Below are positions 1 to 64,000 of a stretch of DNA of 64,000 bases, one piece after another (the first letter of the stretch is position 1; each line of letters begins with the position of its first letter). Source of the stretch: Bradyrhizobium sp. Tv2a-2 (GTDB taxonomy: Bacteria; Pseudomonadota; Alphaproteobacteria; Rhizobiales; Xanthobacteraceae); contig NZ_AXAI01000017.1 in the NCBI RefSeq assembly GCF_000472425.1, forward strand, positions 191 through 64,190, read 5' to 3'. Made by a program: the position numbers and the translations under genes. The notes below the pieces were generated by a model. The model searched no databases. It saw only the letters and a list, made by a program, of their open reading frames with translations, and had not been told where the DNA came from.

Positions 1-839
1 AAGTTCACGTCGATGCCGTACATCGCAGCAGTGACGTTGGGATTTTCGATCAGGCTGATATCGACCGCCTGCTGCAGCGTCCCCGGCAGGAAGCGATCGA
101 CCGGCGAGCCGGGCGCGAGATTTCGCGGCTCGCTGCCGATGATACGGCGGTAGTTCGAGCGCGTCGTGTTCAGTTGGGACTCGGCGGTCAGCTCCTGGGT
201 CTTGCCGGCGGCAAGCTGAGCTTCGGATTGCGCGACGTCGGTGCGCGTCACCTCGCCCACGTTGAAGCGATCGCGCGTCTGCTTCAGCGTCTGCTCGAGC
301 ACGCGGACGTTGCTCTTGTTGACCTCGACAATGGCAGAATCGCGCAGATAATCCATGTAGATGCTGGCGGCGCTGAACAGCACGGTCTGTTCAAGCACGC
401 GCAGCGCTTCGCGCGACCCCGACACCTGCGCCTCGGCGGCGCGCGTCCTGTTGGCGGTCTGGTTGCCGTTGTAAAGCGTCTGGTTGATAGTGATGCCCGC
501 GCTGCGCGGCGGATTCGTGCCATGAAGATCGGTACGCACCAACGCGGTCGGCGTGCCTCCCTGGGTGGCGAGCGTATCGGTGTATTGGTAGCCCAGGCTC
601 GCGGTCACGGCGACTTTCGGGCGATAGCCTGACAACGCCTGCGGGACAGCCTCGTCGGTCGACCTCACCTGCGCCCGCTGCGCATTGAGCTGGGGATTGC
701 TTCGATAGGCCTGAACCAACGCACCTTCGATGGTCTCGGAGACAGCCCCACGATCAGGTACCAAGAGCGACAGCGCGGCAACGGCAACGCCGGTCGCGAG
801 CGCGCGCACGAACGAGCTGTTTCCAATCCGAACGATCAT
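1..839 (-). CDS. TolC-family outer membrane protein, partial (N-terminal part)
   Basis: Reading the minus strand from an ATG at 839 gives about 279 uninterrupted codons that leave the window on the left, so the C-terminal part is missing. A signal peptide fits the first 30 or so residues (basic start, then ALATGVAVAALSLLV). The mature part opens with ETIEGALVQAYRSNPQLNAQ and later has QTLYNGNQT and RFNVGEVTRTDVAQSEAQL, typical of the TolC/CyaE family, the outer-membrane channel of type I secretion and RND or ABC efflux pumps. Full-length members have roughly 450 residues, so over half is present. Its pump partners are outside the window and the substrate cannot be inferred. Confidence 0.9.
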   Translation of the reverse strand, partial: MIVRIGNSSFVRALATGVAVAALSLLVPDRGAVSETIEGALVQAYRSNPQLNAQRAQVRSTDEAVPQALSGYRPKVAVTASLGYQYTDTLATQGGTPTALVRTDLHGTNPPRSAGITINQTLYNGNQTANRTRAAEAQVSGSREALRVLEQTVLFSAASIYMDYLRDSAIVEVNKSNVRVLEQTLKQTRDRFNVGEVTRTDVAQSEAQLAAGKTQELTAESQLNTTRSNYRRIIGSEPRNLAPGSPVDRFLPGTLQQAVDISLIENPNVTAAMYGIDVN

Positions 840-1932
840 AGAAAGTCAAACATTACACACGCTGCACAAGAAGGCTGCGCCACGGCTGTCTGCACAACGG
901 GCGCCGACAAGCATGACTCAAGGTATCGATGAGAATGGTTGGCAATCCGCCCCTTTTTGTCCCCACCGGATCTCCACTTCGATATTGGACGATAGGATCA
1001 TTCCTTGTCGTTGGTCAACACGAGGTAATTGCCGCAGGCTGAATTCAGCCGTGCGGCGCAGAGATTTCTGAGATGACGATGTCAAGCCCCCGAACGGTAA
1101 TCCATTTGGGTCACCGAACGATTAATGTCGAAACACCACGCAGCATCAGAAACATCGAACTTGATAAGTCGAGTACTTCCGAAAGTGGGAGATTTGACGG
1201 CCGACCAAATCGTCAGCATCCAGCCTTCGCGACAAAGCGCCTCGAGGGCGACTTTCCCCACATGATCATCTCAGAGAGCCGAATGCTGCCCCCCGTATCT
1301 GCATCGCCATTCTGCAGTGGTATCCGAAGGCAGTTCCCCTTGTTGCGTCGAGCGCGTCGGTTCTCGCCCCCCTCCACTGTCAGACCTAGTTGTCACTCCA
1401 AACCCGATACCTCGTGGGCCTAAGCATCTGGTGCACTGCAGCTCATGCTGCTCATGCTAACTCCTTCGCTTGCTGATTTAGCACACGCGAAAAGCCCGGT
1501 GGTCTGGAGGGGCCACCGGGCGGAATCGCAAATATCAGCTGGTATAAAATGGCTATACGTTGAACGGCGGAGGAACGCCCGTCTGTTCGGAAGTCGACAG
1601 AAGGAAAGCTTTTTGGCGGCGGTGTGGGAATTGGATCACTAGTGCTCCGCATCAGCGCCAACTTCATACCGCGTTACCGATGCGTGACTATGAGGTTTAA
1701 GCGAATTCAATTCGTTTGCACCGCGCCACACAAGGAGCGGCGAGCGATCCGTCATAAAGTGGCGCTCGACGTAGCGGCGCGATCCGGATCGTGGTGATAA
1801 GCAAATCTCGTCCGCGGTAAAATCATCTGGAGCGAAGCTCCATCATAAGCTGACTACCTGTTGCAGCTCGGTAACGCCTTCCCGCCCGCGATAACATTAT
1901 GCTCGGCATTCTTCGGGCTGGAGTGTCATCGC
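840..1932. other. About 1.1 kb without a convincing gene
   Basis: Upstream of the TolC-family gene. Open frames exist on both strands but their translations are low in hydrophobic residues, rich in Arg/Ser/Pro and have no family signature, so I do not call them. The one clear structural element is a terminator-like hairpin at 1490-1521. The base composition is somewhat less GC-rich than the flanking genes. The promoter of the TolC-family gene should lie just above 839. Confidence 0.6.
1490..1521 (-). terminator. Rho-independent terminator, minus strand
   Basis: A perfect 9-bp GC-rich stem (GCCCGGTGG at 1494-1502 pairing with CCACCGGGC at 1513-1521) encloses a 10-nt loop. On the minus strand the stem is followed by TTTT. 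It would stop leftward transcripts, yet no convincing minus-strand gene ends just upstream of it; it may belong to an unrecognised small transcript between about 1525 and 1930. Confidence 0.6.
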
Positions 1933-2259
1933 ATGTTTGATGTCTATTTGAACGACAGGCGCGATCTGTTGGTCGTGCGCAAGGGATTTCCAATTCCGGT
2001 TGCTGGTGCGTCAGGAAGATGGCGCAAGAGGAAGAAGGTCGTCAGCGTCAGTGACGATATCAGGCTCGCCGTGCAGAGCCGCGGTTATTACATGCGCAAG
2101 CTGAAGGATTTGAAGAACGACCGCTCAAGATCGGGACGCGGAGAAAGAACGCTCGAGCGGCGGCATGGATTGACAGGACAACAGGCAACCACTGTGAAAA
2201 CGACAAACTCTGGGTGCAAGCTCACGAGCTTGTCGGACCGCGAAGAGCTGCGCAGTTAA
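1933..2259 (+). CDS. Small basic hypothetical protein
   Basis: The start is taken at ATG 1933, with GGAG nine bases upstream, rather than at the first in-frame codon at 1861. The first 60 or so residues look real: MFDVYLNDRRDLLVVRKGFP, then a basic KKVVSVSDDIRLAVQSRGYY stretch. The remaining 45 residues are Ser/Thr/Arg-rich and featureless, so the original protein may have been shorter and lost its stop by a frameshift. No domain recognised. Small proteins of this kind are common in Bradyrhizobium genomes; the function is unknown. Confidence 0.5.
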   Translation: MFDVYLNDRRDLLVVRKGFPIPVAGASGRWRKRKKVVSVSDDIRLAVQSRGYYMRKLKDLKNDRSRSGRGERTLERRHGLTGQQATTVKTTNSGCKLTSLSDREELRS

Positions 2260-2286
2260 AAAGATAACTCCGCCCAAGGGACCACG

Positions 2287-2499
2287 ATGTGCATGTCGGC
2301 AACGGACGTTCGACACCAAAGGCTTGAGCGATATGAGACCTCTGCGGCCGAATGCGAGATACTCGCGCAGCTGGCGGCTGATCGCTCACTACGAACAGAA
2401 TATGAGTACCTTGCGGCACTCTACCGCTCTCTTGCGGCCGGTTTTCGTGAAGCTCTCGCGATGCACAGGACTGCTTTGGCCAGATTGAGCCTGCAATAG
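2287..2499 (+). CDS. Small helical hypothetical protein
   Basis: A 70-residue protein with AAGGGA five bases before the ATG. It reads as two amphipathic helices: YETSAAECEILAQLAADRSL and TEYEYLAALYRSLAAGFREA. The layout (aromatic, then CxxLA, then an acidic turn, then YxxLAxxYRxLA) resembles short rhizobial proteins of unknown function; the small protein at 5045 has a similar plan. It follows the previous gene by 27 bp on the same strand, so the two may be co-transcribed. No function can be assigned. Confidence 0.55.
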   Translation: MCMSATDVRHQRLERYETSAAECEILAQLAADRSLRTEYEYLAALYRSLAAGFREALAMHRTALARLSLQ

Positions 2500-2512
2500 T
2501 TGAGCATCATCG

Positions 2513-2525
2513 GCCCCGAAGGGGC
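2513..2525 (+). terminator. Possible hairpin terminator
   Basis: GCCCC and GGGGC form a 5-bp stem with a GAA loop, 14 bases after the stop of the small gene ending at 2499. There is no run of T after it, so it is a weak candidate. Confidence 0.3.
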
Positions 2526-2650
2526 GCGGTTAGCTGGCGCAAAGCGCGCAATGCGCCTTCCGAAAGATGATCCTCAATCAAGAACCTCGAGCGCGATAAC
2601 AATTCAACCCGACTCATCGGGCTTTAGCCGATTGGCTTGACCAACCGGCG

Positions 2651-2842
2651 TCAACTGGCGCTCTTGAATGCCGTTCTTGTGCAGACCGTCGGCCATCTGG
2701 TCAGCTTGTGGCATTCGCAGATGAACATACGGACCGTTTCGCCCTGTTTCGGATCAAGCATCTTGCCTACAAGGCGAGGCTTGCTTCCACATCCTTGGCA
2801 AATGGGAGGCTCCTCGTCCAGCTTGATGGTTAGAAAGCTCAT
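2651..2842 (-). CDS. Small protein with Cys/His metal-binding motifs
   Basis: 63 residues from ATG 2842: MSFLTIKLDEEPPICQGCGS followed by a second cluster CECHKLTR. One CxxC and one CxCH suggest a four-ligand zinc site (C16, C19, and the C-C-H group near residue 45). This is inferred from the spacing; I know of no characterised homologue. The protein at 5453-5752 (minus strand) has a comparable arrangement ending in MxxFxCSCGER, so the two may be distant relatives. It stands alone. Confidence 0.6.
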   Translation of the reverse strand: MSFLTIKLDEEPPICQGCGSKPRLVGKMLDPKQGETVRMFICECHKLTRWPTVCTRTAFKSAS

Positions 2843-3005
2843 GATGGCCTCGCTGCCAGACGTCGACGCGACAGGCAAGCGTGAGCTCCCGCGAGCTCGC
2901 CTTGCCTCTCACCGCCTCACGTCTTTTGCTTGCGCGCGTGAAATTCTTCAATCACGACTGTGGCATAGGTCATTGTTCGATGACATTGCCCTTGGCCAGA
3001 CCAGC

Positions 3006-3434
3006 TCAGTCCGCACCGCTTCCTTCCGACATTCTGCGCTTGACCTCTTCGCAGGTCTTGCGGACATCCTGGGTGAACACCGCACAATCTTCTATGCGCT
3101 TGAAGATTCTTTTGGCTTCCTCACGATAGGCTGCCGCAGTGTCGCGCATATAGGCAATGGCATTATGGACTTCCGCAGTCATAGCCTCGCATTTCTTGGC
3201 GGCGTCGATTAGCTCCGCGCCCATCGATTCAATCTCTCTCGCGGCCACTTCATAGTCGCGCACCACCGCCTCGGCGCTCAGCGCGCCAACGCGGGAGACG
3301 CCCTGTTGGTGCTCCACGTAATCGGGCAACGCGATTGAAGCCAATGATCCTCCGGGACGAGACCCGGTGATATCTGCTTCAAGTTGAGCCAAACTGACTT
3401 CAGTACTCTTTCGGAGCTGTTCGATATTCCCCAT
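3006..3434 (-). CDS. Hypothetical coiled-coil protein
   Basis: 142 residues from ATG 3434, preferred over the GTG at 3455 because GGGGA sits seven bases before it. The first 55 residues are mixed; residues about 60-135 are a continuous charged helix (VVRDYEVAAREIESMGAELI, then DAAKKCEAMTAEVHNAIAYM) with heptad-like spacing of hydrophobic residues, which predicts a coiled coil. No signal peptide or membrane segment. Its intact length and codon pattern make it a convincing gene. The function is unknown. Confidence 0.75.
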   Translation of the reverse strand: MGNIEQLRKSTEVSLAQLEADITGSRPGGSLASIALPDYVEHQQGVSRVGALSAEAVVRDYEVAAREIESMGAELIDAAKKCEAMTAEVHNAIAYMRDTAAAYREEAKRIFKRIEDCAVFTQDVRKTCEEVKRRMSEGSGAD

Positions 3435-4283
3435 TGGTAAATCCCCGTAATACACATGGAAGACCCCACAACGTCAAAAGCTTATCAACAGAATACTCAG
3501 TGTAAACCGAACTATGTATTTGACAGCCTTCTAATTGCCACGATTTCGCTGCGCCACGAACCCGGCGCCGGACCTGACATGCCGTATTTTCAAAGAACCT
3601 GCATCGAATTCTTCCTCTTCGGTGAGGCTGATCCGCACCGCTTGTGCACGCGGCCGAAAAGGTTCTTTCGCGCCACGCAGCGCTGGTGCGGGATCGTTCA
3701 GCTACTTCAGAAAAGGACAAGGATGGCCACCGCAGGGCCCGTGTGGCGACCGCGCACCCGCGTTATTCAGGTGCGCACCGCCCGCCTGGATGACCGCTTG
3801 GGTTGGTCTACGTGCCGGCGCAAGACCTCGCGCATAGCTGTTATCGCACCCGCCAGGCTCATCGCGGCCGCTGCAATCCAGCTGCCCAGTCCTGAACACG
3901 GACAGCATTTCTAAGGCCAGCGGATCACCTCCCAAAGCGGCCCGAGCGAACCCAGCGAGAACGGGCAGTTGAGAATTTTAGACTGTTCATTCGGCTACGG
4001 CTCTGGCCGCGACGATCGCAGCGCAAAAATTCAAATAGCATTCCGTGATTGAGCGATGCGTTCTAACGCTGGCCTAGTCGCGGTTGATTTCCTACGGGAA
4101 GCACCAAATCCGGGGCCGGGTCCAGCGGGCCGGCTATTTGGGGCTACCCCATTGGGCTCGATGCAGGGAAGCAAACGGGGATGGAAATCGCCGACGGAGC
4201 GGCCAGTTCGCTTTACGACCTCTACGGTTTTGAAAACGACTAAGGCGAGCGCTGCAACTTGAGGAAATGGTCTTTGGGAGAGA
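3435..4283. other. About 850 bp without a supported gene
   Basis: Several overlapping open frames exist on both strands between 3456 and 4336, but all are Arg/Pro/Ser-rich and carry no recognisable motif, which is usual for chance frames in GC-rich DNA. I see no hairpin with a T tract and no repeat. The promoter of the coiled-coil gene should be just above 3434. Confidence 0.5.
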
Positions 4284-4475
4284 TCATTGAAGCTTTGGCT
4301 TAACCGACGAGCGATCGGCATCGGACGCTGTAACAAGCCGCCAAAGCTCGCCGCAATGGTCTCCTAATACCATTTTCGCGCGCTCTAGCGCCGCTTCGTC
4401 ATCAATACAGTCGAGGTCGACGGCCCCCTCAACGTCGCCGCGCTGATCCAAAATATACAGACGGTAATGCGGCAT
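4284..4475 (-). CDS. Small hypothetical protein
   Basis: 63 residues from ATG 4475: MPHYRLYILDQRGDVEGAVD continuing LDCIDDEAALERAKMVLGDH. The beta-strand / acidic patch / helix pattern (YRLYILD...G.V..AVDL.C.DDE.AL..A) matches a short protein type that recurs in Bradyrhizobium and Rhodopseudomonas genomes and has no known function. The in-frame extension upstream to 4538 is unlike the family and was left out. Confidence 0.65.
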   Translation of the reverse strand: MPHYRLYILDQRGDVEGAVDLDCIDDEAALERAKMVLGDHCGELWRLVTASDADRSSVKPKLQ

Positions 4476-5044
4476 TAAACTGGCCCGTTTGAGAAATGAC
4501 CTCAATCCATGAACGCGAATGTATACCGATGATCGCAAACAGCATGCGCGGAGCGCGACAGTTCTATTGGGTGAGCTAAGCGGGTCAGTTTCGCTTCTAG
4601 AGGCTGCACCTAGACTAGCTTTGATTTTCCAAAACGTATCTGTAACGAGCCAATCACACTGAGCAAAGCCAATTTCGCGCGCATGCTGCGAGGCGACACC
4701 ATTCCTCGTCTTGCCTAAACGATAGAGCGCGAACGATCACTGGCAAACGCCGCCTTTCCTGCGGTCCTCAGAAGAAAACTCGGCTTGATCATGATGGCCG
4801 GATACGCCTGTGCAACGCAGCAGCCCGAGCCGCAGCGATTTGCGACGAAAAGGCCGCTAAAGAAATATCGGCCCCTCGGAGGTAATCAGGACATCCTTTC
4901 GCGCAGTCGCCCGCTGGCGACCTTCGCGGCAGACTGCCGTGTCTTCATCGGATTTTCACCTGTCAGGTCCTCCGGTGAACACGCGGACCCGCGCGCCACG
5001 CGGCGGGTCGTCCCGCACGGCACTTTAATAAGGTCCCTGACCAA
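4476..5044. other. About 570 bp without a supported gene
   Basis: I see no convincing coding sequence, RNA gene or repeat. The open frame from 4785 is rich in Arg/Pro/Lys and has no family features. The 5' boundary of the next small gene is uncertain, so part of this stretch may be its coding or leader region. Confidence 0.4.
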
Positions 5045-5284
5045 ATGGGCATGATGCTTTGCGATTACCAAGCCGAGTCAAGAACGGCCGCGCAGATGGC
5101 GGATGCAGCAACGAGTGAGATCGATCGATCCGATTGGTTATTCCTTGCCCTCGCGTGGCAAGCACTGGCGCGCAGCTATGGCGGCCACGGCGCTGCTCTC
5201 GAACAAAATCCGCCTGCTCAGGCTGGCGTAGAAGATCAGCTGCCTCAGCAAGCCCGGCGCGATGGTCCCACTACCGACGCGTGA
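5045..5284 (+). CDS. Small helical hypothetical protein
   Basis: 79 residues. The core DYQAESRTAAQMADAATSEI then DRSDWLFLALAWQALARSYG has the plan Y...A...A..A-(acidic turn)-W..LA..W..LA seen in many short rhizobial proteins and echoes the protein at 2287. The last 25 residues are Gln/Pro-rich and look unstructured. The start codon is uncertain because there is no strong ribosome-binding site before 5045 and the reading frame is disturbed upstream. The function is unknown. Confidence 0.45.
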   Translation: MGMMLCDYQAESRTAAQMADAATSEIDRSDWLFLALAWQALARSYGGHGAALEQNPPAQAGVEDQLPQQARRDGPTTDA

Positions 5285-5452
5285 TTGCCAAGGCCCCCGT
5301 CCACTTGGATGTTGCATCGATCACCCGCTCCGCGACCTCGACCATCCGATTGCCAAGGGGTTGGGGATCCTGCTGGAGACGGCGCCTCTGTTCGCACCTG
5401 CAACTGATGCAGATTGATCAACTGACCGGCCGTCGCTCATCCCAGAGGATAG

Positions 5453-5752
5453 TCAATCGTCCCAAATGCGCTCACCGCAGCTGCATTCGAACATATGGAT
5501 CATCTGCCCGGTGTGCTCGTTCATGACTGTTCGCACAAGCACCAGCTTTTCCCCACAGAAGCGACAACGCCTAATCGAGGAGCTTTCGATCTCTGCGACT
5601 TTATGCGCCCGATACAACTCCACGGCCCACTCCCCATCAAAAGTGAGACACACCATTGGCAATGGTGAATACTGTTCTTTGGAAAAAATCTTGTCGCAAC
5701 GAAAACATCCCCGTGGTGCTTTACTGTCGTAAGTGGGACAGTTTCTGGCCAA
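5453..5752 (-). CDS. Small zinc-ribbon-like protein
   Basis: 99 residues from a TTG at 5752. Cysteine pairs are CFRC (residues 16-19), CRFC (62-65) and CSC near the C-terminus (within HMFECSCGERIWDD), with a further Cys at residue 5. Two pairs of CxxC-type ligands suggest a rubredoxin-like or zinc-ribbon fold. The TTG start is chosen because the reading frame upstream is closed and the N-terminal Cys pair lies before any ATG. No DNA-binding or enzymatic domain recognised; the function is unknown. Confidence 0.6.
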   Translation of the reverse strand: MARNCPTYDSKAPRGCFRCDKIFSKEQYSPLPMVCLTFDGEWAVELYRAHKVAEIESSSIRRCRFCGEKLVLVRTVMNEHTGQMIHMFECSCGERIWDD

Positions 5753-6134
5753 TTAAGTCACCGATGATCGCCAGCGGCCAGGCAGGAGCGACACCCTGGT
5801 GAGCCTTGCCTCCTGCAAACGAGTGCATGGGGATACCGTCCCTCCTCCGTCGCCACGACCTGAGATCAGCCGCGCAGTTCGCTTCTCGACGCGCTTGCGG
5901 CTGTTGCCGGCCTGCATTCTGCGGCGAAAATGTCAGGTGCCGTCTACACCCAGCAATGGCCCGTTCCACGGGCCAAAGGAGCGAATTCTAACGTACCTGT
6001 TTGCAATCTGTTAATCTCGCCAAGGTTAGCGAACGGAATTTTACAATTCTTTCAATTCAAAGAGGAGTACTACGCTGTCGGCGCATGTTTGAAAGCCCAT
6101 TTCACATTGTTTTTGCGGCAATTGAGCCAGTCAG
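5753..6134. other. Intergenic, 380 bp
   Basis: Divergent gap between the zinc-ribbon gene and the DUF2336 gene. An AT-richer patch at about 6010-6070 just upstream of the DUF2336 start is the likeliest promoter position. No coding sequence or clear palindrome seen. Confidence 0.4.
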
Positions 6135-7247
6135 ATGGTTGATCGTACATCGTTCCTAGCCGATCTGGAGGAAGCGGTTTCCAAAGGCACCGCCGAAAGC
6201 TGCTTGCAGGCCTTATGGCATGCAACTGACGTTCTGATTGCCGGGTCGTATTCGGAAGAACATATCTGGACGTTCGGAGAGATAATCGGTCGGCTTGCAA
6301 GGGAAATTGAACTTGGCGCTCGCGTTAGACTCGCAAGCAAGTTGGCCCGCAGCAACAACGCACCATTCGACGTTGTCAGGAAACTCGCGTCCGACGATTC
6401 AATAGACGTTGCAAAGCCGGTGCTGCAACACTCGAAACGGCTCGACACCAAAACGTTGGTCGCCTGCGCGAGAACCAAAAGTCAGCAGCACCTACTTGCC
6501 ATATCCCAGCGAGAATCTGTTCCCGAGGCCGTGACTGATATCTTGGTAGTTCGAGGATCGAAGGAGGTTGTCACATCAATCGCTGAAAATAGCGGCGCAC
6601 ATTTTTCGACCTCCGGCTTCCTGCATCTGGTACGACGCTCGGACGGAGATTCCATCCTTGCTGAAAGCGTAGGCTTTCGAACGGATATTCCCAGGCATAT
6701 CTTCCATCAGCTGATTTCCAAAGCCTCCGACGAGGTGCGACAAAAACTGGCACGTGAGCGCCCCGATATGGAGAGCCGCATCCAGAGTGTCGTTACCGAT
6801 GTTGCTGGTACATTCCATGCCAGGTTTGGTCCGGCCTCGAAGGATTATTTCATCGCAAGACGAACAGTGGCGAAACTCCATCAGTTGGGAGAACTCACCC
6901 AAGAGAAGGTCTTCGAGTTGGCCCATGCGTTGAAATTCAATGAAACGGTAGTTGCCCTGTCGCTATTGTGCTTCGTACCGATTGATATCGTCGAGCGTGC
7001 ACTGGTCGACAGAAATAGGGAACCTGTGCTGATCTTGGCGAAGGCTCTGGGCTTCTCATGGACGACAGCGATGTCGCTGCTCTTCTTGGGCGCGCCGGAT
7101 TATCGAATTACGGCTGGGGACCTGGATCAGCTGAAAATCGATTTCTTTAAACTGAATGTAGATACCTGTCTTCGCGTTCTCGCTATCTATCGATCGCGAA
7201 GGGAGGCGGCAGCTCACGACTCTCTACCACGGAGATATCCGAACTAA
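6135..7247 (+). CDS. DUF2336 domain-containing protein
   Basis: 370 residues, all helical, with HEAT-like repeats: LASKLARSNNAPFDVVRKLA, DDSIDVAKPVLQHSKRLDTK and further similar units up to about residue 210, then a C-terminal part of a different texture. This is the pattern of the DUF2336 family (PF10098) of alphaproteobacteria, cytosolic helical-repeat proteins of about 360-380 residues; I know of no well-established function. No signal peptide or catalytic motif. The ribosome-binding site is weak. It is a single gene, convergent with the TetR gene that follows. Confidence 0.8.
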   Translation: MVDRTSFLADLEEAVSKGTAESCLQALWHATDVLIAGSYSEEHIWTFGEIIGRLAREIELGARVRLASKLARSNNAPFDVVRKLASDDSIDVAKPVLQHSKRLDTKTLVACARTKSQQHLLAISQRESVPEAVTDILVVRGSKEVVTSIAENSGAHFSTSGFLHLVRRSDGDSILAESVGFRTDIPRHIFHQLISKASDEVRQKLARERPDMESRIQSVVTDVAGTFHARFGPASKDYFIARRTVAKLHQLGELTQEKVFELAHALKFNETVVALSLLCFVPIDIVERALVDRNREPVLILAKALGFSWTTAMSLLFLGAPDYRITAGDLDQLKIDFFKLNVDTCLRVLAIYRSRREAAAHDSLPRRYPN

Positions 7248-7463
7248 GAGAACGCCAGCAATTTCAGGCGCCCTCGCTGGCCACTTGCCGCGCTGGCGTC
7301 GACGCCACTGCAGAGGCATCGAAGGCAACACACATGGCGTTGTCAAACCCGCGGACCCGGTCTGGCGGATAGCTGCCCGAGGTCAAAGCGATATCAGAAA
7401 CGAACGGCTACGGCGCATCGTAACGGATCCGCTGCTTGAGAAGGCGAAGGCCGAAGATATGAC

Positions 7464-8048
7464 TCATGTCCTGATCCGGATCCCCGCGATCAGGATGTCG
7501 ACCATGCGCTTGGCGGCCTGCTTCCCGTCCGGTCCCGCGCTGATGCTGGCAACGCCAGCCAATGCGCGCAGCAGGTCCAGCGGGTCGATATCCAGTCGAA
7601 CGTCGCCGCTTGCGACCGCACGACTGATCAGCTTTGCAATTGCCCGCTTCATTTGCTCAGTGGACGCCGAGTACAGCTCGGTCGTGCCGCCGACGATCGA
7701 GTTCAGCGCCTCGTACATGCCATGCTTGGCGGCTATATAGTCCACGAACAACAGCAACCATTCGCGCAAGGCGCCGGTCGGAGACTGTGTATCGGCCAAC
7801 CGCGTGGCGGCGGCGACGAGCTGCTCCGTCTCATTGCGGTAGACCGCCTCCATCAGCGCGTCGCGCGTGGGAAAATGACGGTAGAGCGTCCCAGCCCCGA
7901 CACCCGCAGTCCGCGCAATCTCATCGAGGCTGGCCCCAGGTCCTTTTTCAGCAAAGGCAGCCTTCGCGGTTTCGAGCAAGCGGATGCGGTTCCGCTGCGC
8001 GTCGGCGCGCGGCTTGCGGGCGATAGCGGTTTTCCCCTCATCAACCAC
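7464..8048 (-). CDS. TetR-family transcriptional repressor
   Basis: 194 residues from a GTG at 8048; the longer frame upstream is only the antisense of the SDR gene. The N-terminal HTH is clear: RIRLLETAKAAFAEKGPGAS, LDEIARTAGVGAGTLYRHFP, then TRDALMEAVY. The rest is a helical ligand-binding domain. It is divergent from the SDR gene at 8190, and the 141-bp gap holds two copies of a palindrome (8070-8110), so autoregulation and repression of the SDR are the natural reading. The ligand is probably a substrate or product of the SDR; this is inference. Confidence 0.92.
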   Translation of the reverse strand: MVDEGKTAIARKPRADAQRNRIRLLETAKAAFAEKGPGASLDEIARTAGVGAGTLYRHFPTRDALMEAVYRNETEQLVAAATRLADTQSPTGALREWLLLFVDYIAAKHGMYEALNSIVGGTTELYSASTEQMKRAIAKLISRAVASGDVRLDIDPLDLLRALAGVASISAGPDGKQAAKRMVDILIAGIRIRT

Positions 8049-8069
8049 GCCGAAAATACCCCTTGATAA

Positions 8070-8110
8070 ACGGAGAATGTCTCCGTATTTAAAACGGAGA
8101 CACTCTCCTC
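8070..8110. promoter_or_regulatory. Two TetR operator copies between TetR and SDR genes
   Basis: Site 1: ACGGAGA-ATG-TCTCCGT at 8070-8086, a perfect 7-bp dyad with a 3-nt spacer. Site 2: ACGGAGA-CAC-TCTCCTC at 8094-8110, the same left arm and 5 of 7 matches in the right arm. The centres are 24 bp apart, just over two helical turns, so both sites lie on nearly the same face of the DNA. This is the size and symmetry expected for a TetR dimer site, and the position between divergent starts fits control of both genes. Confidence 0.8.
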
Positions 8111-8189
8111 TTAAGCCAAAAGGGCTTGACAGACAATGGTTTGCCCACCCAGGGGAGATCTGTGCCCAAAAAAGGTGAAGGAGTTTGTC

Positions 8190-9158
8190 ATGACCAATGG
8201 CTTCGGGGCCACGACCACCACCGATGATGTGCTGGCGGGAAGCGATCTCAGCCGAAAGCGCGTGCTTGTGACTGGCGTGTCGGCCGGGCTCGGGGTGGAG
8301 ACGGCGCGCGCGCTGGTGGCACACGGAGCCCAAGTGGTCGGTGCGGCGCGTGACCTCCCAAAGGCGGAGCGGGCAACGAAGGATGTCCGCGCGCAATCGG
8401 CGAACGGCGGCGGCCTTGAGTTGGTGGAGTTGGATCTCGCTTCGCTCAACAGCGTGCGCGCCTGCGCCGAAGCGCTGGTCGCCGATGCCCGCCGCTTCGA
8501 TGTCGTTATATGCAACGCCGGCGTCATGCGGACACCGTTCGGCCACACCGCCGATGGGTTCGAAACGCAGTTCGGCACCAACCATCTCGGCCATTTCCTG
8601 CTCGTGAACCGCATCACATCGCTGATCGCGCCGGGCGGCAGGCTGGTCAGTGTCGCCTCCTCCGGCCACCGCTATGCGGACGTCGATCTCGACGATCCCA
8701 ATTTCGAGCGCACGCCCTATGACCCGAGCATGGCCTATGGCCGCTCGAAGACCGCCAACATCCTGTTCGCTGTAGAGTTCGACCGGCGGCACAAGGCGGG
8801 CGGCGTACGGGCAACCGCGGTGCACCCAGGCGGGATCAAAACCGAGCTTGGCCGCCATATGCAGCCCGGCGAACTCGACAAGATCGTAGCGCAGATCAAT
8901 GCGCAATTGGCAGCCGACGGCCAGCCGCCCTACCAGTGGAAGACGATCCCGCAGGGAGCCGCAACATCGGTCTGGGCCGCTTTCGTCGCGCCGGCGGAGG
9001 ATGTGGGCGGCCGCTACTGCGAAAACTGCCAGATGTCGCCGATCACTGAAGGGCTGGTCAGTCCGGCAAGCCCCGGTGTCAGACCCTACGCGCTCGATCT
9101 GGAGCGCGCCAAAGCGCTTTGGGCGAAGAGCGAGGAGATGGTGGGCGAACGCTTCTGA
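8190..9158 (+). CDS. Short-chain dehydrogenase/reductase (retinol-dehydrogenase-like)
   Basis: 322 residues from ATG 8190 with GAAGGAG upstream. Rossmann motif TGVSAGLG (TGxxxGxG), NAGV, substrate-site Ser in SVASSGH and catalytic YGRSK (YxxxK) are all present; HPGGIKTELGRHM follows. The length and the FGTNHLGHFLLVNRI segment match the WW-oxidoreductase/retinol-dehydrogenase-like branch that oxidises or reduces alcohols and carbonyls with NAD(P). It is cytosolic. TetR control (operators at 8070-8110) suggests a xenobiotic-induced role. The substrate is unknown. Confidence 0.9.
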   Translation: MTNGFGATTTTDDVLAGSDLSRKRVLVTGVSAGLGVETARALVAHGAQVVGAARDLPKAERATKDVRAQSANGGGLELVELDLASLNSVRACAEALVADARRFDVVICNAGVMRTPFGHTADGFETQFGTNHLGHFLLVNRITSLIAPGGRLVSVASSGHRYADVDLDDPNFERTPYDPSMAYGRSKTANILFAVEFDRRHKAGGVRATAVHPGGIKTELGRHMQPGELDKIVAQINAQLAADGQPPYQWKTIPQGAATSVWAAFVAPAEDVGGRYCENCQMSPITEGLVSPASPGVRPYALDLERAKALWAKSEEMVGERF

Positions 9159-9190
9159 GCCCTCCCGACCGTCAAAAGGAGACCTAACAT

Positions 9191-9277
9191 ATGACTCGAA
9201 GAAATTGGCTCATCACCAGTGCGAGCTGCGGCTTTGGTCGTATCGTGATCGGGCGTCTCCTCGCAACGAGCCAGTAA
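9191..9277 (+). pseudogene. Stub of a second SDR gene
   Basis: An ATG with AAAGGAG about ten bases upstream opens a 28-codon frame reading MTRRNWLITSASCGFGRIVI and ending GRLLATSQ-stop. This is the first beta-alpha unit of an SDR (WLITGASSGFGR...LLA is the family form, with TGxxxGFG degraded to TSASCGFG). Nothing after it continues the fold. It starts 33 bp after the SDR gene, so the operon probably once encoded two SDRs and the second was deleted. Confidence 0.6.
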
Positions 9278-9334
9278 CAACCCTCTGGCGCGGCCGTCCC
9301 AATTTGCGGTTCCGGCCGACTTGCGACTGGCGGA

Positions 9335-10732
9335 TCAGGCGGACCGCGCCGGGACGTTCCCCAGCAAGGGCCCCAAGCCTTCGGCGACGGTCAAATGCGT
9401 GATGACGGCATCACGCAGCTTCGGATAAGGCAGCTCGGCGAGTATCGCTGTCTGTATTGCAGCCATCACTTCGCCTGCCTCGGAGCCGATCATCGTGAAG
9501 CCCAGGATACGGTCGTCGTTCGCCCCGACCAGCACCTTCATGAATCCTTCCGTTTCGTCGGTCGCCTGCGTTCGCAGCACATTTCGCATCGGCAGATTTG
9601 CCACGCGCACTGGGATACCTTGCTCCCGCGCTTGACGCTCGGATAGGCCGACATGCGCGAGTGGCGGATCCGTAAACATCACGTATGGAACGAGCCTATC
9701 ATCAGTGCCACGATTGCCTCCAGCCATGTTGTCCCGGACAATCCTGAAATCATCGACCGAAACATGGGTGAACTGTGGGCTGCCGGCGCATTCACCGATG
9801 GCCCAGATGCCAGCAGCAGTCGTCTCAAGCCTCTCATTGACGCGAATGAATCCGCGCGTGTCCACTGCGATGCCGGCTTTATCCAAGCCGATGTCCGCCG
9901 TATTTGCGATCCGGCCCGCCGCAACCAGCAGATGACTGCCCTCGATCTTCCGTTCCCCCGCATCGGTCCGCACGGAGACTGTCACGGCGTCGCCGGACGA
10001 CCCGTGAACCCCAAGCGGCCTCGTATCTACCAGAATCTTCATGCCTTCACGGCTCAGCAGCGCCCTGATCTCTTCCGATACGTCCGCATCCTCACGCCCC
10101 ATGATCTGGGGGCCCGGTTCGATAATCGTCACACGGCTGCCGAAGCGGAGATAGGCCTGTGCCAACTCGACACCGGTGTAACCGCCGCCGAGTACGATCA
10201 GGTGCGGCGGCACCTCGTCCAGCTCCAGCGCCTCGATGTGAGTCAACGGACGCGCGTCCCGCAGGCCGGGCAGATCCGGAATGGCGGCATGCGAGCCAAC
10301 ATTGACGACAACCTCCTTGCCGTCGAGCAGCCGCATACCGCCGTCGTTCAGCAAGATCTCGATGGCTTTGGGAGCGACGAAACGCCCATTGCCCATGACA
10401 AGGTCGACGCCGCTTTCCTTATAGGCCTGCAGATGAAACGCGATCTCACGATCGATCATGTCCTGCTTGCGGGCGCGCACCTTGAGCATATCGGTCCTGA
10501 CGCCATCCACCAGGGTTCCGAAGCGACCGGCATTCCGCACGAGGTGAGCGATCCGTGCGCTCCACAGCTCGTTCTTGGACGGAAGACATGCGACCGCAGG
10601 ACACGAGCCGCCGACCCAGCGACGCTCGACGACGGCAACCTTCTTGCCGGACTTGCCGAGATGCCAGGCAAGCAACTTTCCTCCTTGGCCGCTTCCAAGG
10701 ATGACAACATCAAAATGTTCGGGCTGAGACAT
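9335..10732 (-). CDS. RclA-like FAD-dependent pyridine nucleotide-disulfide oxidoreductase
   Basis: 465 residues from ATG 10732 (an upstream in-frame extension is dropped). FAD motif DVVILGSGQGGKLLAWHL, redox pair CPAVAC (CxxxxC) before LPSK, NAD motif LIVLGGGYTGVELAQAY, second FAD motif GIWAIGEC, and a C-terminal dimerisation domain with THLTVAEGL in place of the usual HxHPTxxE. The stretch FTHVSVDDFRIVRDN is shared with E. coli RclA, the HOCl-responsive Cu(II) reductase, and with mercuric-reductase-like proteins. It is the last gene of a six-gene minus-strand operon with dehalogenase-like proteins. RclA-like function is an inference. Confidence 0.85.
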   Translation of the reverse strand: MSQPEHFDVVILGSGQGGKLLAWHLGKSGKKVAVVERRWVGGSCPAVACLPSKNELWSARIAHLVRNAGRFGTLVDGVRTDMLKVRARKQDMIDREIAFHLQAYKESGVDLVMGNGRFVAPKAIEILLNDGGMRLLDGKEVVVNVGSHAAIPDLPGLRDARPLTHIEALELDEVPPHLIVLGGGYTGVELAQAYLRFGSRVTIIEPGPQIMGREDADVSEEIRALLSREGMKILVDTRPLGVHGSSGDAVTVSVRTDAGERKIEGSHLLVAAGRIANTADIGLDKAGIAVDTRGFIRVNERLETTAAGIWAIGECAGSPQFTHVSVDDFRIVRDNMAGGNRGTDDRLVPYVMFTDPPLAHVGLSERQAREQGIPVRVANLPMRNVLRTQATDETEGFMKVLVGANDDRILGFTMIGSEAGEVMAAIQTAILAELPYPKLRDAVITHLTVAEGLGPLLGNVPARSA

Positions 10733-10829
10733 CGTAGTTTCCCTTCCTGTGATTGCGGCGACGCAATTGCAGTCGCACAAACCTGCTCGCGTTGCTGAAC
10801 CAGCGGCGCAGAAGCCGGCTCGACTGGGT

Positions 10830-11600
10830 TCAGATCGACTTCACCTCACCGCCGTCCATGCGTAGTGTTGAGCCGGTCATCCAGCGCGCGCCGGGCGACA
10901 CCAGGAACGCCATGAGCTCGGCGATCTCCTCGGGTTCGCCATAGCGTGCGATCCCGGCCTCCTTCGGAAACTTGGCCGTCGCCTCCTCGACCGTCATGTC
11001 ATGCAACGGCGCCCAGTGCTGCAGATAGGAACGGCGCCGCCCGGTCATGACCGGACCGGGCAGCACGCTATTGACTTGCACACCATCGCTGATGCCGCGG
11101 TCAGAGAACGCCTTCGCCAAGGCAACGATGGCGGCATTGATGGTACCGACAGCAGCGTACGGGGCTTTTGGAAACAGTGCCGAATTTCCGGACATCAGCA
11201 CCACTGCGCCTTTGGCGACCTTGAGCGCGGGCCAAGCGGCAATGGTGAGGCGCCGTGCGCCGTGCAGCTTCAGCGCCAGCCCGCCTTCCCACTGCGCATC
11301 GGTCATTTCGAACAAATCGACCTGGGGCACCGCTCCCGCGATGTTGAGCAGGGCGTCGATCCGGCCGAACACCGCCAAGGCCTGGTCGATGACCGTCTGC
11401 GCGGTGGTGGGTTGTGCGAGATCGGTCTCGATGACGAGCACTTCGGCACCTGCCGCCCTCGCCGCCTCACCTGTTTGCTCCAGGTTAGCGCGGTTGCGCG
11501 CGACAAGGACGAGCGCCGAGAAGTCACGGGCAAGACGAATGGCGGTCGCCCGGCCAATGCCCTGGCTTGCCCCGGTGACAATGGCAACTGACTTCGACAT
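10830..11600 (-). CDS. SDR-family protein lacking the catalytic Lys
   Basis: 256 residues. The cofactor motif TGASQGIG and NIAGA are intact, and LMSGNS holds the expected Ser (S137), but the active-site motif reads Y148-A-A-V-G152, so the Lys of YxxxK is Gly. The C-terminus WMTGSTLRMDGGEVKSI is normal for classical SDRs. It can probably bind NAD(P) but may not catalyse the usual hydride transfer, or it uses another base. It lies 18 bp after the HAD gene upstream in the same operon. Confidence 0.85.
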   Translation of the reverse strand: MSKSVAIVTGASQGIGRATAIRLARDFSALVLVARNRANLEQTGEAARAAGAEVLVIETDLAQPTTAQTVIDQALAVFGRIDALLNIAGAVPQVDLFEMTDAQWEGGLALKLHGARRLTIAAWPALKVAKGAVVLMSGNSALFPKAPYAAVGTINAAIVALAKAFSDRGISDGVQVNSVLPGPVMTGRRRSYLQHWAPLHDMTVEEATAKFPKEAGIARYGEPEEIAELMAFLVSPGARWMTGSTLRMDGGEVKSI

Positions 11601-11618
11601 TGGAGGTCTCCTGGTTTC

Positions 11619-12311
11619 TCAACCGTGCTCAGAACCATGGCGTGCGATGATCTGATCGGCGACCTCGTTGAGATCCTTTCCGATGTATTGAGGCTGCGCT
11701 GCCGTATCCAGGACGTCGTTGTTGACGCGCTTGATCAGCCCGGCCTCCCATCCCGCCGCCTGGACCCCGATCGTGTCCCAGGTATGGCAGGCAATCATGC
11801 ACATCTCCGACGTCGAAGCGCCGAGCCCTCGGGCAACCTCCGCATAGGCCTTCGGCGCCGGCTTGTGCCGCTTGGCCGTGTCGTCAACGCTGAAGCGGCG
11901 ATCGAACAGATCGACGATGCCGCCATGCGTCAGCTGGCGGCCGGAAATGGCAGCCGTGTTGTCCGTCAGTGTGAAGAGATGAAAGCCCGCCGCCTTCAGC
12001 CGCCGCAGGCCCACGGGAACATCGGGGTACGGCGGCATGGTGGCGAACCGATCGGTCAGCTCCTGACGGTCGGCCGCCGTAATCTTGACGCCCCGCGGCG
12101 TGGCGATCATGTCCAGCACCGCCCCGCCGATGTCGGTAAATGGCACATAGACGTCGGCGATGGTCAGCGCCTGCGAATAGGTGATGAGTTGCCGAAACCA
12201 GAGGCGCACGGTGCCTGGCTCGCCGAACAGGCGTTGAAAGACTGGAGCGACGGTTGTGAGATCGAGAAGCGTTTCGTTGCAGTCGAAAACGATGTTGCGA
12301 ACCTTTGACAT
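11619..12311 (-). CDS. HAD type II haloacid dehalogenase-like protein
   Basis: 230 residues. The nucleophile motif is FDCNETLLDL (first Asp), then LFTLTDN, the Lys in RHKPAPKAY, and ACHTWDTIGVQAAGW. The family (L-2-haloacid dehalogenase, HAD subfamily IA) forms an ester on the first Asp and releases halide. Where characterised enzymes have SxNxxD this one has AxHxxD, so the Asn is His; the same change occurs in two of the three other HAD proteins here and keeps haloacid activity open. Third of three adjacent HAD genes; cytosolic. Confidence 0.88.
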   Translation of the reverse strand: MSKVRNIVFDCNETLLDLTTVAPVFQRLFGEPGTVRLWFRQLITYSQALTIADVYVPFTDIGGAVLDMIATPRGVKITAADRQELTDRFATMPPYPDVPVGLRRLKAAGFHLFTLTDNTAAISGRQLTHGGIVDLFDRRFSVDDTAKRHKPAPKAYAEVARGLGASTSEMCMIACHTWDTIGVQAAGWEAGLIKRVNNDVLDTAAQPQYIGKDLNEVADQIIARHGSEHG

Positions 12312-12333
12312 GGAAGACTCCGGTCAGGCGGAT

Positions 12334-13125
12334 TCAAGCGTGCTTCAACTGGATGAGCTCCGCCGCGATTTCGGTCAGGGTCGCTCCGCTGATCTCAGGC
12401 TGCTTGAGACCTGGCACGATCAGGGGCACCACGCCGGCCCGCTCGATAAGAGCGGCTGAACAACCGGCTGCGCGCGCGCCGATAAGATCCCAGGGATGCG
12501 CGGCGATCATGCACAGTTCGGAAGGCTCAACTCCCATCGCCTTGGCGACCATCAGGTAGGTTTCTCGGGCGGGCTTGTAGCGGCGCACCGTCTCGGCAGA
12601 GAAGTGCTGTTCGAACGCATCCCCCAGGCCTGCTGCCTGCAGAGGTCCTCGATCGGAAGTGGCTGGCGCGTCAGTCAGGGTGACCATGCGATAGCCTGCC
12701 GACTTCAGCTTCAGAAGGCTGTCGGGAACATCCGGATGCGGCGGCAGCGTTGCCAGGCTCTTGCCGAGCTCGGCGACATCGGCCTCGCTGATGGGAACGT
12801 TATGGATATGCCCGAGCATGCGGAGTACGCCCGCGCCAAGCTGACCGAAGGGCACGAACGTATTGGTGAGAGTCGCCGACTCTGAATAGAGAATGGTCTC
12901 GCCGAACCAGTCGTCGACGACCGCACCGTTGCCGAATATCCGCTGGAACAGAGGCCGCATCACCTGGAGATCCAACAGAGTCTCCGCGACATCAAAGGCC
13001 AGCACCTTGGGTGGCCGATCAAGCGCCTGCGGCCGCCCCCATGTCGGATCCAAAAAGACACCAAGCGCAGCGGCGCCGATTCCTGCAAGAACTGGGCGGC
13101 GGCTGATTGGACCAAAATCGTCCAT
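12334..13125 (-). CDS. HAD type II dehalogenase-like protein with a Tat-type signal
   Basis: 263 residues from ATG 13125, with GAGAGGAG upstream. The N-terminus reads ISRRPVLAGIGAAALGVFLD, a twin-Arg followed by a hydrophobic stretch, which resembles a Tat export signal; the other HAD proteins here have no such leader. The HAD core follows: FDVAETLLDL (nucleophile Asp), TLTDAPA, YKPARETY, AAHPWDLIGARAAG. Export to the periplasm would be unusual for this enzyme family. Sequence outside the motifs is well diverged from its neighbours. It lies between two cytosolic-type HAD genes in the operon. Confidence 0.85.
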   Translation of the reverse strand: MDDFGPISRRPVLAGIGAAALGVFLDPTWGRPQALDRPPKVLAFDVAETLLDLQVMRPLFQRIFGNGAVVDDWFGETILYSESATLTNTFVPFGQLGAGVLRMLGHIHNVPISEADVAELGKSLATLPPHPDVPDSLLKLKSAGYRMVTLTDAPATSDRGPLQAAGLGDAFEQHFSAETVRRYKPARETYLMVAKAMGVEPSELCMIAAHPWDLIGARAAGCSAALIERAGVVPLIVPGLKQPEISGATLTEIAAELIQLKHA

Positions 13126-13202
13126 GAAATCACTCCTCTCGATAGTGCTGCCAGCGGCGTGGCGGCGCCGACGGTGCTCCATCCAGCCGGCCGTCCGCCT
13201 CG

Positions 13203-13889
13203 TCAGCCGCGCGGGTTGTGGCGCGCGATCAGCTGATCGGCAACGTCGTTCAAATCATCGCCAACGATCTGCGGCTGAGGACCGACTCCCAGGACATCGT
13301 TGCCCACGCGCTTGATCAACGCGGCTTCCCAACCGGCAGCCACAGCGCCGAGCGTGTCCCAGGTGTGGCAGGCGATCAGGCAAAGCTGCGAGGGAGCGAC
13401 AGCAAGCTCCTTCTCGACATAGGCATAAGCCTGGCGTGATGGCTTATGGTGCTTGACGCCATCGGCACTGAAGCGTCTTTCGAACTGATCGATGATACCG
13501 CCGTGCTCAAGCTGGCGGGTTTGCACCTCGAGCAGATTATCCGTGAGGGTGAACAGCCGAAAACCTGCGCCGCGCAGCTTGCGAAGCGCGGCCGGTACCT
13601 CGGGATGCGGCGGCATTGCCGAGAACTGCTCCTTCAGCTCCTGCTTGTCCGCATCGCTGATCTTGATGCCCTGCGTGTCCGCCAGCATCTTCATCACGGC
13701 AGCGCCGATATCCGTGAACGGCAGGTAGCATCCCGCCACGGTCAGGGCTGCCGAATACATGATGAGGTTCGCGAACCAGAGGCGCATGTCGCGCTTGTCG
13801 CCAAAGATGCGCTCAAAGATGGGCTCCATTGTCTGGAGATCGAGGAGCGTCTCATTGACGTCAAAGACGATCAGAGGACGTGCTGGCAT
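13203..13889 (-). CDS. HAD type II haloacid dehalogenase-like protein (paralogue A)
   Basis: 228 residues from ATG 13889. Motifs: FDVNETLLDL (nucleophile Asp), LFTLTDNLLEV, HHKPSRQAYAYV, ACHTWDTLGAVAAGW. By hand alignment it differs from the HAD protein at 20129 at about 44 of 228 positions (roughly 80% identity), with no gap, so the two are recent paralogues 7 kb apart. Its start is 19 bp after the stop of the alpha/beta hydrolase. Haloacid hydrolysis is the family activity; the actual substrate is not known. Confidence 0.88.
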   Translation of the reverse strand: MPARPLIVFDVNETLLDLQTMEPIFERIFGDKRDMRLWFANLIMYSAALTVAGCYLPFTDIGAAVMKMLADTQGIKISDADKQELKEQFSAMPPHPEVPAALRKLRGAGFRLFTLTDNLLEVQTRQLEHGGIIDQFERRFSADGVKHHKPSRQAYAYVEKELAVAPSQLCLIACHTWDTLGAVAAGWEAALIKRVGNDVLGVGPQPQIVGDDLNDVADQLIARHNPRG

Positions 13890-13908
13890 GGCATGATTTC
13901 CAATTCCG

Positions 13909-14769
13909 TCACTTGGAGCGCGGGAGAAACTCGCGGATCGCTGTTGCGATCTCGTCGCAATGGGTCTCGAGCGCAAAGTGGCCGGTGTCGAAGAAGCGCA
14001 CTCGTGCGCCAGGAATGTCCCGCTTAAAGGCCTCCGCGCCCGGCGGCAGGAAGAAGGGATCGTTCTTGCCCCACGCCGCCAGCAAGGGCGGCCTGTGCTT
14101 GCGGAAATAGGCCTGGAACTCCGGATACATGGCTACATTGCTCTTGTAGTCGCCAAACAGGTCGAGTTGCACTTCATCCGCGCCTGGACGCGCCAGATAG
14201 AAATTGTCGAGCGAATATCCGTCCGGCGAAACCAGGGACGTGTCGGCAACACCGTGGGTGTACTGCCAGATCGTCGTCTCAGGCGAAAGGAAGGCTCTCA
14301 GTGCCGCACGGTTGGCGTCTGACGGATTCTGCCAGTAGGCCCGGATTGGGTTCCAGCCGTCGCTGAGTCCTTCCTCGTAGGCGTTCCCGTTCTGCGAGAT
14401 GATTGCGGTAACGCGCTCGGGATGGCGAACGGCGATGCGAAAGCCGGTCGGCGCGCCATAGTCGAACACGTAAATCGCGAAACGAGCAAGACCGATGACT
14501 TCGGTGAACCGCTCGATGACTTCAGCCAGTCGCGCGAACGTGTAGGAGAACGTCTTGCGCGGCGGCATCTCGGTCTGGCCAAACCCGGGCAGGTCCGGCG
14601 CCACGAGGCGGAAGCGATCCGCCAGTGCCGGGATCAGCGATCGGAACATGTGGCCGGCGCTGGGAAATCCGTGAAGCAACAGCAAGGCCGGCGCATCGTC
14701 GCGGCCGGCCTCCCGGTAGAAAACGTTCAAGCCATCGACGTTGGCCTTTCGATAATGGATTGTCGTCAT
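13909..14769 (-). CDS. Alpha/beta hydrolase of the haloalkane dehalogenase / epoxide hydrolase type
   Basis: 286 residues from ATG 14769. Oxyanion region LLLLHGFPSAGHMF, then APDLPGFGQTEMP; the nucleophile elbow is VFDYGAPTGFRIA, where the nucleophile is Asp as in haloalkane dehalogenases and epoxide hydrolases rather than Ser. The late His is in DTGHFALETH. These enzymes open C-halogen or epoxide bonds through an aspartyl ester. First gene of the six-gene operon with three HAD dehalogenase-like genes, so a stepwise dehalogenation role is plausible but unproven. Confidence 0.87.
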   Translation of the reverse strand: MTTIHYRKANVDGLNVFYREAGRDDAPALLLLHGFPSAGHMFRSLIPALADRFRLVAPDLPGFGQTEMPPRKTFSYTFARLAEVIERFTEVIGLARFAIYVFDYGAPTGFRIAVRHPERVTAIISQNGNAYEEGLSDGWNPIRAYWQNPSDANRAALRAFLSPETTIWQYTHGVADTSLVSPDGYSLDNFYLARPGADEVQLDLFGDYKSNVAMYPEFQAYFRKHRPPLLAAWGKNDPFFLPPGAEAFKRDIPGARVRFFDTGHFALETHCDEIATAIREFLPRSK

Positions 14770-15179
14770 AAGCGGTCCCCTCACGGTTCCGACAGGTAGC
14801 TTCACGGTCTTGTGCACGGTCAAAGCAATTACGCGCTTTGCACAGGCGCCAGCTCCGGCTTCAGTTACCTATTTCGTGGCTCGCTCTGGTTTGGTTACAG
14901 GCCGCTGATGACCTCTGCGTCTTCGTCTGCAACGACAATCGGGCGAAGTAGAATGGTGGTAGTTCCGGCCTGGCGCTTAGAGGAGGCGGCGTCTGATTGC
15001 CCCGACCGAATAGTTTCCCTTGCGACTTCAAGACCATAACTTGTCAGATCGGCTGTAGGAGGTTATACGATTGTCGGTGGCAATGAGGTGATTGGGGATG
15101 GCTCTTCCCTGCGAAGGAACGCGTGAACGCACCAACGGCGCGCTCCCCGCAAGACGGTCACTGTCCATGGAGGACGTCT
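14770..15179. other. Divergent promoter region, 410 bp
   Basis: Separates the minus-strand dehalogenase operon from the plus-strand FixJ-like regulator. No coding sequence seen. It carries TTTGGTTACAG at 14890-14900, 121 bases from the operon start codon; the same 11-mer occurs 130 bases before the start of the related HAD gene at 20129-20815. Confidence 0.5.
14890..14900 (-). promoter_or_regulatory. CTGTAACCAAA element, copy 1
   Basis: Read toward the operon, the sequence is CTGTAACCAAA, located 121 bases upstream of the alpha/beta hydrolase start. An identical 11-mer stands at nearly the same distance from the paralogous HAD gene (20945-20955). Conservation at matched distance suggests a shared regulator site or an inherited promoter; the sequence is not a dyad. 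Confidence 0.35.
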
Positions 15180-15884
15180 ATGGATGAGAGAAAACACGAC
15201 CCGTGGCACGACGTTCGCCTTTGCTCTCCTGCTATGCCGATCGAACCAGATTTCAGGAAACAGGCGCGGATGCCGTCTTCCTTCCTTGTTCACATCGTCG
15301 ATGACGACCAGGCTGTTCGAGAGTCTCTTGGAGACCTGCTCCAATCGATGGACTATCGAGTTGCCCTCTATGGGTCTGCCCTGGATTTTCTCAAGGTTAC
15401 GTTGCCGGATGCCCCGGCGTGTCTGGTGCTTGACATAAGGTTACCGGGCACGAGCGGCCTGGAGTTGCAGGAATATCTTGCAAGCATCAATATAGGGCTG
15501 CCCATCATTCTGATGACCGCCTTTGGTGACATCCCCATGACTGTCAGGGGGATGAAGTTGGGCGCGGTCGACTTCCTCACCAAGCCGATACGAGATCAGG
15601 ATTTACTCGATGCTGTCGCTGCGGCCATCCGACTGGACCAGGACCGGCGGCAGGATATCGCCCAGATGGCCGAGTTGCGGCAGAAATATGCGCTTCTGAC
15701 CACTCGTGAACGGCAAGTGATGGCGTTCGTCGCGTCAGGACTCATGAACAAGCAGATCGCAAGCAAGCTTTCTATCAGCGAAGTCACCGTCAAGATGCAC
15801 CGCGGCAGCGTCATGCGAAAGCTGGAAGCCAAATCCGTTGCAGCGCTCACCCGGATGGCTGAAGCGCTCGACATCACGGTGTGA
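15180..15884 (+). CDS. FixJ/StyR-like two-component response regulator
   Basis: 234 residues from ATG 15180 with GGAGG six bases upstream (a start at 15270 is possible). Receiver domain: HIVDDDQAVRESLGDLL, phosphoacceptor Asp in CLVLDIRLPGTSG, TAFGD, and FLTKP. The LuxR-type HTH follows: LTTRERQVMAFVASGLMNKQ, IASKLSISEVTVKMHRGSVM. This is the FixJ/NodW/StyR group, which binds dyads of the type ACC-NN-GGT. No histidine kinase is adjacent; the nearest are at 25203 and 56154. A CATACC-NN-GGTATG dyad lies 60 bp after its stop, ahead of the AraC gene. Confidence 0.9.
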   Translation: MDERKHDPWHDVRLCSPAMPIEPDFRKQARMPSSFLVHIVDDDQAVRESLGDLLQSMDYRVALYGSALDFLKVTLPDAPACLVLDIRLPGTSGLELQEYLASINIGLPIILMTAFGDIPMTVRGMKLGAVDFLTKPIRDQDLLDAVAAAIRLDQDRRQDIAQMAELRQKYALLTTRERQVMAFVASGLMNKQIASKLSISEVTVKMHRGSVMRKLEAKSVAALTRMAEALDITV

Positions 15885-15943
15885 GACACCTCGCCTTGGG
15901 CATTCCGGAGTAGCGTAATCCCGGATTTGGCGTGGCAGCTCCC

Positions 15944-15957
15944 CATACCAAGGTATG
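15944..15957. promoter_or_regulatory. CATACC-AA-GGTATG dyad, copy 1
   Basis: Perfect 6-bp arms around AA. It lies 150 bp before the AraC start. A longer version of the same dyad stands at 19291-19312 upstream of the DUF417 gene. The ATACC-NN-GGTAT symmetry resembles the known StyR box (AAACC-AT-GGTTT type), so the neighbouring FixJ/StyR-like regulator is the prime candidate to bind it. Confidence 0.6.
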
Positions 15958-16106
15958 CGCCGAGCCATCACTACCGAGAGATTGCCGGCGTGTTTGGCCG
16001 ACGACATGGTCTCGGCGCCCATCCCGTCGCTACTCAGCACCTGATGGAATCTCGACACCTCCACGGCGTTGGCCGGGACCGCCGTCGGCTGGATAAGCAC
16101 AGGATC

Positions 16107-17150
16107 ATGTCGATGGCAGCCTATGCCGAAATCAAAGGGGTCCCGAGGCACAGCTTGCATCAGACCTTCATCGGCACGGCGCACCGTCAGGCGGATACTT
16201 GCGAGGACGCGCTCAAATCGGTCGGTGGTGCAGGAACTGTTGAAATCGCTGCTGCCGAACCCACAAGACGTCTCGGCACGGGCTGGCGCTGGTGGTTTTC
16301 TGAAACCATCCATGTTCCGATTCGCAGTCAAATCGAATTTCGCTTTCAGGGCCCCAGGCATCTCCTGGCAATGTATTATGAGGGTGTCCGAAAAAGCGGC
16401 GAGACGTCAATCGAGGGCTTACCCTCATCAAAGCTTCGACGCTTTGCGCATAAGCTGACCTTCGTGCCCGCCGGATGCGCTTTTCGGGAGCGGCATGAGG
16501 CTGCTGCATCGATCTGCATCACGTTTCTCTATCTGGATCGCGCTGCCTTGCAGAGGCCAGAGGCCGGCTATCTCCTCCCGCGAATATTCTTTGACGATGC
16601 CCTCGTCTGGGATACGGCGTCCAAACTGAGAGGCACGATCGAGAGCGGCCGGGATAAAAGCCCGTCGTATCTGGCAGCGCTCTCGGATGTGCTCGGCCAT
16701 GAGTTGTCCTGCGCCGACCAATCTGCTGTTCGCGAGCCGACAGTCCATCGCGGCGGTCTCGCCCGTTGGCAAAAACGCGTCGTCATGGACTACATCGAAC
16801 AGCACCTGGGAGACCGGGTCTGCCTTTCGAAACTTGCAGAACTCGCTCGGCTGAGCCTGCACCACTTTTGCCGCGCGTTTAAGTACTCGTTCGGAATTCC
16901 CGCCCACCAATACCAAGTGCATCGCCGCATGGAAGTCGCAAAGCTGCTCCTCGCGGATCCAGCATCGTCGATCACCGATATCGGGCTCAGTCTGGGCTAT
17001 GCCCAAACCAGCTCTTTCAGCAGCGCGTTCCGCAAGACGACAGGCTGGACACCGACGCTTTATCGCCGGGAGTTCAGTGAGTCGGATAGGCGACTGATCC
17101 GATCTCCTTCGGAGCTCCCCGATGCGTGCAGACCCGAGACCGGTAGATAA
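16107..17150 (+). CDS. AraC-family transcriptional regulator
   Basis: 347 residues if started at ATG 16107 (AGGA just upstream; ATG 16113 is equally possible, and the frame is open back to a TTG at 15927). The N-terminal 220 residues are a variable sensing domain. The C-terminus is a double HTH: LSKLAELARLSLHHFCRAFK, YSFGIPAHQYQVHRRMEVAK, then DIGLSLGYAQTSSFSSAFRK. It sits between the FixJ-like regulator and an alpha/beta hydrolase 44 bp downstream, which it may control. The inducer is unknown. Confidence 0.88.
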   Translation: MSMAAYAEIKGVPRHSLHQTFIGTAHRQADTCEDALKSVGGAGTVEIAAAEPTRRLGTGWRWWFSETIHVPIRSQIEFRFQGPRHLLAMYYEGVRKSGETSIEGLPSSKLRRFAHKLTFVPAGCAFRERHEAAASICITFLYLDRAALQRPEAGYLLPRIFFDDALVWDTASKLRGTIESGRDKSPSYLAALSDVLGHELSCADQSAVREPTVHRGGLARWQKRVVMDYIEQHLGDRVCLSKLAELARLSLHHFCRAFKYSFGIPAHQYQVHRRMEVAKLLLADPASSITDIGLSLGYAQTSSFSSAFRKTTGWTPTLYRREFSESDRRLIRSPSELPDACRPETGR

Positions 17151-17194
17151 AGCCGGTCCACGAGAGCCATTATTTGCCAGAAGAGGTCAATATC

Positions 17195-17893
17195 ATGAAT
17201 GCATCGGATGCAGAGCCAACGGTGGTGATGGTCCACGGAGCCTGGGCGGACGGATCGAGCTGGAAGGAAGTCATCCGGCTGCTGCAGGCCGATGGCGTCA
17301 AGGCCGTCGCAGCACCAATTCCCCTGAGCTCCTTGTCGGATGATGTCCGTGCACTCGACCGAACCCTCGAGCGAACCAATGGGCCGATCGTGCTGGCGGC
17401 TCACGCCTATGCGGGCGCGGTGATCGGCTCGACCAGGAGTGATCGCGTCAAAGGACTGGTCTTCGTGGCGGCGCTAGCGCCCGACGAGGGAGAGACGGTC
17501 GGCGATGTCTTCTACCGCGAGCAACCGCATCAGCAAGCGCCGCAGCTGGCACCCGACTCCCATGGCTTCATCTGGATGCCGGACTCCGCGTTCCCGGCGG
17601 CCTTCGCGCAACACGCTTCGAAGCAGGACAATGCGCTGTTTGCCGCCGTTCAGCGTCCCCTCAACGTGGCCTGCATCCAGGAAAAAGCGCCCAAACCTCT
17701 CTGGAAAAGCGTGCCGTCCTGGTACCTCGTTGCGGAGCAGGACCGCATGATCAATCCGAAGACACAGGAATTCATGGCGTCGCGCATGAAGGCAGGCGTC
17801 CACCGCATGGACGTCGATCATACCCCGATTTTCACCGCACCCGACAAGGTCGTCGGACTGCTCCGTGAAGCACTCAAGGCAACCCGCCGTTAA
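17195..17893 (+). CDS. Alpha/beta hydrolase-fold protein with Ala at the nucleophile position
   Basis: 232 residues from ATG 17195 (AGAGG upstream). The fold is clear: VVMVHGAWADGSSWKEVI, the elbow, LVFVAALAPDEGETV, YLVAEQDRMI and VDHTPIFTAPDKV. The elbow, normally GHSYGG, reads AAHAYAG, so residue 71 is Ala (codon GCC at 17405) where the Ser nucleophile belongs. The usual acid (Asp in EQDRMI) and His (DHTP) remain. I recall a similar AHAYAG form in other rhizobial members, so it may be a stable non-serine subgroup rather than a fresh mutation. Serine-esterase activity should not be assumed. Confidence 0.85.
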   Translation: MNASDAEPTVVMVHGAWADGSSWKEVIRLLQADGVKAVAAPIPLSSLSDDVRALDRTLERTNGPIVLAAHAYAGAVIGSTRSDRVKGLVFVAALAPDEGETVGDVFYREQPHQQAPQLAPDSHGFIWMPDSAFPAAFAQHASKQDNALFAAVQRPLNVACIQEKAPKPLWKSVPSWYLVAEQDRMINPKTQEFMASRMKAGVHRMDVDHTPIFTAPDKVVGLLREALKATRR

Positions 17894-18022
17894 GGACTGC
17901 GCGGACGGGAGATCGCCCGCAAGCCGCCAGGCGGCAATAGCCGGCAGCGGATCGGCGTTGACGCGAAGCGCGATGGCTTCCAACGGATGCGCGACGCCTC
18001 GGCGCGTTCTGCCATAGCCGTA

Positions 18023-18685
18023 TCAGGAGACCAACGTGGCTAATTTCTTCAGGCCGCGATGGATGTTGATCTTGACCAGAGATGCGGACTGGCCGGTTGC
18101 GCCGGACGCACGGGCGATGCTGAAGCCCTTCAATTTCACGAGACGTATCACGCTCTCCTGAGCAGGCTTCAACCGGCCAAGCAAGTGATCCAATGCGGCG
18201 GCGCTTATCGCGGCGTCCTCGTGATCCTCGATCGGTATTTCCTCGCCGAGCGATACCGCTGAGAAACGCGACGCGTCGCGGATACGGTCGACCCATTTGT
18301 AGCGAGCGATAGCATTCACCCAGGCGCCGAACGGTCTCGATGCGACGTAGGTATGACGCTTGGCGTGAATCGCCAAAAGCGCCTCCTGCCTTGCATCATC
18401 GGCTGCCGGATGCGGAAGCCGCCGCGCATAATACCGGCGGAGCCAGGCATCCAATTCCCGAAGCAGCTGCTCGTACGCCTGGCCGTCGCCGGCCCGAGCC
18501 GCGACCATCAGACTGCCCCAGCGATCTGAACGTCCATCCAAATTCCCACCATGAGCTATTCTCTGCGCGCTTCGCCGAGAATGCACCTCGCAATTGCAGC
18601 CAGTTGGCTCCCGAGCCGCCTCCATGACGCTGGGGAGCAACTCCGCTGCTGAGCCGCCGATGCTGTCGCCGGAACCGGTTTTCAT
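18023..18685 (-). CDS. ECF-type sigma-70 factor
   Basis: 220 residues from ATG 18685, which overlaps the stop of the receiver gene (ATGA), implying coupled translation. Region 2: LLRELDAWLRRYYARRLPHP, DDARQEALLAIHAKRHTY, then WVNAIARYKWVDRIRD. Region 4: RLKPAQESVIRLVKLKGFSI and SLVKINIHRGLKKLATL. The first 75 residues precede region 2 and are unlike typical ECF factors. The usual partner for this sigma type, a DUF1109/NrsF membrane anti-sigma, is not adjacent; a lone receiver protein takes its place. Confidence 0.88.
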   Translation of the reverse strand: MKTGSGDSIGGSAAELLPSVMEAAREPTGCNCEVHSRRSAQRIAHGGNLDGRSDRWGSLMVAARAGDGQAYEQLLRELDAWLRRYYARRLPHPAADDARQEALLAIHAKRHTYVASRPFGAWVNAIARYKWVDRIRDASRFSAVSLGEEIPIEDHEDAAISAAALDHLLGRLKPAQESVIRLVKLKGFSIARASGATGQSASLVKINIHRGLKKLATLVS

Positions 18686-19074
18686 TTGAGAAGGCTCCTC
18701 TCGATGCATTCGAGCAAGACACTCGTTTCGAACGGTTTTCTGAGAAGGCAAAACGCCCCCGTTGACGCCGCCTCGTCGTCAAGATGTCTTTGGAGCAGGG
18801 CTGTGGTCAGGATCACCGGCGTCTTGATGCCCTGCTCCCGAAGCGCGCGGACCAGGCCAATCCCGCCTATTCCTGGCATGTGAACATCGGCGATGATGCA
18901 GTCAAAGCTGGAGATGCTGCCGGACGCCAACAGGGTATCCGCCGAATAAAACGGCTCCGCGCGGTAGCCGACCGAGCGCATCAGGTCCACCAGGGATGAA
19001 CATAACGCTTCATCGTCATCGACGACTCCGACCAAAGGGCTGCCACTGACCGCACCCCCGCCAAGCGTGCACAT
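18682..19074 (-). CDS. Stand-alone receiver-domain response regulator
   Basis: 130 residues consisting of one receiver domain: VGVVDDDEALCSSLVDLM, phosphoacceptor Asp in CIIADVHMPGIGG, Thr in VILTTALL, Lys in LLRKPF. It lacks the LuxR HTH that FixJ relatives carry, so it must act through a partner. Translational overlap with the ECF sigma gene suggests that it controls the sigma factor, by analogy with PhyR-type switches, although there is no PhyR-like sigma domain in this protein. The kinase is unidentified. Confidence 0.88.
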   Translation of the reverse strand: MCTLGGGAVSGSPLVGVVDDDEALCSSLVDLMRSVGYRAEPFYSADTLLASGSISSFDCIIADVHMPGIGGIGLVRALREQGIKTPVILTTALLQRHLDDEAASTGAFCLLRKPFETSVLLECIERSLLK

Positions 19075-19553
19075 TCATCGAAGCCCAATGGAGCCGGCAC
19101 CGACTGCCACCGAGCCTTGGCGGACACTCGATTTCCATTTCGAGCACAGAGCGGTGTCATGTAGCTGTGAGCAGATATGGACAGTGTGACTCATGGTGGG
19201 CAACTCCACCGGACGCCAATGGCGTCGAGATTCGCAGCGGCACCATGCCGCCGGCCACCGTCCCTTACAATCTCTCGGTAGTGATACCCAGACCCATACC
19301 TAGGTATGGGTCATCCAAAGCAAGGTCAAAGCGCCCTGCTCCTCGCCATGAAACGATGCAGCGCGCATCGAACATCCATCTCTTGAAAATTCGCAAGATT
19401 GCGAAATTCGCGATAACTCACGCGCAGCGGTCCCTGGCGGGTCCTGCTAGTGCTCCATGCCTGTGAGCCGGTCGCCGGCGTGCCCCCAATCATCAAAAGA
19501 GATGCGCCAGTCGCATTGCTACTCGCGACCTAAAACGTATCGGAGCCGATCAA
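19075..19553. other. Divergent intergenic region, 480 bp
   Basis: Between the receiver/sigma pair (leftward) and the DUF417 gene (rightward). It contains no supported coding sequence. The main feature is the 22-bp perfect palindrome at 19291-19312. AT-rich DNA at about 19380-19410 is a possible promoter for the DUF417 gene. Confidence 0.5.
19291..19312. promoter_or_regulatory. 22-bp perfect palindrome containing CATACC-TA-GGTATG
   Basis: GACCCATACCT followed by its exact reverse complement AGGTATGGGTC. The inner 14 bp match the dyad at 15944-15957 except for the two central bases. It lies about 240 bp before the DUF417 start and 220 bp from the receiver start, so it could act on either side. 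The best candidate binder is the FixJ/StyR-like regulator at 15180. Confidence 0.65.
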
Positions 19554-20081
19554 ATGGACCAGCTGATAGCAAACCTGTCAAAACTCAAGATCGTCAGAGG
19601 CGACTTCGACTATCATCTGACCCGGGCGGCGATGGTGATCGTCTTCCTGGTTTTTGGCTGCCAGAAGTGGTTCGATTATGAAGCCCATGCCTTGATCCCC
19701 TTCATAAGCCACGGCCCATTGATCTTCTGGCTGTATCCCTTGTTCGGGATACGCGGCGCCGCCTTCTTTCTGGGCACGACGGAATTCCTGTTCGGTACCC
19801 TGCTCTTTCTCGGTTTCTGGAACAGGAAGCTCGCCATTCTTGGTTCGCTGGGCTCATGCGCGACTTTTGTGGGAACGGTCACGATAATCCCATTCTTCCC
19901 TGAGCCCTGGGCAGAGCCGGCCGGCGGATTTCCGGCAGCGACGTTGCCATTTCTTTTTCTCATGAAGGACGTCGTCCTCCTCGCCGCCTCGGTCTATCTA
20001 CTCAAACACGATATTCTGCGTGCAAGTGCCAGCCAGCGAGTGCCTTTGGTAGGGATTGCTCAGCGAGAAGCGACGCAGTGA
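19554..20081 (+). CDS. DUF417 (YkgB/RclC-like) membrane protein
   Basis: 175 residues with about four hydrophobic segments: AAMVIVFLVFGCQKWFDYEA, a segment at about 60-75, FLFGTLLFLGFW and LPFLFLMKDVVLLAASVYL. The motifs FxxFGxQKWxxYEA and LFGIRGAAFFLGTTEFLFG are those of the DUF417/YkgB family, which includes E. coli RclC of the reactive-chlorine-resistance operon. An RclA-like flavoprotein lies in the same island (9335). The function of the family is not settled; halogen-stress defence is an inference from the pairing. Confidence 0.85.
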   Translation: MDQLIANLSKLKIVRGDFDYHLTRAAMVIVFLVFGCQKWFDYEAHALIPFISHGPLIFWLYPLFGIRGAAFFLGTTEFLFGTLLFLGFWNRKLAILGSLGSCATFVGTVTIIPFFPEPWAEPAGGFPAATLPFLFLMKDVVLLAASVYLLKHDILRASASQRVPLVGIAQREATQ

Positions 20082-20090
20082 AATGAAATC

Positions 20091-20111
20091 GGGCGATCAC
20101 ATCGATCGCCC
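20091..20111 (-). terminator. Hairpin between convergent DUF417 and HAD genes
   Basis: GGGCGATC (20091-20098) and GATCGCCC (20104-20111) form a perfect 8-bp stem with a 5-nt loop. On the minus strand it is followed by GATTTCATTT, a loose T-rich tail, so it most likely ends the HAD transcript, possibly both. Confidence 0.5.
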
Positions 20112-20128
20112 CCGAGATCAGGGCTTAA

Positions 20129-20815
20129 TCAGCGGCGTCCTTTGTGCCGCGCGATCAGTTGATCGGCAACGTCGTTCAGATCATCACCGACGATCTGAGG
20201 CTGCGGTCCGACGCCTAAAACGTCATTGCCGACACGCTTGACCAGGGCCGCCTCCCAGCCGGCTGCCACCGCACCAAGCGTGTCCCACGTATGACAGGCG
20301 ATCATGCAAAGCTGCGAAGGGGCGACTCCCAGTTCCTTCTCAACGTGTCCGTACGTCTCGCGCGACGGCTTATAACGTTTGACACTGTCGACACTGAAGC
20401 ATTTTTCGAAGGCGTCGGCGATACCGCCGTGCTGGAGCTGGCGGGCCTGGACTTCAACCAGATTGTTTGTCAACGTGAACAGCCGAAAGCCCGCATCACG
20501 CAACTTCTGCAACGCAGCGGGGACTTCCGGATACGGCGGCATGGTCGAAAACTTCTCGGTGAGTTCCTGCCTGTCCGCGTCGCTAATCTTGACGCCTTGC
20601 GTATCAGCCAACATCTTCATCACCGCAGAGCCGATATCCGTGAATGGCACGTAGGAATCGGCGAGTGTCAGCGCCAATGAATACATGACGAGGTCGGCAA
20701 ACCAGAGGCGCATATCCTTCTTGTCTCCAAATATGCGCTCAAAAACCGGCTCCATCGCTTTAAGGTCGAGGAGTGTTTCGTTGACGTCGAAGACGATCAG
20801 GGGAAGGGCGGACAT
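20129..20815 (-). CDS. HAD type II haloacid dehalogenase-like protein (paralogue B)
   Basis: 228 residues from ATG 20815. Motifs: FDVNETLLDL, LFTLTNNLVEV, RYKPSRETYGHV, ACHTWDTLGAVAAGW. It is about 80% identical to paralogue A (13203-13889) and ends in the near-identical QPQIVGDDLNDVADQLIARH. Against A, the motif TDN has become TNN: the Asp next to the conserved Thr is Asn here. It is a single-gene unit with its own promoter region, in which an 11-mer is shared with the main dehalogenase operon. Confidence 0.88.
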   Translation of the reverse strand: MSALPLIVFDVNETLLDLKAMEPVFERIFGDKKDMRLWFADLVMYSLALTLADSYVPFTDIGSAVMKMLADTQGVKISDADRQELTEKFSTMPPYPEVPAALQKLRDAGFRLFTLTNNLVEVQARQLQHGGIADAFEKCFSVDSVKRYKPSRETYGHVEKELGVAPSQLCMIACHTWDTLGAVAAGWEAALVKRVGNDVLGVGPQPQIVGDDLNDVADQLIARHKGRR

Positions 20816-21292
20816 GGTGCAGCTCCACTTCTGATCACCAGCACTCAAGCAGTTCCTGGTCGTCCACTGGGAAACATGCTTTGGCCGGCTTGCAGAACAC
20901 GTGTTCAATGTAGTTCAGCGAAGCTAGTTCGCCGAGCGGTGTGATTTGGTTACAGCCTGGCGAAAGAATTGCCGGCCTGCAGAATGCGGGCACAGCATGG
21001 AAGCCGGGGACGACAGTTGCATGCGTCGCAATAGGCGCGATCTCGTAGGCGCCCAATTAATCTTGTTCCGCGCCGTCGGTCAGCTCCGGTAAAATTTGAG
21101 CCGCTGGTTTCGCACCGGTGAAAGCGCAGATATCTCGACGAAAATCGCTCCCCGGATGTAACCGGCTGGCCAGTACGTCCGAATATCTGAAGCAGGCGGT
21201 ACCGGTTCCGTCGCAACTCAACTAGAGTTACCGCGTGTACGGAGAATTGATTGCAAGCACACCCAACCGCCGACATTTGGCGAAGGAGGCCC
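20816..21292. other. Divergent promoter region, 477 bp
   Basis: Between HAD paralogue B and the gluconate-dehydrogenase-like operon. No supported coding sequence. It holds the CTGTAACCAAA element (20945-20955, minus strand), and near the right end an imperfect dyad AACTC-N5-GAGTT at 21215-21229, 64 bp before the dehydrogenase operon, a possible operator. Confidence 0.45.
20945..20955 (-). promoter_or_regulatory. CTGTAACCAAA element, copy 2
   Basis: The same 11-mer as at 14890-14900, 130 bases upstream of the HAD paralogue B start (121 in copy 1). Identity continues for two further bases with one mismatch. Shared control of the two dehalogenase units is the simplest reading. Confidence 0.35.
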
Positions 21293-22048
21293 ATGAAGGA
21301 CAACCATAGTCGATTTGAGATCTGTCGACGCGAGCTGTTGGCCGGGGCAGCTTATTTCGCTCTCGGGGTTTCGCGCTCCAGCGCTACCGTCATTTTCGAT
21401 CATCTTCCATGGACTCCCAACGCCGGCGATCCTCCGACCGCCGCCACGCCGGGCCCCTGGCTTTTCTTCGCTGGCGACGAAGGCAAGACTGTCGAAGCTC
21501 TCGCCGATCGCATCATTCCGCCTGATCCCGAAACGCCTGGCGGCAAGGAGTCCGGAAGTGCGGTCTTCATCGACCGCCAGCTCGCCGGGCCCTACGGACG
21601 TCAGGACGGCCTTTACGTCAGACCGCCTTTCCTAAAGGGAGCCAAGAACCAAGGTCATCAGTCCGAGAAAGGACCGGCGCAAGAGTACCGCGAGGGGCTC
21701 GCTGCGCTCGACAAAGCCTGCAAGGACCAGCTTGGAGGCAAGGCCTTCTTCGAACTTTCCGATGCCGACAAGGACCGTGTCCTCAACGGCCTCGAGAGCG
21801 GAGACTTCAAGCTCGACGGCGTCGACGGAAGGGCCTTTTTCGAACAGGTCGTCAAGGACGTCCAGATGGGATTCTTTGCCGATCCGATTTACGGCGGCAA
21901 CCGCGACATGGTCGCGTGGAAGATGATCGGGTATCCCGGCGCGCGCTACAACTATCTGGATTGGGTTAGCCGACATAACGAAAAGTTTCCGTTGCCGCCG
22001 GTGAGCATGACCGGGCGCGCCGAATGGACGACGCGGACACAGAGGTGA
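21293..22048 (+). CDS. Gluconate 2-dehydrogenase subunit 3-like protein (Tat-exported)
   Basis: 251 residues from ATG 21293 with GAAGGAGG upstream. The N-terminus FEICRRELLAGAAYFALGVS is a twin-Arg signal. The body fits the gluconate 2-dehydrogenase subunit 3 family (ALADRIIPPDPETPGG, GGKAFFELSDADKDRVLNGL, MGFFADPIYGGNRDMVAWKM). In characterised sugar and gluconate dehydrogenases the small subunit carries the leader and pulls the flavoprotein through the Tat system. It is followed at 4 bp by the GMC flavoprotein and then a cytochrome c, the standard order of these complexes. Confidence 0.9.
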   Translation: MKDNHSRFEICRRELLAGAAYFALGVSRSSATVIFDHLPWTPNAGDPPTAATPGPWLFFAGDEGKTVEALADRIIPPDPETPGGKESGSAVFIDRQLAGPYGRQDGLYVRPPFLKGAKNQGHQSEKGPAQEYREGLAALDKACKDQLGGKAFFELSDADKDRVLNGLESGDFKLDGVDGRAFFEQVVKDVQMGFFADPIYGGNRDMVAWKMIGYPGARYNYLDWVSRHNEKFPLPPVSMTGRAEWTTRTQR

Positions 22049-22052
22049 CCTC

Positions 22053-23831
22053 ATGGCGAGAAGGCTTCCCAAGAAAGACGTCGTGATCGTCGGGTTCGGC
22101 TGGACCGGCTCCATCATGGCCAACGAGCTCACCGACGAAGGCCTGGAGGTGATCGCCATCGAGCGCGGCCCCTGGCGCGATGCGCCGACGGACTTTCCGC
22201 CGACGTATATGCAAGACGAATTGCGTTACCGGATTCGGCATGAGCTGTTCCTGCGACCCGATCAGTTGACCTTCACCTTCCGGAACAAGATGGACCAGAC
22301 GGCGCTACCGATCCGGAGCTGGGGCGCGTTCATGCCGCCGAACGGGGTTGGCGGCGGAGGCGTGCACTGGAACGCCGAGATGTGGCGCTTCCTGCCGTCC
22401 GATTTCGTGGTCAAGACCCATCTGACCGAGAGATATGGAGCTTCCTTCCTCCCCGAAGATATGACGATCCAGGATTGGGGCATCACCTACGACGAACTCG
22501 AGCCGTTCTACGACCGCTTTGAATATCTGTGCGGGACATCCGGCACCGCGGGCAATCTCCGTGGCCAGATCATGGAAGGTGGCAATCCGTTCGAAGGACC
22601 GCGATCCCGCCCCTACCCGACACCCGCGCAGGCGCAGCCATTCAGCCACACGCTGTTCGGGAAGGCCGCGCGCGAGCTGGGTTACAAGCCGTTTCCGCAA
22701 CCCTCGGGCAATCTTTCGCAAGCCTACACCAACCCGCTCGGACTGAAGATGGGGCCATGCACCTATTGCGGCTTCTGCGAATGGTTCGGCTGCAGCAATT
22801 ATTCGAAGGCAAGTCCGCAGACCACGATCCTTCCCTATCTCGTGCGTAAACCGAACTTCACCGCGCGCGACAACTCGGAAGTCATCAAGATCAACGTCGA
22901 CAAGTCGGGCAAGAGGGCGACGGGCGTCACCTTCGTCGATACAAGCGGTGAGGTGTGGGAACAGCCGGCCGACCTCGTGATCCTTTCAGCCTATACAATG
23001 TTCAACGTCCAGCTCCTACTGCACTCGCAGATCGGTCGTCCTTATGATCCCGTGGCGAACACCGGCACCGTCGGACGCAACTACACGCATCAAACGGTCT
23101 CGACGGTGAATGGCTTCTTCGATCCGAAAAAATTCAACTTCAACCCATTCATTGCGTCGGGCTCGATCGGCATGTGCATCGACGAGTTCAACGGTGATAA
23201 TTTCGATCATGGGTCTCACGGCTTTGTGGGCGGCGGTTACATGGGACAAGTCCAGACGGGCGCACGGCCGATCGAAAGCGCGCTCGTTCCGCCCGACACG
23301 CCGAAATGGGGGGCTGCGTGGAAGACGGCCGTGAAGGAGAACTACCTATCGACCGTCAAGCCCGGTACCGGTGTGCATGGAAGCTTCTATGCCTATCGGG
23401 ACATCTATCTCGACCTGGACCCGACGTACAAGGATCGCTTCGGCCGTCCGCTGATGCGCATCACGATGGATCTCAAGGAAAACGAGATCAAGCAGAACAA
23501 GTTTCTGACCGACAAGTTCGCCGAGATCATCAAGGCCATGGGTGCGGACAAGCTCGCGGTGCAGTACCGCACCGGGCCGTACGATATCACGACCTATCAG
23601 ACGACCCATCTCAATGGCGGCGCGGTGATGGGCAGCGATCCCACCACCAGCGTCATCAATCGCTACCTTCAAAGCTGGGATGTACCGAACCTCTTCGTGC
23701 TCGGCGCCAGCGCGTTTCCGCAGAACCCGGGCTACAACCCGACACTCACCGTCGGCGCGCTCGCCTTCTGGGCAGCCGCGGCGATCCGAAACAAATATTT
23801 GAAGAGCCCGGGGAGACTTGTCGATGCGTAG
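22053..23831 (+). CDS. GMC-family flavoprotein dehydrogenase (gluconate/sugar dehydrogenase-like large subunit)
   Basis: 592 residues. The FAD motif is VIVGFGWTGSIMANEL followed by AIERG. A Cys-rich stretch (GPCTYCGFCEWFGCSNYSK, about residues 229-247) recalls the 3Fe-4S-binding region of FAD-glucose dehydrogenases. The GMC C-terminal domain has THLNGGAVMGSDPTTS (catalytic His) and ASAFPQNPGYNPTLTVGALA (Asn partner). It has no signal of its own, so export with the Tat subunit is expected. It oxidises a sugar, sugar acid or alcohol and passes electrons to the cytochrome subunit; the substrate is unknown. Confidence 0.9.
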   Translation: MARRLPKKDVVIVGFGWTGSIMANELTDEGLEVIAIERGPWRDAPTDFPPTYMQDELRYRIRHELFLRPDQLTFTFRNKMDQTALPIRSWGAFMPPNGVGGGGVHWNAEMWRFLPSDFVVKTHLTERYGASFLPEDMTIQDWGITYDELEPFYDRFEYLCGTSGTAGNLRGQIMEGGNPFEGPRSRPYPTPAQAQPFSHTLFGKAARELGYKPFPQPSGNLSQAYTNPLGLKMGPCTYCGFCEWFGCSNYSKASPQTTILPYLVRKPNFTARDNSEVIKINVDKSGKRATGVTFVDTSGEVWEQPADLVILSAYTMFNVQLLLHSQIGRPYDPVANTGTVGRNYTHQTVSTVNGFFDPKKFNFNPFIASGSIGMCIDEFNGDNFDHGSHGFVGGGYMGQVQTGARPIESALVPPDTPKWGAAWKTAVKENYLSTVKPGTGVHGSFYAYRDIYLDLDPTYKDRFGRPLMRITMDLKENEIKQNKFLTDKFAEIIKAMGADKLAVQYRTGPYDITTYQTTHLNGGAVMGSDPTTSVINRYLQSWDVPNLFVLGASAFPQNPGYNPTLTVGALAFWAAAAIRNKYLKSPGRLVDA

Positions 23832-25068
23832 ACGATTCCGTGGCTCTCTCGCCGTAACCGCCCTGCTCCTTACTACGGCCTCGTCCTTTGCGGGCGATAC
23901 CGACCCGCAAGCGTTCACGCAGATCGAGCGCGGACGATATCTGACGATTCTTTCCGACTGTGCGAGCTGCCACACGGTTCCGGACAGTAGCCAACCCTTC
24001 GCCGGCGGCCGGCCGATCGAAACTCCGTTTGGCAATATCGTCGCGCCGAATATCACGCCGGATCCCGAAACCGGCGTCGGCAGCTGGAGCGATGAGCAAT
24101 TTGATGCGGCTGTCCGGAAAGGCATCGGACGCAACGGCTCGCGTCTCTATCCGGCGATGCCTTACAACGCCTATACAAAAATGTCCCGCGACGACGTGCT
24201 CGCGATCCGCGCCTATCTGAATACAGTGCCGCCGGTCGGCAACGCCGTCATCGCCAACACACTGCCATTCCCGTTCAACATCCGCACAGCCATGCGGGTC
24301 TGGGACGCCCTCTACTTCAAGGAAGGCGACTATCGACCGGATCCCAAGCAATCGGTCGAATGGAATCGCGGTGCTTACCTGGTTGACGGTCCAGGCCATT
24401 GCGGCGCTTGCCATACTCCGAAGACCTTTCTTGGCGGCGACAAAACCGATCAATATCTCCAGGGTAGTTATCTCCAAGGCTGGTCAGCTCCCGATATAAC
24501 AAACAACTCCCGCCTCGGCTTGGGTGGATGGTCGAAAGAGGATCTGGTTTCCTATCTAAAATCTGGCCACAACCGCGTCACTGCGGCCACCGGACCGATG
24601 GGCGAAGTGGTGACGCTCTCAACCGCGCACATGACAGATCCCGACCTCAATGCCATTGCGACCTACTTGAAATCGCTGCCGGGCAAGACCGAGCAAGCTT
24701 CACCGCTTTCCGCGAATGAGCCCACAATGGCCGCCGGCGCCGCCATCTATCGCGACCAATGCTCGGCATGCCACGGCCTGGACGGCAAGGGCGTCGCTGA
24801 ACTGTTTCCGTCCATCGCAGACTCGTCAATGGCGAGGTCGGACGATCCGACGACTTCGATACGGATCATTTTGAGGGGCGCCCGAAGTGTGGGAACCAGC
24901 GCCCAGCCCACTGCTCCCGGAATGCCCTCTTATGGCCGGCAACTGGACGACAACGAGGTCGCGGCGGTCCTCACCTATATGCGAAATAGCTGGGGCGGCG
25001 CGGCCGGCGCTGTTGCCGCTGACCAGGTTTCGAAAGTGAGGCTGGATACCGCGCTTCGGCCGGATTAG
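23824..25068 (+). CDS. Three-haem cytochrome c subunit of the dehydrogenase complex
   Basis: 414 residues from ATG 23824, overlapping the flavoprotein stop by 8 bp. Sec signal RFRGSLAVTALLLTTASSFA. Three CxxCH haem sites: CASCH (about residue 46), CGACH (193) and CSACH (313). The architecture and length match the membrane-associated cytochrome subunit of alcohol, sorbitol and gluconate dehydrogenases, which feeds ubiquinone or the respiratory chain. No strong C-terminal membrane anchor is visible. Confidence 0.92.
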   Translation: MRRRFRGSLAVTALLLTTASSFAGDTDPQAFTQIERGRYLTILSDCASCHTVPDSSQPFAGGRPIETPFGNIVAPNITPDPETGVGSWSDEQFDAAVRKGIGRNGSRLYPAMPYNAYTKMSRDDVLAIRAYLNTVPPVGNAVIANTLPFPFNIRTAMRVWDALYFKEGDYRPDPKQSVEWNRGAYLVDGPGHCGACHTPKTFLGGDKTDQYLQGSYLQGWSAPDITNNSRLGLGGWSKEDLVSYLKSGHNRVTAATGPMGEVVTLSTAHMTDPDLNAIATYLKSLPGKTEQASPLSANEPTMAAGAAIYRDQCSACHGLDGKGVAELFPSIADSSMARSDDPTTSIRIILRGARSVGTSAQPTAPGMPSYGRQLDDNEVAAVLTYMRNSWGGAAGAVAADQVSKVRLDTALRPD

Positions 25069-25202
25069 TCCATCCGCATGGCGCCGATGCACCCGCGCTG
25101 CTCCCGGCGTTGTAGGGGTTTTCCGCGGAGCTACTCTTGGAGGCAGGACGCAGTTGGCGTCCCGCTCAAACGAGCGGCCGGCCAGATTCAGGAGTCCGGC
25201 AG

Positions 25203-28200
25203 ATGAACGTATCTTCGCGAATCCCCGCCAAAAGAGCGGCTGATCTCGAGGTCTTGTGGGACGACGGGGAACGCGTCGTCTGCCGCGAACGGCACCCGGG
25301 CGCTGAAGGCAAGCCAAACAGCGTCCTTATCGTTAGGCTGACCGCTGACTGTCCGATACCCGCTGGCCTCGACAGACTTGCGCATGAATACGCCTTGCGG
25401 GATGAGCTGAACGGCGCCTGGGCCGTACGACCCCTCGAGCTGATCCGCGAGCGCGGTCGGACCTTGTTGGTGCTCGAAGACCCTGACAGCGAGCCGCTCG
25501 ACCGGCTGCTCGGCGCGCCGATGACGTTGGAGCGCTTTTTGCCGCTGGCTATCGCCATCGCCGCCGCGGTCACCCAACTCCATCGGCAAGGCTTGATCCA
25601 CAAGGATCTGAAACCAGCAAATCTCCTGGTGAACGGCACGGATGAAGTCAGGGTGACAGGATTTGGCATCGCCTCGCGCTTGTCGCGCGAGCGGCAGCAG
25701 CTTGAACCGGCCGAGACCATCGCCGGCACGCTCGCCTACATGGCGCCCGAACAAACCGGACGTATGAACCGCTCGATCGATTCCCGCAGCGACTTATACG
25801 CACTCGGCGTTACATTCTACCGGATGCTCACGGGCACCCTGCCGTTCACCGCGACCGCTCCGATGGAATGGGTGCACTGCCACATCGCGAGGCGGCCGGT
25901 GCCGCCTGCCGAACGAATGAGGGGCGTGCCTGGCGCCGTCTCGGCGATCATCATGAAGCTTCTCGCCAAGACGGCCGAGGAGCGCTACCAGACCGCTGCC
26001 GGACTCAAGAATGATCTGCAGCGCGGCCTTGCCGCGTGGGAGGCGCAAGGCCGGATCGAGGATTTTGTCCTCGGCGAAACCGATATGCCGGACCGGCTCC
26101 TGATTCCGGAGAAGTTGTACGGCAGAGAGCCTGAGATCGAAAGCCTGCTCGCCTCGTTCAACCGCGTCGCCCAGAGGGGTACCCCGGCGCTGGTCCTGGT
26201 GTCCGGCCATTCCGGGATCGGCAAGTCGGCACTCGTTCACGAGCTGGATAAAGCATTGGTCCCGATGGGCGGTCTCTTCGCATCGGGCAAACTTGATCAG
26301 CATAAGCGCGATATGCCCTATGCGACGCTAGCTCAGGCATTTCAGGGTCTTATCCGGGGCCTTCTCGCCAAAAGCGACGCCGACTTGGCGCCGTGGCGCG
26401 ACGCGCTGCGCCAAGCGTTGAACCCGCTCGGCCAGCTCATGGTCGATCTCGTTCCCGAACTGCAGATGGTCATCGGCGATCAACCTCCGGTCCCGGACGC
26501 TTCGCTGCAAGACGCACAGCGCCGCTTTCAACTCGTCGTTCAGCGCTTCATTGGCGTCTTCGCCCAGCCAGACCATCCACTCGCTATCTTCCTGGACGAT
26601 TTGCAGTGGCTGGATGTGGCCACGCTGGATCTAATCGAGACTCTGTTAGCCCGGTCCGACCTCCGACACCTGCTCCTGATCGGCGCCTATCGTCACAACG
26701 AGGTCGATGCGAAACACCTTCTGACGCAAAAGCTCGCGGCGATTCGCCAGTCCGGCGCACGAGTCCAGGAGATCAGCCTGGCGCCCATCTCCCGAGGCGA
26801 CGTCGAGCAATTCACGTTGGATGCCGTTCGCTGCGATCTCGCGCGCGCCGCGCCACTCGCTCAGCTGATGCATCAAAAGACGGGCGGCAATCCATTCTTT
26901 CTCATCCAATTTCTGCACGCGCTCGCCGAAGAAGAGTTGCTGACATTCGATCACGACAAGGCCCAGTGGCGCTGGGATCTCGAACGCATCCATGCCAAGG
27001 GCTATACCGAAAACGTCGCAGACCTTATGGTTGGCAAGCTGAGCGGCTTGCGCGGCGAGACCCGGCAGGCCCTGCTGACATTGGCCTGCCTGGGCAACGG
27101 CGCCGAAGTGACGACGCTCTCTTGGGTGCACGGGACATCGGAGCAACAGGTACACGCGGATTTGCGCGAAGCGGTTCGTCTTGAATTGGTGCAGCGTCTC
27201 GATAGCTCCTACGCCTTCGCACACGACCGCGTGCAGGAAGCCGCCTATGGGTTGCAGCCGGACGCAAACAAGCGGGCAGCTCTGCATCTACGCATCGGCA
27301 TCACGCTTGCAGCACACCTTGCGCCAGACGAGACGAGCAAGAAACTCTACATTGTTGCCAACCAGCTGAACCGCGGCGTCACCGCCTTGACGAGTGAGGC
27401 CGAACGGAAACAGATCATAACCGTCAACCTCGCTGCTAGCCAGCGGGCACGGAATGCCACAGCCTACCATGCAGCCATAATCTACCTTGAGATCGCACGC
27501 AGGCTACTCGGAGAGGAAGCCCATCCGCGCTGCAGCCGGACCGCCTTCGCAGTCGCATCGCTTCACGCCGAGTGCGAATTCCTGGTCGGGCATCTGGATG
27601 TCGCAGAAACGGAATTGCTGGTCCTCTCGCAGAGTTGCTCGGACGTCCTGGCTGGCGCCGACGTCGCCAGGCTTCAGGCGCAACTCTACACCGCCGCGGG
27701 GCAACTCGAGCGCGCCGTCGATGTCTGTCTGGCGTTCTTGCGCCAGGTCGGGATCGACTGGTCCCCTCACCCGAGTCGCAGCCAAGTAGACGAGGAACGG
27801 CAGCGCCTGCGAAGCCTGGCAGGGGAATTGTCCGATGACCGGCTTCATGCGATGCCCGCAATGACCGATTCCGGTCACCGCGCAACGATGTGCGTTTTGG
27901 CCGACCTGGTCACGCCCGCCTTTCTCACTGATCGCAACCTGTCCGATATCATGCTGCTGGCAGCAGCACGGCTGACGCTCGAGCACGGGATCTGCCCCGA
28001 AACCTGCTATCCATTGACCACCATATTCGGCGTTCTCGCCAGCAATTCGACTGATGTGTCGCTTGGATTCCGACTATCCCAATTTGGGGCTGCCCTCGCT
28101 GACAAGCAGCCGCAATCGGGACTGAGCGGACGGGCTCTTTTGGTATTCGGGCTCCATGTCACACCATGGGTACGTCCGATCCGATCCGGACGGCCATTCA

Positions 28201-30719
28201 TACAGCGCGGTCTTGCGATTTCCCTGGCGGTCGGGGATCTGGCCTTCGCTGCCTACTCGCACCGCGGATTGCTGTCCGTGGGACTCTTCTGCGGCGAGCC
28301 GCTCCCTGACCTTTGCTTGCACGCCGAGCAGGCGCTGGCGTTCGCCGACGCCTATGGCCTCCGGCTATCCATCGAGTTCTTCGCCAAACAAAGAGGTCTG
28401 GCGCTAGGCCTGATGGGGCGCGACGAGGAGCGCAGCTTCGACGTGCCAGGTGAGCCCCGCCCCTCGGACATTACCGAGCCGTTGAGTGCCTTCTTCTATT
28501 ACGCCGCGCAAGTCCAGCTCAATCTGCTCGCCGGACGTCCCGATATCGCGCTTGCGCGCGCCGAGCGTGCGGAACAACTATCGTGGTGCGCCCGGGCCTA
28601 TTCGGAGTTCACTGAATATCGCTTCTATACGGGGCTCGCCCATGCCGCCGCCCATGACGCGTCATCGCCCGAAGACCGCAAGAAACACATCGGCGGCCTC
28701 CGCGAACAGCACCGCAAACTCACGATCTGGTCCGACCGCTGTCCGGCCAACTTTGCCGCTCGACAAGCACTGCTCGCTGCCGAGATCAATCGCATCGAAG
28801 GCCACGAACTGGAAGCAGAACGCTTATACGAAGAGTCGATCCGATTGGCACGGGAAGCGGAATTCGTCCAAATCGAGGCGATCGCCGCGGAGCATGCGGC
28901 CCGGTTCTACGAGGCTCGCGGCATCCAAACGGTCGTTCTCTCATATCTGACGATTGCACGCGATTGCTATCTCCGGTGGGGTGCAGAGGCCAAGGTGCGG
29001 CATCTCGAAGAGACGTTTCCGAACCTCCGAGGGAGAGACGCGGGTCTCGGTCTGATGCGTACTATCGGGGCGCCGGTTGAGCATCTGGACCTGGCCACGG
29101 TTCTCAAAGTGTCGGAAGCCGTGTCAGGTGAGATCGTTCTGGAGAAGCTCATCGATACACTGCTGCGCACAGCAATCGAACATGCCGGCGCGGAACGCGG
29201 CCTGCTGATTTTGCCGAAGGGATCGGAGTTACGGATTCAGGCCGAAGCGACGACCGGCGGCGCATCGATCGCCATCGGTCTCTGCGACCTGCCGCTCTGC
29301 GGCGCAGAAATGCCCGAGTCGATTGTTCTATACGCTGCGCGCCTGCAGGAAAGCGTCATCCTCGACGACGCTTCCGCGCTCGGCGCATTTGCAAACGACG
29401 CATATGTCCGCCGCAAGCGCACACGTTCGGTCCTCACTTTGCCGCTCATCAAGCAGGGCAAGCTCGTAGCGTTGCTATATCTCGAAAACAGTCTCGCACC
29501 GCGCGTATTTACGCCAGCGCGAGTCGCCGTTCTGAAATTTCTCGCGTCCGAGGCTGCGACTTCGCTCGACAACGCTCGCCTGTACCGCGAGCTTCAGGAA
29601 CGGGAATCCCGGATTCGTCGCCTGGTCGATTCCAATATCATCGGGATCTTCATCTTCGATCACGTCCCTAATATCCTCGACGCCAACCAATCCTTCCTTA
29701 GGACTTTGGGATACGACCGCGAGGATATCAAGGCCGGCCGGTTGTGCTGGGCCGAGTTGACGCCGCCCGAATGGCGCGACCGCACCGCGCGCGCCCGGGC
29801 AGAACTAAAGGCGACCAGAGTTGTCCAACCCTTCGAGAAGGAATTCTTCCGCAAGGACGGCAGCCGCGTGCCGGTGCTGACCGGCGGAGCCTTATTCGAC
29901 GATGAACGCGAGCAAGGTGTTGCTTTCGTGCTGGATCTCAGCGAGCGCAAGCGCGCGGAAACCGAGGCTCGCGAGAACGAGCAGCGCTACCGCGAAGCAC
30001 AGATGGAGTTGGCCCACGCGAACCGTGTCGCGGTGACCGGTCAGTTGACCGCATCGATCGCTCATGAGGTCAACCAGCCGACCACCGCCGTGATTGCCAG
30101 CGCGGAAGCTGCACTGCGGTGGCTGGAGCGTCAACCACCCGAACTGGAGGCTGTGCGCCAGGCACTGGCCCGCGTCGTCCAGAATGGCATTCGGGCAAGC
30201 GAGGTCATCGGGCGAATTCGCGATCTCATCAAGAAGAAACCGCCGAAAACGGGCTTCCTGGCAGTCAACCGGGTCATGCACGAGGTGATCGAGCTCACTC
30301 GGGCGGAGGCCGCAAGGAACCGAGTGTCGGTGCGAACTGCATTTGCGGAAGGCCTTCCCGAGATCTTAGGAGATCGGGTCGAGCTGCAACAGGTTGCCGT
30401 CAATCTGATCCTCAATGCCATCGAGGCGATGAGCGAAATGGCGTCGGGAGCGCGAGAACTCGTGATCCGCACAGCCTACGCTGACCGCGATGGCGTTCTC
30501 GTTGCGATCATGGATACAGGCCCGGGATTGTCGCCCGCAGATCACGATCGCATCTTCGAGCCCTTCTATTCGACAAAGTCGGGCGGTTTGGGAATCGGGC
30601 TGTCGATATGCCGGTCGATCATTGAGTCATATGGCGGTCGATTGTGGGCCAGCCCAAACCAACCTTGCGGGGCCGCTTTTCAGTTCACCATACCCGCACG
30701 CGGAGCTACGAGCGATTGA
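25203..30719 (+). CDS. Trifunctional Ser/Thr kinase / ATPase / sensor histidine kinase
   Basis: 1838 residues from ATG 25203. Order: Ser/Thr kinase (about 15-280; HKDLKPANLL with catalytic Asp near 135, GTLAYMAPEQTGRMN; the DFG motif reads TGFG); AAA-type ATPase (Walker A GHSGIGKSAL near 334; Walker B LAIFLDDLQWLD); long helical TPR-like region to about 1290; GAF (1310-1460); PAS (1470-1585); HisKA with phospho-His in SIAHEVNQPTTAV (1621); HATPase (NLILNAIEAM, DTGPGLS, GGLGIGLSICR). No membrane segments, so a cytosolic multi-input kinase. There is no adjacent response regulator; it is encoded 135 bp after the dehydrogenase complex. Confidence 0.93.
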   Translation: MNVSSRIPAKRAADLEVLWDDGERVVCRERHPGAEGKPNSVLIVRLTADCPIPAGLDRLAHEYALRDELNGAWAVRPLELIRERGRTLLVLEDPDSEPLDRLLGAPMTLERFLPLAIAIAAAVTQLHRQGLIHKDLKPANLLVNGTDEVRVTGFGIASRLSRERQQLEPAETIAGTLAYMAPEQTGRMNRSIDSRSDLYALGVTFYRMLTGTLPFTATAPMEWVHCHIARRPVPPAERMRGVPGAVSAIIMKLLAKTAEERYQTAAGLKNDLQRGLAAWEAQGRIEDFVLGETDMPDRLLIPEKLYGREPEIESLLASFNRVAQRGTPALVLVSGHSGIGKSALVHELDKALVPMGGLFASGKLDQHKRDMPYATLAQAFQGLIRGLLAKSDADLAPWRDALRQALNPLGQLMVDLVPELQMVIGDQPPVPDASLQDAQRRFQLVVQRFIGVFAQPDHPLAIFLDDLQWLDVATLDLIETLLARSDLRHLLLIGAYRHNEVDAKHLLTQKLAAIRQSGARVQEISLAPISRGDVEQFTLDAVRCDLARAAPLAQLMHQKTGGNPFFLIQFLHALAEEELLTFDHDKAQWRWDLERIHAKGYTENVADLMVGKLSGLRGETRQALLTLACLGNGAEVTTLSWVHGTSEQQVHADLREAVRLELVQRLDSSYAFAHDRVQEAAYGLQPDANKRAALHLRIGITLAAHLAPDETSKKLYIVANQLNRGVTALTSEAERKQIITVNLAASQRARNATAYHAAIIYLEIARRLLGEEAHPRCSRTAFAVASLHAECEFLVGHLDVAETELLVLSQSCSDVLAGADVARLQAQLYTAAGQLERAVDVCLAFLRQVGIDWSPHPSRSQVDEERQRLRSLAGELSDDRLHAMPAMTDSGHRATMCVLADLVTPAFLTDRNLSDIMLLAAARLTLEHGICPETCYPLTTIFGVLASNSTDVSLGFRLSQFGAALADKQPQSGLSGRALLVFGLHVTPWVRPIRSGRPFIQRGLAISLAVGDLAFAAYSHRGLLSVGLFCGEPLPDLCLHAEQALAFADAYGLRLSIEFFAKQRGLALGLMGRDEERSFDVPGEPRPSDITEPLSAFFYYAAQVQLNLLAGRPDIALARAERAEQLSWCARAYSEFTEYRFYTGLAHAAAHDASSPEDRKKHIGGLREQHRKLTIWSDRCPANFAARQALLAAEINRIEGHELEAERLYEESIRLAREAEFVQIEAIAAEHAARFYEARGIQTVVLSYLTIARDCYLRWGAEAKVRHLEETFPNLRGRDAGLGLMRTIGAPVEHLDLATVLKVSEAVSGEIVLEKLIDTLLRTAIEHAGAERGLLILPKGSELRIQAEATTGGASIAIGLCDLPLCGAEMPESIVLYAARLQESVILDDASALGAFANDAYVRRKRTRSVLTLPLIKQGKLVALLYLENSLAPRVFTPARVAVLKFLASEAATSLDNARLYRELQERESRIRRLVDSNIIGIFIFDHVPNILDANQSFLRTLGYDREDIKAGRLCWAELTPPEWRDRTARARAELKATRVVQPFEKEFFRKDGSRVPVLTGGALFDDEREQGVAFVLDLSERKRAETEARENEQRYREAQMELAHANRVAVTGQLTASIAHEVNQPTTAVIASAEAALRWLERQPPELEAVRQALARVVQNGIRASEVIGRIRDLIKKKPPKTGFLAVNRVMHEVIELTRAEAARNRVSVRTAFAEGLPEILGDRVELQQVAVNLILNAIEAMSEMASGARELVIRTAYADRDGVLVAIMDTGPGLSPADHDRIFEPFYSTKSGGLGIGLSICRSIIESYGGRLWASPNQPCGAAFQFTIPARGATSD

Positions 30720-30738
30720 GCAATCGTGTGTTGGCGGC

Positions 30739-31395
30739 TCATTCGCTGGCGCGCATAGCGCGCTCTCGATGGGCGGCTTGTTTGGCGCGGTTACCGCAGA
30801 CCGACATCGAGCACCAACGCCGGACGCGCCCCCGCGTTCTATCCACGAACAACAAGGTGCAACGATGCCCTTCGCAGGCCTTGACGTGCCGGAAGTCCTC
30901 TTCACATACAAGCCGGGCCATCGCTTGCGCGATCGGAAATAGCAGCGCATCGGGGGACCGCCATCGGCGCTGCGGGCTCCATACCAGTCCAGAGACGGAC
31001 GGCTCGTTTTGCTCCGACTTCTTCCGGACCGTCTCACCGGCGACGACTTGGCCGAATTCCTCGTCCCTGACGAGCACCCGGTTTAGCGGCTCCAGTTCGT
31101 GGATAGCCTTCGCCCTCAGCGGCTTGCCTCTGTGCGCATTCACAAATCCACGAAACCATTCCCGCAGCTTGCGCGCCTGAGCAGCCACAGCATCGAAATC
31201 GCCGGGCGCCGCCCTTTTTCGCAGTTCGGCTACGACCTTGGGAGCCACCAAGCCGGCCTGCAAGAGCCACGAGATCAGGTCCTCGCCCGAAGTGATCCAC
31301 TCGACCTGGCTATCCACGGGGGTGGCGAGCGCGTTCAGAAAATCCAGGCCGGGGGAATCCGCAATAAAGAAAGGCGGAGGACGTTGATCAGCCAT
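30739..31395 (-). CDS. CGNR zinc-finger (ABATE domain) protein
   Basis: 218 residues. The N-terminal ABATE-like domain (LDFLNALATPVDSQVEWITS, VVAELRKRAAPGDFDAVAAQ) is followed by a C-terminal zinc finger: C..HRCTLLFVDRTRGRVRRWC then SMSVCGNRAKQAAHRER. The CGNR motif is the family signature. These proteins are presumed transcriptional regulators from the stress-type finger; targets are unknown. It is convergent with the giant kinase gene, 20 bp away. Confidence 0.9.
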   Translation of the reverse strand: MADQRPPPFFIADSPGLDFLNALATPVDSQVEWITSGEDLISWLLQAGLVAPKVVAELRKRAAPGDFDAVAAQARKLREWFRGFVNAHRGKPLRAKAIHELEPLNRVLVRDEEFGQVVAGETVRKKSEQNEPSVSGLVWSPQRRWRSPDALLFPIAQAMARLVCEEDFRHVKACEGHRCTLLFVDRTRGRVRRWCSMSVCGNRAKQAAHRERAMRASE

Positions 31396-31451
31396 GACAA
31401 TAACCTTCAGCGGGCGATCAACAGGTAACCTTTAAGGACGACCTTGACAAG

Positions 31452-31958
31452 TTACACATGACCGCTCTCGCGCGGAAAGCCCGTGATGGCTGCTTTGGCT
31501 TCTGGCTGCCGGTGTGCACCTCCCTCGAGCAAGGTGGCCAATCGCTGCAGAGCGAGTGTGTAGCCTTCCGTCCCAAAGCCCGCAATCACGCCATCTGCAC
31601 GGCCCGAGACGTAGGAATGATGACGGAAGGGCTCCCGCTTGTGGATATTCGATATGTGAACTTCGATGACAGCCCCGTCAAACGCGTTGAGCGCGTCCAG
31701 GACTGCCACGGACGTGTGCGTGAACGCCGCCGGATTGATCACAATGCCGGCAGCGATCTCGCGAGCTTCGTGAATCCAGTCAATGATTTCATATTCGCGA
31801 TTGCTCTGATGAAAACGAAGCTCAAGCCTGTTGGCTTCGGCGAAGCGGCGACAGGCAACCTCCACATCGCCGAGCGTTTCATGACCATACATGTGAGGCT
31901 GTCGCTTGCCGAGCAGATTGAGATTTGGGCCATTCAGCACGTATATGAGCCGCTTCAT
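31452..31958 (-). CDS. aroQ: Type II 3-dehydroquinate dehydratase
   Basis: 168 residues. Signature segments: [20 protein letters not shown] (Arg and Tyr of the active-site lid), [33 protein letters not shown], and [20 protein letters not shown] (catalytic His and the shikimate loop). It interconverts 3-dehydroquinate and 3-dehydroshikimate. It is slightly longer at the C-terminus than the usual 145-150 residues. Its neighbour 38 bp downstream-to-upstream is an MHS transporter rather than accB or other core genes, so a catabolic quinate/shikimate role is as likely as the biosynthetic one. Confidence 0.92.
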
Positions 31959-31996
31959 TGAGCACCGAATATCTTGAGACCGGATCCGACCATCGA

Positions 31997-33400
31997 TCAG
32001 CCGCCTGCAAGGCGAGTATCGCCAATCGTGCCAAGCGCCCTGATCCGCGTGTACTCGTCCTTGGGGACAGGAACTGCGTCGGGATTGCCGAGATCGTTCA
32101 GATTGAGCGAATAGGTCTCGCGCGCGGAAAACGCCGCGATCGAAGCGATCGCGGCGACGCCCAGCGTGATCCCGCCTATGGTCAGCGGAATATTGCTGGA
32201 GCCGGGAGGCGCGACAGCCGCAAAGAGGGCGGGCAGGAATGCACTCAGCGCGGTTCCAATGTTCTGCCCGATCGCCATTGCTGACACGCGATAGCGGGTA
32301 CGGAATAGCTCGGGATAGAAGGCAGGAAAGACCGCATTATAGCCCTGGTACAGCACCCCCCACATGAAAAGCGACACGACCACTGCCATCCAAACATCGT
32401 GAATGCTGACGGCATAGAGATAGAAGAAAGATAGCAAGGCAGCCGCCAGCGATCCCGCGATGATCGGAGGACGACGACCGATCTTGTCGGAGAGCGTCCC
32501 GACGAAAGGAATGATCACCACGGCTATGATGTTGCCGGCAACGGGAATCCAAAGATAAATCTCTTTTGCGAAGCCGACGCCGTAGGCCGGCTGCACGGCA
32601 TAGGCAGCTCCGAAAATCGTGGCGACGACGGGGATAACGTTCATCAACGACATGCAGGCCACGCGCAGAATATCGGCCCAGCTCTGTCGGAAAGCCTCGA
32701 CGATCGGCGTTTGCGGTAGCTCGCCTGCCCTTTCCTCCCGTTCGAACGCCGGAGTTTCATTGACTTCACGGCGAATAATGTAAGCGGCGATGATGACGAA
32801 GAAACTCAGGATGAACGGGATGCGCCAACCCCAGCTGTTGAAGGCTTCGGAGGGCAAATAGGCTGCCAGTGGCAGGAACACGGCAGCGGCAAGGATCTGG
32901 CCGGCCTGCACGCCTTGCAGGCTAAAGCTCGCATAATAGCCGCGCCGGCCCAGCGGCGCGTGTTCGAGGATCATGGAGCTGGCGCCCGAAATCTCTCCCG
33001 CGACAGCAAAGCCCTGGATCAGCCGCAGCGCCACCAGAAGGATGGGCGCCCAAATGCCAACCTGCTGGTACGTCGGAAGGATGCCGACCGCCATGGTCGA
33101 GCCACCCATCAGGAACATGCAAAGCAGCAGGACGTTTCGGCGTCCATGCGTATCGCCCCAGTGCCCGAGGCAGAGGGCGCCGATTGGCCGGGCGACATAG
33201 CCTACGCCGTAGGTCGCCAGCGACGCGATGATCGCCACGGTGGGGTTCTGGGAAGGAAAGAAGATCTGCGGAAAGACGAGAGATGCAGCGGTCGCGTAGA
33301 TGAAGAAGTCATAATATTCGAGGGCGGATCCTATCCAACCGCTGGCGGCGGCCCTCCTCGATTGATGCAGGTTTGTCGCACGGCTCGACGATTCACTCAT
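31997..33400 (-). CDS. MFS transporter, metabolite:H+ symporter (MHS) family
   Basis: 467 residues with twelve predicted membrane helices. The family signature is at the start: [20 protein letters not shown], then [20 protein letters not shown] (loop 2-3 motif) and [19 protein letters not shown]. Close relatives include ShiA (shikimate), ProP and KgtP. Its pairing with a dehydroquinase suggests uptake of quinate, shikimate or a related hydroaromatic acid, which is inference. It is the first gene of the unit; the aroQ gene follows 38 bp after it. Confidence 0.9.
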
Positions 33401-33956
33401 TTTTCGCTTCCTCCGGCGTTGATGACTGGCGGCCCGTCGAAAGCGGGCTTTTTTGTTTTGCGGGGTGCTCTGTGGGGCGTTGGCGCGGCGCAGCCACTTC
33501 GTCCCGAATGCGGCAAACCATATCGGTGCGGCGGCTTAACACAATTACCCATTTGTGCTGCGGGCTTAACCTCGTGTTATTTTTCAGCGAAGCGACCTTT
33601 GCAGTTTTGATTGCCCGCATGCCCGCCATGGTCTGCCCGGTCAGAAACAACGACAGGGGCTGTCGTCACAGAGAAGCAACATGGAGTGATTTGATCTTTC
33701 CGAAAACAGTCCGACCGGCGAGATTACGCCGACATTGTCGACCTGGATCGACCGTTCGACGCCGCGACGTCGAAGCGCCGACTTCCGCGGCGCAACATGC
33801 AAAATGAGACTGCCTGTCAAGCCTCAGGGAGGTGAAGACACGCGCACTGTCCCCACCATCGGCTAGCCTTGCGCACACGATGCGAAGCTTTGCGAAGGGA
33901 GCCGCGGCAGCGCGGCCGGCGAACCTATCGTTCGAACGACATCAGGGAGGAGTGCA
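33401..33956. other. Divergent intergenic region, 556 bp
   Basis: Between the MHS transporter (leftward) and the ABC binding-protein gene (rightward). No supported gene. A terminator-like hairpin pointing right lies at 33432-33454, which is odd because no rightward gene precedes it. The promoter of the large rightward operon should be in the right half; GGGAGGAG before 33957 is its ribosome-binding site. Confidence 0.5.
33432..33454 (+). terminator. Orphan rho-independent terminator, plus strand
   Basis: GCCCG (33432-33436) pairs with CGGGC (33444-33448) around a 7-nt loop, followed by TTTTTTG and TTTT. It points right but stands just upstream of a leftward gene (MHS transporter, start 33400), so it may end an antisense or small RNA initiated within that gene, or protect the downstream operon from read-through. 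Confidence 0.6.
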
Positions 33957-35207
33957 ATGACGAAAGGCAGTGTAGGACTGATCGCATTGATGAGCCTTTT
34001 TCTTTCAGGCACAGCCATGGCTCAGGAAAAGATCAAGATCGGCGTCACGGCGACGCTCGAGGGTACCTACACGGTGCTCGGCGAAGACGGCATGCGCGGC
34101 TTCCAGACCGCACTCAACACCTTCGGCAAGAAGATCGGTGACAAGGAACTCGAATATGTTGTCGCCTCGACCGATGCGACGCCGGACTCAGCCGTCCGCG
34201 CGGTACGCAAGCTGATCGAGCAGGACAAGGTGCAGATCCTGCTCTCGCCGCTGTCGGGTGACGAAGGCATCGCGGTGAAGAATTTCGCCAAGACGCATCC
34301 CGAGCTGACCTTCGTGAACGCGGCCTCCGGAGCGCAGGAGACGACTTACGTCGACCCGGCGCCGAATTTCTTCCGCTACAACATGGATGGCGCGCAGTGG
34401 CAGGTGGGTCTCGGCAAATACGCTTATGAAAACAAAGGTTATCGCAAGATCGCTACGGTCGGCGAGGACTATTCCTTCGTCTACACGCAGGTGTTCGGCC
34501 TGGTGCTCGATTTCTGTGGCGCCGGCGGACAGGTAACGAACCGGCAGTGGGTGCCGCTCGGGACCAAGGATTTTGCCTCGGTGATCGCTTCACTGCCTGA
34601 CGATGTGGACGCGATCTATCTCGGGCTCGGCGGCGCCGACGCCGTCAATTTCCTGAATCAATACCAGCAGGCCGGCGGCAAGGCGCATCTGATGGGCGGA
34701 TCGATTTTGGTCGACCAGACCATTCTCTCCGCCAAGGGCAGCGCCAAGAACGCACTGATCGGCACGCTCGCTGCGAGCGGCCAGGCCGATACCTGGGACG
34801 ATCCGGGTTGGCAGAAATTCGTCAAGGCCTATCAGGACTCGTTCCCGCCGGAGAAGCGCTTCCCGAGTCCGTCGCTGCTCGCAACCAACTATTATGACGC
34901 AACGATGGCCCTGATCCTGGCGCTGCGGGCGGTGAATGGCGACCTCAGCAACAATCAGGAAAAGCTGAAGGCAACACTCGCCAAGATCGAGATCGATGCA
35001 CCCAACGGCAAGATCAAGCTCGACTCCAACCGCCAGGCGATCGGCACCAACTTCGTGACCGAGGTGATCGACGACGGCAAAGGCGCGCTGTTTTCCAAGG
35101 TCGTCAAGGTGATCCCAAATGTGAACCAGACGCTTGGCTACGATCCGGCCGTGTTTGCCAAGATCGGTCTGCCCAGCCGCACGATTCCGGAGTGCAAGAA
35201 GTACTGA
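33957..35207 (+). CDS. Branched-chain-type ABC transporter substrate-binding protein
   Basis: 416 residues with a Sec signal (SVGLIALMSLFLSGTAMAQE). The mature part is a type I periplasmic-binding fold of the HAAT/LivJ family: IKIGVTATLEGTYTVLGEDG, VVASTDATPDSAVRAVRKLI, FVNAASGAQETTYVDPAPNF. The family binds amino acids, amides, urea or aromatic acids. It is followed at 110 bp by an AraC regulator and then by permeases and ATPases, so it belongs to the transporter at 36338-41416. Confidence 0.92.
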   Translation: MTKGSVGLIALMSLFLSGTAMAQEKIKIGVTATLEGTYTVLGEDGMRGFQTALNTFGKKIGDKELEYVVASTDATPDSAVRAVRKLIEQDKVQILLSPLSGDEGIAVKNFAKTHPELTFVNAASGAQETTYVDPAPNFFRYNMDGAQWQVGLGKYAYENKGYRKIATVGEDYSFVYTQVFGLVLDFCGAGGQVTNRQWVPLGTKDFASVIASLPDDVDAIYLGLGGADAVNFLNQYQQAGGKAHLMGGSILVDQTILSAKGSAKNALIGTLAASGQADTWDDPGWQKFVKAYQDSFPPEKRFPSPSLLATNYYDATMALILALRAVNGDLSNNQEKLKATLAKIEIDAPNGKIKLDSNRQAIGTNFVTEVIDDGKGALFSKVVKVIPNVNQTLGYDPAVFAKIGLPSRTIPECKKY

Positions 35208-35317
35208 CCTATTTCGCACTTGCGAGCGGGCGACCGGTAGACGGACGATGAGCTTGCATTCCCTCCCCGGATGTTGAACGGTATAAAAAAACAAAAACAT
35301 CCAGCGGGAGGGAGGGC

Positions 35318-36145
35318 ATGAGCCGGGCGCTCGCCGTCTTCCACGGCCGTTTCGGCCGCGCGACGGTGTACCAGTTGAACCGGCCCTTCAACGTGCATGC
35401 GCATCGTGAGGGGCATCTGATCTTTCATGTCGGTGGCACGCCGGCGCAAATCGATGTTTGCGACCGACGTCACCTTCTGACCGACGATTCCGTCGTCGCC
35501 GTCAATCCCTGGGAGCCACATAATTTCCTTCCCACGGATATGGATAACGGCGCGATCTTCTTTGTGCTCTATGTCAATTGGGAGTGGTTCGCGCCGAGTG
35601 TGGCCAACGCGAACGGACTGCGCTTCGGCTCTACCTGTTTCAAGCGAACGCCGAACCTCAGGAAACAGGTCAGACACACGGCCGCGCTCGTCTGCGGGGC
35701 GCCTTCGCTGAGCAGCCTCGATAACGAACTCCGGCAACTGATCGACATCTGCCATGTCGAGAGTTGGCAGCAATCCGCGCCGGCGCAGGATATCAAGGCG
35801 ACGGCAGCCGTTACGGATTTTCGCGTCCGCAAAAGCATCAAGCTGATGTCGGAATGCCCCGGCGCCGAGATCGAACTCGATACCATCGCCCGTGAATCCG
35901 GCCTGTCGCGGCCCCATTTTTATCGCCTGTTCCGCATCCAGACCGGCGTCACCCCGAACCTCTATCTCAACACGCTGATTATGGAGCATGCGCTGGACGC
36001 GCTGGTCGCAACCGAAGCACCGATTGCCGATATCAGCGTCGATCTCGGCTTTTCCTCGCAAAGCGCGTTCACCCGATTCTTTGCCGCCAATGTCGGCCTG
36101 GCGCCGACCGAATACCGTCGTGCGGCCAAGGTTTTGCGGGCGTAA
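35318..36145 (+). CDS. AraC-family regulator of the transporter/Mo-hydroxylase operon
   Basis: 275 residues, start preceded by GGGAGGGAGG. A cupin-like sensor domain occupies residues 1-100 (HAHREGHLIFHVGG, DDSVVAVNPWEPHNF). The C-terminal double HTH reads ELDTIARESGLSRPHFYRLF, RIQTGVTPNLYLNTLIMEHA, then DISVDLGFSSQSAFTRFFAA. It sits inside the locus, between the binding protein and the permease, and is the only regulator there, so it is the likely local activator responding to the imported compound. Confidence 0.9.
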   Translation: MSRALAVFHGRFGRATVYQLNRPFNVHAHREGHLIFHVGGTPAQIDVCDRRHLLTDDSVVAVNPWEPHNFLPTDMDNGAIFFVLYVNWEWFAPSVANANGLRFGSTCFKRTPNLRKQVRHTAALVCGAPSLSSLDNELRQLIDICHVESWQQSAPAQDIKATAAVTDFRVRKSIKLMSECPGAEIELDTIARESGLSRPHFYRLFRIQTGVTPNLYLNTLIMEHALDALVATEAPIADISVDLGFSSQSAFTRFFAANVGLAPTEYRRAAKVLRA

Positions 36146-36337
36146 GATGGCGCGAAAAGATACTGAGGATCAAACGCCCGACCTGCGGCCACGCTAGGAT
36201 GCCCGGTAAACGCGACCCGCAAGAGGTCGCATTTTGCGGGAGGACGCGTCGATGGCGGGGCCGCCAGCCATTTGCCATGCGCCGGATCTCGGCCGGGACG
36301 ATCAGCCAGGCGCCGCTTCGGCGACGAGGTCGCGCAC

Positions 36338-37348
36338 GTGACCAGGTTCATCGAGCGCCATCCGGCGTGGGCGCTGATCGTGATCCTTGCGGTTGCGGTC
36401 CTGCTCTGGCTGATTTTCGCTGTCTGGCCGCCCGGCCTTGAAGAGGCGATCGGCCGGAAGAAGGTTTTCCTCAACGCCGTCCTCAACGGCGTCACGCTTG
36501 GCGGGCTTTATTTCCTGGTCGCGAGCGGCTTCACCCTCATTTTCGGCCTGATGCGCAACGTCAATCTGGCACATGGCTCGCTCTACCTGTTCGGCGGCTA
36601 TGTAGGGTACATCGTAAGCAGCGCGACCGGCTCGTGGATCCTTAGCTTCATCGTCGCCTTCATCGTCGTGGCGCTGATCGGCATCCTGCTGCAGATCGTC
36701 GTGTTCCGCCGCATGGAGGGCCAGGACCTGCGGCAAACGATGGTGACGATCGGGCTTTCAATCGTTTTTGCCGACCTGATGCTCTGGGCATTCGGTGGCG
36801 ACTTCTATCAGATCCAGACACCGAATTGGCTGATCGGACCGGTGGAGATCCCGCTTGTCACGGCGGTGCGCTCCTCGGGCGAGGCAATCTATCTACAGTA
36901 TCCGCTGGTACGCCTCGTCATCTTCCTGGCCTCCGTCGTGATCGGGATCGGTATGTGGCTCGCGCTCAATCGCACGCGGATCGGCATGATCATCCGCGCC
37001 GGCGTCGATGACCGTGACATTCTCGCTGCGACCGGCGTGCGCATTCAGCTTGTATTCGTCCTCGTGTTCGCGCTGGGCGCGGGCCTTGCGGGTATTGCCG
37101 GCGTCGTCGGAGGCACGTTTTCGTCGCTCTCGCCTGGCGAGGACACGCGCTTTCTGCTTGCGTCGCTGGTGGTCGTCATTGTCGGAGGCATGGGCTCGAT
37201 ACCCGGCGCGGCACTTGGCGCGCTGATCATCGGGTTGGCCGAGCAGCTCGGCTCGGTCTACATCCCGACCTATGCAATCGTCGTGACCTTCCTCATCATG
37301 GTCCTGGTGCTGGCGCTGCGCCCACAGGGCCTGCTGGCGAGGCGGTGA
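36338..37348 (+). CDS. ABC transporter permease, LivH family
   Basis: 336 residues from GTG 36338, with GAGG eight bases upstream; an ATG at 36272 is an alternative. After an N-terminal membrane segment (WALIVILAVAVLLWLIF) the LivH core begins: LNAVLNGVTLGGLYFLVASG, FTLIFGLMRNVNLAHGSLYL. The signature loop LAATGVRIQLVFVLVFALGA is present. It is a transmembrane half of the importer with the protein at 37350. The extra N-terminal helix is longer than in E. coli LivH. Confidence 0.9.
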   Translation: MTRFIERHPAWALIVILAVAVLLWLIFAVWPPGLEEAIGRKKVFLNAVLNGVTLGGLYFLVASGFTLIFGLMRNVNLAHGSLYLFGGYVGYIVSSATGSWILSFIVAFIVVALIGILLQIVVFRRMEGQDLRQTMVTIGLSIVFADLMLWAFGGDFYQIQTPNWLIGPVEIPLVTAVRSSGEAIYLQYPLVRLVIFLASVVIGIGMWLALNRTRIGMIIRAGVDDRDILAATGVRIQLVFVLVFALGAGLAGIAGVVGGTFSSLSPGEDTRFLLASLVVVIVGGMGSIPGAALGALIIGLAEQLGSVYIPTYAIVVTFLIMVLVLALRPQGLLARR

Positions 37349-37349
37349 C

Positions 37350-38432
37350 ATGTCGCTAAGCCACGGCGCCCACGCTCACGCCACCCCGCCGACCATTGCG
37401 GCGCGCCCCTCCATCCGTACCTGGCCGGAGATCAACAATCCCGCCGCCTGGATCGTCGCCATCATTCTCCTGATCATGCCGCTGATCGCCAACGGCTTCT
37501 TCCTGATCGAGATCTTCGGCACCACGCTGATCCTCGGGATTGTCGCGCTCAGCCTGATGTTTCTTGCAGGCTATGGCGGCATGGTGAGCCTGATGCAGCT
37601 CACCATCGCGGGCTTTGCCGGTTACATGTATGCCATCTTCGGCATGAGCGCGAGCGCGAACATCAGCCTGGGCTGGCCCTGGTGGCTCGCAACGCCGATG
37701 GCACTCGCGCTCGCAACCATCTTCGGGACGCTCGGCGGCGCGCTGGCGGTCCGCACCGCCGGCATCTACACAATCATGATCACGCTCGCGATCGCTGCGG
37801 CGTTCTTCTATTTCACCAATCAGAACTGGCCGCTCTTCAACGGCCACACCGGCATCAACACCATTGCAACTCCGCATTTCTGGGGCGTCGACTGGCGCGG
37901 CGACATTCCATTCTATTATGTGGTGCTCGCGGTTGCCGCGCTCTGCTATTTCGCGGTTGAATATCTGTCGCGGGCGCCGTTTGGGCTGGCGCTGCAAGGC
38001 GTGCGCGACAATCCGCGCCGCATGGCTGCGCTCGGCTTCAATGTCAACGCGCATCGGGTCGCGGCTTATGCCTTCGCTTCCTTCGTTGCTGCGCTCGGCG
38101 GCATTCTTCAGGTCTGGAATTATCGGCAGATTGCCCCGGGCTCCGTCAGTGTCGGGGCCGCCATCGACATTCTGATCATCGCCGTCGTCGGTGGGATCAC
38201 CCGGCCGGTCGGGCCGTTCATCGGCGCCTTCATCTTCGTCATTCTGCGCACCTTCGCGCTCGACTTCCTGGTCAAGATCGGGCTGGACGGCAACCGGTTC
38301 CGCCTTCTGATCGGGCTCGGCTTCCTTGCCGTCGTGTTCTGGTCTTCCGACGGCGTGATTGGGCTTTGGGAGCGCTGGAAGCGCGGTACATCCGATCCGG
38401 CTGGTACGAGCAGGCGCCATGGCCATGGATAG
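37350..38432 (+). CDS. ABC transporter permease, LivM family
   Basis: 360 residues; starts one base after the LivH-type stop. LivM features: LMFLAGYGGMVSLMQLTIAG, FAGYMYAIFGM, and the cytosolic coupling loop RAPFGLALQGVRDNPRRMAA, LGFNVNAHRVAAYAFASFVA. It has about ten membrane helices. It pairs with LivH and the ATPases at 38419 and 39200. Confidence 0.92.
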   Translation: MSLSHGAHAHATPPTIAARPSIRTWPEINNPAAWIVAIILLIMPLIANGFFLIEIFGTTLILGIVALSLMFLAGYGGMVSLMQLTIAGFAGYMYAIFGMSASANISLGWPWWLATPMALALATIFGTLGGALAVRTAGIYTIMITLAIAAAFFYFTNQNWPLFNGHTGINTIATPHFWGVDWRGDIPFYYVVLAVAALCYFAVEYLSRAPFGLALQGVRDNPRRMAALGFNVNAHRVAAYAFASFVAALGGILQVWNYRQIAPGSVSVGAAIDILIIAVVGGITRPVGPFIGAFIFVILRTFALDFLVKIGLDGNRFRLLIGLGFLAVVFWSSDGVIGLWERWKRGTSDPAGTSRRHGHG

Positions 38433-39207
38433 CGTCGCACAACGTCTCTCGGCGGTCGGCGCTGGAGCCGCGCTCGAGCTTCGCGGCGTCACCCGGATGT
38501 TCGGTGCACTCGCTGCGCTGACCGACATCACAATTACGGTGAGGCCGGGTGAGCGGCGTGCGGTGCTCGGCTCGAACGGCGCCGGCAAGACCACGCTGTT
38601 CAACTGCATCACCGGTGATTTTCCACCCTCCTCCGGCACGATCCGTTTCTTTGGCGAGGACATCACCCATTTCCCGCCCTATGAGCGCATCCGCCGTGGG
38701 CTGCGCCGCACCTACCAGATTTCCGCCCTGTTTCCCGGACTCACGGTGCAGGACAACGTCTATCTCGCCTGCCGCGGCGTTTCGCGGGGACGCTTCTCCA
38801 TGCTGCGTCCCGGCCAGAACGATGCGCTGATGCAGTCCGCGGAAGCGTTGGTGCAGGCCGTGCATTTGAGCGCGGTCAAGGACCAGCGCGTTGCCGAGCT
38901 CGCGCACGGGCAGCAGCGGCAGCTCGAGATCGCCCTTGCGCTTGCCGGGGCGCCGCGCTTCATCCTGTTCGACGAGCCGGCAGCGGGACTGTCGCCCGCC
39001 GAACGACTGGAGCTGATCGAGATCCTGACCGCGCTGCCGGCGCATATCGGCTACATCATCATCGAGCACGACATGGATGTGGCGCTGCGCGTCGTCGAGA
39101 GCGTCACGATGATGCACAACGGCCGCATCTTCAAGGAAGGCCTGCCGCGCGAGATCGAAACCGATCGGGAAGTGCAAGAGCTTTATCTCGGAGGCGGCCA
39201 TGAATGA
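38419..39207 (+). CDS. ABC transporter ATP-binding protein, LivG family
   Basis: 262 residues from ATG 38419, overlapping the permease stop by 14 bp. Walker A GSNGAGKTTLFN; signature ELAHGQQRQLEIALAL (the LivG form of LSGGQ); Walker B FILFDEPAAGLSPAE; switch His in YIIIEHDMDVAL. The insert between Walker A and signature (RRTYQISALFPGLTVQDNVY) is typical for the HAAT family. Cytosolic, partner of the LivF-type ATPase fused to the Tm-1-like domain. Confidence 0.93.
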   Translation: MAMDSVAQRLSAVGAGAALELRGVTRMFGALAALTDITITVRPGERRAVLGSNGAGKTTLFNCITGDFPPSSGTIRFFGEDITHFPPYERIRRGLRRTYQISALFPGLTVQDNVYLACRGVSRGRFSMLRPGQNDALMQSAEALVQAVHLSAVKDQRVAELAHGQQRQLEIALALAGAPRFILFDEPAAGLSPAERLELIEILTALPAHIGYIIIEHDMDVALRVVESVTMMHNGRIFKEGLPREIETDREVQELYLGGGHE

Positions 39208-41416
39208 CGCCCGCCGCCCCTCCGCGCCAGCGCTCGAGGTGAAGGGCCTCGATGTCTATTACGGCCATTCGCATGCGCTGCAGGGCGTCAACCTGACGGT
39301 CGAGCAAGGCGTGTTCTCCGTCGTCGGCCGCAACGGCATGGGCAAGACTACGCTGTGCAACGCCATCATGGGCCTGGTGCGCACGAGCGGCGGTTCGGTA
39401 CGCGTCCGTGGCGAAGACATCACTGGCCTTGGGTCGGCCGCGATCGCCCGGCTTGGCGTCGGTTACGTCCCGCAAGGGCGCCGGCTCTGGCGCTCGCTCA
39501 GCGTCGATGAGCATTTACGTCTCGCCGCTGGAATGCGGCGCGGGTCCTGGACCGTCGAGCGCATTTACGAGACCTTCCCGCGGCTGGCCGAGCGCAAGGA
39601 CCATGGTGGCGGCCAGCTCTCCGGCGGCGAGCAGCAGATGCTGGCAATCTCGCGCGCGCTTTTGACCAATCCGATCCTCCTGATCATGGATGAGCCAACG
39701 GAAGGCCTCGCACCGGTGATCGTCGCCCAGGTCGAGGAGATGCTGGTGCGGCTTGGCGACGAAGGCGACATCGCTGTGCTGGTGATCGAGCAGAACATCG
39801 GGGTCGCAACCGCCGTATCGCGCAACGTCGCAGTCATGGTCAACGGACGTGTCAATCGCATCATAGATTCCGCGCAGCTTGCCGCCGACCGCAACCTGCA
39901 ACAACGCCTGCTCGGAGTCGGGCTGCACGCTGAGATCGATTCGGGGCTTGCGGCCGAGCCACAACGCCTCGAGGCCGAACGCGCCCCGCAGCCCGCGCGG
40001 ACGAAAGGACCCGTCCGCATCTATATCTCCAACCCCACATTGCCCACCCGCTGGTCGCAACCGGTACCAATTGCCCGGATCGAGGCGGCGGCACGGACGG
40101 TTTCGACAGGCGTTGCGCGTATCGAAGAGGTGCGGCAGCGGCGCGAAACACCGACCGCGCAAACATCCGGCCCACCGGTCGTTCTGATCGCCGGAACGCT
40201 GGACACCAAGGGCACGGAACTACGCTATATCCGCGACATCATCGCGGCCAGCGGCCTTCGCACGCGGCTGGTCGATCTCTCGACCAGCGGCAAGCCGTCG
40301 ACCTGCGACGTCCCCGCCCAGGAAATCGCGCTCAATCACGCGCGCGGCGGGTCGGCGGTGTTTGGGCCCGATCGCGGCGCCGCGGTGACCGCGATGGCGG
40401 ACGCGTTTGCCAGTTGGGTGCGCCGCCAGGCCAACATCGCCGGTATCATCTCGGCCGGCGGGTCGGGTGGCGCCTCGCTGGTGGCCCCCGGGATGCGTAC
40501 CCTTCCCGTCGGAGTGCCCAAGCTCATCATCTCCTCCATCGCGTCGGGCGATGTCGGCCCCTATGTCGGGCCTGCCGATATCACCATGATGTATTCGGTG
40601 ACCGATGTGCAGGGCCTCAACTCCGTCTCGCGCGCGGTCCTCGCCAACGGCGCCAATGCCGTGATCGGCATGGTGAAGGCGCGGCTCGATCGGCCCGCGG
40701 GCCAGAACCGCACCGCGGCTACCGCCCTTCCCGCTATAGGCATCACAATGTTCGGCGTGACGACGCCGGCCGTGCAGAAGGTCGCCGCCGATCTGCACGA
40801 CGAATTCGAATGCCTGGTATTTCATGCCACCGGCGTCGGCGGCCGTTCTATGGAAAAGCTTGTCGAGTCCGGACAGCTGGCCGCGGTGATCGACCTCACC
40901 ACGACCGAGATCTGCGATCTTCTGATGGGCGGGGTGTTTCCGGCAACCGAAGATCGCTTCGGCGCGATCATTCAAAAGCGCGTGCCCTATGTCGGCTCGA
41001 CGGGCGCACTCGACATGGTCAATTTTGGCGCGCCGGACACAGTCCCCGAGCGCTACGGCAAGCGCAAATTCCATGTCCATAATCCGCAAGTCACCTTGAT
41101 GAGGACCACGCCGGACGAGAACGAGCGCATGGGACGCTGGATCGGCGAGCGGCTGAATCAGATGGATGGGCCGGTCCGCTTCTTCCTGCCTGAGGGGGGC
41201 GTGTCCGCACTCGATGCGCCCGGCCAGCCGTTCTGGGACCCGGAAGCCGACGCGGCACTGTTCCGAACACTGGAGCGCACGGTGCGCCAAACCAGCAATC
41301 GCCAGCTCATTCGCGTCAAGCACAATATCAACGATCCCGAGTTCGCAACCACGATTGTCAGCGCGTTCCGAGCCCTGATCGGGCGCGTGAGCGGACGGCG
41401 CAGAGCTGCGAGGTAA
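39200..41416 (+). CDS. Fusion: LivF-family ATPase + Tm-1-like (UPF0261) domain
   Basis: 738 residues, overlapping the LivG stop by 8 bp. Residues 10-240 are a LivF ATPase (Walker [11 protein letters not shown], signature [16 protein letters not shown], Walker [15 protein letters not shown]). A basic Pro/Ala linker of about 85 residues leads to a complete Tm-1-like domain (about 325-735): [60 protein letters not shown]. Tm-1-like proteins are named after a tomato antiviral protein; the bacterial function is not established. They usually accompany a PEP-hydrolase-like TIM barrel, which is the next gene. The fusion puts an unknown enzyme on an ABC importer. Confidence 0.93.
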
Positions 41417-41418
41417 CC

Positions 41419-42252
41419 ATGGCCAGGTTTGAACGCGGAGAGCTCCTGGAGAAGTTTCACGACATGGTCGCCCGCGGCCAGCCGATCGTCGGCGGCGGCG
41501 CCGGCACCGGTCTCTCGGCCAAGTGCGAAGAGGCCGGCGGCGTCGACCTCATCGTCATCTACAATTCCGGCCGCTATCGCATGGCCGGACGCGGGTCGCT
41601 CGCGGGACTCATGCCCTATGGTGATGCCAACGCCATCGTGGTTGAAATGGCCGCGGAGGTTCTGCCGGTCGTGACGAGGACACCAGTGCTCGCCGGGGTC
41701 AATGGCACCGACCCGTTCCGCGACATGGATATGTTCCTCGACCAGTTGAAGGCGCTCGGCTTTTCCGGCGTGCAGAACTTCCCGACGGTCGGGCTGATCG
41801 ACGGCGTCTTCCGCGCCAATCTCGAGGAAACCGGCATGTCGTATGCGTTGGAGATCGAGATGATCGCCAAGGCCCACGAGAAGAACATGCTGACGACGCC
41901 CTACGTTTTCAGCGAAAAAGAGGCCGCCGCGATGGCCATTGCGGGCGCCGATATCATCGTCTGCCACCTTGGCCTTACCACTGGCGGATCGATCGGCGCA
42001 CACACCGCCCTCAAGTTGGAAGACTGCCCGAAGCGCATCGACACCTGGGCAGCCGCGGCGCTCAGCGTCAATGCGAATATCCTCGTTCTTGCGCATGGCG
42101 GCCCGATCGCCGATCCCGCGGATGCCGATTTCATCATCAAGAACACCCGTCATTGCCACGGCTTCTATGGTGCCTCCTCGATGGAGCGACTGCCGGTGGA
42201 GCGGGCGCTGACGGATCAGGTTCGCAAATTCAAGGCGATCGGCGCGCGCTGA
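41419..42252 (+). CDS. PEP-hydrolase-family TIM-barrel protein
   Basis: 277 residues; GAGG five bases before the ATG, two bases after the fusion gene. Family signature: [60 protein letters not shown], then [16 protein letters not shown] and [20 protein letters not shown]. These proteins have the phosphoenolpyruvate-hydrolase-like TIM-barrel fold (PF09370), relatives of the PEP-mutase/isocitrate-lyase type, and are fused or adjacent to Tm-1-like domains in many organisms. Exact chemistry is unknown. Confidence 0.9.
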
Positions 42253-42278
42253 TCGCCCGACTTAAGGGGAGAACGACA

Positions 42279-45179
42279 ATGTCAGGGATTCTCGTTGGTC
42301 AATTGATCCTCTGGCTGATCGTAGCCATCATTCTGATCGTGATCTGCGTCTACATCGTCAACTGGCTCTATCACCGCTCGTCCAAGGAAACCTCCTTCGT
42401 CCGCACCGGCTTTCTCGGCGAACGCGTGGTGATCAATGGCGGCGCCTTTGTGCTGCCTTTCATCCACGATTACACCCCCGTCAACATGAACGTGCTGCCG
42501 ATGGGCATCGTTCGCGCCCGGCAGGACGCGGTGATTACCCGTGACCGCATGCGCGTCGATATCGAGGCCGACTTCTATGTCCGGGTGCAGCCGACACGCG
42601 ATGCGGTTGCGATCGCTGCCGCCACGCTCGGCCGCCGTACCATGGAGCCCGAGAAACTGCATGCGCTGCTGTCCGGCAAATTCGTCTCTGCCATCCGCTC
42701 GGTCGCCTCCGAAATGACCATGGAGCAGATGCACGAGCAGCGCGGCGACTATGTCGCGCGTGTCAAGGCTGCGGCCGCCGAGGCTCTGGCCCAGAACGGC
42801 CTCGAACTCGAATCGGTCGCGATCACCGATCTCGACCAGACCGATCTCGAATTCTTCAACCCATCCAACCGGTTTGATGCCGAAGGCCTCACCCGCCTGA
42901 TGGAAGACATCGAAGCCAAGCGCAAGCTGCGCAACGACATCGAGCAGGACTCGATGATCAAGATCCGTTCCCGCAATCTCGAAGCCGAGCGGCAGGCGCT
43001 CGAGATCGAACGCGAGAGCGAAACCGCGCGCCTTGAGCAGGAGCGCGACATCGAGATGCGCCGTGCGCTGCAGCGCACGGAAGTCGCTCGCGAGCGCGCA
43101 TTGCGTGAGACCGAGTCCGAACAGGCGCAGATTACCGCGCGCGAGGCCATCGAAAAGGCTCGCATCGCAAATGAGCAGGCGATCGCGGAGGCGCGCATCG
43201 CCTCCGAGCGCGAGACGCGCCAGAGAGAGATCGAGCGTACACGCGCCATCGAGGAGAAGGAACTCGTCGCCCGCGAGGAAGTGGAAAAGGCGAGAATTGC
43301 CAATCAGCGCGCGGTGGATACGGCACGGATCGCTTCCGAGCGTGAGGTGCGCCAGCGTGACATCGAGCGTATGCGCACGGTCGAGGAAGCCGAGATCGCC
43401 GCCCGCGAAGCGGTCGAAAAGGCTAAAATCCAGCAGGATCGCGTCGTCACCGACGCCCGCATCGCCAACGAGGAAGAGACCCGTCGTCGCGAGATCGAGC
43501 GCACCCGCGCCGTAGACGAAGCCGAAATCACCGCGCGCGAGGCGACCGAACGGGCGCGCATCGCCCAGACGACGGCGGTCAATGCGGAGCGCATCGCCTC
43601 CGACGAGCGGACGCGCGCGCTCGAGATTGCGCAAGTGCGCGCCGTCCAGGAGGCGGAAATCGAGGCGCAGCGGGCCGTCGAGGCCGCCAAAATCGCGCGC
43701 GAGCGCACGCTCGCTGCCGAGCGCATCGGCTCCGAGCATGCGACCCGAAAGCTGGAGATCGAGCGCAACCAGGCCATCGATGTTGCCGGTATCACCGCAC
43801 GTGAGACCACCGAAAGCTCGCGCATTGCGCAAGAGGAGCGCGTCCGTTCGCTCGAGATCGCCCGCAACCGCGCCGTCGAGGAGGCCGACATCGCCTCCCG
43901 CGAGGCCATCGAAGCCGCGCGTATTTCGCAGGAAAAGGTGATCGCCGCCGAGCGCATCCGCGCTGAACGGGAGACGCGATCATTGGAGATCGAGCGGACT
44001 GAGACGATCGAAGCCGCCGAGCTCAAGCGCCGCGATGCCATCGAGCGTCAGCGGATTGGCGTCGAATTGACGCTGGAATCCGAACGCATCGCTTCGTCGA
44101 AGACGCGCGAAGTGCTCAACATCGAGCAGAAGCGCGCAGTCGAAATTGCCGACGAGGACCGTGTCATCGCGCTCTCCGCCAAGCGCTCCGAGCGCATGGA
44201 TGCCGACCGAAAGGTCAAGCAGGCCGAGATTGTTGCGCGCAAGGAGGTCGAGGCGACCGACGTGAACCGCGAGCAGGCGCTGGACGCGGCAAGGCTGGAG
44301 CGGCGCCGCGCCACCGAGCAACTCGAAATCGCGCGCGTGCAGGCGCTGCAGGAAGCCGAAATTGCCTCGCGCGAGGAGGTCGAGCGCGCCCGCATCGCCT
44401 CCGATCGCGGGCTCGACGAGGCCCGGATTGGCCGCGAGCGCGACCTGCGCAAGCTGGAGGTCGGCCGCGAGAAGGACGTCGAAACGGCGATGATGGAAAA
44501 GGCGATCGCCATCCATCAGAAGTCGCTGGAGGAATCTGCGGCCCGCGCGGCAGCCGAGGAGGCGCGCATACGTGCGACGGAGGCCGCCGAGCGCGTAGTG
44601 ACTGCACGGGAGAACGAGATCGCCAAGCGGCGCAAGACGGTCGAAGTGCTGCTCGCCGAGAAACAGGCGGAGGAAACCCGCATCGCGGCCGAAGCCGAGC
44701 GTGTCCGGGCGGCGGTGGAAGCCGAAGCGCAGCGGCTGCTCAACGAGGCCGAGAACGTACTCACCGATCAAGCCCGCTTCTCGCTGTTCCGCAGAAAGTT
44801 GCTTGATCGTATCGAGGGCATCGTGCGCGAAAGCGTCAAGCCGATGGAGAAGATCGAGGGCATCCGCATTCTGCAGGTCGACGGCCTCAACGGCAACGGT
44901 CACGCCAATGGCTCCGGTCGCAGCGCCACCGACGAGGTGATCGACTCTGCGCTGCGATATCGGGTGCAGGCGCCGCTGATCGACTCAATCCTCTCCGAGA
45001 TCGGGGTCGAAGGCGGCAGCCTGGCCAAGATGCCGGGCCTGATTCGCGAGGCGCGTGACATGCAGGGCATCCGGGATTCGACGCGCAAAGGCGGTGGCGA
45101 GAGCAAGTCGGCCGCAGCGCCGGCGGAATCGACGCCCGCCGCAACGCCCACTGAGCGCAGCCCGCGCAAGAAAGGCTAA
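42279..45179 (+). CDS. Giant flotillin-like SPFH protein with 11-residue-repeat coiled coil
   Basis: 966 residues from ATG 42279 (the longer frame to 42153 overlaps the previous gene). Residues 5-27 are a membrane anchor (ILVGQLILWLIVAIILIVIC); 30-200 are an SPFH domain (GGAFVLPFIHDYTPVNMNVL, ADFYVRVQPTRDAVAIAAAT). From about 285 to 600 the sequence is a tandem array of 44-residue units, each of four 11-mers ending in Ile, for example VAREEVEKARI-ANQRAVDTARI; one unit has 33 residues. Irregular coiled coil continues to about 840, then a flotillin-like tail. Bacterial flotillins have about 500 residues, so this one is nearly doubled. It is presumed to form a membrane scaffold. Confidence 0.92.
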   Translation: MSGILVGQLILWLIVAIILIVICVYIVNWLYHRSSKETSFVRTGFLGERVVINGGAFVLPFIHDYTPVNMNVLPMGIVRARQDAVITRDRMRVDIEADFYVRVQPTRDAVAIAAATLGRRTMEPEKLHALLSGKFVSAIRSVASEMTMEQMHEQRGDYVARVKAAAAEALAQNGLELESVAITDLDQTDLEFFNPSNRFDAEGLTRLMEDIEAKRKLRNDIEQDSMIKIRSRNLEAERQALEIERESETARLEQERDIEMRRALQRTEVARERALRETESEQAQITAREAIEKARIANEQAIAEARIASERETRQREIERTRAIEEKELVAREEVEKARIANQRAVDTARIASEREVRQRDIERMRTVEEAEIAAREAVEKAKIQQDRVVTDARIANEEETRRREIERTRAVDEAEITAREATERARIAQTTAVNAERIASDERTRALEIAQVRAVQEAEIEAQRAVEAAKIARERTLAAERIGSEHATRKLEIERNQAIDVAGITARETTESSRIAQEERVRSLEIARNRAVEEADIASREAIEAARISQEKVIAAERIRAERETRSLEIERTETIEAAELKRRDAIERQRIGVELTLESERIASSKTREVLNIEQKRAVEIADEDRVIALSAKRSERMDADRKVKQAEIVARKEVEATDVNREQALDAARLERRRATEQLEIARVQALQEAEIASREEVERARIASDRGLDEARIGRERDLRKLEVGREKDVETAMMEKAIAIHQKSLEESAARAAAEEARIRATEAAERVVTARENEIAKRRKTVEVLLAEKQAEETRIAAEAERVRAAVEAEAQRLLNEAENVLTDQARFSLFRRKLLDRIEGIVRESVKPMEKIEGIRILQVDGLNGNGHANGSGRSATDEVIDSALRYRVQAPLIDSILSEIGVEGGSLAKMPGLIREARDMQGIRDSTRKGGGESKSAAAPAESTPAATPTERSPRKKG

Positions 45180-45185
45180 AGGCGC

Positions 45186-45623
45186 ATGGCGAGAGTCTAC
45201 GTCTCCTCTGTCGTCAATGCCCGCAACGACCGCGTCTGGGCGCGCGTGCGGGACTTCAACGGCCTGCCCAACTGGCATCCGGCGATTGCGGAGAGTCGTA
45301 TCGAGGGCGGCGAACCCGCCGACAAGATCGGCTGCGTGCGGGATTTTCGCCTGCGCAACGGCGATCGCATCCGCGAGAAGCTGCTAGGCCTCTCCGATTA
45401 CGACATGTTCTGCACCTATTCGATCCTGGAATCCCCGATGGGGGTCGAGAACTATGTCGCGACGCTGCGGCTCACGCCGGTGACCGATGGCGACAAGACA
45501 TTCCTGGAATGGACCGCGGAGTTCGATTGCGCGGCCGAGCGCGAAGCGGAACTGGTTAACAATATCGGCAGCGGCGTGTTCCAGGGCGGATTTGACGCAT
45601 TGAAGCGGGCGTTCGGAGGCTAG
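45186..45623 (+). CDS. SRPBCC-family protein (CoxG-like), copy 1
   Basis: 145 residues. The START/Bet v 1-type fold shows VSSVVNARNDRVWARVRDFN, LPNWHPAIAESRIEGGEPA, then CVRDFRLRNGDRIREKLLGL and FLEWTAEFDC. CoxG of carbon-monoxide dehydrogenase clusters is an SRPBCC protein that binds the enzyme at the membrane; the MoxR and VWA genes in this operon are also cox-type. It may recruit the hydroxylase or carry a hydrophobic ligand. About 40% identical by eye to its neighbour. Confidence 0.88.
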   Translation: MARVYVSSVVNARNDRVWARVRDFNGLPNWHPAIAESRIEGGEPADKIGCVRDFRLRNGDRIREKLLGLSDYDMFCTYSILESPMGVENYVATLRLTPVTDGDKTFLEWTAEFDCAAEREAELVNNIGSGVFQGGFDALKRAFGG

Positions 45624-45625
45624 TC

Positions 45626-46069
45626 GTGCCGCATATTGTCAAAAGCACCGTCCTGGATGCACCGACCGACGCGGTGTGGAACCTGCTGCGCGACTTCAAT
45701 GGCCACGACCGTTGGCATCCGGCGGTTGCGACCAGCGCCATCGAGCGGGCGCAACCGTCCGACAAGATCGGCTGCGTGCGCCGTTTCAAGTTGAAGGACG
45801 GTTCGGAGCTGCGTGAGCAGCTGCTCGCGCTCTCAGATCTCGAGCAGACCTTCTCTTATTGCCTGCTCGATACCCCGATCCCGATGTTCAATTATGTCGC
45901 TCACGTCCGCCTGCTCCCGGTCACCGACGGCGACCGCACCTTCTGGCACTGGGAATCGCGCTTCACGACCAAGCCGGAGGACGCGCAAAGCATTACTCAA
46001 ATGGTCGCGGAGCAGATCTATCAGACCGGATTCGACGCCATACGGACGCATCTCAGGGAGGCCGCATGA
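45626..46069 (+). CDS. SRPBCC-family protein (CoxG-like), copy 2
   Basis: 147 residues from a GTG with GGAGG nine bases upstream, two bases after copy 1. It shares the core VWNLLRDFNGHDRWHPAVAT, KIGCVRRFKLKDGSELREQL with copy 1, so the pair arose by tandem duplication, but the C-terminal helix differs (TQMVAEQIYQTGFDAIRTHL). Both belong to the polyketide-cyclase-like SRPBCC group with a hydrophobic pocket. Keeping both suggests a heterodimer or two ligands. Confidence 0.88.
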   Translation: MPHIVKSTVLDAPTDAVWNLLRDFNGHDRWHPAVATSAIERAQPSDKIGCVRRFKLKDGSELREQLLALSDLEQTFSYCLLDTPIPMFNYVAHVRLLPVTDGDRTFWHWESRFTTKPEDAQSITQMVAEQIYQTGFDAIRTHLREAA

Positions 46070-46082
46070 GAGTGGAGGCATC

Positions 46083-46901
46083 ATGCCCGTCACGGTAAGG
46101 ACATTCGGGAGCGCAGGCGAAGCGGCATCCGCCCTGTCCTCGGACCGAACTGCCCGCTATTTCGGCGGCGGCACCTTAGTCATGCGTGCGCTGAACGAGG
46201 GCGACGTCTCGATTTCGAGCATCGTACGGGCGAATGACGTTGCGTTGCGGCGTATCGAGGCCGCCGGCCCGCGCGTGACCATCGGCGCCGGCGTGACCTT
46301 TGCGAAAATCCTTGCTGAGCGGGATCTGGCCTTCCTACACGCCCCGGCGCGCTCGATCGGGGGACCTGCCGTCCGCAATATGGGGACTGTCGGCGGCAAC
46401 CTGTTCGCGCCCAACCCTTACGGCGATTTCACGGTCGCGCTGCTTGCGCTGGATGCCACGGTGTCCGTGCAGGGCGGCTTCGGCGCACGTGACCTACCGA
46501 TCGACGAATTTCTGCAGTCGCGGGAACGGCAAGCCGGCAATCTCGTGCTCTCGGTCTCCTGCCCGAGGCCAGCCAGCTCGGACGCGTTCCGCTATCGAAA
46601 GATCACGCGTATCAGACCGAAAGGCGCCTCCGTCATTACCCTCGCTGCCCACGTCCCCATGAGCGGCGGCCGGGTGTTGGGGGCGCGCCTCGCGCTGGGT
46701 TCGATGGCGCCCATGCCCATTCGCGCCAGAGCCGCCGAACGCGCGCTCGAAGGCCGCCCGCTCGATACTTCGACGATCACAGCCGCCGCTTCAGCCATCA
46801 CCGAGGGCACCTCGCCGGTCGACGATGCGCTAGGCAGCGCCTGGTATCGCCGCGAGATCATCGGCGTGCATTTGCGGCGGCTGTTATCCGACCAGGAATA
46901 G
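46083..46901 (+). CDS. Mo-hydroxylase FAD-binding (medium) subunit
   Basis: 272 residues from ATG 46083 with GGAGG upstream. The FAD-binding motifs of the CoxM/XdhB family are present: ARYFGGGTLVMRALNEGDVS, then GGPAVRNMGTVGGNLFAPNP and YRKITRIRPKGASVITLAAH. It passes electrons from the 2Fe-2S subunit to an acceptor. The order medium-small-large is that of the CO dehydrogenase-type operons. Confidence 0.92.
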   Translation: MPVTVRTFGSAGEAASALSSDRTARYFGGGTLVMRALNEGDVSISSIVRANDVALRRIEAAGPRVTIGAGVTFAKILAERDLAFLHAPARSIGGPAVRNMGTVGGNLFAPNPYGDFTVALLALDATVSVQGGFGARDLPIDEFLQSRERQAGNLVLSVSCPRPASSDAFRYRKITRIRPKGASVITLAAHVPMSGGRVLGARLALGSMAPMPIRARAAERALEGRPLDTSTITAAASAITEGTSPVDDALGSAWYRREIIGVHLRRLLSDQE

Positions 46902-46906
46902 ATCAC

Positions 46907-47383
46907 ATGTCCAAGACTGCCCTGCAATTTCGTCACAACGGCCGCGATGTCGCGATCTTCGTCGACGGCGGCACCAATCTCCTGGTCGCACTGCGCGAGC
47001 TGATCGGCGACATGACGCCGAAATTCGGCTGCGGCCAGGGCGGCTGCGGCGCGTGCAGCGTACTGATCGACGGCGAACTTCACCTGGCCTGCCTGACCTT
47101 GGCCGAAACCGCCGCAGGACGCTCGGTCGAGACGCTCGATGGGTTGAAGGAAGGCCCTAATCTGCATCCGCTGCAACGCGCCTTTGCCGACAATTTTGCC
47201 GCCCAATGCGGCTACTGCACACCCGGGATGCTGATGGCGGCAAAAGCGCTGCTCGACCGCAATCCACAGCCGAGCCGCGCCGAGGTGGTCGAAGCAATTT
47301 CGGGCAATATCTGCCGCTGCACCGGCTATGAGCCGATCATCAACGCCGTGCTCGCCGCCGCAGGCAACCGCGCCCGGGCCTAG
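46907..47383 (+). CDS. Mo-hydroxylase 2Fe-2S (small) subunit
   Basis: 158 residues. Plant-type 2Fe-2S motif CGQGGCGACSVLIDGELHLA-C, and the second cluster domain QCGYCTPGMLMAAKALLDRN with ISGNICRCTGYEPII. All eight cluster Cys are present. It is the standard CoxS-type small subunit, five bases after the FAD subunit gene. Confidence 0.94.
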   Translation: MSKTALQFRHNGRDVAIFVDGGTNLLVALRELIGDMTPKFGCGQGGCGACSVLIDGELHLACLTLAETAAGRSVETLDGLKEGPNLHPLQRAFADNFAAQCGYCTPGMLMAAKALLDRNPQPSRAEVVEAISGNICRCTGYEPIINAVLAAAGNRARA

Positions 47384-47394
47384 AGGACAAGACA

Positions 47395-48987
47395 ATGCTG
47401 GAACTGCGCAAGGACATCTTCGCCGACGAGCGGGATGACAATTTGAAGGAGATCGGCAAGGGCACGCAGCGGCAGGACATGCTCGGCCATGTCACCGGCA
47501 CCTCGACCTATTTCGATGATCACAAGCTGCAGGGCATGCTGCATTTGAAGGTCGTGCGCAGCACGCATTCGCATGCCCGCCTGCGCCGCATCGAGACGAC
47601 GGAGGCCGAGCGATCGCCGGGCGTACGACGCATCATCCGTGGCGCCGATGTACCGCGTAATCTCAATACGCTTTTGAGCCTGATCAATTTCGGCAAGGAC
47701 GACGAACCGTCGCTTGCGGTCGACAAGGTCCGTTACAAGGGAGAGCCGATTGTCGCTGTTGTCGCCGACAGCCCGCGCGAAGCCTACGAGGCCGTGGCAA
47801 AAGTACGGGTCGACTACGAGCCGCTGCCGACCGTGTTTGACGTCGAGGATGCGCTGAAGCCTGGCGCGCCTGTCGTCAACGAGACTTATCCAAAGAACGC
47901 GTTCATCTACTACGAAAAATACGATCATCAGAAACTGCGTTTCGGCGACGTCGAGCGAGGCCTCGCGCAGGCCGATCACGTGCTGGAGCAACGTTACCAG
48001 ATGTCACCGATCGAGCACGCGCCGACCGAGACCAACGGCTCGATCACAGCACCCGACACCAATGGCCGTTACACGGTCTACACCTCGACACAGGCGCTCT
48101 TTTTCTCCGTCGACACCTGCGCGAAAGTTCTGGACGTGCCTTCAAACACTTTCCACTTCATCGGTGGCACCGTGGGTGGCGGGTTTGGCGGCAAGGTCGA
48201 CACAATCACCGAGCCGCTCTGCATTCTCGCGGCGATGCTGACAGGACGGCCGGTGCGCTACCTGCTCGGGCGCGAGGAGGAAATGCAATATGGCCCGCCG
48301 CGCGGTGCCGAGCGCATCTACATCAAGGACGGCGTGATGCGCGATGGACGCGTCGTGGCGCGCAAGATCCGCGCCTATTTCGATAGCGGCGCCTATACCC
48401 GGCTATCCAGCTATGCCGCGGTAAAATGTGCCGCGCATCTGCCAGGGCCGTACACGATTCCCAATGTCTATGGCGACGTCTATTGCGTCTTCACGAACCG
48501 GACACCCGCCACCGCGATGCGCGGCTTCGGTGTCACCGCGATGGACTTTGCCATCGAGTGCCAGATGGACAAGCTTGCGCATCTCGTCGGCATGGATCCG
48601 ATGGAGTTTCGCATTCTCAACGCCTATCGGGACGGTGACATGAAGGCGCACAGGCGCGAGGCCAAGAACACGGCGCTGATCGAATGCGTCCAGGTTGCCG
48701 CCGAAAAGGCCAAGTGGCCGCTGCGCGAGGAGTTCAAGCGCGCCTCATCACGCCAAGGGGGCGGTGGCGCACGGGCTACTGTCCCGCCAACGCCGCGCGA
48801 AGCGCATGCTGCGTCTGTTGCGGCTGCCTCGCAACGCACCGTTTACGATAGGCTACCCGCGACGACGTCACGAGAGCCACCGCCGCCTCCTTCCCCTTCG
48901 CCGCCCCCACCCCCTCCTCCGCGCCCGCAGACGCCGTCGCATGGCGCGACCCGTTTCTCCTCTGTGTTCGGCACCAGGAGGCGCTGA
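47395..48987 (+). CDS. Mo-hydroxylase molybdopterin subunit, N-terminal half (split gene)
   Basis: 530 residues. Family features: DMLGHVTGTSTYFDDHKLQG, then TVGGGFGGKVD, PVRYLLGREEEMQYGPPRGA and TPATAMRGFGVTAMDFAIEC. The enzyme sequence stops near residue 455 (AEKAKWPLREEF); the last 70 residues are low-complexity, ending in a Pro-rich run. The AYRCSFR active-site loop of true CO dehydrogenase is absent, so this is a hydroxylase of the xanthine/isoquinoline/nicotinate sort. The missing half is the next gene, 1 bp after the stop. Confidence 0.9.
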   Translation: MLELRKDIFADERDDNLKEIGKGTQRQDMLGHVTGTSTYFDDHKLQGMLHLKVVRSTHSHARLRRIETTEAERSPGVRRIIRGADVPRNLNTLLSLINFGKDDEPSLAVDKVRYKGEPIVAVVADSPREAYEAVAKVRVDYEPLPTVFDVEDALKPGAPVVNETYPKNAFIYYEKYDHQKLRFGDVERGLAQADHVLEQRYQMSPIEHAPTETNGSITAPDTNGRYTVYTSTQALFFSVDTCAKVLDVPSNTFHFIGGTVGGGFGGKVDTITEPLCILAAMLTGRPVRYLLGREEEMQYGPPRGAERIYIKDGVMRDGRVVARKIRAYFDSGAYTRLSSYAAVKCAAHLPGPYTIPNVYGDVYCVFTNRTPATAMRGFGVTAMDFAIECQMDKLAHLVGMDPMEFRILNAYRDGDMKAHRREAKNTALIECVQVAAEKAKWPLREEFKRASSRQGGGGARATVPPTPREAHAASVAAASQRTVYDRLPATTSREPPPPPSPSPPPPPPPRPQTPSHGATRFSSVFGTRRR

Positions 48988-48988
48988 G

Positions 48989-50011
48989 ATGGCAAAGCAT
49001 CGCGGACGCGGCATCGCCTCGATCAACTACCCGATCGGCATGAATCTCGGCGGCGATCCCAGCCAGGCGCTGGTCCATTCCAACCCCAGCGGCAAGTTCA
49101 CGGTTTCGCTGTCCTCAATCGACCTCGGCCAGGGCATGAAGTCGGTCACGCGCCAGATCTGTGCCGAGACCCTCGGCGTACCGGTCGAGGACGTCTATGT
49201 CGATACCGCCGATTCCGACACCGGACCGCATTGCATGGGCTCGTTCGCCTCGCGCGGTACCCATCGCGTCGGCAATGCGGTGATGGCGGCGGCCAAGGAA
49301 GCGCGGGGCGTCATGATGGAAGCAGCAGCCGAGGAGCTTGAGGTCAATGCTGCCGATCTCGAGACCGACGGACGCGGCAATATTCACGTCAAGGGCGCTC
49401 CGCATCGGTCAATTTCGACAAAGGACGTCGCGATCGCCGCACAATTCAAGCAGGGCAAGACGATCTCGGGACGCGGCATCTTCCTGGTGCCGCTGTCCGA
49501 CGTCGATCCTGAGACCGGAGAGATGTCGCCGGCGACGTGCTATGCACATGCCTGCCTCGTCGCCGAGGTCGAGGTTGACGACGAGACCGGCGACGTTGCC
49601 ATGATCCGCATGGACAGTGCCTATGAGCTCGGTCGCGCCCTCAACCCACGGCTGGTCGAGCAGCAGCTGGTCGGCGGGGCCTGGATGGGCATCAGCCATA
49701 CGCTCTACGAGACGACGGAGCCGTATTATCCTGATTCAAGCCACGGACCACGCGACTTCGTCGAATATCTGATGCCGGGACCCGGCGATATCTGCCCGCA
49801 CGATATCGCCGTGCTGGAGCGCCCCGCGGCCGACGGGCCGTTCGGTGCCAAGGGCCCCGGCGAGATGTGCGCCAATCCGGTGCTGCCCGCGGTCGCGAAT
49901 GCGATCTTCAATGCCGTCGGCGTACGTATCGATGAATTGCCAATCACGCCCGAACGGGTGTTGCGGGCGATCAAGGCACAAGGCGGCGCGCAGCCGCAGG
50001 CGCGGCGCTGA
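48989..50011 (+). CDS. Mo-hydroxylase molybdopterin subunit, C-terminal half (split gene)
   Basis: 340 residues from ATG 48989 with AGGAGG seven bases upstream. It resumes exactly where the N-terminal half stops: GRGIASINYPIGMNLGGDPS, SIDLGQGMKSVTRQICAETL, YVDTADSDTGPHCMGSFASR, and near the end GAKGPGEMCANPVLPA with the catalytic Glu of the KGxGE type. An own start with a strong ribosome-binding site shows that it is translated as a separate chain. Both halves are intact, so a working two-chain large subunit is plausible. Confidence 0.9.
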   Translation: MAKHRGRGIASINYPIGMNLGGDPSQALVHSNPSGKFTVSLSSIDLGQGMKSVTRQICAETLGVPVEDVYVDTADSDTGPHCMGSFASRGTHRVGNAVMAAAKEARGVMMEAAAEELEVNAADLETDGRGNIHVKGAPHRSISTKDVAIAAQFKQGKTISGRGIFLVPLSDVDPETGEMSPATCYAHACLVAEVEVDDETGDVAMIRMDSAYELGRALNPRLVEQQLVGGAWMGISHTLYETTEPYYPDSSHGPRDFVEYLMPGPGDICPHDIAVLERPAADGPFGAKGPGEMCANPVLPAVANAIFNAVGVRIDELPITPERVLRAIKAQGGAQPQARR

Positions 50012-50022
50012 GGTCGCGGACG

Positions 50023-50904
50023 ATGGCGGTTCGCAGCAATATCGTCGGCATCGATAGTCCGGAGGCGCTGGAGAAGGCGCTGCGCGCGGCCTATTATCTC
50101 GCCGACGAGGGGCTTGCGACCGCTGCCTATCTTGGACTCGCGCTGGGCAAGCCGCTGTTGCTGGAAGGCGCACCGGGGGTCGGGAAGACGGAAGCGGCCA
50201 AGGCCATCGCTGCGGTGCTGTGCCGTCGCCTGATCCGCCTGCAATGCTACGAGGGGATCGACGCGGCCGCTGCCCTCTACGAGTGGAACTATCCGCGCCA
50301 GATGCTCGCGATCCGCCAAGCGGGCGACGAGAGCATCGATATCTACGGCGAGTCATTTCTCATTGAGCGGCCGATGCTCGCGGCTTTGCGCGCCGCTGAC
50401 TCCGCCGTACTCCTGATCGATGAGATCGACCGTGCCGACCAGGAGTTCGAAGCCTTTCTGCTCGAATTTCTCTCCGACTTCCAGATCTCCATCCCCGAGC
50501 GCGGCACGGTTCGTGCGTCCGAACGTCCCGTCGTCGTGCTGACCTCGAACCGCACGCGCGATCTTCACGAGGCGCTGCGGCGTCGCTGCGTCTATCACTG
50601 GATCGACTATCCCACGGCGGAGCGCGAGGCGCGCATCGTGATGATGAGGGCATCAAGCGTCGCCGAATCGACAGCGCGCGCGGTCGTCGCGGCTGTCGGC
50701 AAGCTGCGGCGCGAGCCCCTGACCAAGGCGCCCGGAATTGCCGAGGCCGTCGACTGGGCGGAGGCGGCAACCGTGTTGCATCAACGGGGCGCGCGCTGGC
50801 CGGATGCCTTCAGGCGCTCCATCGGCCTCGCGCTGAAGGATGAAGAGGACCTGCGCTTCATGTCGCCGCGGCTGGACGCCCTGATCGCGGAGGCAGCCGC
50901 ATGA
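50023..50904 (+). CDS. MoxR-family AAA+ ATPase (CoxD-like)
   Basis: 293 residues. Walker A LLEGAPGVGKTEAAKAIAAV, Walker B AVLLIDEIDRADQEFEAFLL, sensor 1 VVVLTSNRTRDLHEAL, and a GxRRWP-type finger. CoxD, which this resembles, is needed to mature the Mo-Cu site of CO dehydrogenase by energising the VWA partner. It is followed at a 4-bp overlap by the VWA gene. Confidence 0.9.
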   Translation: MAVRSNIVGIDSPEALEKALRAAYYLADEGLATAAYLGLALGKPLLLEGAPGVGKTEAAKAIAAVLCRRLIRLQCYEGIDAAAALYEWNYPRQMLAIRQAGDESIDIYGESFLIERPMLAALRAADSAVLLIDEIDRADQEFEAFLLEFLSDFQISIPERGTVRASERPVVVLTSNRTRDLHEALRRRCVYHWIDYPTAEREARIVMMRASSVAESTARAVVAAVGKLRREPLTKAPGIAEAVDWAEAATVLHQRGARWPDAFRRSIGLALKDEEDLRFMSPRLDALIAEAAA

Positions 50905-52019
50905 GCGACGAAGCCAAACTGCCACCCGTAGCGCGCGTCTTCGTCACATTCGTCGCACTGTTGCGCGCCAACGGCTTTGCGGTTGCGCCGGAGCAGACCA
51001 CCACGTTCCTCGCTGCGATCGAACTTCTGGGTCCAAAGAGCCTCGCTGACATCCGTCAGGCCGGGCTAGCGACGCTGGCACCGCCGCCCGAGCGACAAGC
51101 CACCTATCACCGGCTGTTCGATATCCACTTTATCGGCCACGAGCAGCTCGCTGCCGACAACGCCGAGGACGAGGAGCTCGTCCGCCTGCAGGAAGAAGGC
51201 GGCGGTGACGAGGAGCCGCTGCTTGCGGACGAGGCGAACGAATCAGGCCTGACCGCGACGCGCGCCGAAGCCCTCGTCCAGCGCCGCTTCGCGCGAGGTG
51301 CGACCGCCGATGCCTTGCGCCGCCTATCCCGCGAGGCACCGTCCCGCCTGCCGCGGCGGCGCGGGTATCGGCACAAGCGGGCACGGCGCGGTCCTTGGGC
51401 TGACCTTCGCCACACCTTGCGTGAATCGGTACGAAGCGACGGCGAGATCCTGCATCTGGCACGGCTGCGGCGACGGACGCGGCTGCGCCGGATTCTCCTG
51501 CTGATCGACGTGTCTGGATCGATGAAGGCGCGGACCGAGGAGAACATGCGGCTTGCCCATACGCTTGCGCAAGCCGTCGCCAATATCGAGGTCTTCACCT
51601 TCAGCACGCGACTGACCCGTGTCACCCGCGCGCTCCGCCTGAAGCGCCGGGAACAGGCGCTGAATGCCGCGGCGCATCTCGTCAGCGACTGGGATGGCGG
51701 CACCCGGATCGGCGACGCGCTGCAAGCCTTTTTGGCCGTGCCGCGATTTGCCGGCTATGCACGTGGCGCCGTGGTCGTCGTCATCTCGGACGGACTGGAA
51801 CGCGGCGATCCCGCAAGCTTGCGCGATGCGGCCGCGAAGCTGTCGCGGCGCGCCTGGCGGCTCAGCTGGCTCACCCCGCTCGCGACCACCACCGGCTTTC
51901 TTCCGCAAACCGAGGCGCTGATTGCGATAGCGCCGTTCGTCGACGACATGGTCGATGGCGGATCGAGCGCAGCGGTCGTTTCACACCTGCTATCACTTGG
52001 ATCTAGGAAAGCGGCATGA
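50901..52019 (+). CDS. VWA-domain protein (CoxE-like)
   Basis: 372 residues, ATG overlapping the MoxR stop by 4 bp. N-terminal helical part with LRANGFAVAPEQTTTFLAAI, a central acidic/Arg-rich stretch, then a von Willebrand A domain with the MIDAS motif LLLIDVSGSMKARTEENM (DxSxS). Partner of the MoxR ATPase in Mo-hydroxylase maturation; other cox accessory genes (coxF/xdhC) are absent from the window. Confidence 0.9.
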   Translation: MSDEAKLPPVARVFVTFVALLRANGFAVAPEQTTTFLAAIELLGPKSLADIRQAGLATLAPPPERQATYHRLFDIHFIGHEQLAADNAEDEELVRLQEEGGGDEEPLLADEANESGLTATRAEALVQRRFARGATADALRRLSREAPSRLPRRRGYRHKRARRGPWADLRHTLRESVRSDGEILHLARLRRRTRLRRILLLIDVSGSMKARTEENMRLAHTLAQAVANIEVFTFSTRLTRVTRALRLKRREQALNAAAHLVSDWDGGTRIGDALQAFLAVPRFAGYARGAVVVVISDGLERGDPASLRDAAAKLSRRAWRLSWLTPLATTTGFLPQTEALIAIAPFVDDMVDGGSSAAVVSHLLSLGSRKAA

Positions 52020-52906
52020 CGGGGATCGTCGACGCGCATCATCACATCTGGCGTCAGGCCGACCTCCCCTGGCTGTCCGGCCCTATGCAACCGCGTATCT
52101 TTGGTCCCTATGAACCGATCCGGCGTGACTACACCATCCAGGAATATCTCGACGATCTCGCAAGCTCAGGCGTGACAGGCTCGGTCTATGTGCAGACCAA
52201 TTGGGCCAGGGAGGACTTCGAGGATGAAGCCGCGTGGGTGCAGCAGACCGCCGACGAGCACGGCTGGCCGCACGCGATTGTCGCTTATGCCAATTTCTCC
52301 GTCGACGACGTCCGTCCCCAGCTCGACCGCCTTGCGCGCTATCCGCTTGTGCGCGGCACGCGCATGCAGTTGCACTGGCACGACAACCCGTTGTACCGCT
52401 TTGCGGAGAGCCCCGATCTTTGCGCCGATCCCACAATCCGGCGCAACATTGCGCATCTCGCCGACTACGGCTGGAGCTTCGATCTGCAAGTCTTCGCGCG
52501 GCAAATGGCGGGTGCCGCCGCCCTCGCCCAGGCCTGTCCGGGGATCACCTTTATCCTGCAACACGCCGGCATGCTTGAGGACCTTTCGCCCGAAGGCCGC
52601 TCCGCCTGGCGCGCCGGCATGGAGCAGCTCGCCGCTTGCCCGAACGTCGTGTCAAAGCTGTCGGGTCTCGGCACGTTTGTGCATCGCAACGATCCCGGGC
52701 ATGTGGCCGACCTGCTGAATCAGACGGTTGCGATCTTCGGCGCCGAGCGCTGCATGTTCGGCTCGAACTTCCCGATCGAGAAATTGTGGACCAGCTACCG
52801 CAGCCTGGTGGACGCCTATCTTGCCGCGGCCACACCGCTTGGCGCGGATCAGCGCGAGGCGATCTTCAGGACAACGGCCACGCGTGTCTACCGCCTAAGT
52901 TCTTAA
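52016..52906 (+). CDS. Amidohydrolase-family protein (lactonase-like)
   Basis: 296 residues; ATG overlaps the VWA stop by 4 bp. Metal motif HHHIW at residues 8-10 (GIVDAHHHIWRQADLPWL), later LQHAGM and FGSNFPIEKLW. This belongs to the amidohydrolase-2 branch of 2-pyrone-4,6-dicarboxylate lactonase and L-fucono-lactonase types. In a Mo-hydroxylase operon it may open a lactone or lactam ring of the hydroxylated product. Confidence 0.88.
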   Translation: MTGIVDAHHHIWRQADLPWLSGPMQPRIFGPYEPIRRDYTIQEYLDDLASSGVTGSVYVQTNWAREDFEDEAAWVQQTADEHGWPHAIVAYANFSVDDVRPQLDRLARYPLVRGTRMQLHWHDNPLYRFAESPDLCADPTIRRNIAHLADYGWSFDLQVFARQMAGAAALAQACPGITFILQHAGMLEDLSPEGRSAWRAGMEQLAACPNVVSKLSGLGTFVHRNDPGHVADLLNQTVAIFGAERCMFGSNFPIEKLWTSYRSLVDAYLAAATPLGADQREAIFRTTATRVYRLSS

Positions 52907-52951
52907 GAGCGGCTGTGGCGTGACAACAGACAGCAATCGGGGAGGAATCGG

Positions 52952-53800
52952 ATGCCGCTGGAGATCAAAATCCTGGACTATGGCGATATCGAGCTCGAAT
53001 CGAGCTTCCTTGTCCTCGGCCGCGACTGCGGCCGGACGCGCCGCGTCCTGACGTTGGGCTTTCTGATCCTCGGCGGCCCCTATCCGGTGTTGGTCGATAC
53101 CGGCTACCGCTCCAATCAGATCATGGAAACGCTCGGCATGCGCGGCCTGCAATTCCATGAGAATATGATCGAGAACCAGCTTGCCCGTCACGGCGTGCGG
53201 ATGGGCGACGTACGCTTTGTCTGTCATACACATTTGCATATCGATCACGCCGGGAAGGACGATCTGTTTCCGATGAACACGACCGTCGTACTCAATCGCC
53301 GCGAGCTGGAATATTCCGTCTCCGGGTTGATGCATCCGCAATATCCGGCGCCGGACATCAAGCATCTCGTCGATCGCCTGCACACCAAAGGCGCGCTGCG
53401 TTTCCTCGATCTCGATCTGACCGGTCCGATCGAACTGATGCCGGGCGTCTATTGCGAGGCCGCCAATGCGCACACCGAGGGCTCGATGAACATCCACGTC
53501 CACACCGCCGACGGCATTGCGACGATCTGCGGCGACGTGATCTACGATTTCAACGACCAGATCGTCACGCCCTTCAACGAAATCCAGGATTGGGAGCCGC
53601 GCACCACGGGCAATCACGGCACCAGCAAACGCGCCGAAAAGGCCGCGATCAAGAAGCTGCTCAGCAACGCGCGCTATCTCCTTCCGGTTCACGACAGACC
53701 AGCAAAAATCGAAGGCGGCACGGTCGTCGGACGGCTGCATGACCAGGTGCCCGGCCCCATCGTTCAGACCCTGCCGCGGCGCGATTGGTTTCCCGCCTGA
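52952..53800 (+). CDS. Metallo-beta-lactamase-fold hydrolase (N-acyl-homoserine-lactonase family)
   Basis: 282 residues. Metal motif HTHLHIDHAGKD (HxHxDH) with VLVDTGYRSNQIM before it, then ANAHTEGSMNIHVHTADGIA, GDVIYDFND and LLPVHDRP. The arrangement matches the AhlA/AiiA-like dinuclear lactonase family. A ring-opening role in the pathway is more likely here than quorum quenching given the neighbours, but this is inference. Confidence 0.88.
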   Translation: MPLEIKILDYGDIELESSFLVLGRDCGRTRRVLTLGFLILGGPYPVLVDTGYRSNQIMETLGMRGLQFHENMIENQLARHGVRMGDVRFVCHTHLHIDHAGKDDLFPMNTTVVLNRRELEYSVSGLMHPQYPAPDIKHLVDRLHTKGALRFLDLDLTGPIELMPGVYCEAANAHTEGSMNIHVHTADGIATICGDVIYDFNDQIVTPFNEIQDWEPRTTGNHGTSKRAEKAAIKKLLSNARYLLPVHDRPAKIEGGTVVGRLHDQVPGPIVQTLPRRDWFPA

Positions 53801-53818
53801 GCTTGCGAGGACCGACCG

Positions 53819-55387
53819 ATGACACACGTCACCCTGCGGAGCGAATTCGAAAACCTCATCGATCCCTATGCGCCAGTCGGCCAGGTTGGCACGGGCTTTG
53901 AGTTTACCGAGGGTCCGATCTGGCATCCGGTCGACCACCACCTGTTGTTCTCAGATATGCCGGCCGACGTGCGAAGGCGTTGGGACGCGCAGCGCGGTGT
54001 CGCCGAGGTCAAGCGCCCCTCGAACAAATGCAATGGAATGACCTATGACGCGGAGCTCAATCTGATCGTCTGCGAGCACGCCACGTCATCACTCATTCGC
54101 GAACGCCGCGATGGGCGGCGCGAGGTGCTCGCCTCACATTTCCAGGGACAGGAGCTCAACAGCCCCAACGATGTCTGCGTGCATTCCTCCGGCGCGATCT
54201 ATTTTTCCGATCCCTGGTACGGACGCATGCCGGTCTATGGCGTCGAGCGGCCGCGCCAGCTCGGCTTCCAGGGCGTGTATCGGGTACCGCCCGGCGGCGG
54301 TGAGCCGAGGCTGCTGGTCGATCGCGACTTGTTCGACCAGCCCAACGGCCTGTGTTTTTCGCCGGACGAACGGCGGCTCTATGCCAACGACACCACGCAG
54401 GCTCTGATCCGTGTGTTCGATGTGCAAGCCGATGGCTCTCTTACCAATTCGCGTGTCTTTGCCAGCGGCATCCGCTCCGAGCTCGAGCCCGGCGTGCCTG
54501 ATGGCATGAAGTGCGATCAGCGCGGCAACGTCTGGGTCACCGCGCCCGGCGGCGTGTGGGTCTATTCGCCAAATGGAGAGTTGCTCGGGAAAGTCCGTGT
54601 CCCTGAGCTCGTCGCCAATCTCGCCTGGGGCGGTGCCGACTTCCGCACCCTTTATCTGACGGCGACCCATTCGGTTTATGCGATCCCGACCAAGGTCGGC
54701 CCGCGCCATGAGCCCTATATGAGCGCCAAACGCGGCACCGGTGCTGCTTCGTCCGCACAGACGCCCAAGATGACGGAGGGCGATATGCGGCTGGATCCAC
54801 AGCGCTGCGCGATGATTATCCAGGACCTGCAGAACGACGTCATCATGGATGGCGGCGCGTTTGCGGAATCCGGCGCACCGGCACATGCGCGGCAACAGCA
54901 CGTGGTCGACAACGTCCGCCGTCTAGCCGATGCCGCGCGGGCTCGCGGCGTCGTCATTATTCATGTCTGGTTCGTTGTCGAGCCCGGCGCGCCCGGCGTC
55001 ACCTTGAATGCGCCGTTGTTCGAGGGGCTGGTTGACAGCAAGGCGATGGTGCGCGGCAGCTGGGGCGCAGCGCCTGTGTCCGGACTGGAGCCGCGGCCCG
55101 GCGATTTCATCGTCGAGAAAATGCGCATGAGCGCCTGGGAAGGCACGCGGCTTGAGACGATTCTCAAGGCCACCGGCCGCGACTTCATCGTCAACACCGG
55201 TGCATGGACGAACATGTCCGTCGAGCACACCGCGCGCACCGGCGCAGACAAGGGCTACTTCATGGTTACGCCGGAGGACTGCTGTTCGACCATGAATGCC
55301 GAGTGGCACAACGCCTCGATCAACTTCGCCCTGCAGAATGTCTCCGTCGTCACCAATGCCGATACAGTCATCAAGGCGCTGGGGTGA
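53819..55387 (+). CDS. Fusion: SMP-30/gluconolactonase + isochorismatase-like domain
   Basis: 522 residues. Residues 25-300 form an SMP-30 propeller with its metal ligands: FEFTEGPIWHP (Glu), LNSPNDVC (Asn) and VPDGMKCD (Asp). Residues 330-520 form an isochorismatase-like (cysteine hydrolase) domain: CAMIIQDLQNDVIMDGG (Asp) and IVEKMRMSAWEGTRLETIL (Lys). Its nucleophile segment is GAWTNMSVEHTARTG, with Ser467 (codon TCC at 55217) where the family has Cys. The combination of a lactonase and an amide-hydrolase fold suggests sequential ring-opening and deamination, the second step by an altered chemistry or not at all. Confidence 0.9.
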   Translation: MTHVTLRSEFENLIDPYAPVGQVGTGFEFTEGPIWHPVDHHLLFSDMPADVRRRWDAQRGVAEVKRPSNKCNGMTYDAELNLIVCEHATSSLIRERRDGRREVLASHFQGQELNSPNDVCVHSSGAIYFSDPWYGRMPVYGVERPRQLGFQGVYRVPPGGGEPRLLVDRDLFDQPNGLCFSPDERRLYANDTTQALIRVFDVQADGSLTNSRVFASGIRSELEPGVPDGMKCDQRGNVWVTAPGGVWVYSPNGELLGKVRVPELVANLAWGGADFRTLYLTATHSVYAIPTKVGPRHEPYMSAKRGTGAASSAQTPKMTEGDMRLDPQRCAMIIQDLQNDVIMDGGAFAESGAPAHARQQHVVDNVRRLADAARARGVVIIHVWFVVEPGAPGVTLNAPLFEGLVDSKAMVRGSWGAAPVSGLEPRPGDFIVEKMRMSAWEGTRLETILKATGRDFIVNTGAWTNMSVEHTARTGADKGYFMVTPEDCCSTMNAEWHNASINFALQNVSVVTNADTVIKALG

Positions 55388-55400
55388 GTGAAGGCCACCG

Positions 55401-56027
55401 ATGCCCAAGCTCCTGCACCTCGCCTGCTCGCCGCGCGCCGATTCCGAATCGGCGGCCGGAGCGCGGGTCTTTCTCGATCGCTTTCGCCAGGCGCGGCCGG
55501 ATTGGGACGTCGACGTCATGGACTTGTGGCGAGAACGCCTGCCGGAGTTTGCGGGCGCCCTTCTCGAAGCCAAATACGCTCGCATCAAGGGGATGACCTT
55601 CACGGATGCGCAGCGTGATCAGTTTGCCGTCGCAGAACGCATTGCCGTCCGCTTCTCGCTCGCCGAGCGCGTGCTGATCTCCACCCCGATGTGGAACTTC
55701 GGCATTCCGTACAAGCTGAAGCAATGGTTCGACATCATCATCCAGCCCGGATTGACGTTCCGCTTTGATCCGTCCGACGGCTATGTGCCCCTGCTCAAGG
55801 ACCGGCCGACGCTCGTTATCCTCGCCAGCGGCAGCGACTACACTACCGGCATGAACCGCGGCCGCACTGACATGGCGACGCCCTATTTGCGCGAGGCGCT
55901 CCGCTTCGTCGGCGTCAAGGATGTGCGCTTCGTGGCGATCGGTCCCACGACTGGGGCGCCTGAGCCGATTCGGTCGGCACGCGAGAACGCACATCGGCGC
56001 CTTGCTGAAATGGCTACAAGATTCTGA
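55401..56027 (+). CDS. FMN-dependent azoreductase-like flavodoxin-fold oxidoreductase
   Basis: 208 residues. The flavodoxin-like fold of the AzoR/NAD(P)H quinone reductase family is visible: LLHLACSPRADSESAAGARV, then RVLISTPMWNFGIPYKLKQW (MWNF motif contacting the flavin) and LVILASGSDYTTG. It transfers two electrons from NAD(P)H to quinones or azo compounds. It is the last gene of the operon and precedes a strong hairpin. Confidence 0.9.
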   Translation: MPKLLHLACSPRADSESAAGARVFLDRFRQARPDWDVDVMDLWRERLPEFAGALLEAKYARIKGMTFTDAQRDQFAVAERIAVRFSLAERVLISTPMWNFGIPYKLKQWFDIIIQPGLTFRFDPSDGYVPLLKDRPTLVILASGSDYTTGMNRGRTDMATPYLREALRFVGVKDVRFVAIGPTTGAPEPIRSARENAHRRLAEMATRF

Positions 56028-56124
56028 GGCTAATCCGTCCAATCAGACAAGCTGATAATCGCGGCCCGCAAACGGATCTATGCGGGGCTTGTGCCAAAGC
56101 TTCAGCAACTCACGGGCCAACAAC

Positions 56125-56152
56125 GTCGGCCCGATTTGCGATCGGGCCCGAC
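56125..56152. terminator. Strong hairpin between convergent genes
   Basis: GTCGGCCCGAT (56125-56135) pairs with ATCGGGCCCGAC (56141-56152), with one bulged C and a 5-nt loop. It lies between the end of the large rightward operon and the stop of the leftward sensor kinase. Neither side has a T tract, so it may act as a bidirectional or rho-assisted terminator. Confidence 0.45.
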
Positions 56153-56153
56153 A

Positions 56154-58793
56154 TCATGCATCGCCCATGACCACCTGCAGGTGCTGCGCCAGCTCCGATC
56201 GACGAAAAGGCTTACCAATGATCGGAAACTCGTCGACTGCCCCGTGCCTGGCGAGCACATCCGTCGCGTTGCCGGATGCAAGCAGCACTTTGATGCCATT
56301 GCAAATCTTTCTGGCTTCGCGGGCGAGCTCGATGCCATTCACGCCCTGTGGCATCAACACATCCGTGAACAGGAGATCGAATTCCTTATCCGATTTGAGC
56401 ATGCGGATGGCCTCTATGCCGCTACGGGCGCAAACGACCTGATACCCAAGCCTGCCCAACATCGAAGATGTGACGTCCAGAACATCGTCATCATCCTCGA
56501 CCAGGAGCACTCGACCGGAATCGGTGGAAGCCTTCTGCGCCCGAACCATTGGCCCATTCGCATCGAGCACTTGGGACGACCGGGGCAGATAGAGGCTGAC
56601 GGTCGTCCCGTTTCCGGGCGCACTCTTGATAGTGATATGGCCACCCGACTGCCGAACAAATCCATAGACCATGCTGAGGCCGAGCCCGGTCCCCCTTCCC
56701 ACATCCTTTGTCGTGAAGAATGGCTCAAACGCCCGATCGAGCACATCGGATGTCATACCGCTCCCTGTATCTGTCAGGGAAATCCTGACATAGGATCCGG
56801 CCTCAACGCCAATCGCATGTTCATCTACGGTGACGTTTCGCGCCTCAATCGCGAGGACACCACCATCTGGCATCGCATCGCGCCCATTGACGGCCAGGTT
56901 GAGGAGCGCGGTCTGAAGTTGACCGGGATCCACATGGCACGGCCACAGGCGCTCGTCGGCGGATATTCTGAGCTCGCACCGGTCTCCCAGCGCACGCCGG
57001 ATCAGCTCATCGAAATCCCTGATGAGGTGATCCGCGTAGACCGGCCGCGGATTCAGCTCTTGGCGGCGCGAAAAGACAAGTAGCTGGCTGGTCACTGCCG
57101 TGCCCCGGTCAGCGGCCTTCCGGGCAACTGCCGCAAGCCGCCGCACACAGTCAGGATCGGCAGCTTGCTCCTCGATCATCTCGAGGTTTCCAGCAACAAT
57201 CATCAGCAGATTATTGAAATCGTGCGCCACGCCTCCCGTCAGCTGACCGACGGCTTCCATCTTCTGGCTCTGATGAAGCTGCTCCTCCATCTGGCGGCGC
57301 GCCTCCACCGCCGACCTGTGCTCGCTGATGTCGCGCAGCAGAAGGGCCAAGCCCTCACCGGACGGAAACGCGTTAATCTCATACCATACTCCGCTCGGGG
57401 TACAGAATGCTTCAAAGCAGGTCTGGCGCTGTCCCAACATCGCCTTGCGAAACAGATCTGTCAGGTCAAAATCGACGACCTCGTTGAACGTCTCCCAGAA
57501 GTCGGCCCCCACGACATCACGTCGTCCGACGAGCTGCACTCGCGCTCGTTCGTTGAGATATGTGATGCGCCAATTCCGATCGACGATGAGAACGCAGTCA
57601 ATCGTACTCTCGAAGAGGGTCGTGATACGAGCTGCCGCTTCCTCGGCTCTCTCCTTTGCCTGGCAGAGCTCGCGCTCGCGCTCTTGAAGCACATCTGCCA
57701 TCGAATTGAAGGCGTCGGCGACCCTGGCAATTTCCGGCTGCGTGTCCGGAATTTTCACACGTCGGGCATAGTCGCCAAGCCGGAGCTGGTTCGCCCCGTC
57801 GACCAGCCGCCCAAGCGGCTCATCGATGAAACGGCGGGCGCCAAACCATGTGAGGAGCAGCACGAGCGACGTGCTCAAGAGGATGAGGACGATGCCGAGC
57901 TCCGTACGCCGCTCGATTCCCGCGAATGCCCGCATCCGATCGAGACCGACGGTCACCAGAAGCCCACCGGAATCCGCCATCACCGGCGATGAGCCGATGA
58001 TCCGCTCCATGCCGTCGAGGTCGCGAGCCGCAATCGTGCCTGGTTTCCGCAGCTGCGCGTAAAGATCGTTCGGCATCTTCCGGCCGACGAACGCGCCATT
58101 GTCGGGCGAGCGCGCAAGATAGGTGCCGTTACGGTCGGTAATGCCAAGAGCGGCTCCCGTGGGAACTCCCAACTGCGCGACGAACGTAGCCAGCCATTCC
58201 AGATCGAGAGGCGCGACAATGACGCCGGCCATGGCGCTTTCGTCACCATAGAACGGCAAAGCAAACTGGAGCACATGGCGCCCGGTCATGCGGCCGATCG
58301 AGAACTCGCCAATCGACAATTGGCCGGTCTTTATTGCATTCGCGAAATAGGCGCGCCCGGCGACATTCGTCTTTCGGCCATCGACAGCACACAAGGACTG
58401 GCCGTTCATGTCGACAACGAGAAACGAGAGAAATGCCGGATAGCGCCGCTTGATGGCCGAAAGATACGCATTGCAGGCTTCCGTATTCCTCGCCTTGATT
58501 GCCGGCAGTTCCGAAAGCGCGATGAGGACATCCCGGACGCCTTCCACGGACTGCTGTATTTCCGCCGCGGCGATCCTGGAAAGGCTGAGAGCCTGCTCCT
58601 GCACTTCGGCTTCCCGTGAGCGACGCAAGGCAAATTCGTTATAGGATTGAATCGCGATTGCCGGCAGGAGCGCAACCGCCACCAGCATGAACAAACGAAA
58701 CAGTAACCCCACTCTGTCCTCATATTCCGAGATCGAAAACAACCGATGCCCGGGCGCGGGCAACTCGGAAGCCATCAACTTGAGACGGCGCAT
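56154..58793 (-). CDS. Hybrid sensor histidine kinase with receiver
   Basis: 879 residues from ATG 58793 (a TTG at 58835 is possible). Order: membrane segment (about 30-50), periplasmic Cache-like domain (IQQSVEGVRDVLIALSELPA, RAYFANAIKTGQLSIGEFSI), second membrane segment (about 290-310), HAMP, PAS (STIDCVLIVDRNWRITYLNE), HisKA with His524 in GGVAHDFNNLLMIVAGNLEM, HATPase (NLAVNGRDAMPDGG, GRGTGLGLSMVYGF) and a C-terminal receiver (VLLVEDDDDVLDV, phosphoacceptor Asp in LLFTDVLMPQGVNG). No output gene is adjacent. Confidence 0.93.
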   Translation of the reverse strand: MRRLKLMASELPAPGHRLFSISEYEDRVGLLFRLFMLVAVALLPAIAIQSYNEFALRRSREAEVQEQALSLSRIAAAEIQQSVEGVRDVLIALSELPAIKARNTEACNAYLSAIKRRYPAFLSFLVVDMNGQSLCAVDGRKTNVAGRAYFANAIKTGQLSIGEFSIGRMTGRHVLQFALPFYGDESAMAGVIVAPLDLEWLATFVAQLGVPTGAALGITDRNGTYLARSPDNGAFVGRKMPNDLYAQLRKPGTIAARDLDGMERIIGSSPVMADSGGLLVTVGLDRMRAFAGIERRTELGIVLILLSTSLVLLLTWFGARRFIDEPLGRLVDGANQLRLGDYARRVKIPDTQPEIARVADAFNSMADVLQERERELCQAKERAEEAAARITTLFESTIDCVLIVDRNWRITYLNERARVQLVGRRDVVGADFWETFNEVVDFDLTDLFRKAMLGQRQTCFEAFCTPSGVWYEINAFPSGEGLALLLRDISEHRSAVEARRQMEEQLHQSQKMEAVGQLTGGVAHDFNNLLMIVAGNLEMIEEQAADPDCVRRLAAVARKAADRGTAVTSQLLVFSRRQELNPRPVYADHLIRDFDELIRRALGDRCELRISADERLWPCHVDPGQLQTALLNLAVNGRDAMPDGGVLAIEARNVTVDEHAIGVEAGSYVRISLTDTGSGMTSDVLDRAFEPFFTTKDVGRGTGLGLSMVYGFVRQSGGHITIKSAPGNGTTVSLYLPRSSQVLDANGPMVRAQKASTDSGRVLLVEDDDDVLDVTSSMLGRLGYQVVCARSGIEAIRMLKSDKEFDLLFTDVLMPQGVNGIELAREARKICNGIKVLLASGNATDVLARHGAVDEFPIIGKPFRRSELAQHLQVVMGDA

Positions 58794-59287
58794 TCCCCCT
58801 CGGACAGGAGATAGACTGGCTGTGTTGCGCGGCAATTTCCGCGCAACAATTTAGGTTACAACCGTAACGCATCAGTCGATGCAGATGTTCGTTCTCGACC
58901 TCACCTCAAAAGGCTTGCCAAGGCGCAGGCTTTTCGTTTCGGGTCCAGCCGATTCGTTTGGCCGGCGGCTATCACCATCCCACCGGGCCGCGATTTCCTG
59001 CACAGTGGGACCCTCTGCGACTGCATGCTCACAGTCAGCGAAGAACTAGTCACGATCCAGCATCAGCGCTCTCCGGCGGACATCTGTCGAGAAATCATGA
59101 CGCGGCGGCCTTACCCGCCCGTTACAAGGCGCGCGGAGCAAGCTACATCTGCAATTTCTCCGGCGCCAATCGGCCGCAAACACGTCATATTTTCCAACCG
59201 CAATCATAATTTCTCTTCCTAGGAAGATAATATACTCCTATAAATGTCCTTCTTTAGCCTGTCACAGGTCAGACATGCGGGTGCATC
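58794..59287. other. Divergent promoter region, 494 bp
   Basis: Between the hybrid kinase and the ferredoxin reductase. No supported gene; the open frames at 58958-59222 look random. GGTTAC-AACC-GTAAC, an imperfect dyad, lies at about 58854-58868 near the kinase start. The right end is AT-rich and carries the MarR-type palindrome at 59215-59226. Confidence 0.5.
59215..59226. promoter_or_regulatory. MarR-type operator CTTCCTAGGAAG, copy 1
   Basis: A 12-bp perfect palindrome, 62 bp before the ferredoxin reductase start and next to an AT-rich GATAATATACT stretch that could supply the -10 box. The identical 12-mer occurs at 61252-61263. The MarR-family gene at 60523 lies between them and is the obvious binder. 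Confidence 0.7.
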
Positions 59288-60526
59288 ATGAGCGGACTGG
59301 TCGTTATCGGAGGATCCTACGCCGGCATTCAGGCCGCGCTCACCGCGCGCGAGGCGGGCTATACCAAACCCGTGACGGTGGTGACTGATGAACACTGGCT
59401 CCCCTATGAGAAACCACCGCTGTCAAAGGACTTCCTGCTAAACAAAATGGCCGAACAGAATCTGATTTTGCGCGACAAGGCCTTCTTTGACATTTCAGGG
59501 ATCGAGCTGGTTTTGGGAAACCAGGCCACGGAGATCGATCGCCGCGACCGGCGCGTCGCGTTGGATGGTGACTCGACGCTGCAATTTGACGAGCTTGTCA
59601 TCGCAACGGGATCCCGGGCGCGTCGGCTGGCTGTAGCTGATGCTGAGGTCGAGGGAATTTGTTATCTCCGGTCCCTTACCGATGCCGTCGATCTGAAAGC
59701 CCGCTTAAAGCGGACCGCCGAAATCGTGATTGTCGGCGGCGGCTTCATCGGCCTCGAAGTCGCGGCATCAGCGGCCAAGCTCGGAAAAAAGGTAACTGTC
59801 GTCGAGAGCGGTTCGCGCCTTCTGGAGCGGGCTATTTCTCCGCTCGTTTCCAGCTATCTGCGCGATGTTCATCAGCAGCACGGCGTCGAGATCCGTTTCG
59901 GGGACATAGTGGCATCCATCGAGAGCCAGCACGGACGCGTTACCGCAATCGTCTTGGCAAGCGGCACCAAACTTCGGGCGGATCTCGTATTGGTCGGTAT
60001 TGGAGGAATCGCCAACGACGAACTCGCCAGGCGTGCAGGCCTGAACTGCGCCAATGGCGTCGTGGTCGACGCGCACGGACGGAGCGAAGCAACGAACATT
60101 TTCGCCGCCGGCGACTGCGCCAATCACTATAATCGGTTCGCCGAGGGTTGGATCAGGCTGGAATCAGTGCACAACGCGCAGGATCAGGCCAGAGCCGCGG
60201 GACTCGCAATCGCGGGTCAATACGAGCCCTACGAGAGCGTGCCGCGCTTCTGGTCCGATCAGTACGACGTCAAGCTGCAGATGGTCGGCCTTTGCGGCCG
60301 CTTCGATCAGATGGCCGTGCGGGGCCCAGTCGAGGGAGGACGATTTTCGGTCTTCTACTTCAGGCAATCGAAGTTGATCGCGGTCGAGAGCGTCAACCGG
60401 CCCGGCGATCAAATGGCCGCGCGGCGTCTCATCGCCAACGGCATGTCGCCTTCCCTGGAGCAGGCGACAGACGAGTCGTTTGACCTCAAAGTCCTGCTGA
60501 AGGCTGCGGAAAAGGCCCGCACCTAA
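59288..60526 (+). CDS. FAD-dependent ferredoxin/rubredoxin reductase
   Basis: 412 residues. FAD motif LVVIGGSYAGIQAALTAREA, NAD motif EIVIVGGGFIGLEVAASAAK, second FAD motif NIFAAGDCANH, and a reductase-type C-terminal domain (ESVHNAQDQARAAGLAIAG, RFWSDQYDVKLQMVGL). This is the class that feeds Rieske ferredoxins of three-component dioxygenases. The ferredoxin and oxygenase are 2.4-3.6 kb downstream on the opposite strand, with a common regulator between. Confidence 0.9.
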   Translation: MSGLVVIGGSYAGIQAALTAREAGYTKPVTVVTDEHWLPYEKPPLSKDFLLNKMAEQNLILRDKAFFDISGIELVLGNQATEIDRRDRRVALDGDSTLQFDELVIATGSRARRLAVADAEVEGICYLRSLTDAVDLKARLKRTAEIVIVGGGFIGLEVAASAAKLGKKVTVVESGSRLLERAISPLVSSYLRDVHQQHGVEIRFGDIVASIESQHGRVTAIVLASGTKLRADLVLVGIGGIANDELARRAGLNCANGVVVDAHGRSEATNIFAAGDCANHYNRFAEGWIRLESVHNAQDQARAAGLAIAGQYEPYESVPRFWSDQYDVKLQMVGLCGRFDQMAVRGPVEGGRFSVFYFRQSKLIAVESVNRPGDQMAARRLIANGMSPSLEQATDESFDLKVLLKAAEKART

Positions 60527-61083
60527 CGATTTTTTCTGGTTTCTAGCGCCAACAGCTTTCGCAAGCAGCGATCTAAGACGGCAAGCTCGGCATCGGTCAG
60601 GCCGCTCGCCTCCTTTACGCGGGCGACCCCCTTTGCAATCTCGCCGATCGCGCGATCGGCGATCGCAAGGCCCTTGGCCGTGAGACGGACCAACTCCGAG
60701 CGGCCGTCGTCATTCGCCGAAACCCTGAGAATAAGACCCGTCTCCTGGAGCCGCGCCACGCGCTTTGTGACTGCACCTGACGTGACCAGCAAGGCCCGGA
60801 ATAGATCCGTCGGTCGCAGCTCATAGGGCTTTCCCGAGCGTCGGAGCGCGAGCAGCACATGCAAATCGCCGGTGTTCAAACCGACCTTGTTGGATATCTC
60901 CTGAACCCGCATCTCATGGAACTGATTGACCCGCTCGAGCCGAAGCAGCGTGCAGGCCATCGCCATGTCGAGATCGGGGCGCTGCTCCAGCCAGGCCGAT
61001 TCGATGTCATCATAAAGGGAAGTGCCCTCGGACGCCGTCGCGGCGATCCGCGCCGAATTGCGGGCCGCGCTCTTCCTGGTCAT
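60523..61083 (-). CDS. MarR-family transcriptional regulator
   Basis: 186 residues from ATG 61083. Winged-helix core: VGLNTGDLHVLLALRRSGKP, LRPTDLFRALLVTSGAVTKR, VARLQETGLILRVSANDDGR, SELVRLTAKGL. Its stop overlaps the reductase stop (convergent genes, 4 bp). It is divergent from the binding-protein gene at 61300; a perfect CTTCCTAGGAAG dyad lies in that promoter and in the reductase promoter, so it probably represses both and is relieved by the oxygenase substrate. Confidence 0.92.
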   Translation of the reverse strand: MTRKSAARNSARIAATASEGTSLYDDIESAWLEQRPDLDMAMACTLLRLERVNQFHEMRVQEISNKVGLNTGDLHVLLALRRSGKPYELRPTDLFRALLVTSGAVTKRVARLQETGLILRVSANDDGRSELVRLTAKGLAIADRAIGEIAKGVARVKEASGLTDAELAVLDRCLRKLLALETRKNR

Positions 61084-61238
61084 GGGTCTCAGTTTCCTTG
61101 GCTGCTCGACACGTATCAAGACGCTCTTCCTAGCACCCCCTGCATCATTTCGCATCAGCGAAACGGCTCGACGGCCAGCCAAGAAACCGGGAGTTGCCAC
61201 ATAGCCTAATGGCCAATGGCGCGGCCGACAATGCAACC

Positions 61239-61277
61239 TTGACAAATATATCTTCCTAGGAAGTAATTTCCTTGGAA
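61239..61277 (+). promoter_or_regulatory. Promoter with MarR operator copy 2
   Basis: TTGACA at 61239-61244 is a good -35 box. CTTCCTAGGAAG at 61252-61263 fills the spacer and AGTAAT/TAATTT at 61262-61269 supplies a weak -10. A second imperfect dyad TTCC-TT-GGAA stands at 61268-61277. A repressor on the 12-mer would block polymerase directly. The binding-protein start is 23 bp beyond. Confidence 0.7.
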
Positions 61278-61299
61278 GGTATAAGCTCAGAGGCAAGTC

Positions 61300-62490
61300 A
61301 TGTTCTCGCGGAAATTAAGTCTTGTATTGGTGGTGATGGCGTACTCGTTCTCCGGGTCGGACGCACAGGCAGGCGATGACGAACTCATTCTCGGGCAGAC
61401 GATGCCATACAGCGGGCCTGCCTCGGCGTTAAGTTCGGTCGGAAAGGTGCAAACCCGATACTTCCAGATGATAAACGACCAGGGCGGCATCAACGGGCGC
61501 AAGATCAAGCTGATCTCGCTCGACGATGGCTACAGTCCGCCGAAAGCCGTCGAGCAGACCAGGCGATTGGTCGAAAGCGATCAAGCCGTCGCCATATTCG
61601 GTAGCGTAGGCACCGCACAGAACGCGGCGGTCCAGAAACACCTCAACGCGAAGAAAATCCCGCAGCTGTTCGTCTATGCCGCCAGCGACCGGTTCGCGGA
61701 TCCGAAAGCAAGCCCGTATACAATGTCGGGAATGACCTTGTTCAGCACCGAGGCAACGCTCTATGCGCGGCTCGTGTCGGAAACGATCCCTCACGCGCGT
61801 GTTGCCGTCCTTTACCAGAACGACGACTACGGGCGAGAATACCTGCGAAGCTTCAAGGCTGAGCTGGCCCGGCTCGACCCCCAGGCCAAAATTGTCGCCG
61901 CATCCTCCTACGAAGTGACCTCACCGACCGTAGAATCGCAGGTCATTGCATTGGCCAGTTCGAACGCGAACGTCTTCCTGAATGCATCGACCGGAAAATT
62001 CACGTCCCAAGCGATCCGCAAAGCCGGTGAACTGGGTTGGCACGCGCAACAATTCCTTCCGATCGGCAGCAATTTCGTGGCGACCATCTTGCGGCCGGCC
62101 GGATTGGAATACGCCAAAGGCGCCATCTCGGCCACGCCGACAAAGGCCATCGATGATCCCGAATGGGCCAATGACCCTGGCTACCTCGAGTGGCTCGATT
62201 TCATGAAAAAGTACTATCCCGATGGGGACATCACAGACCAGTTGAACTTCTCAGGCTGGAACGTTGCCGTTCTCATGCGCAAGGTCATCGAGGCCTGCGG
62301 GTCGGACGTCTCGCCCCAGAATATCATGAAACAAGCGACATCATTGAAGGACGTGCAGCTTCCTGGCCTCATTCCCGGTATCAGCGTGAATACGACGCCC
62401 GAAGACTATCGTCTGATCAAGTCGCTGAGACCCGAGCGCTTCGACGGGGCTCACTGGGTGCCCTTGTCTGGTACACTCAGCGCTCAGTGA
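61300..62490 (+). CDS. ABC transporter substrate-binding protein (HAAT family)
   Basis: 396 residues with a Sec signal (LSLVLVVMAYSFSGSDAQAG). Type I binding-protein fold: LILGQTMPYSGPASALSSVG, YFQMINDQGGINGRKIKLIS, VAIFGSVGTAQNAAVQKHLN and YQNDDYGREYLRSFKAELAR. The family includes binding proteins for aromatic acids. No permease or ATPase is next to it, so it depends on a transporter elsewhere or on one of the HAAT systems such as that at 36338. It is under the MarR-type operator. Confidence 0.9.
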   Translation: MFSRKLSLVLVVMAYSFSGSDAQAGDDELILGQTMPYSGPASALSSVGKVQTRYFQMINDQGGINGRKIKLISLDDGYSPPKAVEQTRRLVESDQAVAIFGSVGTAQNAAVQKHLNAKKIPQLFVYAASDRFADPKASPYTMSGMTLFSTEATLYARLVSETIPHARVAVLYQNDDYGREYLRSFKAELARLDPQAKIVAASSYEVTSPTVESQVIALASSNANVFLNASTGKFTSQAIRKAGELGWHAQQFLPIGSNFVATILRPAGLEYAKGAISATPTKAIDDPEWANDPGYLEWLDFMKKYYPDGDITDQLNFSGWNVAVLMRKVIEACGSDVSPQNIMKQATSLKDVQLPGLIPGISVNTTPEDYRLIKSLRPERFDGAHWVPLSGTLSAQ

Positions 62491-62556
62491 TGAGCTATGG
62501 CAATTCGCCAAGCGGCCGCCGGTCCTCGCGTTCAAGGCGGCCGCCCTCTCATCGTC

Positions 62557-62889
62557 TCATCCTTGCTCGGCCGCCCGGGTTTCGAGATTGATGTAAATCT
62601 CCCCTTCCCGGACTTCGACCGCGAAGGTCCTGACATCCCGGTAGCCGCCCGAGGTGCATTTTCCGGTGCGCACGTCGAACATTCCCGCATGCAACGGGCA
62701 TTCAATCACATGCCCATCCAGAAATCCGGTCGACAGAAGTGCAAATGCGTGCGGGCAGACATCGTCGGTCGCGAAGATCTGGTCGTCGACCCGGTAGAGG
62801 GCCAGTCGCTGCTCCCCGAACTTGAATCCCAGGGACTCGCCCTCGCCAAGCTTGACGGCGGGGCATATGTGTTGCCAGGTTTCAGACAT
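62557..62889 (-). CDS. Rieske [2Fe-2S] ferredoxin of a dioxygenase system
   Basis: 110 residues; AGGAAG nine bases before the ATG. Rieske ligands: VCPHAFALLSTGFLDG then ECPLHAGMFDV (CxH-x16-CxxH). Length and sequence match the ferredoxin component of aromatic-ring and carbazole-type three-component oxygenases (HICPAVKLGEGESLGFKFGE). It lies 57 bp downstream of the oxygenase alpha-subunit gene in the same minus-strand operon. Confidence 0.93.
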   Translation of the reverse strand: MSETWQHICPAVKLGEGESLGFKFGEQRLALYRVDDQIFATDDVCPHAFALLSTGFLDGHVIECPLHAGMFDVRTGKCTSGGYRDVRTFAVEVREGEIYINLETRAAEQG

Positions 62890-62946
62890 TTTTCTTCCTG
62901 AATGAAGTCGGGCGCCGGCCGCAGCGGCGCCCGATGAACAGACGGA

Positions 62947-64000
62947 CTATCGGGGAATTAGTCTCCAGTCGTCGGATGCCGAGGCCAATCTTCCGCCGAC
63001 GGCACGAATATCCTTGTATGACATGCTTTCACCCTGGCCGCTCTTCGGCTCCTTGCCGTTCGTGAAGCCGCGGACCTCGTCCAGCAACTGGCGCCGTACT
63101 CTCACAATCGCCTGGTCTGCCGAGCAGAGATACTCCTGCGAGCGATCGACGATCGGTCCCATGCTGACCATCACGACGAAATCCTCGATGACGATTTCGT
63201 GGAATCCGGTGCTGTTGCCAGCATCCATGATCTGACGGTTCTGACCCCAATTGCTGCTCCGGTCGCCCGGGAGTCCGCCCGCCATCGGCCATTGATTGGC
63301 GCGCTGGGTTTTGCGCCAGGAATCCACCGGCTTCTCAGGATTGTAATAGATGTACCATTGGATCAGATTTTCATCGTCGATCGGCACCGCGATGATGGCT
63401 GTGCGGTCTTGCTGGGCTCCGGAGTAGATCGGCGGGATCAGTCCGTAATAGGGCATGACAAACTCGGTAACCCGCGCGAGGCAGGATCCATCGGATGCCG
63501 GTCGAAGCGCTGCGGCACGGAAGCCGTATTCCTTCTTCTCGAACTCGTAGTTGACCGCGGTATTCTCGCGCGTCGCGCCGAAGTCCGTTGCCGACGTGGT
63601 GGTCCAGCTTTGGTGGAGCAGCGCGATATGCGAGGAGTCGATGGTCGCTTCGACGCCTTGCAACCAGTTTGCATTGAGTTCTATGCCCGCGACGTAGACC
63701 TGCTCCGGCGGCAGATCCATCCATTCGAAATCGGGAGCCGGCGGAGCATTGCCCTCGCCAAGCCACACCCAGACCAGACCGGCGCCTTCGCGGGTCGGAT
63801 AATGCTTCACCTTAATAGTCTTTGCGAACTCCTTGGGGCTGTTCGGCTCGTTCGGAACCTCGAGCACCTCGCCGCTCGCGCCGATCTTCCAGCCGTGAAA
63901 CAGGCATCGGAGCGAACAGTCTTCCACGCGCGCGAGCGCCAGCGACGCGCCGCGATGCGGGCAGGCCTCGTCAAGGAAGCCCACCTTTCCGTCGGCGCCA
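62947..64000 (-). CDS. Rieske oxygenase alpha subunit, partial (N-terminus beyond window)
   Basis: About 350 codons, running in from the right edge without a start. The Rieske site ACPHRGASL and CLFHGW (CxH...CxxH) is close to the edge. The mononuclear iron segment is NWLQGVEATIDSSHIALLH, the normal 2-His-carboxylate form. It belongs to the phthalate-dioxygenase-like branch (NGKEPKSGQGESMSYKDIRA near the C-terminus). With the ferredoxin and reductase it makes a three-component ring-hydroxylating or demethylating system; the substrate is unknown. Confidence 0.93.
   Translation of the reverse strand, partial: GADGKVGFLDEACPHRGASLALARVEDCSLRCLFHGWKIGASGEVLEVPNEPNSPKEFAKTIKVKHYPTREGAGLVWVWLGEGNAPPAPDFEWMDLPPEQVYVAGIELNANWLQGVEATIDSSHIALLHQSWTTTSATDFGATRENTAVNYEFEKKEYGFRAAALRPASDGSCLARVTEFVMPYYGLIPPIYSGAQQDRTAIIAVPIDDENLIQWYIYYNPEKPVDSWRKTQRANQWPMAGGLPGDRSSNWGQNRQIMDAGNSTGFHEIVIEDFVVMVSMGPIVDRSQEYLCSADQAIVRVRRQLLDEVRGFTNGKEPKSGQGESMSYKDIRAVGGRLASASDDWRLIPR

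Follow-up and report, generated by a model that had tools for sequence, protein, structure and literature searches.

In this paper we describe a block of 20 co-oriented genes on the + strand of Bradyrhizobium sp. Tv2a-2, at positions 33957-56027 of the window, by which we mean the whole stretch of 64,000 nucleotides that was analysed. All of the reading frames are open, and the families named below come from Pfam profile searches. The gene for a periplasmic substrate-binding protein of the HAAT type (33957..35207; Peripla_BP_6), which is kept in relatives, stands 110 nt before that of an AraC-family regulator (35318..36145; AraC), so the regulator is not at the head of the block, as a preliminary description of this DNA had placed it. 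A gap of 192 nt separates the AraC gene from permease 1. The remaining 17 junctions range from -14 to +45 nt, with one above 30 nt, and the 20-gene same-strand block with tight packing from 36338 therefore stands as first described. A scan of 33500-36500 for sigma-70-type promoters gave 0 promoter-like sites, and a terminator scan of the same region gave a number as expected by chance.

The binding protein forms part of a HAAT ABC importer, together with two BPD_transp_2 permeases (36338..37348, with a GTG start, and 37350..38432) and two ABC_tran ATPases. ATPase 1 lies at 38419..39207 (the frame opens at 38359, and the ATG at 38419 was used), and ATPase 2 forms a single frame (39200..41416; ABC_tran + UPF0261) with a Tm-1-like protein, joined by a linker with a PTRWS motif. 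The Tm-1-like part contains both UPF0261 Pfam domains, scores 599.1 bits against NCBIfam NF002673 (cut-off 520) and matches the solved Tm-1 structure 3wry with an E-value of 2e-98. It is followed by a PEP-hydrolase-like TIM barrel (41419..42252; PEP_hydrolase, PF09370), which has a solved relative in 2p10. The same pair of UPF0261 and TIM barrel is known from plant Tm-1-like proteins, which have the two fused to each other according to an excerpt of PMC5028733, whereas here the TIM barrel has a gene of its own and UPF0261 is joined to the importer ATPase.

The next gene encodes a flotillin of 966 aa (42279..45179, from the ATG at 42279), with scores of 64.4 bits for Band_7/SPFH (cut-off 23.6) and 131 bits for Flot (cut-off 27). 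It is predicted to consist of an N-terminal membrane helix, the SPFH domain, a helical region of ~650 residues, the Flot domain and a disordered tail, in a model that is weak overall (mean pLDDT 61) and mostly reaches 66-88 in SPFH residues 70-190. The top match in the fold comparison is the flotillin complex 9bq2 (Z 15.9, tied with other SPFH entries), and a sequence search of the PDB gave no match at 0.001. As described in an excerpt of PMC11260169, the HflK/HflC cage encloses AAA+ proteases, and the HflK/HflC and flotillin cages share with the block flotillin the SPFH protein, the membrane contact and the coiled coil. The block flotillin differs from the flotillin cages in lying inside a catabolic operon and in its length (966 aa against the 422-residue chain of 9bq2). 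It differs from HflK/HflC in having no protease cargo, and a cage is something we infer here.

Two SRPBCC proteins follow (SRPBCC 1, 45186..45623; SRPBCC 2, 45626..46069). Both had been called CoxG-like, which we do not find: the only family listed for either at E <= 0.001 is Polyketide_cyc2, and not PF06240, the CoxG family of Pfam. Among the fold matches listed for SRPBCC 1 the closest named folds are the PYR/PYL receptors, and no solved CoxG is among the 50. CoxG itself reportedly extracts quinone for CO dehydrogenase, according to a report from 2025. In the coxMSLDEFG cluster it has been proposed to recruit CO dehydrogenase to the membrane (PMC4240915, in part), and a CoxG-like protein anchors the soluble glycerol-3-phosphate dehydrogenase of Sulfolobus at the membrane (PMC11962113, in part). 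The Sulfolobus case, in which a small protein recruits a soluble dehydrogenase to the membrane, resembles the role proposed here, but the SRPBCC proteins of the block are of another family, and they come with a flotillin and a Mo enzyme that are absent from the excerpt of the Sulfolobus account (PMC11962113).

The redox enzyme of the block is a Mo-hydroxylase of the xanthine dehydrogenase type. It comprises an FAD subunit (46083..46901; FAD/CO_deh_flav_C), a subunit with two [2Fe-2S] clusters (46907..47383; 2Fe-2S) and a Mo subunit split into an N-half of 530 aa (47395..48987; MoCoBD_1) and a C-half (48989..50011; MoCoBD_2), and the motifs GGGFGGK, KGPGE and CGQGGCGAC are present. Scored apart, the halves of the Mo subunit fall short of the NCBIfam equivalog cut-offs for CODH, XdhA, 4-HBA-CoA reductase and PucD (best half scores of 277.6 and 200 bits against cut-offs of 783.65 and 994.55). 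The split of the Mo subunit, noted in the preliminary description, is real: it falls between MoCoBD_1 and MoCoBD_2 and is conserved in relatives. A frameshift or assembly error was considered as its cause and dropped, since the start, the stop and the Shine-Dalgarno sequence recur in relatives. Here the C-half starts at ATG 48989 with AGGAGG (48976..48981) immediately 5'. Of 33 block loci, 30 have a coupled start (-1 to +3 nt), and the other three have intervening DNA between the halves. The best solved match of the N-half is 3hrd, the nicotinate dehydrogenase of Eubacterium barkeri. Its Mo subunit is split at the same place; chain A has only 425 residues and therefore no room for a tail like that of the N-half described below, and we know of no link between nicotinate dehydrogenase and a flotillin.

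Downstream of the C-half come a MoxR/CoxD-type AAA ATPase (50023..50904; MoxR-type AAA) and a CoxE-type VWA protein (50901..52019; VWA_CoxE). Compared with the CO dehydrogenase cluster coxMSLDEFG, as given in an excerpt of PMC4240915, the FAD, Fe-S and Mo subunits, the CoxD-like AAA protein, the CoxE-like VWA protein and a nearby SRPBCC protein are shared. In contrast, the block misses the CoxL cut-off by far, has a split Mo subunit, SRPBCC proteins outside the CoxG family and a flotillin, and we see no CoxF. The last four genes encode a lactonase-like Amidohydro_2 hydrolase (52016..52906), a lactonase-like metallo-beta-lactamase-fold hydrolase (52952..53800; Pfam), an SMP-30/isochorismatase fusion (53819..55387; Pfam) and an FMN azoreductase/quinone-reductase-like protein (55401..56027; Flavodoxin_2). 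Since no close characterised relative was found among solved structures for the binding protein, the amidohydrolase or the SMP-30/isochorismatase fusion, we suggest only weakly that the substrate is a small ring compound opened by the hydrolases. The flanks of two loci with a tailless N-half (L267, L268) carry RND efflux, aldehyde dehydrogenase, aminotransferase and other importer genes and point to no common substrate.

The order of the block recurs in many families of Alphaproteobacteria, across orders, and partly in metagenome-assembled genomes of Gammaproteobacteria, with soil and marine bacteria among the carriers. Bradyrhizobium diazoefficiens strains SZCCT0423 and SZCCT0449 are two of them. 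Conserved order in distant taxa had been proposed as a check on a single system, and it is what we find. The loci fetched for context were hand-picked and non-random, including 60 PEP-hydrolase loci, in 43 of which the flotillin adjoins. The flotillin-locus counts rest on 123 of 140 loci examined, the other 17 having no flotillin match of 150 bits; 80 contigs are the best 80 of 568, and some genomes enter twice, which leaves repeats in the locus counts (L304 and L275 are one place). The PEP-hydrolase gene lies at most 120 nt upstream of the flotillin in 114 of 119 loci and at most 900 nt in the other five, and SRPBCC 1 lies downstream of it in 110 of 111; five flotillin loci without an adjacent PEP-hydrolase stand outside the 123-locus counts. 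Among the 102 flotillin loci whose DNA extends far enough downstream, 71 have a Mo-hydroxylase, and the condition under which the earlier account would have been refuted, that the two never occur together elsewhere, does not hold. There is also a second operon type, in which the flotillin occurs without Mo-hydroxylase and an MDR dehydrogenase is fused to SRPBCC 2 instead (35 loci, against none of the 80 loci with Mo-hydroxylase). The flotillin is 864-1183 aa long with the Mo-hydroxylase (n=80) and 562-784 aa with the dehydrogenase (n=35). Comparison supports the joint system first suggested as one conserved system with an integral flotillin and a link between uptake and enzymes, although the Mo-hydroxylase is not an obligatory member.

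Part of that link is the ATPase fusion. Of 121 flotillin loci, 120 have importer ATPase 2 and the Tm-1-like protein in one frame, the sole exception (L172) having a stop codon within the Tm-1 part, and none of 28 Tm-1 loci without flotillin has the fusion. A PxRW motif is present in all 111 fused linkers and in 8 of 9 further ones, with FTRW in its place in Variovorax (L223); the 33 ORFs taken from flotillin-free loci all lack it. In one genome the block is cut in two places (L104/L216). Another genome (G548), whose assembly is 89% complete and yielded no flotillin, keeps the fusion and the tail of the N-half.

The N-half ends in a Pro/Ala-rich tail of 64 residues (467-530; 48793..48984), identified like its conserved C-terminal peptide RFSSVFGTRRR (48952..48984) by sequence comparison. 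When N-halves cut by contig ends are set aside (L040, L046, L159, L192, L203), 114 are complete: 87 are tailed, and the related split enzymes without an adjacent flotillin account for 26 tailless ones and 1 with a broken frame. The tails are variable, Pro/Ala-rich and 55-179 residues long, with linker sequences that differ between loci, and all 87 end in a tip of the RFSSVxGxRRR type. The last three residues are R[RK]R throughout (RRR in 86, RKR in 1), and the strict pattern RF..RR[RK] fits 79 of 87, the other eight being variants such as SPFVSGTRRR, SFISGTRRR and RMSSLLGTRRR. In most loci, including this one, the Arg codons of the tip double as the Shine-Dalgarno sequence of the C-half. We reject the view that RRR is a mere by-product of this, as RRR is retained in five loci in which the C-half is 582-1563 nt away, two of them without purine-rich codons (CGC CGC CGC; CGT CGT CGG), which argues that it is kept as protein. 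One of the five (L116) has another ORF starting ~17 nt on and is a weaker case. Cargo tails of encapsulins and microcompartments consist of a variable disordered linker and a short conserved terminal peptide. By sequence the N-half tail follows this pattern, but there is no shell protein here.

We propose that the block encodes a flotillin-scaffolded assembly for the import and oxidation of a catabolic substrate, a reading to which we give a probability of about 0.5. The HAAT importer would take in a small organic compound, and ATPase 2 would hold the Tm-1-like enzyme on its flexible linker, which would locate the first cytoplasmic step at the importer, with the PEP-hydrolase-like enzyme as partner. 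The flotillin, anchored by its one N-terminal helix, may form a cage or microdomain at the inner membrane face, where the Mo-hydroxylase would be tethered by the presumably disordered tail of its N-half and the conserved end peptide. We infer that this tail docks on the flotillin or on SRPBCC 2, with channelling of intermediates. The two SRPBCC proteins might move between membrane and enzyme with a hydrophobic ligand bound, which could be the substrate, an intermediate or a quinone, and the soluble hydrolases and the reductase would complete ring opening. The dehydrogenase of the second operon type may reach the same platform through its direct fusion to SRPBCC 2. Against this reading weigh the genome with the cut block, G548, the Variovorax locus with FTRW, the weak flotillin model, the double use of the Arg codons, and the single tail change and the five genomes described below.

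The most serious competitor, which we nevertheless consider rather unlikely, is an ordinary catabolic operon in which the flotillin is a general membrane organiser co-transcribed by chance, the tail and the linkers have no common partner, and the SRPBCC proteins serve simply as enzymes or carry ligands. Every enzyme does come from a common catabolic family, the Mo-hydroxylase module is found in relatives without flotillin beside it, and the second-type flotillin occurs without Mo-hydroxylase. Against a chance companion, the flotillin is flanked within the operon by PEP-hydrolase and SRPBCC 1 in nearly all flotillin loci counted, it is the only Flot-domain gene found in this genome, and the tail and the ATPase fusion both track with it. 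For the tail this tracking can be followed within one family of 37 loci (10 tailed, 26 tailless, 1 broken), in which all 10 tailed loci are in genomes with a block-type flotillin, 8 of them on the same contig. Five genomes combine a second-type flotillin elsewhere, without PEP-hydrolase beside it, with a tailless Mo-hydroxylase, so a flotillin alone needs no tail.

It is improbable, in our view, that the tail is instead a signal of its own, either a cationic C-terminus acting at the membrane or one read by MoxR/CoxE or SRPBCC 1 and not by the flotillin. The tip is both basic and aromatic (RFSS...RRR), and MoxR, CoxE and SRPBCC 1 are present in all 13 type-1 loci reaching far enough (L032-L039, L041-L045), but the same three are found in the tailless L267 and L268 and hence do not by themselves demand a tail. 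The correlation of tail and flotillin might also reflect shared ancestry only, one clade having gained and kept both by chance. On the tree of CutL_C (the C-half) a single change separates tailed from tailless enzymes, with support of 100/100, and the association is therefore one event and not many. We regard chance retention as very improbable all the same, because a tip that is near-invariant over several orders, while the linker varies in sequence and between 55 and 179 residues in length, is not expected from drift.

In the open-licence literature searched we found no description of the block, which is not absence in print. No paper there joins flotillin with Tm-1-like proteins, molybdenum hydroxylase, SRPBCC proteins or a cluster of xanthine dehydrogenase and ABC transporter, and none was found for Tm-1-like ATP-binding. 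Papers on UPF0261 or phosphoenolpyruvate hydrolase, judged by their listing, do not treat the present system, and those listed for flotillin and Bradyrhizobium, judged by title and start of abstract, do not treat the block. The conserved split of the Mo subunit, the tipped tail, its tailless relatives, the ATPase fusion that tracks with flotillin and the second operon type go beyond the preliminary description.

The role of bacterial flotillins is open because their partners are diffuse. This operon names candidate partners, namely two SRPBCC proteins, an enzyme-bearing importer and an oxidoreductase whose tail is defined by its sequence, can be removed and is missing from natural relatives. 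Taking the flotillin-scaffolded assembly further, one could imagine a membrane-anchored, raft-based metabolosome, fed directly by the importer whose ATPase bears the first enzyme, to which a dedicated peptide (Mo-hydroxylase) or an SRPBCC fusion (dehydrogenase) targets redox enzymes and in which coil length sets the height of the compartment to its cargo (~970 aa with the Mo enzyme, ~690 aa with the dehydrogenase). We think this extended version unlikely. If the flotillin does recruit such named cargo, raft proteins would organise metabolism in Gram-negative bacteria much as microcompartments do, and the tip of the tail would add a short targeting tag of a new kind.

The block of 20 co-oriented genes at 33957-56027 on the forward strand is real, and the families named for it in the preliminary description were recovered apart from the SRPBCC pair, both members of which are Polyketide_cyc2 proteins and not CoxG-like as had been stated. 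The AraC gene, said to lead the block, is itself preceded by the binding-protein gene. Eighteen genes, the first being perm1 (36338) and the last the flavodoxin-like gene, are closely packed, with junctions of -14 to +45 nt. The source genome measures 8.5 Mb, and the named genomes closest to it among the contigs inspected belong to Bradyrhizobium.

Our comparisons show that the block is a widespread operon type, of which we found no description in the literature searched (one open-licence collection). With the PEP-hydrolase as bait, the family yields matches in 43 of 296 genomes (E 1e-20); at E 1e-60, the order yields them in 113 of 397 and the phylum in 27 of 398. Among 60 PEP-hydrolase loci that we selected for inspection, flotillin adjoins in 43; Mo-hydroxylase genes are present in 35 of these and absent from seven (L094-L096, L101, L103, L107, L114), and in the remaining one (L111) the sequence is cut inside flotillin. 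A GTDB contig scan that used the N-terminus of flotillin yielded at least 568 relatives, the best 80 of which were inspected. In a pool of 123 flotillin loci, the PEP-hydrolase lies at most 120 nt upstream of flotillin in 114/119 and SRPBCC 1 downstream in 110/111, and the association of flotillin with Mo-hydroxylase recurs in 71/102. Taxa with the block among the loci inspected include Bradyrhizobium, Phreatobacter, Methylobacterium, Silicimonas, Boseongicola, Sneathiella, Defluviicoccus and Gammaproteobacteria MAGs. One genome retains the block in two halves about 170 kb apart, one with the importer, Tm-1 and PEP-hydrolase and the other with flotillin and Mo-hydroxylase (L104 and L216), and also has a second, diverged flotillin of 879 aa (L217:6185-8824).

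Two operon types can be told apart, type 1 being that of the window. Type 2 retains the importer, the ATPase-Tm-1 fusion, mostly the PEP-hydrolase, flotillin and SRPBCC 1, while a linker connects its SRPBCC 2 with an MDR dehydrogenase of the zinc type; the loci scanned have an amidohydrolase and an alpha/beta hydrolase, and some of them also an FAA hydrolase. The fused SRPBCC 2 is found in 35 type-2 loci versus 0/80 with Mo-hydroxylase, and flotillin measures 864-1183 aa in type 1 (median 969, n=80) versus 562-784 aa in type 2 (median 686, n=35). Eight more loci fit neither type in this comparison. Other flotillins, met at unrelated places, mostly have open frames spanning 521-610 aa, with a few at 685-886. 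Five type-2 loci of another family are an exception in having no adjoining PEP-hydrolase. Plasmid records extend the range to Yoonia and Shinella (type 1) and to Variovorax paradoxus VAI-C, where a betaproteobacterial type 2 (L223, plasmid CP063167.1) lies next to a ring-hydroxylating dioxygenase cluster. On a Martelella sp. AD-3 plasmid (L226), a flotillin-domain gene comes straight after ABC permease genes and a gene annotated as bacteriorhodopsin. A further ORF (L136:3-1796) combines in one frame a PEP-hydrolase domain, an AAA lid and a Fis-type HTH, and is perhaps a type-2 operon regulator with an enzyme fold serving as sensor.

The importer is tethered to Tm-1 in nearly all flotillin loci. 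Where both the second ATPase and Tm-1 could be read beside flotillin, they form one ORF in 120/121 loci, and the sole unfused one (L172) has a stop within Tm-1. The linker motif P[TN]RW is present in 111/111 fused linkers of a first set and in 8/9 further ones, the Variovorax linker reading FTRW. In Tm-1 loci without flotillin we find no fusion (0/28, five with an importer alongside) and no PxRW (0/33 ORFs). Two loci, L104 and L112, have the fusion without adjoining flotillin; in the L104 genome the flotillin half lies at a separate place.

The Mo subunit is split into two genes in 33/33 block loci. In 30 of them the N-half stop and C-half start are coupled (-1 to +3 nt); in three, 582-1016 nt of other DNA intervenes. 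Extra ORFs lie between the halves at L119:4338-4688, L127:15092-15454 and L116:1890-2876, the first two starting with a CHCGAV motif that we take to be zinc-binding and GFA-like. After about 466 enzyme residues the N-half continues in a tail of 55-179 residues, with 45.5% Pro + Ala versus 16% in the enzyme part, and ends in a conserved tip (most frequently TRFSSVFGTRRR, 25/72). Complete N-halves with at least 50% identity number 114, comprising 87 tailed, 26 tailless (440-470 aa) and one broken. R[RK]R ends all 87 tails. The codons for these arginines serve in most cases also as the C-half's Shine-Dalgarno, a possible confounder; RRR is nevertheless kept in five loci with the C-half 582-1563 nt off, in two of them in codons unable to form a Shine-Dalgarno.

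Another family allows tailed and tailless enzymes to be compared. A close C-half is present in 37 of the 199 genomes searched in it, and the 37 loci, all inspected, comprise 10 tailed, 26 tailless (440-470 residues) and one frame-broken. Block-type flotillin is found in 10/10 tailed genomes (E 1.1e-140 or better), on the same contig in eight and in fragmented assemblies in two, versus 0/26 of the fetched stretches, some of them short, round tailless N-halves. Ordinary flotillins occur elsewhere in some tailless genomes, and a type-2 flotillin in five. Tailless L267 and L268 carry AraC, SRPBCC 1, FAD, Fe-S, N-half, C-half, MoxR, CoxE and amidohydrolase genes, and over 20 kb no flotillin, SRPBCC 2, Tm-1 or PEP-hydrolase. 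Flotillin and SRPBCC 2 are thus candidate tail partners, as both are absent from tailless loci. In the C-half tree tail and no tail are separated by a single change (support 100/100); the difference is one event, long retained. The split enzyme of L269, more distantly related at 37-39% identity, is tailless too, so the split probably preceded the tail.

Plant PYL receptors have been proposed to originate by gene transfer. The predicted structure of SRPBCC 1 (45186-45623; pLDDT 94.5), encoded near a Tm-1-like gene, best matches, besides uncharacterised bacterial proteins, plant PYR/PYL abscisic-acid receptors (Z ~19-21); the modelled fold points to a ligand-binding pocket, not to a function. 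The plant Tm-1 family has likewise been proposed to originate by gene transfer (PMC5028733). PEP-hydrolase-like domains within ORFs of ~707-735 aa, near another PEP-hydrolase gene (L048:4987-7110 and G024:C1:7701720), possibly resemble the plant fusion.

A helix is predicted at flotillin residues 3-33, and the positive charges directly after it suggest that the remainder is cytoplasmic. In PMC11260169, SPFH structures are described as cages able to enclose enzymes. For the block proteins we infer a cage, docking, a ligand and a substrate. On the simplest reading, two modules that are separate in relatives would have been joined together with a flotillin: importer, Tm-1 and PEP-hydrolase, standing apart in L047, L244 and L245, and SRPBCC with Mo-hydroxylase, standing apart in L267 and L268. 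Each module would have acquired a flexible tether upon joining. Strong comparative signs point to a putative flotillin-centred assembly.
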